Origin: an uncultured Bacteroidia bacterium
Lineage (GTDB): Bacteria; Bacteroidota; Bacteroidia; Bacteroidales; F082
Length of the DNA stretch: 32,196 nt
Direction of reading: 5' to 3'
NCBI GenBank assembly: GCA_902801465.1
Contig: CADCIH010000009.1
Coordinates: forward strand, 1-32,196
Shown: positions 1-32,196 of the stretch, one piece after another
Layout of the letters: every line of letters starts with the position of its first letter
How positions within the stretch are numbered: position 1 is the first letter of the stretch
Notes under the pieces: model-generated
What the model was told of the DNA's origin: nothing
Database searches by the model: none
Seen by the model: only the letters and a program-made list of their open reading frames with translations
Position numbers and translations under genes: made by a program

Positions 1-1753
1 GTTCGACCAGATCCCGCTGAACAAAATGTCCGTCTCCATGACCATGAACGGCGCCGTGTTGCCGATCCTGGCCTTCTACATCGTCGCCGCCTTGGAGCAG
101 GGTGCCAAGTACGAAGAGTTGCAAGGCACCATCCAGAACGACATCTTGAAGGAGTTCATGGTGCGTAACACCTATATCTATCCGCCTGAGTTCTCGATGC
201 GTATCATCGCCGACATCTTCGAGTTCACCTCGCAGAACATGCCGAAGTTCAACAGCATCTCCATCTCGGGTTACCACATGCAGGAAGCCGGTGCCACCTC
301 CGACATCGAGATGGCTTACACCTTGGCCGACGGTTGGGATTACCTCCGCACTGGTGTCAAAGCAGGCTTGGACATCGACGCCTTCGCACCGCGTCTGTCG
401 TTCTTCTGGTGCTCGGGCATGAACCACTTCATGGAGATTGCCAAGATGCGCGCCGCCCGTATGTTGTGGGCCAAGATTGTACGCACCTTCAACCCGAAGA
501 ATCCCAAGTCGTTGGCCTTGCGTACGCACACGCAAACTTCAGGTTGGTCGCTCACCGAGCAAGACCCGTTCAACAACGTGGCCCGTACCTGCATCGAGGC
601 TATGGGCGCCGCCCTGGGTCACACACAGTCGCTGCACACCAACGCCTTGGACGAAGCCATCGCCCTGCCTACCGACTTCAGCGCCCGTATCGCCCGTAAC
701 ACCCAGATCTACATCCAGGAAGAGACCAACATCTGCCGTGTCGTCGACCCGTGGGCTGGCTCTTATTATGTGGAAAGCCTCACCCACGAGATTGCGCACC
801 GTGCCTGGGGTCACATCCAGGAGGTGGAAGCCATGGGTGGTATGGCCAAGGCCATCGAGACCGGCTTGCCGAAGATGCGTATCGAAGAAGCCGCTGCCCG
901 CAAGCAGGCCAAGATCGACTCAGGTCGCGAGACCATCGTCGGTATCAACAAGTACCGCCTCGACCACGAGGATCCGATCGAGACCTTGGAGGTGGACAAC
1001 ACCGCTGTGCGTGAGTCGCAGATTAAGCGCTTGAAAGAGCTCCGCGCCAACCGCAACGAGGCCGATGTGCAACGTTGCCTGGAGGCCATCACCAAGTGTG
1101 CCGAGACCCACGAGGGCAACTTGCTTGCCTTGGCCGTCGAAGCCGCCAAGTGCCGCGCCTCGCTGGGCGAGATCTCCATGGCATGCGAGAAGGTCGCAGG
1201 CCGTTACAAAGCCGTCATCCGTTCAATCTCAGGAGTGTATTCTATGGAAACGAAAAACGATGCAAGATTTGAGGAAGCCTGCCGCATGGCCGACGAGTTC
1301 GCCAAGTTGGAAGGCCGCCGTCCGCGTATCATGATCGCCAAGATGGGTCAGGACGGTCACGACCGTGGCGCCAAGGTGGTGGCCACCGGTTATGCCGACA
1401 TCGGCTTCGACGTCGACATGGGTCCCTTGTTCCAGACGCCCGCCGAGGCTGCCAAACAAGCCGTGGAGAACGACGTCCACATCATGGGCGTGAGCTCGTT
1501 GGCTGCCGGTCACAAGACCTTGGTGCCTCAGGTGATTGCCGAGCTGGAGAAACTGGGTCGTCCCGACATCATGGTCACCGTGGGTGGCGTGATTCCCGCA
1601 CAGGACTACCAGTTCCTCTACGACGCCGGCGCTGTGGCCATCTTCGGTCCCGGCGCAAACAGGCATAATTCCAACCTAAAATCAAAAAATCCCGTCATCA
1701 CTGGCGGGATTTTTTGTATTTTTGTCCCTACAAAAAATGACATCGTACCATAA
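1..1753 (+). CDS. mutB: methylmalonyl-CoA mutase large subunit, 5' partial, abnormal C-terminus
   Basis: The reading frame is open from base 2, so the N-terminal part of the protein (roughly 130-150 residues, judged from a usual length near 715) lies outside the window. The enzyme interconverts succinyl-CoA and (R)-methylmalonyl-CoA with adenosylcobalamin, in the succinate-to-propionate pathway of Bacteroidales. The visible start ([15 protein letters not shown]) is the typical TIM-barrel sequence. The C-terminal B12 domain carries DGHDRG (codons near 1352-1369), which holds the cobalt-ligand histidine, then GVSSLAAGH and GGVIP. After AIFGPG the family normally continues for about 20 residues in a final helix. 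Here those residues are absent, and the frame instead reads through a terminator hairpin to a TAA at 1751-1753. Family assignment is certain. The end may be a real deletion or an assembly fault. Confidence 0.95.
1684..1716 (+). terminator. rho-independent terminator inside the mutase frame
   Basis: A perfect 11-bp stem (1684-1694 with 1705-1715), extendable by two pairs, closes a short loop, and its 3' arm ends in a run of T. This is a standard intrinsic terminator. It lies before the only in-frame stop of the mutase (1751-1753). Confidence 0.85.
1717..1724 (+). promoter_or_regulatory. Bacteroidetes -7 box (TATTTTTG)
   Basis: It matches the TAnnTTTG consensus of the Bacteroidetes primary sigma factor, lies directly after the terminator, and is about 40 nt before the next start codon at 1765. 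No clear -33 TTTG is visible. Confidence 0.6.
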
Positions 1754-1764
1754 AGAATTGTAAA

Positions 1765-2622
1765 ATGGAAGATTTTACTAGTGCCCAAGACGCCACCTTG
1801 AACAATGTCGAAGAAAACCCTAAAAAAAATAACGGCCACCGCGAATTCTGGAGAAACCTGCTTCGCACGGTACTCGGCATTTCAATCTCCATCGTCCTCA
1901 CCTTTGGCACCAATGCACTGCTGCTGTATCGCCGTGTAGTCAAAGACCGCAAGATGACCGCCATGATGGTGATGGGTAACATAGAGACCTTCGCCAAACA
2001 TTTGGATCAATGCGCCGATCACATGAGTTGGAACGATACGCTGGCCGCCTATCTGCTCGCCATACCTATGGATTCTCTTGACATCGTCGACCAAAACCAG
2101 CTTCTCTACGGCATTAATAATGTTACGGCATACTACACCTTAAACCATGACAAATCGGCCGAGAATATCTTCTCCAACTCGATCGACACATGGAAAAACT
2201 TAGGAAACTTTGAGTTTATCGAAAACACGGGCCAGTGTTTTGCCGATATCAAAAACATCAAAGAGATATATGACGATTTCCTAGGTACCACAGACCGCAT
2301 CAGAAGCCGAATGGTACAAGATCTTGAAGCCTGCCCGGGCAAGACACTTGGTTCCAAGGTGTTGCATGACAAGGAATACCGGAATCATTTGGCACACATC
2401 CACTCCCAAGCGGAGTATTATCACTATCTCGCGGCTTACGTTCGTTGGAAGAATGTCAAAAACATGCAGTTGATGGATGTTTCAGAAGAAGAGTTGAAAC
2501 ATTTCATCGAGGAAAGAGACAAAAACCAAGTTAACATCGGAGAGGCTCCAGAACAGGAAATGTTCCGTACTCCCGTCATCAACCCAGACGGTCTGCCCGA
2601 CATCAAGGATTGGCTGAAATAG
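1765..2622 (+). CDS. hypothetical membrane-anchored protein, 285 aa
   Basis: I do not recognise a named family with certainty. The N-terminus is charged and asparagine-rich, followed by one predicted membrane segment at about residues 33-54 (TVLGISISIVLTFGTNALLL), then about 230 residues of mostly helical, soluble character. The layout of a short FWR-type motif followed by a single membrane helix resembles small Bacteroidetes membrane proteins of the DUF6090 kind, but this is a weak impression. It has its own promoter at 1717-1724 and starts 11 nt after the mutase stop. The next gene faces it, only 2 nt away. No catalytic motif was seen. Confidence 0.8.
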   Translation: MEDFTSAQDATLNNVEENPKKNNGHREFWRNLLRTVLGISISIVLTFGTNALLLYRRVVKDRKMTAMMVMGNIETFAKHLDQCADHMSWNDTLAAYLLAIPMDSLDIVDQNQLLYGINNVTAYYTLNHDKSAENIFSNSIDTWKNLGNFEFIENTGQCFADIKNIKEIYDDFLGTTDRIRSRMVQDLEACPGKTLGSKVLHDKEYRNHLAHIHSQAEYYHYLAAYVRWKNVKNMQLMDVSEEELKHFIEERDKNQVNIGEAPEQEMFRTPVINPDGLPDIKDWLK

Positions 2623-2624
2623 TT

Positions 2625-3032
2625 TTATTTGAAATCGCCAACCAACTCCAACGCCTCGGCGAGCATATTAATATCTTTTACATCAACGCGCTCAAACACG
2701 GGTCTGATCTTGTCAATCTTATCCAGATGAAGCAGCAAGACGTGATCGGGCTGTTCTTCTAACAAACCCTCCGGGATTTTGTCGCGGACCATGCCCAAAA
2801 CCATCCCTACCATGCCGTCCATCCCGAAACCGGTGGAATACTTCACCCGCAAATCGGTACCAATAATATCAAGCACCTTCAAATCGATGCCGATCTTCTT
2901 CTTCATGATACCAAGGTTGATTTCATACAATACTTTAATGGTTTTTTGGTCAACAAATTCAAAACTGATGGGCTGTTTGGTCTGTTCGGTGACGAGTTTT
3001 TGCAACTCTTGGTAAGATACGGATGCTTTCAT
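2625..3032 (-). CDS. hypothetical cytoplasmic protein, 135 aa
   Basis: A short protein without signal peptide or membrane helix. Alternating hydrophobic and charged residues (IKVLYEINLGIMKKKIGIDL) suggest a beta-rich first half, followed by a glycine/methionine-rich stretch and a helical end. I recognise no family. It has its own TAnnTTTG promoter (3053-3060), divergent from that of the deiminase gene, and converges with the 285-aa gene. It could be a small lipid- or ligand-binding fold, but nothing in the sequence proves this. Confidence 0.75.
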   Translation of the reverse strand: MKASVSYQELQKLVTEQTKQPISFEFVDQKTIKVLYEINLGIMKKKIGIDLKVLDIIGTDLRVKYSTGFGMDGMVGMVLGMVRDKIPEGLLEEQPDHVLLLHLDKIDKIRPVFERVDVKDINMLAEALELVGDFK

Positions 3033-3052
3033 GACATTAAAATTTTCAGTGA

Positions 3053-3060
3053 CAAAAATA
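3053..3060 (-). promoter_or_regulatory. Bacteroidetes -7 box (TATTTTTG, minus strand)
   Basis: Read on the minus strand it matches TAnnTTTG and sits 20 nt before the start codon at 3032. Confidence 0.55.
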
Positions 3061-3069
3061 AGAAATTGT

Positions 3070-3077
3070 TATCTTTG
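3070..3077 (+). promoter_or_regulatory. Bacteroidetes -7 box (TATCTTTG)
   Basis: It matches TAnnTTTG, 34 nt before the ATG at 3112. Together with 3053-3060 it forms a divergent promoter pair. Confidence 0.6.
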
Positions 3078-3111
3078 CCGCTTCATCGACAATAAATTAA
3101 AGCTTCATAAA

Positions 3112-5106
3112 ATGAAAAAAGTCTTTACCATCCTCACTTTTGTCGCATTGATGGCCGTCATGACCGTTCAAGCACAAGACCGCAAACCCGATTGGGCTCG
3201 CTGGCACTACCTCTCTGAAGAGGAGATGAACACCCCCGTCCGTAACGAGAATTTCACCGAGACCCCGCCTCCGACAGGTGAACCCCGTTTTGTGGGCGAA
3301 TTTGAGCCCATGCAAGGCGTCATGATTCGTTACCCCCTGGGCATCCCTACAAGCCTTGTTGTAGATCTGTCGAACAACTGTATGGTGTATTGCATCACCA
3401 CCCAGCAAAGCAGCGCCCAAAGCACCTTCCAAAACGCTGGTGTCAACATGAACAATGTCACCTTCGTGAACGCCCCTACCGACTCCTATTGGGTACGCGA
3501 CTACGGCCCGTGGTATATTTTTGAAGACCGCACCCCCGCCATCGTGGATAACCGCTACAACCGTCCCCGTCCCAACGACGACAACATGTCGGAAGTGTTC
3601 GCCAACTACTGGAACATCCCCTTGTACGGCATGAACCTCCAACACACCGGCGGTAACATGATGGAAGATGGCCGTGGCCATGGCGTGAGCGATGAGCTGG
3701 TTTTTAACGAAAACAACAATAACGAAGAAAACGTCCGTCAAAAGATGCGCGATTACCTTGGCATCGATCCTTATCATGTCACCATCGACCCGCAAGGCGA
3801 CTACATCGCCCACGTGGACTGCTGGGGCAAGTACCTCGCTCCCGACAAGATTTTGATTGCCCAGCTGCCTTCGAGCAACAGCCATGCCGCTGACTATGAC
3901 GCCGTAGCCAACTACTTTGCCACCACCAACTGCTGCTGGGGCTATCCCTACCATGTCTATCGCGTGCAAGAGCCGGGCGGCTATACCCTGGCTCCCTATA
4001 CCAACAGCCTGATCCTCAACAAGTCGGTATATGTTCCAATGGGCGACAACGCCACCTATAACCAACAGGCCATTGAGGTTTACCAAGAAGCCATGCCAGG
4101 TTACAACATCGTTCCGGTGTATAACAACGACTGGAGCATCGGCTGGGAAAACACCGACGCCCTCCACTGCCGCACCCGTGGCGTGATGGACTTCAACATG
4201 CTCTTTGTGGATCACCGCGAAGTGCTTCACGGCGAACAGGAATGGCAAGAGGAATATCCTGTGGTCTCGAAGTTCATCGCTTACAGCGGCATGGACCTGA
4301 AACAGGATTCACTCCTTGTTTATTATAGCATCAACGGAGGCGAGTACCAAGTGGCTCACATGACGGCTACTGGCAACCCCGATGAGTATGTCGGCAATAT
4401 CACCGGTTTCCAAGGTGGAGATGAAATCGATTACTATGTGTTCGGCGCCGACGAATCGAACCACCGTTACACCCAACCCGTCTTCGCCGAACTCGATCCT
4501 CACCACTTCACCGTGGGTGAGACGCCCCTCATGGATATGGGCTTGGTTACCGAGACCCCGAACGTTGAACTGACGATGGACAATCCTCAAATTGAGGTGG
4601 CTGTCACCAACGCCAACTATGCCTCATCGTCGCTGATCGCAGTATCAGAAATCATGGAAGTGGATAATGAGTATCTGGAAATCATGCCCGAGTACGGACT
4701 GCCTTATTCTCTCGACCTGGGAGAAAGCTTCCACTTTATCATGCTTCCCAATTCTTCCTTGGTAGGAAAAGGAACCGTTGAGACCACTGTCGTTGTGGAA
4801 TCTGACGGCGGTGAAGTGGAGTTCCACGTCACGATCGACGAAGGCCTGTTGGTAAACGTCACCGAGATTTCCGCTGAGACCAAACTCTATCCTAACCCGA
4901 CTTCCGGCCAATTCACCGTGGAAGGTGCCGACATCGCCAGGGTAGAGGTCTATAACTTGGTGGGACAGAAAGTGTTTGAAACGGAAAACGGAGAACGGAG
5001 AACGGAAAACTACATTGATGCCGCAAACTGGAACAAAGGCATTTATCTGGTCAGTATCATCAGCCAGAATGGCGCGGTGGAGACCAGGAAGCTCGTAGTG
5101 GAATAA
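3112..5106 (+). CDS. secreted peptidylarginine deiminase (PPAD-like) with T9SS sorting domain
   Basis: Predicted to convert arginine in proteins or peptides to citrulline at the cell surface. The ATG at 3112 is chosen because it opens a signal peptide (MKKVFTILTFVALMAVMTVQ, then AQ) and follows a good promoter. The guanidino-group-modifying fold spans about residues 45-360. Catalytic residues are visible: Asp130 in WVRDYGP, His234 and Asp236 in HVDCWG, Asn298 in TNSLIL, Cys353 in DALHCRT. These nearly match the numbering I recall for P. gingivalis PPAD (130, 236, 238, 297, 351). Arg151 and Arg153 in YNRPRP match the two arginines that bind the substrate C-terminus there. An immunoglobulin-like region follows, then a T9SS type A domain from about residue 591 (LYPNPTSGQF). 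Four 7-bp repeats are inserted in that domain. Plain agmatine deiminase is less likely because those enzymes are cytoplasmic. Confidence 0.88.
   Translation: MKKVFTILTFVALMAVMTVQAQDRKPDWARWHYLSEEEMNTPVRNENFTETPPPTGEPRFVGEFEPMQGVMIRYPLGIPTSLVVDLSNNCMVYCITTQQSSAQSTFQNAGVNMNNVTFVNAPTDSYWVRDYGPWYIFEDRTPAIVDNRYNRPRPNDDNMSEVFANYWNIPLYGMNLQHTGGNMMEDGRGHGVSDELVFNENNNNEENVRQKMRDYLGIDPYHVTIDPQGDYIAHVDCWGKYLAPDKILIAQLPSSNSHAADYDAVANYFATTNCCWGYPYHVYRVQEPGGYTLAPYTNSLILNKSVYVPMGDNATYNQQAIEVYQEAMPGYNIVPVYNNDWSIGWENTDALHCRTRGVMDFNMLFVDHREVLHGEQEWQEEYPVVSKFIAYSGMDLKQDSLLVYYSINGGEYQVAHMTATGNPDEYVGNITGFQGGDEIDYYVFGADESNHRYTQPVFAELDPHHFTVGETPLMDMGLVTETPNVELTMDNPQIEVAVTNANYASSSLIAVSEIMEVDNEYLEIMPEYGLPYSLDLGESFHFIMLPNSSLVGKGTVETTVVVESDGGEVEFHVTIDEGLLVNVTEISAETKLYPNPTSGQFTVEGADIARVEVYNLVGQKVFETENGERRTENYIDAANWNKGIYLVSIISQNGAVETRKLVVE
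4983..5010 (+). repeat. heptamer array inside the deiminase sorting domain
   Basis: Four exact 7-bp units: GGAAAAC, GGAGAAC, GGAGAAC, GGAAAAC. It encodes the polar stretch TENGERRTEN between VFE and YIDAAN of the T9SS domain and keeps the frame. Confidence 0.85.
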
Positions 5107-5108
5107 TG

Positions 5109-5254
5109 CGGAATTAGGAATGCGGAATGCGGAATGACTATCTACCGAAGGTTCATTCCGCATTCCGCATTCCTAATTCCTAATTTTAATTCCGCATTCC
5201 GCATTCCTAATTCCTAATTTTTAATTCCGCATTCCGCATTCTGCATTCCGCATT
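5109..5254. repeat. long heptamer array with inverted halves
   Basis: The left part has units GGAATTA, GGAATGC, GGAATGC and GGAATGA (5110-5137). The right part (5154-5254) is the inverted form, with TTCCGCA and TTCCTAA units broken twice by TTTTAA or TTTTTAA spacers. The halves can pair as a hairpin with a loop near 5138-5152. It fills most of the gap between two convergent genes and may also help end their transcripts. Confidence 0.85.
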
Positions 5255-5257
5255 TAT

Positions 5258-5416
5258 TTAAACGTCGAACTTGAACTCGGCGTCAAACCAGCCTGTGTCT
5301 TCTTTCAATAAATCGTATTCTTCACCGGTGAGATGATCCACGACATGTACGGTGCCTTTGATGTCGTCGTAGGTAAATGTGAATTGCGAGTTAGGGTCTT
5401 CTAAAGGAACGTCCAT
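5258..5416 (-). CDS. small acidic protein, 52 aa
   Basis: An open frame from ATG at 5416 to TAA at 5258 encodes MDVPLEDPNSQF and ends in TGWFDAEFKFDV. It is acidic, without signal or membrane segment, and I know no family. Coding is supported by a TAnnTTTG box at 5444-5451, a leader of about 27 nt, and codon use like the neighbouring genes. The repeat array begins directly after its stop. Middle section DDIKGTVHVVDHLTGEEYDL looks like a small beta hairpin. It could be a conserved short Bacteroidales protein, but a chance frame cannot be excluded. Confidence 0.6.
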   Translation of the reverse strand: MDVPLEDPNSQFTFTYDDIKGTVHVVDHLTGEEYDLLKEDTGWFDAEFKFDV

Positions 5417-5443
5417 TTTAGTAGTCAATTCTGATTAGGAATG

Positions 5444-5451
5444 CAAAATTA
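5444..5451 (-). promoter_or_regulatory. Bacteroidetes -7 box (TAATTTTG, minus strand)
   Basis: It matches TAnnTTTG and lies 27 nt before the ATG of the 52-aa gene. Confidence 0.55.
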
Positions 5452-5465
5452 CGAATATTTTCCGA

Positions 5466-6161
5466 TTACCACCGGTTTCCGTTCACAATCTTTGCGAATT
5501 TGTTTCGTGAACGTCGTTGTCGAGTGAACATGTTTTTGGCTCTGCCGCTCGGCCAGGAGTACGACTTCGAAGCGATGAAGCCTGTCTCGTCACGGTCGTC
5601 GGGAATGCGTCCGTATTTGTCCTTGTTGTCGGCAAACACGATGATGCTGTCCAAAAACCAGTTCTTCACACAGGAACCGTCGCCGGTATAGAAAAAACAG
5701 AAATGGTTCGATTTGCTGCGCCAAGGCTCCATGTCGAAAGTCAGCAGATACTGGCTCTGTAAGACGCCTTCGGTGATAGTGTCGGTCCAAATGCTCTCCC
5801 AACTCTTATTGTCAGTCGAAATGCCAATGCCAATCACCCCCTTGTGCGAAGTGTCGTACACCTCGATACTATGGTTGAACTGAACCATGATGTAGTCATA
5901 CTTGTCGAGAGTCACCAATGGTGTGGTGAGCATGGTGGTGCCATTGAAGTTGTAGTCGAGGTACATCTGCAGCTCGTTGGCTTTGCTGCCAGCGTATGAA
6001 GTGCCGGAGATATACCAAACCACCCACTCGTCGCCACTGACATCCCAACCTTCGTTGAGCCAGGCATTGTAGAAACCCTCACATAAGACGACGTCCCCCC
6101 GCTGAGCCAGCGTCGGAAGACCCAAAACAACCAGGAACAATATGAAAAACAAACGTTTCAC
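5466..6161 (-). CDS. secreted jelly-roll-like protein, 231 aa, GTG start
   Basis: The start codon is GTG at 6161, giving a clear signal peptide (MKRLFFILFLVVLGLPTLAQ). The body has aromatic beta strands typical of choice-of-anchor J or MAM-like domains: EGFYNAWLNEGW near the start, then the family-like pattern of an exposed sheet (YDYIMVQFNHSIEVY) and FCFFYTGDGSCVKNWFLDSI. Such domains occur in surface adhesins and peptidases of T9SS bacteria. No T9SS sorting domain follows. The last 25 residues are instead basic and arginine-rich (RAKNMFTRQRRSRNKFAK), unlike the rest, which suggests truncation or a frameshift of a once longer protein. The promoter is only 4 nt from the GTG. Confidence 0.75.
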   Translation of the reverse strand: MKRLFFILFLVVLGLPTLAQRGDVVLCEGFYNAWLNEGWDVSGDEWVVWYISGTSYAGSKANELQMYLDYNFNGTTMLTTPLVTLDKYDYIMVQFNHSIEVYDTSHKGVIGIGISTDNKSWESIWTDTITEGVLQSQYLLTFDMEPWRSKSNHFCFFYTGDGSCVKNWFLDSIIVFADNKDKYGRIPDDRDETGFIASKSYSWPSGRAKNMFTRQRRSRNKFAKIVNGNRW

Positions 6162-6165
6162 TCCA

Positions 6166-6173
6166 CAAAATTA
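6166..6173 (-). promoter_or_regulatory. Bacteroidetes -7 box (TAATTTTG, minus strand), leaderless
   Basis: It matches TAnnTTTG and is separated from the GTG at 6161 by only 4 nt, so transcription should begin at or just inside the start codon. Confidence 0.5.
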
Positions 6174-6192
6174 GGAAAAACCAAGAAAACCT

Positions 6193-6200
6193 TATCTTTG
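6193..6200 (+). promoter_or_regulatory. Bacteroidetes -7 box (TATCTTTG)
   Basis: It matches TAnnTTTG, 21 nt before the ATG at 6222, and is divergent from the box at 6166-6173. Confidence 0.6.
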
Positions 6201-6221
6201 CACATTCAATTAATGCATATT

Positions 6222-7262
6222 ATGAAAAACAAAGCTTTACTGTTTGCAGCCTTGGTCATGATGATGGCCGCCTGCGGTCCCAAAGGACCTCAATTCAAGA
6301 TCAATGTAAACATAGCCAATGCCGAAGGTGAGACGGTCTATCTCCAAAAGGCTGGTCAAGTGCTGGATTCAGCGGTCATCCAGAACTGGGATGCCGTGTT
6401 CAATACTCCTGTTTGTAACGACAACGAGATGTATGCCGTCATGCTGAAAGGCTGGCGCCGCCCCTTCGCGTTCTTTACCGACCACAAGAATATGACGATC
6501 GAAGGTGATGCCCAGAACCCCAATGCCATCGTGGTGAAAGGTTCTGAAACCCAAGCCCGTCTCGATGCCTTCACAAAAGGCTATGATGAACTCGAAGCCA
6601 AGGTGGAAGCCGACAGCACCATCGCCCCAGCCGATGGCGAAGAAATGTTGAAAATGCATTGTTTCGAATATATCTGGGAGAACCCCAAAGATCCAGTGGC
6701 GCATTATGTGCTGTATCGTTACAAATGGGCTTTTGGTCCCTGCGAGATGCGTACCATGATCGACAACATCCATCATGCCGACAGTACCATCACTTCAAAT
6801 AACTTGACGATGGCCGAGGAATATGTGGAGAAGCTGGAGCGTGTACAAGCCGGTCAGCCCATCATCGACTTCACCCAAAACGATCCCGATGGCAACCCGG
6901 TGACCTTGTCGCAGTTGGCCGAAGGAAAGCTCTTACTTGTTGATTTCTGGGCTTCGTGGTGCCCCGACTGCCGCAAAGCCAATCCGGATGTGGTGGCAGC
7001 TTATCAAAGATACCACGACCAAGGCTTCGACGTGCTGGGTGTTTCGTTCGACACCAACAAGGAAGCCTGGCTTGCCGCCATCGAAAAGGATGGCTTGACC
7101 TGGACACAAGTCTCCGATCTTCAAGGTTGGAGCAATGCCGCCGGCGCTTTATACAGCATCGCCTTCATCCCTCAGAACGCCTTGATCAAGGACGGCATGA
7201 TCGTCGCCCGTAACCTGGAAGGGGAGGAGCTGATGCAAGAAATAGAGACGCAATTACACTAA
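6222..7262 (+). CDS. thioredoxin-like lipoprotein (TlpA/AhpC-TSA family, N-terminal DUF4369-like)
   Basis: The ATG at 6222 is preferred over upstream codons because it gives a compact lipoprotein signal ending in MMMAACG, with lipid-bearing Cys18. Residues about 25-110 form a beta-rich domain like DUF4369, common before thioredoxin domains in Bacteroidetes. The C-terminal thioredoxin fold starts near residue 215 and holds WCPDC with Cys247 and Cys250. Such proteins reduce or exchange disulfides outside the cytoplasm. The gene stands alone between a divergent and a convergent neighbour and has its own promoter at 6193-6200. The family is clear, but the partner protein is unknown. Confidence 0.9.
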   Translation: MKNKALLFAALVMMMAACGPKGPQFKINVNIANAEGETVYLQKAGQVLDSAVIQNWDAVFNTPVCNDNEMYAVMLKGWRRPFAFFTDHKNMTIEGDAQNPNAIVVKGSETQARLDAFTKGYDELEAKVEADSTIAPADGEEMLKMHCFEYIWENPKDPVAHYVLYRYKWAFGPCEMRTMIDNIHHADSTITSNNLTMAEEYVEKLERVQAGQPIIDFTQNDPDGNPVTLSQLAEGKLLLVDFWASWCPDCRKANPDVVAAYQRYHDQGFDVLGVSFDTNKEAWLAAIEKDGLTWTQVSDLQGWSNAAGALYSIAFIPQNALIKDGMIVARNLEGEELMQEIETQLH

Positions 7263-7274
7263 AGATTGATTATT

Positions 7275-7353
7275 ATCAAGAATTAGAGAATTAAAGAATT
7301 AAAGAAGGAACTTATCACACGATGATTTTTTCTCAAATTCTCTAATTCTTGAT
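7275..7353. repeat. large hairpin with octamer repeats between convergent genes
   Basis: A perfect 18-bp inverted repeat, 7275-7292 and 7336-7353, encloses a 43-nt loop. The left side continues as an 8-bp repeat (GAATTAGA, GAATTAAA, GAATTAAA). It is relative in style to the heptamer arrays. Its place between two convergent genes suggests it may act as a two-way terminator. Confidence 0.7.
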
Positions 7354-7357
7354 AAAA

Positions 7358-8104
7358 CTATTTTTTTGGAGCCCAAGCCACAAACGGCGGATTGGGATAA
7401 TCCTCCTTGTCGTACTCCAAAGGTAGCCCGTCGCTGATTCTCACAACCCTGCCTCCAGCAGCGGTAAGGATGGCATCGGCAGCGGCCGTGTCCCACTCCT
7501 TGGTCTTGCTATAACAGACATAGACATCGGCTGTACCCTCGACCAAACGGGCGAACTTCAAGCTGCTGCCCTGGGTGTCGATGACCAAGTCGGGATGTTC
7601 CGGACGTAACACCTTATTTATATATTCATCCACCTCCGGGGTCCGGTGCGAACGACTGACCAACACGGTGAAAGTGGAAAGTGGAGAGTGGAAAGTGGAA
7701 AGTTTTCCGTTTTCCACTTTCCACTCTCCACTTTCCACTCCCCACAGCTGTTCCGTCACAGGCGCATAGATCACCCCCAATACCGGCCGCTTGTTTTCGA
7801 TTAAGGCGATATTCACGGTAAACTCTCCGTTGCGTTTCACGAACTCTGCGGTGCCGTCCAATGGATCCACCAGCCAATAGCGACCGAACTTCGAGCGGTC
7901 TGGCGGCAAGTCCTCCTCGCTCACAAAAGGCAAGCCCGTCGGCTTCAGCATCTCCTTGATGATATTGCTCGCCCGAAGGTCTGCCTGGGTCACCGGCGAA
8001 TCATCGTCTTTTGTATATACTTCAAACGCCTGTGCGTATACTTCCATGATGGCCCGACCTGCCTCGCGAGCCGCTTCCGTAGCCGTTGATAACAAATTGT
8101 TCAT
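7358..8104 (-). CDS. cysQ: 3'(2'),5'-bisphosphate nucleotidase CysQ (inositol monophosphatase family)
   Basis: Predicted to remove the 3' phosphate of PAP or PAPS, the by-product of sulfate assimilation, with Mg2+ in the cytoplasm or at the membrane. Both family signatures are present: WLVDPLDGTAEF (metal site, residues about 77-88) and EWDTAAADAILTAAGG (about 203-218). An early acidic metal residue lies in VSEEDL. Residues about 123-145 (WGVESGEWKVENGKLSTFHS and following) are encoded by a heptamer array with a perfect palindrome and replace the short loop normally seen there. Length without the insert is ordinary. The promoter (8109-8116) lies only 4 nt from the ATG. A general inositol phosphatase is possible, but the motifs fit CysQ better. 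Confidence 0.9.
   Translation of the reverse strand: MNNLLSTATEAAREAGRAIMEVYAQAFEVYTKDDDSPVTQADLRASNIIKEMLKPTGLPFVSEEDLPPDRSKFGRYWLVDPLDGTAEFVKRNGEFTVNIALIENKRPVLGVIYAPVTEQLWGVESGEWKVENGKLSTFHSPLSTFTVLVSRSHRTPEVDEYINKVLRPEHPDLVIDTQGSSLKFARLVEGTADVYVCYSKTKEWDTAAADAILTAAGGRVVRISDGLPLEYDKEDYPNPPFVAWAPKK
7674..7738. repeat. 28-bp perfect palindromic heptamer array inside cysQ
   Basis: Left arm 7674-7701: GTGGAAA, GTGGAGA, GTGGAAA, GTGGAAA. Right arm 7711-7738 is its exact reverse complement. The loop of 9 nt (7702-7710) contains a TTTCCGT-type unit. Partial units flank both arms. The whole is translated in frame. Confidence 0.92.
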
Positions 8105-8108
8105 AATG

Positions 8109-8116
8109 CAAAATTA
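8109..8116 (-). promoter_or_regulatory. Bacteroidetes -7 box (TAATTTTG, minus strand), leaderless
   Basis: It matches TAnnTTTG and ends 4 nt before the cysQ ATG at 8104. Confidence 0.5.
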
Positions 8117-8157
8117 AAAAAATTAAAAAAAATTCCCCCTATGAGGTTTAATTCTAC

Positions 8158-8165
8158 TAATTTTG
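8158..8165 (+). promoter_or_regulatory. Bacteroidetes -7 box (TAATTTTG) of topA
   Basis: It matches TAnnTTTG, 50 nt before the topA ATG at 8216. Confidence 0.55.
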
Positions 8166-8215
8166 CGCCCGAAATCCCGAGGCATACCCTCATCATTTTT
8201 TGAAATCGAAGCAAC

Positions 8216-10576
8216 ATGACAAAGAATTTAGTAATCGTTGAGTCACCCGCAAAAGCCAAAACAATCGAAGGTTTTTTAGGTAAGGAATACACCGTCAAGT
8301 CGAGCTACGGACACGTCCGCGACCTGAACAAAAACACGCTTAGTGTCAATATAGAAAAGGATTTTGAACCTGAATACGAGATCAGCGACGACAAGAAAGC
8401 GCTCGTCGCTGAACTGAAGAAACTCTCCAGCCAAGCCCAGACCATCTGGCTCGCATCCGATGAGGACCGCGAGGGAGAATCCATCTCATGGCATCTTTAC
8501 GAAGCCCTTGATCTTAAGCACAAAGACACCAAACGTATTGTGTTCCACGAGATTACCAAGACCGCCATATTGAACGCCATCGAGAATCCCCGTGATATCG
8601 ACATGGACCTGGTGGCCGCCCAGCAAGCCCGTCGCGTGCTCGACCGTCTGGTAGGTTATGAGCTGTCACCCCTGCTCTGGAAGAAGGTGAAACCCTCACT
8701 CTCGGCAGGCCGTGTGCAGTCGGTCGCCGTCCGCCTCATCGTGGAACGCGAAGAGGAGATCAAAAACTTCCAGCAGACCAGCGCTTATCGCATCACCGCT
8801 CAGTTCTCGTTCCTCCAGGATGGACAGGAGTATTCCATCGCCGCCGAGATGCCCAACCGCTTCGATACCGAGGCCGAAGCCCGCGCTTTCGTGGAGTCGT
8901 GCATCGGAGCCAGCTATAAAGTGGAAAACATCGAGAAGAAACCCTCTTCAAGGACACCGGCACCGCCGTTCACCACCTCCACCTTGCAACAGGAAGCCGC
9001 CCGTAAACTGGGCTTCTCCGTGGCCAACACCATGCGCCTCGCCCAACAACTCTATGAGTCAGGTAAGATCACTTACATGCGTACCGACTCTGTCAACCTC
9101 TCAAGCCTCGCCCTCGGCATGGCCAAGAAAGTGATCACCGAAAACTACGGCGCCGATTACGTCAAGACACGCCAATATCACACCAAGACCAAAGGTGCTC
9201 AAGAGGCTCACGAAGCCATCCGCCCCACCTACTTGGACCAAAATACCATCAAAGGTACCGCCGACGAGCGTCGCCTCTACGAACTCATCTGGAAACGCAC
9301 CATCGCCTCCCAGATGTCCGACGCCCAAATTGAACGTACCAACGTCAACATCGGCATCTCCACTTCCGACAAGAAATTCACCGCCACAGGCGAAGTCATC
9401 CTCTTCGACGGATTCCTCAAGGTGTATATGGAGAGCTACGATGACGATGAAGTGGAAAATGGAAAGTTGAAAATGGAAAGCTCTCCACTCTCCACTTTCA
9501 ACTTTCAACTTAAAGAGGGTACCGTTCTCGAACTCGACAAGATGGAAGCCCAACAACGCTTCACCCGTCACCCGCTCCGTTACACCGAAGCGAGCCTGGT
9601 GAAGAAGATGGAAGAACTGGGCATCGGCCGCCCCTCGACCTACGCGCCCACCATCTCCACCATCCAGAAACGTGAGTATGTGACCAAAGGCGATATCAAA
9701 GGCACCGTCCAGGCCTTCAATGTCATCACCCTGAAGAACAATAAGATCACCGAAAAGACCGGCAAGGAAAACTACGGCGCCGAGAAGGGCAAACTGTTGC
9801 CTACCGACATCGGCGTGCTCGTCAACAGGTTCCTGCTGCAATACTTTGAGAGCATCATCGACTACAACTTCACCGCCAACGTGGAAAAAGAGTTCGACAA
9901 GATCTCTGAAGGCCAGTGCGAATGGAACAAGATGATCCGTGAGTTCTATGCCGGCTTCCATAAACAAGTGGTCAGCACCACCGAGAACTCAGGCAAGTTC
10001 AGCGGCGAGAAACTGCTCGGCGTGGACCCCGCCACAGGTAAAAACGTCTACGTGAAAGTCGGTCGTTTCGGCCCCGTGGCCCAGATTGGCGACACCGAGT
10101 CGGAAGAGAAACCCCGTTTCGCTGGCCTCCGCAAAAACCAAAGCATCGAGACCATCACCCTCGAAGAAGTGTTGAAACTGTTCGAGTTCCCACGCATCCT
10201 CGGTGAATACGAGGGTAAGGAAGTGAGCGTCTCCGTCGGCCGCTTCGGCCCCTACGTGAAACACGCCAACGCGTTCTACGGCCTCGCCAAGACCGATAAT
10301 CCGGCTACCATCGACATCGAGCGCGCCATCGAGATCATCGGTGAGAAACGCCAGAAAGACGAGGAGAACACCATCCTCACCTTCGATAACGATCCCGAGA
10401 TGAAAGTGCTTAACGGCCGCTTCGGTCCTTATATCGCCTACAAAAAGAAAAACTACCGCATCCCGAAAGACGTGGATCCTCACACCTTGACCTACGAAGA
10501 CTGCCTGAAGTTGGTGGAAGACGCCCCCAAGACAGCTCCGAAAAAGGCCGCTCCCAAACGCAAAAAGAACTCTTAA
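8216..10576 (+). CDS. topA: DNA topoisomerase I
   Basis: Relaxes negatively supercoiled DNA by cutting one strand. The TOPRIM domain opens with VIVESPAKAKTIEGFLG (residues 6-22) and carries DEDREGE (82-88) for Mg2+. The active-site tyrosine is Tyr287 in GKITYMRTDS. The block HPLRYTEASLVKKMEELGIG RPSTYA follows, and the C-terminal region has several GRFGPYV-type repeats in place of zinc fingers, as usual in Bacteroidetes, then a lysine-rich tail (KKAAPKRKKNS). At about residues 413-432, just after GFLKVYMESYDDD, a heptamer array has inserted about 20 residues (EVENGKLKMESSPLSTFNFQ). Length (786 aa) and motifs show a working enzyme. Confidence 0.97.
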   Translation: MTKNLVIVESPAKAKTIEGFLGKEYTVKSSYGHVRDLNKNTLSVNIEKDFEPEYEISDDKKALVAELKKLSSQAQTIWLASDEDREGESISWHLYEALDLKHKDTKRIVFHEITKTAILNAIENPRDIDMDLVAAQQARRVLDRLVGYELSPLLWKKVKPSLSAGRVQSVAVRLIVEREEEIKNFQQTSAYRITAQFSFLQDGQEYSIAAEMPNRFDTEAEARAFVESCIGASYKVENIEKKPSSRTPAPPFTTSTLQQEAARKLGFSVANTMRLAQQLYESGKITYMRTDSVNLSSLALGMAKKVITENYGADYVKTRQYHTKTKGAQEAHEAIRPTYLDQNTIKGTADERRLYELIWKRTIASQMSDAQIERTNVNIGISTSDKKFTATGEVILFDGFLKVYMESYDDDEVENGKLKMESSPLSTFNFQLKEGTVLELDKMEAQQRFTRHPLRYTEASLVKKMEELGIGRPSTYAPTISTIQKREYVTKGDIKGTVQAFNVITLKNNKITEKTGKENYGAEKGKLLPTDIGVLVNRFLLQYFESIIDYNFTANVEKEFDKISEGQCEWNKMIREFYAGFHKQVVSTTENSGKFSGEKLLGVDPATGKNVYVKVGRFGPVAQIGDTESEEKPRFAGLRKNQSIETITLEEVLKLFEFPRILGEYEGKEVSVSVGRFGPYVKHANAFYGLAKTDNPATIDIERAIEIIGEKRQKDEENTILTFDNDPEMKVLNGRFGPYIAYKKKNYRIPKDVDPHTLTYEDCLKLVEDAPKTAPKKAAPKRKKNS
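9452..9509. repeat. inverted heptamer array inside topA
   Basis: Left half 9452-9480 has units of the type GGAAAAT, GGAAAGT, TGAAAAT, GGAAAGC. Right half 9481-9509 is the inverted form (CTCTCCA, CTCTCCA, CTTTCAA, CTTTCAA). The two halves match imperfectly, at about 22 of 29 positions. The reading frame stays open. Confidence 0.8.
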
Positions 10577-10615
10577 TTCTAAATTCAAAATTATTAATTA
10601 ATAAACTATATAATT

Positions 10616-11650
10616 ATGGAAAAAAAAGACCTTCTGAAAGACGTTGTCGAACACATCGACATCAAAAAGTACGATTCGACGGAACTCATCAACGCCATGC
10701 GCAAGATGTCGTTCACCTCACGCGACACCGCCCGCGCCGCTGACATCCTCTGCCAGATGATTGCAGAGAAAGACTGCACCAACATCCTCACCATCGCCGG
10801 TTCCACCTCAGCTGCCGGCTGCATGCAGGTGTACGTTGAGATGGTCCGTAACAAGATGGTTGACGCCGTCGTCAGCACAGGTGCCTCCATCATCGACATG
10901 GACCTCTTCGAAGCCCTCGGCTACAAGCACTACATCGGCACGAAAGAGAACGTCATCCCCGACACCAAGCTGCGTGAGCTCTACATCGACCGTATCTATG
11001 ATACCTTTATCGACGAGGAAGAGCTGCAAGCCTGCGACCAAGCCACCTGCGACGTGGCCGACACCCTCGAATGCCGTCCCTACAGCAGCCGCGAGTTCCT
11101 CTATGAAGTCGGCAAATGGCTGGCCAACGGTCACGGCGTGAAAAAAGAAAGCCTCATCCAGACCTGCTACGAGTGCGGCGTGCCGATCTTCTGCCCCGCC
11201 TTCAGCGACAGCAGCGCTGGTTTCGGCATCGGCAAGCACCAGTGGCTCCGCAAGAAAGCCGGCAAACCCTACGTGAGCATCGACAGCGTGGCCGACTTCC
11301 TCGAATTGACTGAAATCAAGATGAACAGCCCTCAATCGGGCCTCTTCATGGTTGGTGGCGGCACCCCCAAGAACTTCGCACAAGACACTGTCGTCTGCGC
11401 CGAAATCCTTGGCGTCGAAGTGCCCATGCACAAATATGCCATCCAGATCACCGTGGCCGACGTGCGCGACGGCGCCTGCTCATCATCGACACTGCTCGAG
11501 GCTGGCTCATGGGGCAAGGTGAGCGAAGAACTCCAACAGATGGTCTACGCCGAAGGCACCACCGTCATCCCCGCCATCGTCAGCTATGCCTACCACAACG
11601 CCCCCTGGCGCGACCGTGAGTACAAAAATTGGCAAAAACTATATAAATAA
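10616..11650 (+). CDS. deoxyhypusine-synthase-like protein
   Basis: Belongs to the deoxyhypusine/homospermidine synthase fold, which uses NAD+ to move an aminobutyl group from spermidine. NAD-contact segments are GSTSAAG (62-68), STGA (87-90) and VGGGTPKNF (246-254). CPAFSDSSAG (193-202) matches the substrate-site block. Lys301 in SWGK aligns with the lysine that forms the covalent intermediate in the human enzyme. Bacteria lack eIF5A, so the acceptor is probably a small amine such as putrescine or agmatine; this is inference. It is followed by an arginase-fold gene after a repeat array, then ruvC, all on the plus strand. The ATG at 10616 follows topA by 39 nt. No promoter box was found, so it may be co-transcribed with topA. 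Confidence 0.88.
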   Translation: MEKKDLLKDVVEHIDIKKYDSTELINAMRKMSFTSRDTARAADILCQMIAEKDCTNILTIAGSTSAAGCMQVYVEMVRNKMVDAVVSTGASIIDMDLFEALGYKHYIGTKENVIPDTKLRELYIDRIYDTFIDEEELQACDQATCDVADTLECRPYSSREFLYEVGKWLANGHGVKKESLIQTCYECGVPIFCPAFSDSSAGFGIGKHQWLRKKAGKPYVSIDSVADFLELTEIKMNSPQSGLFMVGGGTPKNFAQDTVVCAEILGVEVPMHKYAIQITVADVRDGACSSSTLLEAGSWGKVSEELQQMVYAEGTTVIPAIVSYAYHNAPWRDREYKNWQKLYK

Positions 11651-11655
11651 ATGAA

Positions 11656-11738
11656 GAATTAGGAATGCGGAATTATTACCTCCGGAGGCTAATTCCGCAT
11701 TCCTAATTCCGCATTCCTAATTCCGCATTCCGCATTCC
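11656..11738. repeat. heptamer array with 20-bp perfect inverted repeat
   Basis: 11656-11675 and 11690-11709 are perfect reverse complements. The loop holds a further palindrome, CCTCCGGAGG (11679-11688). More TTCCTAA and TTCCGCA units continue to 11738. The array ends 7 nt before the ATG at 11746, so it fills the whole gap between the two genes. Confidence 0.88.
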
Positions 11739-11745
11739 CCTCGCT

Positions 11746-12921
11746 ATGGATATCAGCCTGTTTCTGGAACCTGTTCCGGAGAAATGTTTTACCACAATAA
11801 ACCGTCCCGGAAAGAACACCTTCGGGGAGACCCTCACCATCTACCGCAACGAAGAGGATTTCCCCGAGTTGGATGGATTCCAACTGGCCTTGATCGGCAT
11901 TAAGGAAGAACGCGGCGCCGTGGATAACCACGGGTGCGCCGACGGAGCCGACTATATTCGCAAGGCCTTCTACCAACTCTTCAACCATTGGACCGACATC
12001 AAAATCGTCGACCTTGGCAATGTCAAGACAGGTCAAGAAATATCTGATACCTATTACGCTCTGAATCAGGTGCTTACTGAATTAATGAAAGAGCACGTCC
12101 TTCCCATCGTTTTCGGCGGTAGCCAGGATATGACCTATCCTATGTACCAAGTGTACGAACCTACTGGTAAACTGGTGAATATCACTACGATAGATCCGAT
12201 TTTCGACCTTGGTAACGACAATGAGGGACTCAACTCACACTCTTATCTGAGCCATATCATCCTGCATCAGCCTAACTTCCTTTTCAACTTCACAAACATC
12301 GGATATCAATCCTATTATGTTGATAAGGAAAGTATAGAACTGATGAAACAACTACTATTTGATACTTATCGTCTGGGCATCTTGCGTCCGAAGATCGATC
12401 TCACGGAACCGCTTATCCGCAACGCCAACATCCTCAGTATCGACATGGCCGCCTTCCGTGCTGCCGATGCACCGGGGGTGAAAAACGCCTCGCCCAACGG
12501 TTTCTTCGGAGAAGACGCTTGCAAGATGACCCGTTACGCAGGACTGAACTTCAAACTCTCTTCGATAGGCTTTTTCGAATACAATCCGCATTACGACATC
12601 AATTCACGCACGGCCAACCTGATCGCCGAGATGATCTGGTATTTCATCGATGGCTACAGCCAGCGCCAGGACGACCTCCCGACCGCCGACAGCAACGACT
12701 TCAAGCGTTACAACGTACAGATCGCAGAAGGTGAGGAAAACGTCATTTTCCTCTGCCATAAGGTCACTGGAAAATGGTGGATCGACATGTCGTTCATGCA
12801 CGCCGATGACCCTCGTTACGAGCGGCATCATTACATTCCTTGCTCCAAGGAGGATTACGACCAGGCCATGAACAACGAACTGCCCGACAAATGGTGGCAG
12901 TTCTACCAAAAGTTGATGTAA
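11746..12921 (+). CDS. arginase/ureohydrolase-fold protein with degraded metal site
   Basis: The protein (391 aa) has the arginase-family order of motifs, but three of six metal ligands are changed. Motif GGDHS is GGSQD (124-128; His to Gln127). Motif DAHxD is DPIFD (150-154; middle His to Ile152, both Asp kept). Motif SxDxD is SIDMA (231-235; last Asp to Ala235). The usual binuclear manganese centre is therefore unlikely. Related Bacteroidetes proteins are often named formimidoylglutamase; I would not trust that activity here. It lies between the deoxyhypusine-synthase-like gene and ruvC, 4 nt before the latter. It may be a non-catalytic partner or have a new activity. There is no signal peptide or membrane segment. 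Confidence 0.8.
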   Translation: MDISLFLEPVPEKCFTTINRPGKNTFGETLTIYRNEEDFPELDGFQLALIGIKEERGAVDNHGCADGADYIRKAFYQLFNHWTDIKIVDLGNVKTGQEISDTYYALNQVLTELMKEHVLPIVFGGSQDMTYPMYQVYEPTGKLVNITTIDPIFDLGNDNEGLNSHSYLSHIILHQPNFLFNFTNIGYQSYYVDKESIELMKQLLFDTYRLGILRPKIDLTEPLIRNANILSIDMAAFRAADAPGVKNASPNGFFGEDACKMTRYAGLNFKLSSIGFFEYNPHYDINSRTANLIAEMIWYFIDGYSQRQDDLPTADSNDFKRYNVQIAEGEENVIFLCHKVTGKWWIDMSFMHADDPRYERHHYIPCSKEDYDQAMNNELPDKWWQFYQKLM

Positions 12922-12925
12922 TCCC

Positions 12926-13504
12926 GTGGAAGTCGAAAAAATCATATTGGGTATCGACCCAGGCACCTTGGTGATGGGGTTCGGGCTGGTTCAGCAGCAA
13001 GGCAAGGAGCTGAGCATCATCCGCATGGATGTCATCAAGCTCAACAAGCTCCCCAACCAGGCGATGAAGCTCAAGATGATCTTTGAGAAGATGTTGGAAT
13101 TAATCGACGAATACCATCCTGATGAGTTGGCCATCGAGGCTCCGTTTTTCGGTAAAAACGTACAGTCGATGCTCAAGTTGGGCCGTGCCCAGGGGGTGGC
13201 CATGGCCGCAGCGCTGTATCGCGACATCCCCATCTTCGAATATGCCCCACGTACCATCAAGCAGACCATCACGGGCAACGGCAGCGCCTCCAAGGAACAG
13301 GTCTCCAAGATGCTTCAGGCCATGTTGCGTTTCACTGAGATGCCCAAGTATTTCGATGCCACCGATGCCCTGGCTGCCGCCGTCTGCCATTATCTCGACA
13401 GAGGTAAGGACGTCAATTACACCAAGCCCAAGCACAGCCGCAAGTCTACTAGTTCCCAGTGGGCACAATTCGTCCAAGAGAATCCAGATAGATTGAAAAA
13501 GTAA
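12926..13504 (+). CDS. ruvC: Holliday junction resolvase RuvC, GTG start
   Basis: Cuts four-way DNA junctions during recombination, as a dimer with RuvAB. The RNase H-like fold shows the acidic residues Asp11 (GIDPG), Glu71 (AIEAPF), Asp144 and Asp147 (DATDA), spaced as in E. coli RuvC. The GTG at 12926 is taken as start because it gives MEVEKIILGIDPG, the usual N-terminus, and no ATG is suitably placed. It begins 4 nt after the preceding stop, so it is translated from the same mRNA. A polar tail of about 25 residues (KPKHSRKSTSSQW) follows the conserved domain. recJ converges on it, 30 nt away. Confidence 0.95.
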   Translation: MEVEKIILGIDPGTLVMGFGLVQQQGKELSIIRMDVIKLNKLPNQAMKLKMIFEKMLELIDEYHPDELAIEAPFFGKNVQSMLKLGRAQGVAMAAALYRDIPIFEYAPRTIKQTITGNGSASKEQVSKMLQAMLRFTEMPKYFDATDALAAAVCHYLDRGKDVNYTKPKHSRKSTSSQWAQFVQENPDRLKK

Positions 13505-13534
13505 GGCTAATCTGTTTCCCGCCGATAAAGGGTG

Positions 13535-15316
13535 CTAAAAGTTCTCCTTGAACTTGATGTCCTTGACGTTGAGCTGGAGGGTGGTCTTGCCTTGCCAGTA
13601 GTTGTATTCAAGGTTATAGCAGATGCTGAAGGGCTCGCCGCTGTGGATGCGCGAGAAGAGGTCGCCCTTTTGGAAGGCGATACCTGAGAACACGTTGCGC
13701 TCGTCGTCGCCCTGCTGACGCACGGTAAGCTTTAGGTGTTTGTGTCCGCCCACGGGACGTGAGCCGCCGGCATCGACGATGTTGTCGGACCAGAACACCG
13801 GAGCGGTGTTGCCAGGGCCGAAGGGGGCAAACTGGGTGAGGATGCGCATGAACTTCGAGGTGATGTCGCGGAACTGGATCTTCAGGTCGACTTCGAGTTC
13901 AGGCACCAGATCTTCGGGGCTAAGGTGCTCACGAATGTAAGCCTCGAAACGGCGGCGGAACTCCTCGACGTTCTCTGGGCGCATGGAGAGACCCGCAGCA
14001 TATTTGTGGCCACCGAAGTGCTCTAGCAGGTCGGAGCAATGGTCGATGGCATCGTAGATGTCGAAGTTCTTGATGGAGCGCGCCGAGCCCGTGATGAGGT
14101 CGTTGGCGCGGGTGAGCACGATGGTGGGACGGTAGTAGTAGTCGGTAAGACGTGAGGCCACGATACCGATGACGCCTTTATGCCAATTCTCGTTGAAGAT
14201 GACGGTGGAACGTGCGTTGCGCAGTTCCTCGTCGTCGGCGATCATGTTAAGTGCCTCTTCGGTAATGCCGTTGTCGAGTTCACGGCGGGTGTCGTTGAGC
14301 TCGTTGATGTTGGCGGCCAGCTTGAGGGCATGTTCGTGTTTCTCGGCGAGAAGGAGTCGCACCGAGTCGGAAGCCTTGTCGATACGCCCTGCGGCGTTGA
14401 TGCGAGGACCGATGAGGAACACCAGGTCGCTGATGGTGAGCTCGCGGGTGAGGGCATTGTCTTTTTCTCCGTCCACCCTATCGGGGTCTTCCTCACGACG
14501 ATAGATGTTGGCGTGTTGGAGGATGGCCTCGATGCCCGGGCGAGGCTTTTTGTTGAGCTGTTTCAATCCATAGTAGGCCAACACACGGTTTTCGCCGGTG
14601 ATGGGCACGATGTCGGCAGCAATGCTGACAGCCAGCAGGTCGAGCAGCTCATAGACCTCGTCGATAGGCAGTTTGAGTCGCATCGAGAGAGCGGTGACGA
14701 GCTTGAAGCCCACGCCGCAACCCGAGAGCTCCTTGTAGGGATAGGTGCAGTCGGGACGCTTGGGGTCGAGCACAGCCACGGCAGCGGGAATCTCGTCACC
14801 TGCACGATGGTGGTCGCAGATGATGAAGTCGACCCCCCTTTCGTTGGCATATTGGATGCGTTCCACGGCCTTGATGCCGCAGTCGAGGGCGATCACCAAC
14901 TTAAAGTCGTTTTCAGCCGCATAGTCGATGCCCTTGAAAGAGATACCATAACCCTCATCGTAACGGTCTGGGATATAGAACTCTATCTTTTTCTTCTTGA
15001 AGAATTTCTTAAGGTAAGTATAGACCAATGCCACGGCGGTGGTACCATCCACATCATAGTCGCCGTAAATCATTATCTTCTCTCCGTTGTCGATGGCTTG
15101 GACCACACGGTCAACAGCGCGATCCATGTCCTTCATCAGGAAAGGGTCGTGGAGTTGGTTGAGGGAGGGTCGGAAGAAGATTTTGGCTTCGTCGAAGGTG
15201 ACAATTCCGCGTTGCACAAGCAAGGTGGCAAGGTTCTCATCGATGCCGAGAGCCTTGACAATATCAGCAACTTGCTGTTTATCAACCGCTTTATTTAAAA
15301 TCCACCTTGTCTCCAC
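13535..15316 (-). CDS. recJ: single-stranded-DNA exonuclease RecJ, GTG start
   Basis: Degrades single-stranded DNA 5' to 3' in recombination and repair. The DHH phosphoesterase motifs are present: GDYDVDG (85-91), DCG (145-147) and CDHHRAGD (167-174). The DHHA1 part has GRINAAGR-like text (IGPRINAAGRIDKASD) and FGGHKYAAGLS. The C-terminal OB-like domain is complete, and 593 aa is normal for the family. The GTG at 15316 gives METRWILNK, which aligns with the common N-terminus. No TAnnTTTG box was seen upstream on the minus strand. It faces ruvC, another recombination gene. Confidence 0.95.
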   Translation of the reverse strand: METRWILNKAVDKQQVADIVKALGIDENLATLLVQRGIVTFDEAKIFFRPSLNQLHDPFLMKDMDRAVDRVVQAIDNGEKIMIYGDYDVDGTTAVALVYTYLKKFFKKKKIEFYIPDRYDEGYGISFKGIDYAAENDFKLVIALDCGIKAVERIQYANERGVDFIICDHHRAGDEIPAAVAVLDPKRPDCTYPYKELSGCGVGFKLVTALSMRLKLPIDEVYELLDLLAVSIAADIVPITGENRVLAYYGLKQLNKKPRPGIEAILQHANIYRREEDPDRVDGEKDNALTRELTISDLVFLIGPRINAAGRIDKASDSVRLLLAEKHEHALKLAANINELNDTRRELDNGITEEALNMIADDEELRNARSTVIFNENWHKGVIGIVASRLTDYYYRPTIVLTRANDLITGSARSIKNFDIYDAIDHCSDLLEHFGGHKYAAGLSMRPENVEEFRRRFEAYIREHLSPEDLVPELEVDLKIQFRDITSKFMRILTQFAPFGPGNTAPVFWSDNIVDAGGSRPVGGHKHLKLTVRQQGDDERNVFSGIAFQKGDLFSRIHSGEPFSICYNLEYNYWQGKTTLQLNVKDIKFKENF

Positions 15317-15461
15317 TATACTAATTTTGAACTTGTAAAAATAAGAAAAATTTCAATTACTTCTCATCTATTTTTTATTTAGATTAAATTTAGAATAATT
15401 TTTTTTAAAACTGGCTTGCAGGATGTGCATTTTTTTAATAAAATTGCAATACGAAATTTCC

Positions 15462-15469
15462 TAATTTTT
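15462..15469 (+). promoter_or_regulatory. possible -7 box (TAATTTTT) of purH
   Basis: It differs from TAnnTTTG at the last base, in a very A+T-rich gap (15317-15475), and ends 6 nt before the proposed TTG start of purH. Confidence 0.3.
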
Positions 15470-15475
15470 TATCCC

Positions 15476-16954
15476 TTGAAACAGATTAAAACTGCCTTAA
15501 TATCAGTATATTACAAAACAGGATTGGACCAAATTGTCAACCTGTTGAAGTCCTATGGCGTGCAGATATATTCAACCGGTGGAACTTTTGACTACATTCA
15601 TGAGATCGACACGACGGTGAAGACTGTGGAATCGCTGACAGGCTACCCCTCTATTTTGGGTGGTAGGGTCAAGACCCTTCATCCGAAGGTATTCGGCGGC
15701 ATCCTTGGGCGAACCCAGTTGGAGTCGGACCAGCGCGAGATGGCTCAGTATGACATTCCCGCGTTCGACCTGGTGATTGTGGACTTGTATCCTTTCGAGG
15801 AGACCGTGGCTAACACCGACGATGCGAGCGCCATCATCGAGAAGATCGACATCGGCGGCATCTCGTTGATCCGCGCCGGCGCCAAGAACTTCAACGACGT
15901 GCTCATCGTGCCGTCAAGGAAGTATTACGACGAGTTGATCGGCTTGCTGAAAGCGCAAAACGGCGCCACCTCCATCGACGACCGCAGGCGTTTTGCCGGA
16001 TATGCCTTTGCCGAGAGCTCGCATTACGACACGGCCATCCACAACTGGTTTGCACCAGCTATGGAGCTGCGCTATGGCGAGAACCCGCATCAGAAAGGCT
16101 GGTTCGACGGCGACTTGGATGCCTTGTTCGAGAAGCTTCACGGCAAGGAGCTGTCGTACAACAACCTCCTCGACCTCGAGGCGGGACTGAACCTCATCCG
16201 TGAGTTCAACGACACGGCCTTCGCCATCCTCAAGCACAACAACCCCTGCGGCATTGCCTGCCGCCCAACGGTAAAGGAAGCCTATCTGGCAGCCCTGGCT
16301 GGCGATCCTGTATCGGCCTTTGGCGGCGTGCTGGTCTGCAACCGTCCCATCGACAAGGATGCGGCTGAGGAAATTAATAAACTCTTTGTGGAAGTGCTGG
16401 TGGCGCCCGACTACGAGCCAGAGGCGCTCGACCTGCTCTTCTCCAAGAAGAACCGTATCGTGCTGCGCTTGAAGCAGGATTGCTACGACCGCATTGTCGT
16501 GAAGAGCGTCCTCAACGGACGGCTCGTGGAGGAACGCGACCTGCACAGCGAGACCGCTGACGACTTCAAGGTGGTGACCGACAAGACTCCCACCCAAGAC
16601 GAGATTAATGATATGATCTTCGCCAACAAGGTGGTCAAGCACAGCCGTTCCAATGCCATCACCCTCGCCAAAGGCGGGCAGTTGTGCGCCTCGGGCATCG
16701 GTCAGACTTCAAGGGTTGACGCTCTGAGGCAGGCCATAGAAAAGGCTCATTCGTTCGGTTTCGACCTCAACGGAGCGGTTCTGGCCTCCGACGCCTTCTT
16801 CCCCTTCGACGACTGCGTGAAACTCGCCCACGAGGCGGGCATCACCGCCATCGTGCAACCCGGAGGCTCCGTCCGCGACCAAGACTCCATCGACAGCTGC
16901 AACCAATTCGGTATCAGCATGGTATTCACAGGCTACCGCCATTTCAAACATTAA
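15476..16954 (+). CDS. purH: bifunctional AICAR transformylase/IMP cyclohydrolase PurH, TTG start
   Basis: Carries out the last two steps of IMP synthesis. The N-terminal cyclohydrolase domain shows KTALISVYYK, STGGT and GGRVKTLHPKVFGGIL. The transformylase domain shows KHNNPCG and ends in AIVQPGGSVRDQDSID. The frame is open upstream, but the upstream text is A+T-rich and not conserved. TTG at 15476 gives MKQIKTALISV, the normal start of the family, so I prefer it. The resulting 492 aa is slightly shorter than usual. mreB follows 62 nt later on the same strand. Confidence 0.93.
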   Translation: MKQIKTALISVYYKTGLDQIVNLLKSYGVQIYSTGGTFDYIHEIDTTVKTVESLTGYPSILGGRVKTLHPKVFGGILGRTQLESDQREMAQYDIPAFDLVIVDLYPFEETVANTDDASAIIEKIDIGGISLIRAGAKNFNDVLIVPSRKYYDELIGLLKAQNGATSIDDRRRFAGYAFAESSHYDTAIHNWFAPAMELRYGENPHQKGWFDGDLDALFEKLHGKELSYNNLLDLEAGLNLIREFNDTAFAILKHNNPCGIACRPTVKEAYLAALAGDPVSAFGGVLVCNRPIDKDAAEEINKLFVEVLVAPDYEPEALDLLFSKKNRIVLRLKQDCYDRIVVKSVLNGRLVEERDLHSETADDFKVVTDKTPTQDEINDMIFANKVVKHSRSNAITLAKGGQLCASGIGQTSRVDALRQAIEKAHSFGFDLNGAVLASDAFFPFDDCVKLAHEAGITAIVQPGGSVRDQDSIDSCNQFGISMVFTGYRHFKH

Positions 16955-16981
16955 TCTAACTCAACCCCTCATAGGAAAACG

Positions 16982-17010
16982 CTAAATTCTAAACTCTAAA
17001 TTCTAAATTC
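16982..17010 (+). repeat. CTAAATT heptamer array in the mreB leader
   Basis: Four units (CTAAATT, CTAAACT, CTAAATT, CTAAATT) and one extra base. It ends 6 nt before the mreB start codon and so occupies the region where a ribosome-binding site would lie. Confidence 0.75.
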
Positions 17011-17016
17011 AATAAA

Positions 17017-18039
17017 ATGGGAGCTTTTTCGTTTCTGAACAAAGAGATCGCTATTGACCTTGGTACGGCCAATACGATTATCATATACAACGACAAGGTG
17101 GTCGTTGACGAGCCTTCGATCGTGGCCATGCAACGCGACACCAAGAAAATCATCGCCGTGGGCAAGCGTGCCATGATGATGCATGGCAAGACCCACGAAA
17201 ACATCAAGACCATCCGTCCCCTGCGCGATGGTGTGATCGCCGACTTCCAGGCCGCCGAGTACATGATGCGCGAGATGATCAAGATGATTAATTTCAAGAA
17301 CACCCTGTTCCCCCCCAGCCTGAAGATGGTCATCTGCATCCCTTCGGGCATCACCGAGGTGGAAGAACGCGCCGTGAAAGACTCGGCTGAACAAGCCGGC
17401 GCCAAGGAAGTGCGTCTGATCCACGAACCCATGGCCGCCGCCATCGGTATCGGCATCGACGTGCTCGAACCCACAGGTAACATGATCATCGACATAGGCG
17501 GTGGCACCTCTGAGATCGCCGTCATCGCCCTGGGTGGCATCGTCAACAACAAGTCGATCCGTATCGCCGGCGACGACTTCAACGCCGACATCGAGGAATA
17601 CATGCGCAAACAGCATAACATCATCGTGGGCGAACGTTCCGCCGAACGTATCAAAATCGAAGTCGGCGCCGCCATCCCTCAACTCGACAACCCACCACAA
17701 GACTTCGCCGTGCAAGGTCGCGACATGCTGAGCGGCATCCCGAAGGAGATCAAGGTGAACTACTCGGAGATCGCCCATTGCCTCGACAAGAGCATCATGA
17801 AGATCGAGACCGCCGTGCTCAACGCGTTGGAACAGACTCCGCCCGAGTTGGCAGCCGACATCTTCCGCACCGGCATCTATCTCACCGGTGGCGGCGCCTT
17901 GCTGAGAGGCCTCGACAAGCGTCTCTCCGCCAAGACCAAGCTGCCCATCCATGTGGCCGAGGACCCGCTGCGCGCTGTGGCTCGCGGTACCGGCATCGCA
18001 CTGAAGAACTTCGACCGCTTCACCTTCCTCATCAAGTAA
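17017..18039 (+). CDS. mreB: rod-shape-determining actin homologue MreB
   Basis: Forms ATP-dependent filaments on the inner membrane that guide cell-wall synthesis. Actin-fold signatures are present: IAIDLGTANT (11-20, phosphate 1), IIDIGGGTSEIAVIALGG (phosphate 2) and YLTGGGALLRGLD (adenosine site). The short hydrophobic start GAFSFL before the fold suits membrane binding. The length, 340 aa, is standard. mreC starts 3 nt after its stop, and mreD overlaps mreC, so the three form one operon. Confidence 0.97.
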   Translation: MGAFSFLNKEIAIDLGTANTIIIYNDKVVVDEPSIVAMQRDTKKIIAVGKRAMMMHGKTHENIKTIRPLRDGVIADFQAAEYMMREMIKMINFKNTLFPPSLKMVICIPSGITEVEERAVKDSAEQAGAKEVRLIHEPMAAAIGIGIDVLEPTGNMIIDIGGGTSEIAVIALGGIVNNKSIRIAGDDFNADIEEYMRKQHNIIVGERSAERIKIEVGAAIPQLDNPPQDFAVQGRDMLSGIPKEIKVNYSEIAHCLDKSIMKIETAVLNALEQTPPELAADIFRTGIYLTGGGALLRGLDKRLSAKTKLPIHVAEDPLRAVARGTGIALKNFDRFTFLIK

Positions 18040-18042
18040 GGA

Positions 18043-18867
18043 ATGTACAACCTCTTTCGTTTCATACAAAAACACCACTTTGTAATCCTCTTTCTGGTGC
18101 TCGAAGTGCTGTGTGTGTGGCTGTTGACCCTCACACAGGGCTATCATCGCCAGAAGCGGATCAACACGACCAACGACATCGTGGGGGGCGTGTATGAGAC
18201 TGGTACGCATATCGGCGACTATTTCCGCCTCGGGAAAATTAACCACGAGCTGGCTGAAGAAAATGCCTTGCTGCGCCGACAGCTGGCCGCCACAATCGAT
18301 ACCACTACGGGGTTCCAAGAAATTGTGAACGCCGACACAGTATATAACTTCATCCCGGCAAGGGTGATCAACAGCACCGTCAACAGGCCGAACAACTATA
18401 TCCTTATCGACAAGGGAAGCGCCGACGGCATTGAGAAGGACATGGGCGTGGTCTCGAGCAACGGCATCGTGGGCATCGTGGCTGACGTAAGTCCCCATTA
18501 CGCCTCGGTGATGAGCCTGCTACATAGCTACTCCACCATCAGCGTGCGGTTCAAGAACGACGAGGAACAGATCGCCACCTTGCGTTGGCAGAACACCAAC
18601 TACCGCTATGGTATCGTGGATGGCATCCCGACACATTTGAGACCCAAGCCCGGCGACACCATCGTCACCAGCTCCTACTCCTATATCTTCCCAGAGAACC
18701 TGATGGCCGGCACCGTGGTGGAACTCATCAAGTCACCCGACGGCACGCTCAACCAGGCCAAGATCAAATATGCCACCGACTTCGCATCGCTGAAAAACGT
18801 GTATGTGATCCAGCACACCAGCCTGGATGAACTCGAATTACTCATCCAAAACCAACAAATGCCATGA
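18043..18867 (+). CDS. mreC: rod-shape-determining protein MreC
   Basis: An inner-membrane protein that links MreB to the periplasmic wall-synthesis enzymes. It has a single membrane helix near residues 10-29, a coiled coil at about 60-85 (INHELAEENALLRRQL), and a beta-rich periplasmic domain with NNYILIDKGSADGIEKDMGV and SSNGIVGIV, the family's hallmark. The 274 aa length is normal. Its last codons overlap the mreD start by 4 nt (ATGA). Confidence 0.95.
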   Translation: MYNLFRFIQKHHFVILFLVLEVLCVWLLTLTQGYHRQKRINTTNDIVGGVYETGTHIGDYFRLGKINHELAEENALLRRQLAATIDTTTGFQEIVNADTVYNFIPARVINSTVNRPNNYILIDKGSADGIEKDMGVVSSNGIVGIVADVSPHYASVMSLLHSYSTISVRFKNDEEQIATLRWQNTNYRYGIVDGIPTHLRPKPGDTIVTSSYSYIFPENLMAGTVVELIKSPDGTLNQAKIKYATDFASLKNVYVIQHTSLDELELLIQNQQMP

Positions 18868-19391
18868 ACCGGACTTTGATGAATATAATAAGGTTTGTAG
18901 CGTTGGTAACTGCACAAGTGTTGCTTATCAATCATATCCGACTGGGCGGCTACGTGCATCCTTACATCTATCTCATCTTCGTGATGCTGCTACCCCTCAA
19001 TACCCCGGGTTGGCAACTCTTGCTCTCGGGATTCGGCATCGGTTTGGTGATCGACCTGTTTATGGGTACCTTGGGCATGCACGCCGGAGCCACCACACTG
19101 ATGGCTTTTTGCCGCCCTGCTATCATAAGAATCGTGTCAGGAAGCCAGAAACTTGAGATGAACCGGGAGCCAAACATTAATCAGGTGGGGTTCCCTTGGT
19201 TTTTGCGTTATACCTTTGTCATGGTACTGGTACACAACTTCACCTATTTCATGCTCGAAGGGTTCAGCTTCCATTTGGTGGGACAAGCCCTGTTGCGCAT
19301 TTTGATTAGCGTGCCGGTATCGGTGTTTTTGATCATCGTGGTGATGTACTTGTTCTCGAGAGACAAGGGGAAGATGAGAGATAAGAGATAA
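18864..19391 (+). CDS. mreD: rod-shape-determining protein MreD
   Basis: A small polytopic inner-membrane protein (175 aa) with about five membrane helices, the usual third member of mreBCD. The segments FGIGLVIDLFMGTLGMHAG and FMLEGFSF are typical. The last residues (KMRDKR) are encoded by a heptamer array that also contains the stop codon. In many Bacteroidales mrdA and rodA follow mreD, but here radA comes next, 26 nt downstream. Confidence 0.92.
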   Translation: MNRTLMNIIRFVALVTAQVLLINHIRLGGYVHPYIYLIFVMLLPLNTPGWQLLLSGFGIGLVIDLFMGTLGMHAGATTLMAFCRPAIIRIVSGSQKLEMNREPNINQVGFPWFLRYTFVMVLVHNFTYFMLEGFSFHLVGQALLRILISVPVSVFLIIVVMYLFSRDKGKMRDKR

Positions 19392-19417
19392 AAGTTAAAA
19401 GATAAAAGATAAAAGTT
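19372..19417 (+). repeat. AGATAAA-type heptamer array joining mreD and radA
   Basis: Units AGATGAG, AGATAAG, AGATAAA, AGTTAAA, AGATAAA, AGATAAA, then AGTT directly before the radA ATG. The mreD stop codon lies within the array, and the entire spacer before radA is repeat. Confidence 0.85.
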
Positions 19418-20785
19418 ATGGGGGCGAAGGAGAAGAGCGTGTTTTTCTGTAAATCGTGCGGCAACGAGTCGCCGAAATGGTTTGGGAAATGCCCTGCTTG
19501 CGGGGAATGGAATACTTGCGTGGAAGAGAAGGTGGTGGAAAGTGGAAAACGGAGAACGGAAAACGGAGAACGGAAAACGGAAAACTTTCCACTCCCTATA
19601 TGTGAGATTTCCAACGCTGAGGAGCTGCGGATTGTGCTGCCTTTTGCGGAACTCAACCGGGTGCTGGGCGGCGGATTGGTGTTGGGATCGTTGGTGCTGG
19701 TAGGCGGCGAGCCTGGTATCGGAAAATCAACACTTTTATTGCAGACAGCTCTTCAACTTATCAATAAGAAAGTACTTTATATCTCCGGTGAGGAGAGCCA
19801 GACCCAGATCAAGATGCGCGCCGACAGGATTGGCATCCGCAACGAGCAGTGTCTGATTCTCACCGAGACCGATACCAAGGAGATCTTGAACCACGTCAAG
19901 GAGGTGCAGCCCGATATCATCGTTGTGGACTCCATCCAGACCTTGAGTTCGCCATACGTGGATGCTACGGCAGGAACGGTCTCGCAGATTCGGGAGTCTG
20001 CAGCCGAGATGAACAAGATTGCCAAGACATACCAGGTGCCTGTGTTTCTGATCGGTCATATCACCAAGGACGGCAGCATCGCCGGACCGAAGATATTGGA
20101 ACATATCGTGGATACCGTGTTGCAATTTGAAGGAGACCGTCATTATGGCTTCCGAATCTTGCGAACCATCAAGAACCGTTTTGGTTCCGCTTCGGAGTTG
20201 GGTATCTTCGAGATGAACGCGACGGGCTTGCGTGAGGTGACCAATCCCAGCGAGTTCCTTTTGTCGCAGCGCGACGAGGAGGTGAGTGGCATTGCCATCG
20301 CCGCCACCATGGAGGGACAGCGCCCCATGCTCATCGAGACCCAGGCTTTGGTGAGCACGGCGGCTTATGGCACGCCGCAGCGTTCCGCCACCGGCTTCGA
20401 TACCCGGAGGATGAACATGTTGTTGGCTGTCTTGGAAAAGCGTGCCGGCTTCCGTTTGAACATGAAGGATGTGTTTTTGAACATCGCCGGAGGCATCCGC
20501 AGCGATGATCCTGCCTTGGATCTCTCGGTGGTGGCCGCAGTGCTTTCATCCAATGCGGACATCCCCATCGACAGCCGTTATTGTTTCGCCGCCGAGGTGG
20601 GACTTTCGGGAGAGATTCGTGCCGTCACTCGCATTGAGGCACGCATTGCCGAGGCCGACAAGCTTGGTTTCGAGAAGATTTTCGTCTCCAAATACAACGC
20701 CAAGGGGTTGAACACCCAGCGTTTTCACATTGAGGTGGTTCCGGTGGCTACGGTTTACGACCTGGCGACGGAACTGTTTGGGTGA
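19418..20785 (+). CDS. radA: DNA repair protein RadA (Sms)
   Basis: A RecA-like ATPase that drives branch migration in recombination. The zinc finger has Cys11, Cys14, Cys25 and Cys28 (CKSCG, CPACG). Walker A is GGEPGIGKST (96-105). The RadA-specific KNRFG motif is in LRTIKNRFGSASELGIF. The C-terminal Lon-like domain includes LDLSVVAAVLSSNADIPI. Residues about 40-57 (VESGKRRTENGERKTENF), between the zinc finger and the ATPase, come from a heptamer array. Length is 455 aa. It ends a plus-strand run that starts at purH. The downstream gene faces it. Confidence 0.96.
   Translation: MGAKEKSVFFCKSCGNESPKWFGKCPACGEWNTCVEEKVVESGKRRTENGERKTENFPLPICEISNAEELRIVLPFAELNRVLGGGLVLGSLVLVGGEPGIGKSTLLLQTALQLINKKVLYISGEESQTQIKMRADRIGIRNEQCLILTETDTKEILNHVKEVQPDIIVVDSIQTLSSPYVDATAGTVSQIRESAAEMNKIAKTYQVPVFLIGHITKDGSIAGPKILEHIVDTVLQFEGDRHYGFRILRTIKNRFGSASELGIFEMNATGLREVTNPSEFLLSQRDEEVSGIAIAATMEGQRPMLIETQALVSTAAYGTPQRSATGFDTRRMNMLLAVLEKRAGFRLNMKDVFLNIAGGIRSDDPALDLSVVAAVLSSNADIPIDSRYCFAAEVGLSGEIRAVTRIEARIAEADKLGFEKIFVSKYNAKGLNTQRFHIEVVPVATVYDLATELFG
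19537..19592 (+). repeat. heptamer array inside radA
   Basis: Seven units (GGAAAGT, GGAAAAC, GGAGAAC, GGAAAAC, GGAGAAC, GGAAAAC, GGAAAAC) and then one inverted unit, TTTCCAC. It stays in frame. It mixes the two unit types found separately in cysQ and in the deiminase gene. Confidence 0.9.
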
Positions 20786-20838
20786 TTACACCTTAATTAT
20801 ATTAATTGGGAATTAGTAATTTAGAATTTAGAGATGAG

Positions 20839-20946
20839 GTGGAAGACGGCACCGTGTATTCCGATTTGCCCAAGAAAACCGTGGTGAAGATAGGCATCGG
20901 CTTCTCGAAAGAGACCAGAACAGTGAGTGAGTGGAAAACCGCTTAA
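20839..20946 (+). pseudogene. possible coding remnant, 35 codons
   Basis: From GTG at 20839 the frame reads VEDGTVYSDLPKKTVVKIGI and then FSKETRTVSEWKTA before a stop at 20944-20946. The balanced codon use and protein-like sequence differ from the A+T-rich leader before it. There is no promoter and no recognised family. An extended frame from TTG at 20806 is also open. It overlaps the stop of the convergent exporter gene by 4 nt. It may be the end of a deleted gene. Confidence 0.3.
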
Positions 20947-21629
20947 AGGAATTTAACGATTCCGCTGATGATAAAGTAAAGCCCAAACAAAACCAGCCCC
21001 CAGCCGATAATCCTGTTCATGATGCGAATGCGTTTCGCGTTGAAGAACTTTTTCAAGAACGAAGCGCCCTTGGCCTTCAAGAGGTCACAGCCTAAACTGG
21101 TGCCCAGCACAATGGCGAAAAACAACAAAATCTTCAACTTGTTGCCTCCCATGTTGCCTGCGGTAATGGCCACCGTGCTGAACCAGAAAATCCATACAAA
21201 CGGGTTGAGGATGTTCAGCACAAAGCCTTTTCCAAAAAACACAAACCAACGGGGCGTATCGTCGTCCTTCTTGAAATTCTCACGGTTTTCATCAATGATC
21301 TCGTCAGTGCGCTCCTTGATGCTCTTGAAGTTGTCTTCCTTGACCTTTTTCGTATAGGTGAAGATGCCAAACAAAACCAAGATGATGCCCGCGCCAAGGC
21401 TGAAAAAAAACATCTCTCGATTGTTATTGGCAACCACCTGGATGGATGTCAGCACGCAAAGCGACACCATCAGAATGTCGTTGAGAAACACCCCCGCGGC
21501 AAACCATGCCGCCGATCGGAACCCACGATGGATACTGGTCTGAATCAATGTGATAAACGCCGGGCCAAACCCTAACACAATAGCCAAGGTCAACCCAAAC
21601 ACAATCGCATCGAATACAAACCGTATCAT
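20943..21629 (-). CDS. LysE/RhtB-type amino-acid exporter
   Basis: A predicted six-helix inner-membrane exporter of the LysE superfamily. The first helix holds the family-type GFGPAFITLIQTSIHRGFRS, comparable to the GPGP motif. A charged cytoplasmic loop (residues about 95-122, KKVKEDNFKSIKERTDEIID) separates the first three helices from the last three, and NPFVWIFWFS marks the fourth. It begins 3 nt after the GH3-like gene's stop, so the two share an mRNA. The substrate is unknown. Cleaning out an amino acid or conjugate linked to the GH3 reaction is a guess from position only. Confidence 0.85.
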   Translation of the reverse strand: MIRFVFDAIVFGLTLAIVLGFGPAFITLIQTSIHRGFRSAAWFAAGVFLNDILMVSLCVLTSIQVVANNNREMFFFSLGAGIILVLFGIFTYTKKVKEDNFKSIKERTDEIIDENRENFKKDDDTPRWFVFFGKGFVLNILNPFVWIFWFSTVAITAGNMGGNKLKILLFFAIVLGTSLGCDLLKAKGASFLKKFFNAKRIRIMNRIIGWGLVLFGLYFIISGIVKFL

Positions 21630-21632
21630 AGT

Positions 21633-23234
21633 TTATAGTTTTCCGTTCTCCGTTTTCCGTTTTCCGTTCCCCAAATACTCTTCCCACATCTCCAACCGCT
21701 TTCCCTTCAACACCCTCGGGAACTTCGTCGCACCACCCCACTTGCCAATCTTCTCTTCCATAAATTTATAGAATATTTCCGTTGGAAGCACATCAACAAA
21801 CAATTCCTTGATGGCCTCAGTGCGCTCCACGGCATAGTCGTCGTTGAGCTTGCAGAGATGTTCGTCGATCTTCTTGATGGCCACCTGCGGGTCGAGGGGT
21901 TCGTCGCAACCCAGATACCAATGATGGGCATACATGGTGTCATGCTTGATGCCCGCCACGGTGAACTCGGTAATGTCAACCCCCAGCTCCTCGGCGGTCA
22001 TCTCCACCGCCTGCGTCATGTTATCCTGCGAGAGGTGTTCGCCAGTGATGCTCAGGAACTGTTTGGTGCGACCTGTGATGGCGATGTTCACCCCCTTGGG
22101 CCGTTCGCCAAACAAAGGACCGTCAGGAGGAAGGATTTTGATAGTGTCACCAATAAGGTAACGCCAAGTGCCAGCACAGGTTGAGAGCAGCAAGGCATAT
22201 TCGGTATTGGGCTCCACCTCCTTCAACGTCAGCGTCTTGGGATGCTCCACAATGTTGCCGTTCTCATCGAAGTTCTCCTCGTTGAAAGGCACAAACTCGA
22301 AATAGATGCCATTGTCGACCAGCAGCTGCATCACGCGCTTATTCAAGTCAACCTGATAGGCAATATAGCCCTCCGAGGCCAAATAACTCTCGATGTAGGT
22401 CACCTTTTTGCCAAAGATGCGCTCAAAGCTCTTCTCGTAAGGAGCGAAAGCCACGCCGCTGTGAACATACACCATCAGGTTGGGCCAGATGTCGTGGATG
22501 GTCTTGAGCTTGTATTCCTTGATGATGCGCTCCAGCAGGATCTGCACCCAAGCAGGCACGCCCACGATGACGCCGATATCCCAAGTAGGAGCGGCCTTCA
22601 CCATCTCGTCGAGCTTCTCCGACCAGTCCTTGATCTTCGAGATGCGCTGCCCGGGCTTGTAGAAGAACTCAAACCATCTCGGAATCTTTCCCGCCGAGAT
22701 CCCCGAAAGGTCGCCGGCATAATAGCCGCCCTCACGGCTGTAGGAAAGGTCGGTCGATCCGCCAATCATCAGCACACCGCGGTTGTAGAAGTCCTTCGGG
22801 AAGTCGTAACGCACCGCCGACACCAGCTGACGGATGCTCGCCTTAGTGATCTTCGAGTTGAGTTCACGGGTGATGGGGATGTATTTGCTTGACGCTTCGG
22901 AGGTGCCGCTGCTTAAAGCGAAGTATTTGATCTTTCCCGGCCAAGCCACGTTGTGCTCGCCGTTCAGGGCGCGGTACCACCACTCGTCATGCATCTTGTT
23001 GTAGTCGAAAACGGGCACGGTGTTTCTGAAAGCCTCCATGACGTTTTTCGACAAAAGGATATCCGTAAAATGGTAATGTCTTCCAAAATCAGTGAACTGG
23101 GCCTTGCGGAGCAGCTTCTTCAACTCGCGCTCCTGGGCCTTCACTGGTCTGATAGTTCGTTGCTTGATCTGCACTGGGATGTTTTTCAACTCAGCGGCAG
23201 TCTTGACAATGGTTCCAAATAATTGTGAGGGCAT
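21633..23234 (-). CDS. GH3-family acyl-adenylating enzyme
   Basis: Related to plant GH3 (JAR1-type) enzymes, which activate a carboxylic acid with ATP and join it to an amino acid. The ATP-binding block is YFALSSGTSEASSKYIPI. Other landmarks are YIESYLASEGYIAYQ, NTEYALLLSTCAGTWRYLIG and TGRTKQFLSITGEHLSQDNM, in the usual order. Bacterial members are common in Bacteroidetes, but their substrates are poorly known. The last dozen residues (GNGKRKTENGKL) are translated from a heptamer array, so the native end has been changed. Promoter at 23260-23267. The exporter gene follows after 3 nt. Confidence 0.88.
   Translation of the reverse strand: MPSQLFGTIVKTAAELKNIPVQIKQRTIRPVKAQERELKKLLRKAQFTDFGRHYHFTDILLSKNVMEAFRNTVPVFDYNKMHDEWWYRALNGEHNVAWPGKIKYFALSSGTSEASSKYIPITRELNSKITKASIRQLVSAVRYDFPKDFYNRGVLMIGGSTDLSYSREGGYYAGDLSGISAGKIPRWFEFFYKPGQRISKIKDWSEKLDEMVKAAPTWDIGVIVGVPAWVQILLERIIKEYKLKTIHDIWPNLMVYVHSGVAFAPYEKSFERIFGKKVTYIESYLASEGYIAYQVDLNKRVMQLLVDNGIYFEFVPFNEENFDENGNIVEHPKTLTLKEVEPNTEYALLLSTCAGTWRYLIGDTIKILPPDGPLFGERPKGVNIAITGRTKQFLSITGEHLSQDNMTQAVEMTAEELGVDITEFTVAGIKHDTMYAHHWYLGCDEPLDPQVAIKKIDEHLCKLNDDYAVERTEAIKELFVDVLPTEIFYKFMEEKIGKWGGATKFPRVLKGKRLEMWEEYLGNGKRKTENGKL
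21639..21670. repeat. heptamer array at the 3' end of the GH3 gene
   Basis: Units TTTTCCG, TTCTCCG, TTTTCCG, TTTTCCG, then TTCCCC; on the minus strand these are the GGAAAAC/GGAGAAC type. It encodes the C-terminal tail of the GH3-like protein and precedes the exporter start codon by about 10 nt. Confidence 0.85.
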
Positions 23235-23259
23235 AAAATAACACTATCAAAAACGTCTG

Positions 23260-23267
23260 CAAAGATA
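23260..23267 (-). promoter_or_regulatory. Bacteroidetes -7 box (TATCTTTG, minus strand)
   Basis: It matches TAnnTTTG, 25 nt before the GH3-like start at 23234. Confidence 0.6.
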
Positions 23268-23276
23268 ACAAAAGTT

Positions 23277-23537
23277 TTATTGTTTTTTCAACTCCTTAAT
23301 CAATAACTCTGTCTCTTTGTCTCGCCCGATAATAAAATCAATGGTCTTGTTCCTCTTTTCAATCTCGGAAAGTCGGGCTGCGTTACCTTCTTTGGCTGTG
23401 TTTTCCCTCATTTCGGTCAACTCCTTGCGCAGAAGACTGCGGTTGATGCTGCTGCCCACGAACAGACCTATGAAGAGGAATAGCACGACCAAAGGCAGGA
23501 TAAGGGTGATGATGCGTTTTTTCTTTTCGGTTTTCAT
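23277..23537 (-). CDS. small single-span membrane protein, 86 aa
   Basis: A short basic N-terminus, one membrane helix at about residues 10-29 (ITLILPLVVLFLFIGLFVGS), then a charged coiled-coil-like stretch (RKELTEMRENTAKEGNAARL). I know no family. It lies 18 nt downstream of the three-helix gene at 23556-23909 in the same orientation, so both are probably co-expressed. The arrangement recalls holin and spanin-like pairs, but no other phage gene is nearby. Confidence 0.7.
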   Translation of the reverse strand: MKTEKKKRIITLILPLVVLFLFIGLFVGSSINRSLLRKELTEMRENTAKEGNAARLSEIEKRNKTIDFIIGRDKETELLIKELKKQ

Positions 23538-23555
23538 GACACAGATGGTTTAAGG

Positions 23556-23909
23556 TTAGACTTTTTTCGTGGTTTTGGTGGTTGACGAGACGGTGGTCTT
23601 GCCGCCCGATTCCTTGATGGTGGTGGTCGTTTCCGACTTCAGGGTGAGACCGAGGGTCTGCAGGGTGCCACACCAGGTGAGTCCCGCGCAGAAGGCAGTC
23701 TTCAAGCTCGTGGGTTCCATGATGAAATAAGCCAATGCGGTGCCGATGAAAGGCATCAGCAGGGCGTCGATGATAAAGTAGAAACGTTCCGTTTTGCCGG
23801 GCCAAAGTTTCTTGAGGAAAGTCTTGCAGCCGATCATGTCGGCGTAGATGGAAAGCAGCTCTGAGATGAGCGCCCCGGCGAATGTGATGCTAAGTAATAC
23901 GTAATCCAT
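23556..23909 (-). CDS. small three-helix membrane protein, 117 aa (holin-like features)
   Basis: Three predicted membrane helices at about residues 4-25, 44-64 and 68-90, then a hydrophilic tail of threonine, serine and lysine (TTTTIKESGGKTTVSSTTKT). Size, helix number and charged tail resemble some phage holins, but these properties are not specific. I recognise no family. The gene heads a two-gene unit with the 86-aa membrane protein. A hairpin at 23920-23948 separates it from the DUF2461 gene upstream. Confidence 0.7.
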   Translation of the reverse strand: MDYVLLSITFAGALISELLSIYADMIGCKTFLKKLWPGKTERFYFIIDALLMPFIGTALAYFIMEPTSLKTAFCAGLTWCGTLQTLGLTLKSETTTTIKESGGKTTVSSTTKTTKKV

Positions 23910-23919
23910 AGTGACGGGG

Positions 23920-23948
23920 TTTTTGTTTCAAAAAGTCTGAAACAAAAA
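23920..23948 (-). terminator. A+T-rich hairpin after the DUF2461 gene
   Basis: A perfect 11-bp stem (23920-23930 with 23938-23948) around a 7-nt loop lies 17 nt after the DUF2461 stop. The stem has few G-C pairs and lacks a strong T tract on the minus strand, so the terminator role is uncertain. Confidence 0.4.
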
Positions 23949-23964
23949 GCCTGCCAGTGTTTAT

Positions 23965-24627
23965 TCATCTTTCCACTTGATTGAGCCATTGACAAAAGTC
24001 CTTCGTCTTTTTGAACTCATCAAGAACCCATTCCACGAGGTTGGGACTGTAAAGGTGCTTGTCGTCCACTTCTTTGACTAACAGCCAGTCGCGTTGCTTG
24101 AAAAACTCGGCATAGGCATGATCCTTCGGATAGCCGTTGGGCACTCGTTTCATGTTGCGTCCGGTATCCAAGGTAAAGCCCTTGGCCTTCTTGATGGCCT
24201 CGCTTAATGGTTCGCCGTTGTAAAGAATCTCCTCTCTGATGGTTTTAAGTGTCTCAGGAAAAGGCATATACATTCCCGTACAGAGCATGTTGCCACTGAA
24301 GTAATCTTCTGATTCCCTAGGCTGTACCTGAAAATAATAGCCGCTGAGCATCGATTTCTTTCCGCCTTTGCACACAAACACCCCGAAGTGCGTCTTGTAA
24401 GGCGTTTTATCCGCTGAGAAACGGGTGTCGCGATAGAAGCGATAGGTGCAATCCTTCAAAGTCAACCCCTGCATGTCGGGATCGAACCGCTGAACCCCAT
24501 CAATAATCTGCTCGGCAATGGCATTGAACTTCGCTTGGGCGCTTTGGTATTCCTGTTTGTGCTCATGGAACCACTCACGGTTGTTGTTGTGGAGCACATT
24601 GGTGAGAAAAGTGATGATTTCTTCCAT
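23965..24627 (-). CDS. DUF2461 family protein
   Basis: A 220-aa soluble protein with features of the DUF2461 (TIGR02453) family: FLTNVLHNNNREWFHEHKQ at the start, DCTYRFYRDTRFSADKTPYK in the middle, followed by THFGVFV and a GYYFQVQP strand, and a final PNGYPKDHAYAEFFKQRDWL. The cellular role of the family is unknown. The gene has its own promoter (24646-24653) and a possible terminator (23920-23948), so it looks monocistronic. Confidence 0.9.
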   Translation of the reverse strand: MEEIITFLTNVLHNNNREWFHEHKQEYQSAQAKFNAIAEQIIDGVQRFDPDMQGLTLKDCTYRFYRDTRFSADKTPYKTHFGVFVCKGGKKSMLSGYYFQVQPRESEDYFSGNMLCTGMYMPFPETLKTIREEILYNGEPLSEAIKKAKGFTLDTGRNMKRVPNGYPKDHAYAEFFKQRDWLLVKEVDDKHLYSPNLVEWVLDEFKKTKDFCQWLNQVER

Positions 24628-24645
24628 AATGAACTTTTTCGCTTA

Positions 24646-24653
24646 CAAAGATA
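24646..24653 (-). promoter_or_regulatory. Bacteroidetes -7 box (TATCTTTG, minus strand)
   Basis: It matches TAnnTTTG, 18 nt before the DUF2461 start at 24627. Confidence 0.6.
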
Positions 24654-24688
24654 AATCATTTTCTGAAATAAAAACATAAGCTTCCCAA

Positions 24689-24746
24689 ACGTGCCGAAGG
24701 CACGTGATCTCAATAACCCCACACAAGCGATAGCGCAGTGTGGGGT
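24689..24746. repeat. REP-like double hairpin
   Basis: The first hairpin has 7-bp arms (ACGTGCC, loop GAA, GGCACGT; 24689-24705). The second has 9-bp arms (ACCCCACAC 24716-24724, GTGTGGGGT 24738-24746) around a 13-nt loop. It lies in the 287-bp gap between two divergent genes. Its form suggests a dispersed intergenic repeat. Confidence 0.65.
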
Positions 24747-24865
24747 AAAAAAAGACAAGGACAAAACGAAATCCTGCTAAGCTATAACTCAATGAAAATC
24801 AATATCTATCAACTTGGACAGCCTGAAATGATAGGGACATTCTCCAAAGCTCCTTTAGAAACCCC

Positions 24866-24894
24866 TTGACAAGTTGTTTTTCTCTGTAATTTTG
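24866..24894 (+). promoter_or_regulatory. promoter with TTGAC and TAATTTTG
   Basis: The -7 box TAATTTTG (24887-24894) matches the consensus. TTGAC at 24866-24870 lies near the -33 position. The ATG at 24915 is 20 nt further on. Confidence 0.65.
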
Positions 24895-24914
24895 CATCAA
24901 CAACCATTCGAAAT

Positions 24915-26381
24915 ATGAGAACACAATTTCTAATTCTCGTGTTGGTCTGCAGCTTGCTGGCCGCTTGCAACACCCAAACCAAACGGGTGGGACAAGCCCA
25001 ATCCCTTTATGAAGAAGGAACATGCCTGCGCGAGCAACGCCAATCGGAAGAGGCCGCCGAAAAGTTCTTGCAAGGACTGGAAGCGTTGCAGGCTTGCGAA
25101 AAGACCACAGAAGTCCTGCAACTCGAAGGGCAACTTTGCGACAACCTCGGTGCGATGTACTTCAAGCATGGACTGTTCGAGGGCGCTTTTCTCCAGCATC
25201 AAAAGGCCTTGGATTGTTTCCGCCAGACCTTGGACTCCACGGGTATGATGAACGCCTACCGCAATAGTGGCCGGGCCGTCAGGGCACAGGAACAATACAC
25301 CCAAGCCAAACATTATTATGACTCAGCCTTTATCATCGCCTCCTTGATTAATGATCAAGCCATGCTGGGCGACCTCTATCTGGAGATGGGGCGCGACTAT
25401 TATATGGAGACCGGCAACTTTGCCAAAGGCATCGAGAGTGTCAACAAGGCATTGGAAATCGGCCTCAGCGACACCGATACCGACATCGCACACATGACCT
25501 TGGGCATCCTTTATTATTATTTGAACGATTTCGAGTACGCCAAAAGCTTTTTGAACGAAGCCTTGCGTAGCGAACGCCCTGGATTGAAAATGTCTGTCTA
25601 TCAGACGCTTTATGCCATCGCCTACAGCGAAGGCGACTACAAGCAGGCCATCCAATACCATCAGTTGTTCTCAACGAATTTGCTGGAATCGGAACAAGAA
25701 CATTCCAGCGAGGTCATGCTACGCATCAAGTCGGAATACGAACTGAAAGCCCAACAAAGCGAGCTGGAGAGCCTGCATCGCAACCACGACTTGAAGTTAT
25801 ATCTGATTATCGCTCTGGTACTGATTGCTCTGTTGGTCATCCTTTTGATTGTGAGGAAGATTGTTAGCGACCATAAGTTGAAGATGGAACAGTTTGGACG
25901 TCAAGTGGAGCGTGACCAAAACCGTATCCACGAGCTGGTAAGCGACATGGAGACCTTAATTCGCACCAACGACGAGCTACGACGCAACCAGCAGACCCTC
26001 TCGCAGAAAGAGCTGATGATGACCCAGAAGATCATGGCCCGAAACAAAGTGATGATCACAGCCCAAGCCCTCAGCGAACAGGTGAACGCCGACACACTCA
26101 ACTTCGAGCTTACCGACAGCGACTGGACCGACTTCATCAACCTCACCGACTTGATCTTCGACGGCTTCTCACAACGCCTGCTTCAGCTCTTCCCCAAGCT
26201 CGGCAAATGGGACGTGCGCATCTGCTGCCTCTCCAAAAACGGCTTCTCCAATCAGGTGATTTCCATCTTGTTGGATACCCAAACCGACTCCTATTATAAA
26301 CGTAAAACCCGAATCAAACAAATGAAAATGAACCTCGGAGACGACAACCGGTCGTTCGAAGAGATAGTTAATGCGGTGTAA
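24915..26381 (+). CDS. TPR lipoprotein/membrane regulator with C-terminal HTH
   Basis: The N-terminus is a lipoprotein-type signal (LLAAC, Cys18). Residues about 25-265 form tetratricopeptide-like helix pairs (LCDNLGAMYFKHGLFEGAFL and similar). One membrane helix follows at about 295-316, then a coiled coil (VERDQNRIHELVSDMETLIR) and a C-terminal LuxR-like helix-turn-helix (KWDVRICCLSKNGFSNQVIS). The plan fits Bacteroidales regulators that sense something outside the membrane and bind DNA inside. The likely target is the next gene, a BspA-like surface protein, 68 nt downstream on the same strand. A heptamer array lies right after its stop. The function is inferred from layout. Confidence 0.82.
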   Translation: MRTQFLILVLVCSLLAACNTQTKRVGQAQSLYEEGTCLREQRQSEEAAEKFLQGLEALQACEKTTEVLQLEGQLCDNLGAMYFKHGLFEGAFLQHQKALDCFRQTLDSTGMMNAYRNSGRAVRAQEQYTQAKHYYDSAFIIASLINDQAMLGDLYLEMGRDYYMETGNFAKGIESVNKALEIGLSDTDTDIAHMTLGILYYYLNDFEYAKSFLNEALRSERPGLKMSVYQTLYAIAYSEGDYKQAIQYHQLFSTNLLESEQEHSSEVMLRIKSEYELKAQQSELESLHRNHDLKLYLIIALVLIALLVILLIVRKIVSDHKLKMEQFGRQVERDQNRIHELVSDMETLIRTNDELRRNQQTLSQKELMMTQKIMARNKVMITAQALSEQVNADTLNFELTDSDWTDFINLTDLIFDGFSQRLLQLFPKLGKWDVRICCLSKNGFSNQVISILLDTQTDSYYKRKTRIKQMKMNLGDDNRSFEEIVNAV

Positions 26382-26383
26382 AC

Positions 26384-26411
26384 GGAGAACGGAGAACGGA
26401 AAACGGAAAAC
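26384..26411 (+). repeat. heptamer array after the TPR/HTH gene
   Basis: Four units: GGAGAAC, GGAGAAC, GGAAAAC, GGAAAAC. It begins 2 nt after the stop codon and ends 38 nt before the BspA-like start. Confidence 0.88.
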
Positions 26412-26449
26412 TATGAAATAATTATGAATAAATAAATAAAACCAACAAT

Positions 26450-28528
26450 ATGAAAAAACAATTCTTCATCCTTGTTATGATGACTTTGGCCATGGGAAAT
26501 GTTAAGGCTTACGATTTTACCGCATACGCTCCCTCAGGACAGCTGCTCTTCTGCACTGTTTTGGATCAAAACAACCATCAGATTGGGTTGGCTGCCGGTG
26601 TGCCCAAACCTTCGGGCGACCTGGTCATCCCTGAGACCATTCACAGTGGGGGTGCCGACTGGACGGTGACCGAAATCATGGACAATGCATTTCGAGAGAG
26701 TACCATCACCTCGGTGGTCATCCCCAACACCGTCACGGCCATTGGAAACCGTGCGTTCTACCTCTGCACCTCGTTGAGCGGCACCGTGGTCATCCCTAAT
26801 TCGGTGAACTCCGTGGGTTATACTGCTTTTTGCCGTTGCGATCGCATGACGGAAGTGGTACTTCCCGAAAAGGATGTGACCTACGGCAGTGAATGCTTCA
26901 TGACCACTGGTTTGACGGGAACCCTGGTGCTTCCCGAAGGGCTTACGGTGGTCTCGAATGGTATGTTCCGCAACAATGATAAGTTGACCAATATAGTTAT
27001 TCCAAATACTGTAACAACCATAATGGCTGATGCTTTTTCGTATTGTGGCAATCTTGAGACCGTTCAGATTCCCAGTTCGGTTACTACAATCGAAAGAAAC
27101 CCATTCAATAGTTGCGAAAAGATCGAGTCGGTAACTGTTGAGGAGGGAAATCCCGTTTATGATTCCGAAAACAACTGTATCATCAATCGACTCACCAACA
27201 CGGTTGTAATTGGCTGTAAGAACAGCGTGATTCCCGAAGGAGTGGAGGCTATTGGTCCTTACGCTTTCGGCCAATGCGGTCTTACCCGTATGCCCGACAT
27301 TCCTTCGTCGGTGACGGCCATTGGAACGCATGCTTTCATGAGCTGCAAAGACCCTGGCTCGTTGGTCATTCCCGAGACGTTGACCGACATTGCCCCGGAG
27401 GCCTTTATCTATGGCCGGTTCTCTACGGTTACCCTTCCCCAGTCCATGGATACCATTCCTTATCGGTTGTTTGGGATGTGCCAGAGGATGGGCGAGGTGA
27501 CCATCCCTGAATCGGTCAGCTACATCGACAGATTGGCCTTCTCTTGGTGTACGAATTTGAAGAAGATCTATGTCTATAATCCGGTTCCGCCTACGGTAAA
27601 CGCGGAACAGGCTTATTACCATTCTTTCGACTATGTGCCCCGAAGCGCCACCATCTATGTGCCGCAAGGATCGCTTTCGGCTTATCAGAACGCACCAGGA
27701 TGGAACGAGTTTGCCAACATCGTGGAAATGGGCATCTTCCCCATCGGGACGGAATGGTATTATGAGATTCAGAACGAAAACGGCAGCGTCACCTATCAGC
27801 ATTTGGAATATGTGGCCGACACCACCGTCCAGGAAGAGCCCACCCATATCCTCGTGCGTATCAACACCCTTTACGACAAGGATTTCAGCACAGAACAATC
27901 ACGGGAATACATCTATGAACGTGACAACAAGGTATATTGGTGGAACAAAACCTTGGGCGAGTTCACGATGTTGTATGATTTCGCAGCCCAGGTGGGTGAC
28001 GAGTGGGAGATCAAAGTGGGAACTTCGCAACTTGTGATGCATGTGGATGAAGAAGGAACGGTGGAGTACAATGGCCAGACCTATCGGACCCTCGTGGTGA
28101 GCGATCCCCAAGACCTGTTTAGCGGCACCATCATCTGTGGCATCGGCCATGAAACCAGCTTCTTCCCGGAGCGCTTGATGACCAAAGGAGACGACTATCG
28201 TGTGGAAGGTATGCGCTGCGTGTGGCAATACGGACAGTTGATTATCCAGACGAGCGAAACCGCTTGTGACGAGGTGTATTTCAATTTTCATTACGATGTT
28301 GACGAAACCACCACGGAGGGATTCCAGGTTTATCCCAACCCCGCCACGGGTATTATCACCATCTCTGGGGCCCAACCCGGGGAATACCGCATCAGCAATA
28401 CGATGGGACAAACCCTGATGACGGGTTGCGTCCATGGTGAAAACAACCAGATTGACGTGTCAAAATTACCCAATGGCATGTATTTCATCAGCGTTGGTGA
28501 TGTGACACGGAAATTTGTGGTGCAATAA
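26450..28528 (+). CDS. BspA-like leucine-rich-repeat surface protein with T9SS sorting domain
   Basis: A signal peptide (MKKQFFILVMMTLAMGNVKA) is followed by a series of BspA-type repeats (LRR_5) from about residue 60 to 420, with the core pattern seen in LVIPETLTDIAPEAF and VTIPESVSYIDRLAF. Such proteins bind host or bacterial surfaces in related species. A beta-rich domain follows, and the last 70 residues form a T9SS type A sorting domain (FQVYPNPATGIITISG, ending in TRKFVVQ), so the protein is exported by T9SS and attached at the surface. It stands downstream of the TPR/HTH regulator. No TAnnTTTG box was found before it. Confidence 0.92.
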   Translation: MKKQFFILVMMTLAMGNVKAYDFTAYAPSGQLLFCTVLDQNNHQIGLAAGVPKPSGDLVIPETIHSGGADWTVTEIMDNAFRESTITSVVIPNTVTAIGNRAFYLCTSLSGTVVIPNSVNSVGYTAFCRCDRMTEVVLPEKDVTYGSECFMTTGLTGTLVLPEGLTVVSNGMFRNNDKLTNIVIPNTVTTIMADAFSYCGNLETVQIPSSVTTIERNPFNSCEKIESVTVEEGNPVYDSENNCIINRLTNTVVIGCKNSVIPEGVEAIGPYAFGQCGLTRMPDIPSSVTAIGTHAFMSCKDPGSLVIPETLTDIAPEAFIYGRFSTVTLPQSMDTIPYRLFGMCQRMGEVTIPESVSYIDRLAFSWCTNLKKIYVYNPVPPTVNAEQAYYHSFDYVPRSATIYVPQGSLSAYQNAPGWNEFANIVEMGIFPIGTEWYYEIQNENGSVTYQHLEYVADTTVQEEPTHILVRINTLYDKDFSTEQSREYIYERDNKVYWWNKTLGEFTMLYDFAAQVGDEWEIKVGTSQLVMHVDEEGTVEYNGQTYRTLVVSDPQDLFSGTIICGIGHETSFFPERLMTKGDDYRVEGMRCVWQYGQLIIQTSETACDEVYFNFHYDVDETTTEGFQVYPNPATGIITISGAQPGEYRISNTMGQTLMTGCVHGENNQIDVSKLPNGMYFISVGDVTRKFVVQ

Positions 28529-28539
28529 GGAAAGAATCT

Positions 28540-29187
28540 TTAACCTAATATAATCACCTCAGGACGACAACCGAGCACCCGTGACAGTGCGAGTACCGAA
28601 CGCACTTCCGCTTTGGTGATGTCCTGGTCGCCCTGTTCGTAAGCTTGAATCATGCGAAGTGAAACCCCCGACAAGTCAGCTAACTTTTTTTGAGTGAGAC
28701 GGGACTGCTTGCGGATGGTTTTCAGCGGGTTCTTCCGGTGTTGGAGACTTTGCTCGATCAGTGCATCAGCTGTTTTTACAAATTTGGAAAGGTCGGCTTC
28801 ATGCAAGGTTGGATATAGCGAAAGCAAGGTGTTGATGTTTAATCCATTGCTTCTAAGAAACGAAAACGTTCGGGCGCGATACCATTGGTAATAGGCCAAC
28901 GCCCAACCAGCCCAATATTCGGGGGTGCGGTCAAAAGGTGCGTAGGACAGGACGGGCACCGTTTTGTCAATAGTTTTATCCAAAACCAGTTGCATAAGTT
29001 CCATCCCCGACAGTCCCGACAGGTAACGGGGATTGCCCGCCTCAATTTGTGAGGCGACGCCGCTTGACAGAAACATCTCGTAAAACAACATTAGGTCGCA
29101 ATGCGCGGCATGGACGGCGCAGTCGAACATGGTGCCGAGGTTGTTCATCACATCCTCAAGATATAAGTGATTATAGGCGCGGGTCAT
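28540..29187 (-). CDS. antitoxin-like XRE protein partnered with DUF3990
   Basis: ATG at 29187 is preferred to the TTG at 29217 because it overlaps the upstream gene by only 17 nt and begins close to the conserved text HLYLEDVMNNLGTMFDCAVH. The N-terminal half resembles the small partner domain (DUF3791-like) usually found beside DUF3990. The C-terminal XRE helix-turn-helix (about 155-208) contains LTQKKLADLSGVSLRMIQAY. It may neutralise the upstream protein and repress the shared promoter. The two palindromes at 29855-29897 are candidate operators. Confidence 0.8.
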   Translation of the reverse strand: MTRAYNHLYLEDVMNNLGTMFDCAVHAAHCDLMLFYEMFLSSGVASQIEAGNPRYLSGLSGMELMQLVLDKTIDKTVPVLSYAPFDRTPEYWAGWALAYYQWYRARTFSFLRSNGLNINTLLSLYPTLHEADLSKFVKTADALIEQSLQHRKNPLKTIRKQSRLTQKKLADLSGVSLRMIQAYEQGDQDITKAEVRSVLALSRVLGCRPEVIILG

Positions 29188-29848
29188 CGGTAGTCCATTT
29201 TTGTCTGAGAATATCAATCATATAGATGGCATCAACTGGTGATGCCGTGGTTTTTTCTTTCTGGAAATCTTCTCTTGCTTTTCGGTCGCGGGCTTGGCGT
29301 TTCGGGTAGTACAGACTGCTGTCAACGGGGATGCTTTCCTTGAAATGAATGCTTGCAAACGCTTTTTCGCTTTTCAATACGATTTGTTCCCCCAGGTTTC
29401 CTAAATGCATTGCTTTTCGCAATTGCTCCAATGAGATGGTGTTGTTCAAAAAGGCGTTGGCAAACGAGAAATAAGAATCATCGGCCCGATAACCTATGAT
29501 GATATCGTAAGGCTTGTAGTCGGGTAAAAAATGGTTCAACAGGTATTGTTTTGCTTCTGTGGGCAGGCCTTGGGACAGGACAAACGTTCTGTTTTTCAAC
29601 AGTATCGAGAGCCAATTCAGGATATGATAGGGTTTTTGATTTAGATGGAGAATGTCCACCCCCTCCAAGTCGATTTCATAGCTGTTGGCAAAGCCATCGC
29701 GTTGTTCCGTACTTGCCCATTCTTTGGCGAGCTCAAGATTTTCGGTACAATAAAAGCCCAATCCGTAATCATTTTTCGGATTTCCTACCCCAAAAACGGG
29801 CTTTTCGATGATCTTTGTCGAACCGTGATAAATGACAATCGATTTCAT
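29171..29848 (-). CDS. DUF3990 protein, ADP-ribosyltransferase-like toxin candidate
   Basis: A 225-aa protein with the DUF3990 hallmarks: IYHGS near the N-terminus, GLGFYCTENLELAKEWA (residues about 29-45), and PYDIIIGYRADDSYFSF (about 117-133). The first two blocks resemble the histidine and tyrosine motifs of ADP-ribosyltransferases. It is the first gene of an overlapping pair with the XRE protein, the usual order for toxin-antitoxin units with a shared promoter (29876-29883). A long basic section (KRQARDRKAREDFQKEKTT) lies near the C-terminus. Toxicity and target are inferred, not shown. Confidence 0.82.
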   Translation of the reverse strand: MKSIVIYHGSTKIIEKPVFGVGNPKNDYGLGFYCTENLELAKEWASTEQRDGFANSYEIDLEGVDILHLNQKPYHILNWLSILLKNRTFVLSQGLPTEAKQYLLNHFLPDYKPYDIIIGYRADDSYFSFANAFLNNTISLEQLRKAMHLGNLGEQIVLKSEKAFASIHFKESIPVDSSLYYPKRQARDRKAREDFQKEKTTASPVDAIYMIDILRQKWTTDDPRL

Positions 29849-29854
29849 AAACTA

Positions 29855-29866
29855 TCGTTATAACGA
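29855..29866. promoter_or_regulatory. palindromic operator candidate (TCGTTATAACGA)
   Basis: A perfect 12-bp palindrome in the leader, between the -7 box and the toxin start codon. XRE repressors usually bind such sites. Confidence 0.45.
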
Positions 29867-29875
29867 GACTTTTTG

Positions 29876-29883
29876 CAAAAATA
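29876..29883 (-). promoter_or_regulatory. Bacteroidetes -7 box (TATTTTTG, minus strand)
   Basis: It matches TAnnTTTG, 27 nt before the toxin start at 29848. An inverted repeat overlaps it. Confidence 0.55.
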
Positions 29884-29897
29884 GTATTTTTACTATT
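29880..29897. promoter_or_regulatory. inverted repeat overlapping the toxin promoter
   Basis: AATAGTA and TACTATT flank a TTTT spacer. The left arm overlaps the -7 box, so a bound repressor would block RNA polymerase. The surrounding A+T richness makes chance possible. Confidence 0.35.
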
Positions 29898-30111
29898 ATT
29901 TATCAATAATTAACAGAAATAATTTTTACGGCAAATATATTATTAATTTAAAAAAAAGTCAATAGGTTTATTGTTGATATTTTGGATACATTCTTAAATA
30001 ATCTATAGCTAATTATTTATTAATATTCTTAAAATCAATACGTTAATTCAAAATTTTTCAGAAAAAATATGTATTCAACGATTTAAGCCGTTTTTTTGAT
30101 GAAAGATTCAA
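29898..30111. other. A+T-rich intergenic region
   Basis: A divergent gap of very high A+T content with many stop codons in all frames. I see no gene in it. The composition differs strongly from the flanking genes and may mark a transfer boundary or a bent-DNA promoter region. Confidence 0.5.
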
Positions 30112-30119
30112 TACCTTTG
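30112..30119 (+). promoter_or_regulatory. Bacteroidetes -7 box (TACCTTTG), leaderless
   Basis: It matches TAnnTTTG and ends 5 nt before the ATG at 30125, so little or no leader is expected. Confidence 0.5.
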
Positions 30120-30124
30120 TTCCT

Positions 30125-31198
30125 ATGAAAAGATACTTGATCATCGTTGTGTTGCTATGCCTGGTTGGAGGCCTCCAAGCTCAGGACTTCTATCGGACAA
30201 AAAGCAACCGCTATATCGCCGATATTGCCTTTTCGGGGAACCAGGTCCTTGTGCTGGAGAACCGCAACCGCAACTCGGTGCTGAGTCTGCTCGACCTTGA
30301 GGGAAACAAGCTGAGCGAGACCGAGTTCCAACAACAATATGAGGAACTGTATATAGATCCTTTCGGGCATTTTCTGCTGATGAACCGCGACAGCTGTCTG
30401 CAGGTGTATTTCGATCATCAGCGGAATGCCTTGCCTTTGACGACGTTCTCCAAACAGGAATTCAACGACAAAGTGGCGAGGTTTGTGTTGGAGTTCAACG
30501 GGGCCAATGTGCTCCGCAGCATGGTTTACGACAAGCACGACTACCACGTTCAGGAATTTCACGGACAAACGCAAACCTATTCGTACATCCTGAAAGACGA
30601 TCCGGATAAGAAAAACCATCCCTTGTGCCGCTTTATCAATCCAGCCGCCATTGAAATGTGTCAAGACCAACTGAATCAGATTATTGCCATGTACGACCAC
30701 GCGGTTCCTCTCGGGGCCAATGAGCTGAGAATGGGTACATGGGATGGAGATTTACGCCGCTTGAACAAAACCTTGAATATCCACCTTCAGATTTTATGGT
30801 ACCGTCAAAATGTCGCCAAGGAATACCATACTGCCGCCTTGATCTATAACGGACTTTTGCAATTGATTGACTTGCAGGGACTCAAGATCGTGGAAGTCGA
30901 TAAGGATTTCAATACCTCCGATCCACGGCCGTTGAAAATCCTTTCGGGAGAAGATTGTTTTAAGAGCCAATTCCTCACGGATGAACTCACGGGTAAGACC
31001 TACGGACTCTTTGTGAAGGATGGAATGAATTACCTGGGGCTATACAACCCGGCAAAAGGTAGCGTTGGCATCATTCACAAAGCTTGCGTCAGCATCTATC
31101 CGAGAGTATTCAAGATTCATGGCGGGTATGCCTACAGTGTCTATTTCGACGCAGTGCGGAGCCATGGTGTGCTTAGTAGAGTAAAGATTAAAGAATGA
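30125..31198 (+). CDS. secreted protein of unknown function, propeller-like
   Basis: A signal peptide (MKRYLIIVVLLCLVGGLQAQ) is followed by about 335 residues of repeated short beta strands (ADIAFSGNQVLVLENRNRNS, FGHFLLMNRDSCLQVYFDH), which suggests a beta-propeller, but no named repeat is clear. There is no T9SS domain, so it is probably periplasmic or attached through a partner. Its stop overlaps the start of the TPR/HTH regulator by 4 nt. The tight coupling suggests the two proteins act together, perhaps as sensor partner and regulator. Confidence 0.8.
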   Translation: MKRYLIIVVLLCLVGGLQAQDFYRTKSNRYIADIAFSGNQVLVLENRNRNSVLSLLDLEGNKLSETEFQQQYEELYIDPFGHFLLMNRDSCLQVYFDHQRNALPLTTFSKQEFNDKVARFVLEFNGANVLRSMVYDKHDYHVQEFHGQTQTYSYILKDDPDKKNHPLCRFINPAAIEMCQDQLNQIIAMYDHAVPLGANELRMGTWDGDLRRLNKTLNIHLQILWYRQNVAKEYHTAALIYNGLLQLIDLQGLKIVEVDKDFNTSDPRPLKILSGEDCFKSQFLTDELTGKTYGLFVKDGMNYLGLYNPAKGSVGIIHKACVSIYPRVFKIHGGYAYSVYFDAVRSHGVLSRVKIKE

Positions 31199-32001
31199 TT
31201 CAGTCCATGCGTCAACGGTTGAACATCAAACGGCTTTTCATCGTAATCATCGTTTGCGCGATGGCCCTGAACGTTGTAGCCAAGTCTGCACATGAGGAAG
31301 AACACTGGCTGAGCATGGGGACCGAGTTCTACTTCGATGGGCAAACCGATTCTGCCAAAGTCTATCTGGAACAGGTGTTTTTAACAGATACCGACGAAAA
31401 GACAACCGCCGCAAAATTCTTGCTCGACATTGCTTTGGCCCAAGGCGACACCTTGAAAATCAACGAATATGCCTTGTTTTTGGCGGAGAATTACGACGTC
31501 TCCCTTAATCAGGAAAGGCAAAAATCACATCGACGAATCCTCTTGATCGCCGTTACGGCCTTGTTGGCGCTTTTGGTTATGGCGTGGATCATCTTCATCA
31601 CTCACAAACGTCACAAAAAGGCAGAAGCCATCTTGGTTGAAGAACAACAACGGGAACGAGAATCTTACGACCGTCAGCTCAACGAGGCACAATCTGCCAT
31701 TGAACGCCAGACTTTCGAGAATCTCCAACGGCAGGCCAGGGAAGTCCTTTCACGAGGCAGCCAGCGCAAGCGCATCCTCGAAGCCTTCAATGCCACTTAT
31801 CCCAAAGCCTACGAGCGGCTGAAAACCACCTATCCCGACTTGAGCGAGCAGGAATACGACCTACTGATTCTTAACTTCCTCGAATTTCGCATCAAGGAAG
31901 AAGCTGAAATCTTGGAGTTGAGTCAAAATACGGTGATGAAATACCGTTCCAACTTGCTGAAAAAGGTAGGGAAGGATCCGCTAGTTGGGTTGTTGGGATG
32001 A
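31195..32001 (+). CDS. membrane-anchored regulator with C-terminal HTH (short TPR type)
   Basis: A 268-aa protein with a signal or first membrane segment near residues 14-30, a short TPR-like outer part (FYFDGQTDSAKVYLEQVFLT), a membrane helix at about 114-136, a coiled coil rich in Glu and Gln (VEEQQRERESYDRQLNEAQS), and a LuxR-like helix-turn-helix near residues 215-262 (LSEQEYDLLILNFLEFRIKE, then SQNTVMKYRSNLLKK). It has the same plan as the regulator at 24915-26381, but with fewer TPR units. It overlaps the preceding gene by 4 nt; an internal ATG at 31207 is an alternative start. Confidence 0.82.
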   Translation: MIQSMRQRLNIKRLFIVIIVCAMALNVVAKSAHEEEHWLSMGTEFYFDGQTDSAKVYLEQVFLTDTDEKTTAAKFLLDIALAQGDTLKINEYALFLAENYDVSLNQERQKSHRRILLIAVTALLALLVMAWIIFITHKRHKKAEAILVEEQQRERESYDRQLNEAQSAIERQTFENLQRQAREVLSRGSQRKRILEAFNATYPKAYERLKTTYPDLSEQEYDLLILNFLEFRIKEEAEILELSQNTVMKYRSNLLKKVGKDPLVGLLG

Positions 32002-32067
32002 GTCCTTCTCATGAATCATTAATATACCCGCTGTTTTCCGCGCAATATATAGGTCCAACCCATGGTT

Positions 32068-32196
32068 TTTTTTCTACCGGCATGGCATTCTACCGACAGA
32101 GCATCCCTAACGGGATGCGGAGGGTCATGGGAATTCCAAACGGATGCGGATGTTTCTTGGGTTTTTTCTACCGACATGGCATCCCTACCGATAGAG
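32068..32196. repeat. dispersed intergenic repeat, two copies plus hairpin
   Basis: Two similar units, 32068-32101 and 32162-32196, each begin with a T run and CTACCG, share CATGGCAT, and end with TACCGA and AGAG. Between them a hairpin has arms GCATCCC and GGGATGC (32101-32118, 4-nt loop). The second unit is cut by the window edge, so the array may continue. Confidence 0.7.

Follow-up and report, generated by a model that had tools for sequence, protein, structure and literature searches.

Heptamer arrays in a Bacteroidales genome and its relatives: one period, changing units, shared addresses

Short tandem arrays with a 7-bp unit are scattered over the window (the whole stretch of 32,196 nucleotides analysed here) and over the genome to which it belongs. 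At three of the eleven array addresses of the window, namely the CysQ loop, the RadA linker and the gap at 11656, many relatives carry an array as well; the flanks are conserved on both sides, and between five and ten different units are found at each of the three. The 7-bp bias itself is already published. For unit switching at conserved addresses we found no report in the literature searched. The earlier observation of heptamer arrays, made in a sequence-only reading, is confirmed, and the interpretation given with it, an active and tolerated spreading process, is partly supported.

Tandem Repeats Finder (TRF) returned 34 rows for the window, 17 of them with period 7. In a lag-match scan of the window with periods 3-21 (score >=16) we found 12 arrays at period 7, one at period 8, three at period 14, two at period 21 and none at any other period; the window shuffled 10 times per period gave a mean of 0.0 arrays. 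All ten heptamer sites listed before and the octamer relative at 7275-7353 were recovered within a few bases by TRF and the lag scan. We then sampled 432,196 bp of the source genome (G000; 2,457,948 bp, a draft in 34 contigs), that is C1:1-300,000, C4:1-100,000 and the window, or about 18% of the genome. At score >=14 this sample holds 77 arrays at period 7, three at period 21, two at period 8, one each at periods 9, 10, 12, 14 and 15, and none at the remaining periods of 4-21. The excess over shuffled sequence, which had been named as a test, is thus 77 against 0 in 432 kb (one shuffling per period). The detector has no bias to 7, since at a given array length a shorter period gets a higher score. 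In 820 kb of the same-genus genome G020 (periods 4-15) we count 68 arrays at period 7, seven at period 8 and at most two elsewhere. The comparison of related loci took in 80 of 220 relatives; in 33 F082-like loci, hand-picked by identity and record title, there are 42 arrays at period 7, eight each at periods 8 and 14, one at period 9 and two at period 15. The period spectra of the window, the sample and G020 bear out that the period is more constant than the sequence. One site per about 3 kb, as estimated before, holds for the dense window (13 arrays in 32 kb) but not for the genome sample, where another 64 arrays lie in the other 400 kb and the mean is one per 5.6 kb.

The window sites differ in unit and in setting. 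ORF 3031-5106 encodes a PAD-like protein that carries a T9SS sorting tail, and close to the C-terminus of this protein lies a GGARAAC array on the plus strand (4979..5010). The adjoining convergent-gene gap holds inverted GGAATGC/GGAATTA arrays (5105..5254), which by repeat scan and folding form a long hairpin (5100-5200: -57.8 kcal/mol, z -10.6) and in which a 35-bp block of five units is duplicated. The 8-bp array at 7275..7353 is an inverted pair in another convergent-gene gap (-30.2 kcal/mol, z -8.2) and a relative of the heptamer hairpins. Inverted GGAAAGT arrays with a 32-bp stem and a 9-nt loop are found within cysQ (7665..7745, minus strand, ORF 7358-8104), and inverted GGAAARY, ACTTTCC and ACTCTCC arrays within topA (9448..9511, plus strand, ORF 8216-10576). 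GGAATNN hairpin arrays (11656..11738) occupy the gap between a gene of the deoxyhypusine synthase family and a formimidoylglutamase-like gene, a conserved address. Further downstream on the plus strand are a AATTCTAA array in the short stretch between purH and mreB (16977..17010, by TRF and lag scan), a GATAARA array which runs over the mreD stop up to the radA start codon (19371..19418), and a GGARAAC array within radA (19533..19601, ORF 19418-20785), between the zinc ribbon (residues 11-36) and the ATPase domain (from residue 75). GGARAAC arrays are also present at the 3′ end of an OlsH-like gene (21628..21670, minus strand, ORF 21633-23234) and directly after ORF 24915-26381, before ORF 26450-28528 (26380..26411, plus strand). 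The formula GGA(A/G)(A/T)RY proposed earlier describes part of the units; GATAARA, GAATTNN and GGAATGC are also common. Folding of ten window sites gave z <= -6 at four and z > -3 at five. A known structured RNA or tRNA was rejected as their identity, with 0 matches of the window to Rfam at gathering thresholds and 0 ARAGORN results.

Arrays lie both within and between genes, as had been stated for the window, and this is also seen in the genome sample. With genes taken as long open reading frames picked mechanically, which overcalls coding DNA (93-96%), 41 of the 77 arrays are intergenic against 5.3% of random positions, and 14 of 77 fall in convergent gaps against 1.2%. Another 31 of the 77 are inside predicted genes, away from the gene ends. 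An inverted partner within 90 bp accompanies 13 of 14 convergent-gap arrays, 16 of 36 coding, 6 of 24 codirectional and none of 3 divergent ones (one array was shifted by hand from the coding class to the purH-mreB gap for this count). The arrays are situated at protein termini, in linkers, in loops or between genes; in the model of CysQ the only stretch with pLDDT <50 lies in the array loop. Conserved genes of the clade with internal arrays include topA, radA, cysQ, tilS and one for a Mur ligase. In G000, units free of stops in all six frames make up 23 of 31 arrays internal to coding sequences and 4 of 46 others (p 3e-9). In G020, however, the figures are 4 of 23 and 2 of 45 (p 0.17). Coding and intergenic arrays do not differ there in their units as they do in G000, and we do not regard stop-free units as a general rule of coding arrays.

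At the orthologous cysQ site 13 of 28 relatives have a period-7 array, with nine unit types among them; the corresponding figures are 10 of 24 with ten types for the 11656 gap and 8 of 16 with five types for radA. The background, period-7 arrays at orthologous sites of 150 random positions, is 21 of 1293. These counts leave out loci L058 and L060, which come from one and the same genome. Empty orthologous sites, the comparison suggested earlier, do exist: at the topA site none of 32 relatives has an array, and the relatives are about 27 bp shorter there. Arrays are likewise absent from the aligned relatives at 4979..5010 (0/4), 5105..5254 (0/4), 7275..7353 (0/7), the mreD/radA site 19371..19418 (0/6) and 21628..21670 (0/1), which makes seven of eleven addresses array-free in every aligned relative if 26380..26411, where none aligned, is counted. 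In the purH-mreB gap an array of the AATTCTAA unit is found in one of nine aligned relatives and also in G020, and at the address in the OlsH-like gene G020 carries an AACTCCT array. Other dispersed hairpins were found at the same addresses as arrays.

The unit can switch despite close flanks, as between loci L134 and L114 (flank identity 94%) and between L087 and L067 (97%), and homogenisation within an array is seen when L087 is compared with L067 and L071. Among six same-unit pairs with close flanks, which are partly reciprocal and hence not independent, the length difference is 0 modulo 7 in three, all of equal length, and 1, 1 and 6 modulo 7 in the other three. Clean unit steps were found in only two cases, the array G000:C1:228653 against its G020 counterpart (93 and 86 bp) and the 35-bp block of the window. 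Length steps of seven between close relatives thus appear weakly shown by these comparisons.

Sister species have the same 7-bp period and other dominant units. Counted as overlapping three-unit matches on both strands, which are not numbers of arrays, GGARAAC (at most one mismatch) yields 271 matches in G008, 210 in G000, 85 in G020, 34 in G010, 11 in G033 and 1 in G004, and 0 in the other 30 of 35 same-genus genomes. Exact GGTGARA gives 211 in G010, 52 in G004, 40 in G020, 32 in G035, 23 in G033, 2 in G060 and 0 in G000, and exact GATAARA gives 85 in G033, 77 in G000, 65 in G020, 40 in G035 and 0 in both G010 and G004. These pools support the view that the arrays are dispersed over the genome and specific to the lineage. 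A network of single substitutions joins 43 of 49 unit types; genomic heptamers joined 10.9 on average (maximum 31, 50 draws) and letter-shuffled units 27.9 (maximum 39, 200 draws). A common GAR[AGT] core was discarded because the units of the GATAAAA type, a main family, lack it; the core is present in 36 of the 49 unit types, compared with 32% of genomic heptamers.

Unit change at shared sites points to what may be a fast copying process with a step of seven. We suggest that the arrays are a drifting heptamer satellite which behaves like selfish DNA, a reading to which we would give an even chance, and that it may proceed in the following steps. Within an array, units would be duplicated or lost and made uniform in register; replication slippage or template switching with a preferred step of 7 nt is the most likely mechanism. 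Short arrays, often as inverted pairs, could then be copied to new sites within the genome by template switching or ectopic conversion, with no need for a dedicated transposase, so that each species would build its own pool of favoured units; such pools are seen. The units probably change by one substitution at a time with the 7-bp register preserved, a step which is supported. Most insertions would be removed by selection, and a tolerant address might be refilled repeatedly with new units; the switching at such addresses is observed. Inverted arrays in convergent gaps probably act as terminator-like hairpins. No array was traced from donor to target, and the flanks of different array sites gave matches that were few, short or from other repeats. 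Judging by the turnover between species, the spreading may be going on now.

Several other explanations have to be weighed. If the arrays were the arms of a mobile MITE or REP/RAYT-type hairpin moved in trans by a transposase, the inverted partners of convergent-gap and coding arrays would be expected and so would the addresses shared with other dispersed hairpins; moreover, 28 of 40 same-genus genomes have a Y1_Tnp match, and G000 has one. However, no such match was found in G015 (99% complete) and G017 (94% complete), and both bear arrays, three in the single 20-kb stretch of G015 examined and two in 20 kb of G017. A Y1/RAYT transposase is therefore no requirement. Many arrays are single and unpaired, no common ends were seen among the array sites of the G000 sample, and this account would not explain why dozens of unrelated units have a single period; we consider such a hairpin unlikely. 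A templated writer, a reverse transcriptase or telomerase-like enzyme which adds 7-nt units at breaks from species-specific templates, would account for units that are particular to a species, for their strict length and for the inverted pairs. One RVT_1 match is indeed present in G000 and 22 of 40 same-genus genomes have a match, but 18 have none, among them the array-bearing G010 (84% complete) and G015. Thus a reverse transcriptase is not required either. Since a single genome has many units, and different templates need not have equal length, we find the templated writer very doubtful. The linked enzyme that the sequence-only reading had in mind, a REP-type transposase or reverse transcriptase, was not found, as G015 has neither an RVT_1 nor a Y1_Tnp match. 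Two further candidates were dropped. A DinB-type polymerase does not discriminate, because 33 of 36 genomes have IMS matches, and loss of SbcCD does not explain the survival of palindromes, as G000 has an SbcD match in an open frame of 398 aa.

Local slippage only, in which each array would grow out of the sequence already in place and none would be copied from site to site, fits the homogenisation within arrays described above and the link between heptamer excess and polymerase slippage (Mrazek et al. 2007, cited in PMC4679880 and PMC4692102). That one unit should occur at many unrelated sites of one genome and be absent from a sister species, as with the 211 matches of GGTGARA in G010 against 0 in G000, is not expected from local sequence alone, and in our view this is an improbable account of the whole. 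Selection could also maintain the arrays as regulatory or structural sites (terminators, operon spacers, binding arrays), with their function kept and their sequence free to change. The convergent-gap excess, nearly all hairpins, and the four window sites with z <= -6 speak for it; the 31 arrays inside predicted genes and the five sites with z > -3 speak against it, and function does not account for the 7-bp period, which makes selection on the sites quite improbable as the explanation. An assembly or binning artefact might be suspected of a draft genome, the more so as every named near relative is a MAG; most of the nearest come from the ruminant gut. Such an artefact is hardly credible, given that independent assemblies from other studies have arrays at the same addresses, within the reading frames of conserved genes.

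Rickettsia palindromic elements (RPEs) are short hairpin-forming repeats that are inserted in frame in protein-coding genes; they are defined palindromes of about 100-150 bp. Compared by description only, they resemble the arrays as hairpin-forming repeats in coding genes, whereas here we have 7-bp tandem arrays with a changing unit. A likeness in design to the STRR heptamers of cyanobacteria had been noted before, and we can support it and extend it to the heptamers of Xanthomonas. Head-to-tail 7-bp units as in STRR-type heptameric repeats are present in the window and in the 432 kb of G000, and genome-wide dispersal and a lineage-typical unit are both seen. According to the account in PMC4692102, the STRR repeats of cyanobacteria and the GGGNATC repeats of Xanthomonas and Nostoc have in common with our arrays the 7-bp unit, the few copies per array, the genome-wide spread, the non-coding excess and the lineage-typical unit. 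They differ in that they consist of one or few G-rich units, are proposed to form G-quadruplexes and are under-represented in genes. Here, in contrast, there are dozens of units in one genus, mostly without G-runs (GGG is absent from all 15 unit types of the G000 sample), inverted pairs are frequent, housekeeping genes contain arrays, and sister species have another unit at the same address. The TAACTGA direct repeats of Beggiatoaceae, some cyanobacteria and five Bacteroidetes (PMC4679880) are likewise 7-bp tandem arrays, patchy over phyla and intermixed with other heptamers; TAACTGA itself is absent among our 49 unit types. In that account, indels at matching sites of two Cyanothece strains are mostly 7-nt steps, and relatives have shorter gaps without repeats. 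The study followed one unit, and its passages on Cyanobacteria and Bacteroidetes do not tell of unit switching at conserved addresses. In most bacterial genomes heptamers are reported to be the most frequent of the long units (5-11 nt), an excess which our arrays share; 7 nt may be the length that the polymerase touches (Mrazek et al. 2007, cited in PMC4679880 and PMC4692102). That work is a statistical survey and, as retold in these two papers, contains no comparison of addresses between sister species.

Why bacteria prefer 7-bp repeats has been an open question since the surveys of long simple repeats. The clade is rich in natural replicas, since about a dozen sister species share the addresses and differ in their unit pools, so the origin of the unit length (polymerase, element or selection) becomes testable. 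A wider proposal, possible in our opinion but on the doubtful side, is a sequence-independent 7-nt duplicating step in several phyla and in phage DNA of the same cells, which would write, rewrite and transplant arrays so fast that the address outlives the sequence; a shared part of the replication machinery, rather than a mobile element, would set the step length. If so, orthologous loops of essential proteins and gene gaps would stay heptamer sites whose unit changes from one species to the next. The arrays also matter for protein evolution, as repeat peptides take the place of whole loops, for gene annotation and for the role of phages in carrying repeats. A query with a 56-base array gave no match in phage and plasmid records, a result of little weight because the search filters simple repeats. 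GC-rich IMG/VR contigs hold many more arrays, strictly of 7 bp, and two of the three such contigs checked are tailed phages.

The heptamer arrays described by the sequence-only reading are borne out, as period 7 accounts for 17 of the 34 TRF rows of the window. A scan of lags 3 to 21 found 12 arrays at lag 7, one at 8, three at 14, two at 21 and none at other lags; the same scan of the shuffled window sequence gave no array. The excess extends beyond the window, with 77 period-7 arrays in 432 kb of its genome G000 (a draft of 34 contigs and 2,457,948 bases), where the other periods between 4 and 21 add three arrays at 21, two at 8, one each at 9, 10, 12, 14 and 15, and no more. Array density in the window is about 2–3 times that of the remaining G000 sequence. 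The related genome G020 has 68 arrays at period 7, two each at 9 and 12 and one each at 14 and 15; period 8 ranks second there (seven arrays) and ties with period 14 for second in the related loci (eight). An 8-bp repeat also forms a hairpin at 7275–7353 of the window, flanked by convergent genes. Among other Bacteroidota (47 loci) period 7 again leads, with 11 arrays, though it dominates less: there are seven at period 6, four at 11 and three at 12. The gene content of the window is Bacteroidales-like (methylmalonyl-CoA mutase, T9SS-tailed proteins, CysQ, TopA, RecJ, PurH, MreBCD, RadA and others). The closest named relatives of its TopA, at 78–90% identity, are mostly Bacteroidales/Bacteroidia MAGs from rumen and other gut samples, and include bacterium F082 at 84%, which suggests a host related to F082.

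The main new result is the switching of units at conserved addresses, as read from alignments of orthologous array sites. With a score cut-off of 11, relatives carry an array at the cysQ loop in 13 of 28 cases, at the gap 11656–11738 in 10 of 24 and at the radA linker in 8 of 16. For 150 random positions arrays were found at 21 of 1293 orthologous sites, and for a second set of 80 positions at 0 of 627. In the cysQ loop sister species have GGTGARA, GTTGAGA, GTTGAGT, AATGCNG or TCTCCTG arrays. Yet other relatives have unrelated hairpins of the GTAGGGACGCAC type or, in L061 and L063, of the GTCATTGCGAGG type; dispersed hairpin repeats of these types lie at the heptamer-array address in the cysQ orthologues L061:9070-9885, L063:9061-9891 and L073:8987-9727. 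On either side of the loop the CysQ blocks hardly vary, but the loop itself changes in both length and sequence throughout the alignment. The structure model of the window's CysQ has a mean pLDDT of 81.9, and its sole stretch below 50, residues 133–140, lies within the repeat loop. In the RadA linker the window and L032 have GGARAAC, L034 has GGTGAAA, L033 has AGTGAGG-like units, and L035, L036, L063, L064 and L066 have AGAAGNN; in eight more relatives the linker consists of ordinary codons. Content can differ between close flanks, as in L134 versus L114 (94%), L087 versus L067 (97%) and L062, with an array, versus L061, with a 127-bp hairpin (96%).

At the remaining eight window addresses arrays were found in 0/4, 0/4, 0/7, 0/32, 1/9, 0/6, 0/1 and 0/0 relatives (none aligned for the last). 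Most sites are thus young or short-lived, and a few are long-lived. Empty orthologous sites, which the earlier reading had proposed to look for, do exist: the topA array of the window is missing in all 32 relatives, which are about 27 bp shorter there. Because the flanking codons differ as well, the change amounts to replacement and growth rather than clean insertion. The sampled 820 kb of G020 offered an alignment for 18 of the 63 G000 array sites: G020 has the same unit at two of them, a related unit at one, an unrelated heptamer at three and no array at 12.

The unit pools, measured by exact or near-exact triple units, differ sharply between sister species. GGARAAC is present in G000, G008, G020, G010 and G033, with one hit in G004, and in none of the remaining genomes of the 35 of the same genus; of 295 further genomes sampled from the phylum, only one has it. 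GATAARA has 77 hits in G000 and none in G010, and AGAAGWC is thinly spread (11 of 40 genomes). GGTGARA has 211 hits in G010 and none in G000 or G008; its reversed pattern is not a clean control, because it spells the heptamer GGARAGT and so matches several genomes. Tallied in canonical rotation, the most frequent units of the 77 G000 arrays are AAAACGG (23) and AACGGAG (9) of the GGARAAC family, AAAAGAT (10) and AAGAGAT (3) of the GATAARA family, and AAGAATT (7), AAATTCT (6), AATGCGG (5), AATTAGG (4) and AAAGTGG (3). Single arrays contain mixed units. Together 205 arrays from G000, G020 and related loci and stretches comprise 49 unit types at a strict period of 7, which upholds the view that the period is held more strictly than the sequence. 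A one-substitution network joins 43 of these types. The largest component of such a network averages 10.9 (maximum 31, 50 draws) for random genomic heptamers and 27.9 (maximum 39, 200 draws) for letter-shuffled units; composition thus explains part of the connectivity, since the latter control is much nearer the observed value. We read the network as units that drift while the 7-bp register is kept.

The arrays lie both within and between genes, as had been noticed: mechanical ORF picks place 36 of the 77 in ORFs and the rest in gaps that are codirectional (24), convergent (14) or divergent (3), against 94.7%, 2.8%, 1.2% and 1.2% for random G000 positions. The GGARAAC family is inside genes in 30 of 36 arrays and other units in 1 of 41 (Fisher 2.5e-14, after one array was moved by hand). 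GGAAAAC arrays have no stop in any of the six frames and, 7 being coprime to 3, encode one and the same seven-residue repeat, GKRKTEN, in each sense frame; GATAAAA and GAATTAA arrays contain stops. A stop-codon filter therefore suffices for the placement in G000. As a general rule it was rejected, as the stop-free contrast in G020 is not significant. Within proteins the repeats are often near termini or in linkers, and the genes concerned include TopA, RadA, CysQ, a Mur ligase, TilS, peptidase U32, MBOAT proteins and a DcuC carrier. Two MBOAT-family genes of contig C4 (L157:2444-3922 and L157:6741-8189), about 2.8 kb apart in opposite orientation, have similarly placed arrays.

Inverted pairs involve 13 of 14 arrays in convergent gaps, 16 of 36 in genes, 6 of 24 in codirectional gaps and 0 of 3 in divergent gaps. 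At the cysQ site the computed fold is a stem of 32 bp closed by a loop of 9 nt (−57.1 kcal/mol, z −10.5); no strong fold was obtained for the window sites at 19371, 16975, 26375, 21628 and 19533. In the tilS frame (L145:11903-13219, contig C1 of G000) composite palindromic repeats, GCACCCC..GGGGTGC and GCATCCC..GGGATGC, adjoin a heptamer array, and similar pieces flank other arrays. L075:19211-19340 is a nested repeat, a GGAATNN array with a hairpin of heptamers of the GCTNTTA type after it, at a site that L073 and L078 lack. The SbcD match is split in G000 (C6:52025-52729), G008, G010, G014, G032 and G033, by family match only, as if by an insert in the gene.

The arrays thus keep a strict period with drifting units and species-specific pools, use some addresses repeatedly and form inverted pairs. 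We suggest that a 7-nt step could occur during slippage or template switching, that arrays may be copied from site to site and that selection would filter them. A linked reverse transcriptase or Y1 transposase, as once envisaged, is not needed, as at least one genome that is nearly complete and carries arrays has neither. Directly, a 7-nt step is seen only at one orthologous hairpin (93 versus 86 bp) and in a duplicated 35-bp block; multiples of 7 do not predominate among the differences in array length between close pairs, which is a weak point of such a step.

Heptamer arrays as a kind are already known. PMC4679880 describes heptamers of the unit TAACTGA from Beggiatoaceae, cyanobacteria and five Bacteroidetes, 7-nt indels between two Cyanothece strains, and a heptanucleotide excess with the idea of a polymerase contact (Mrazek et al. 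2007, as cited there). Two other papers report GGGNATC repeats of Xanthomonas and Nostoc (PMC4692102) and a subset of 6–9 bp STRs enriched in prokaryotic phyla (PMC12699852). Because our search of the open-licence literature found no description of this clade's heptamer arrays, or of one unit replacing another at a conserved address, this variant and the address test across species appear to be new.

Searching IMG/VR for runs of four GGARAAC units returned 14 stretches on 13 contigs, 13 of the stretches with a G+C of 0.57–0.67. When arrays of the query unit are set aside, the stretches contain 27 period-7 arrays of 20 unit types, against one at period 10 and four at period 12; they are not all independent, because L239 and L241 share arrays. 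In a protein-family check of three contigs, portal and terminase genes of phages were found on L234 and L236, the L236 portal matching best a Brevundimonas phage (43% identity), and L242 encodes proteins with Ig domains that are related to structural proteins of phages. Such arrays, even the GGARAAC unit itself, therefore occur in phages of GC-rich hosts, which may reflect either convergence or transfer. The tailed-phage contigs L234 and L236 each have eight period-7 arrays in 11–12 kb, with many unit types and some inverted pairs.
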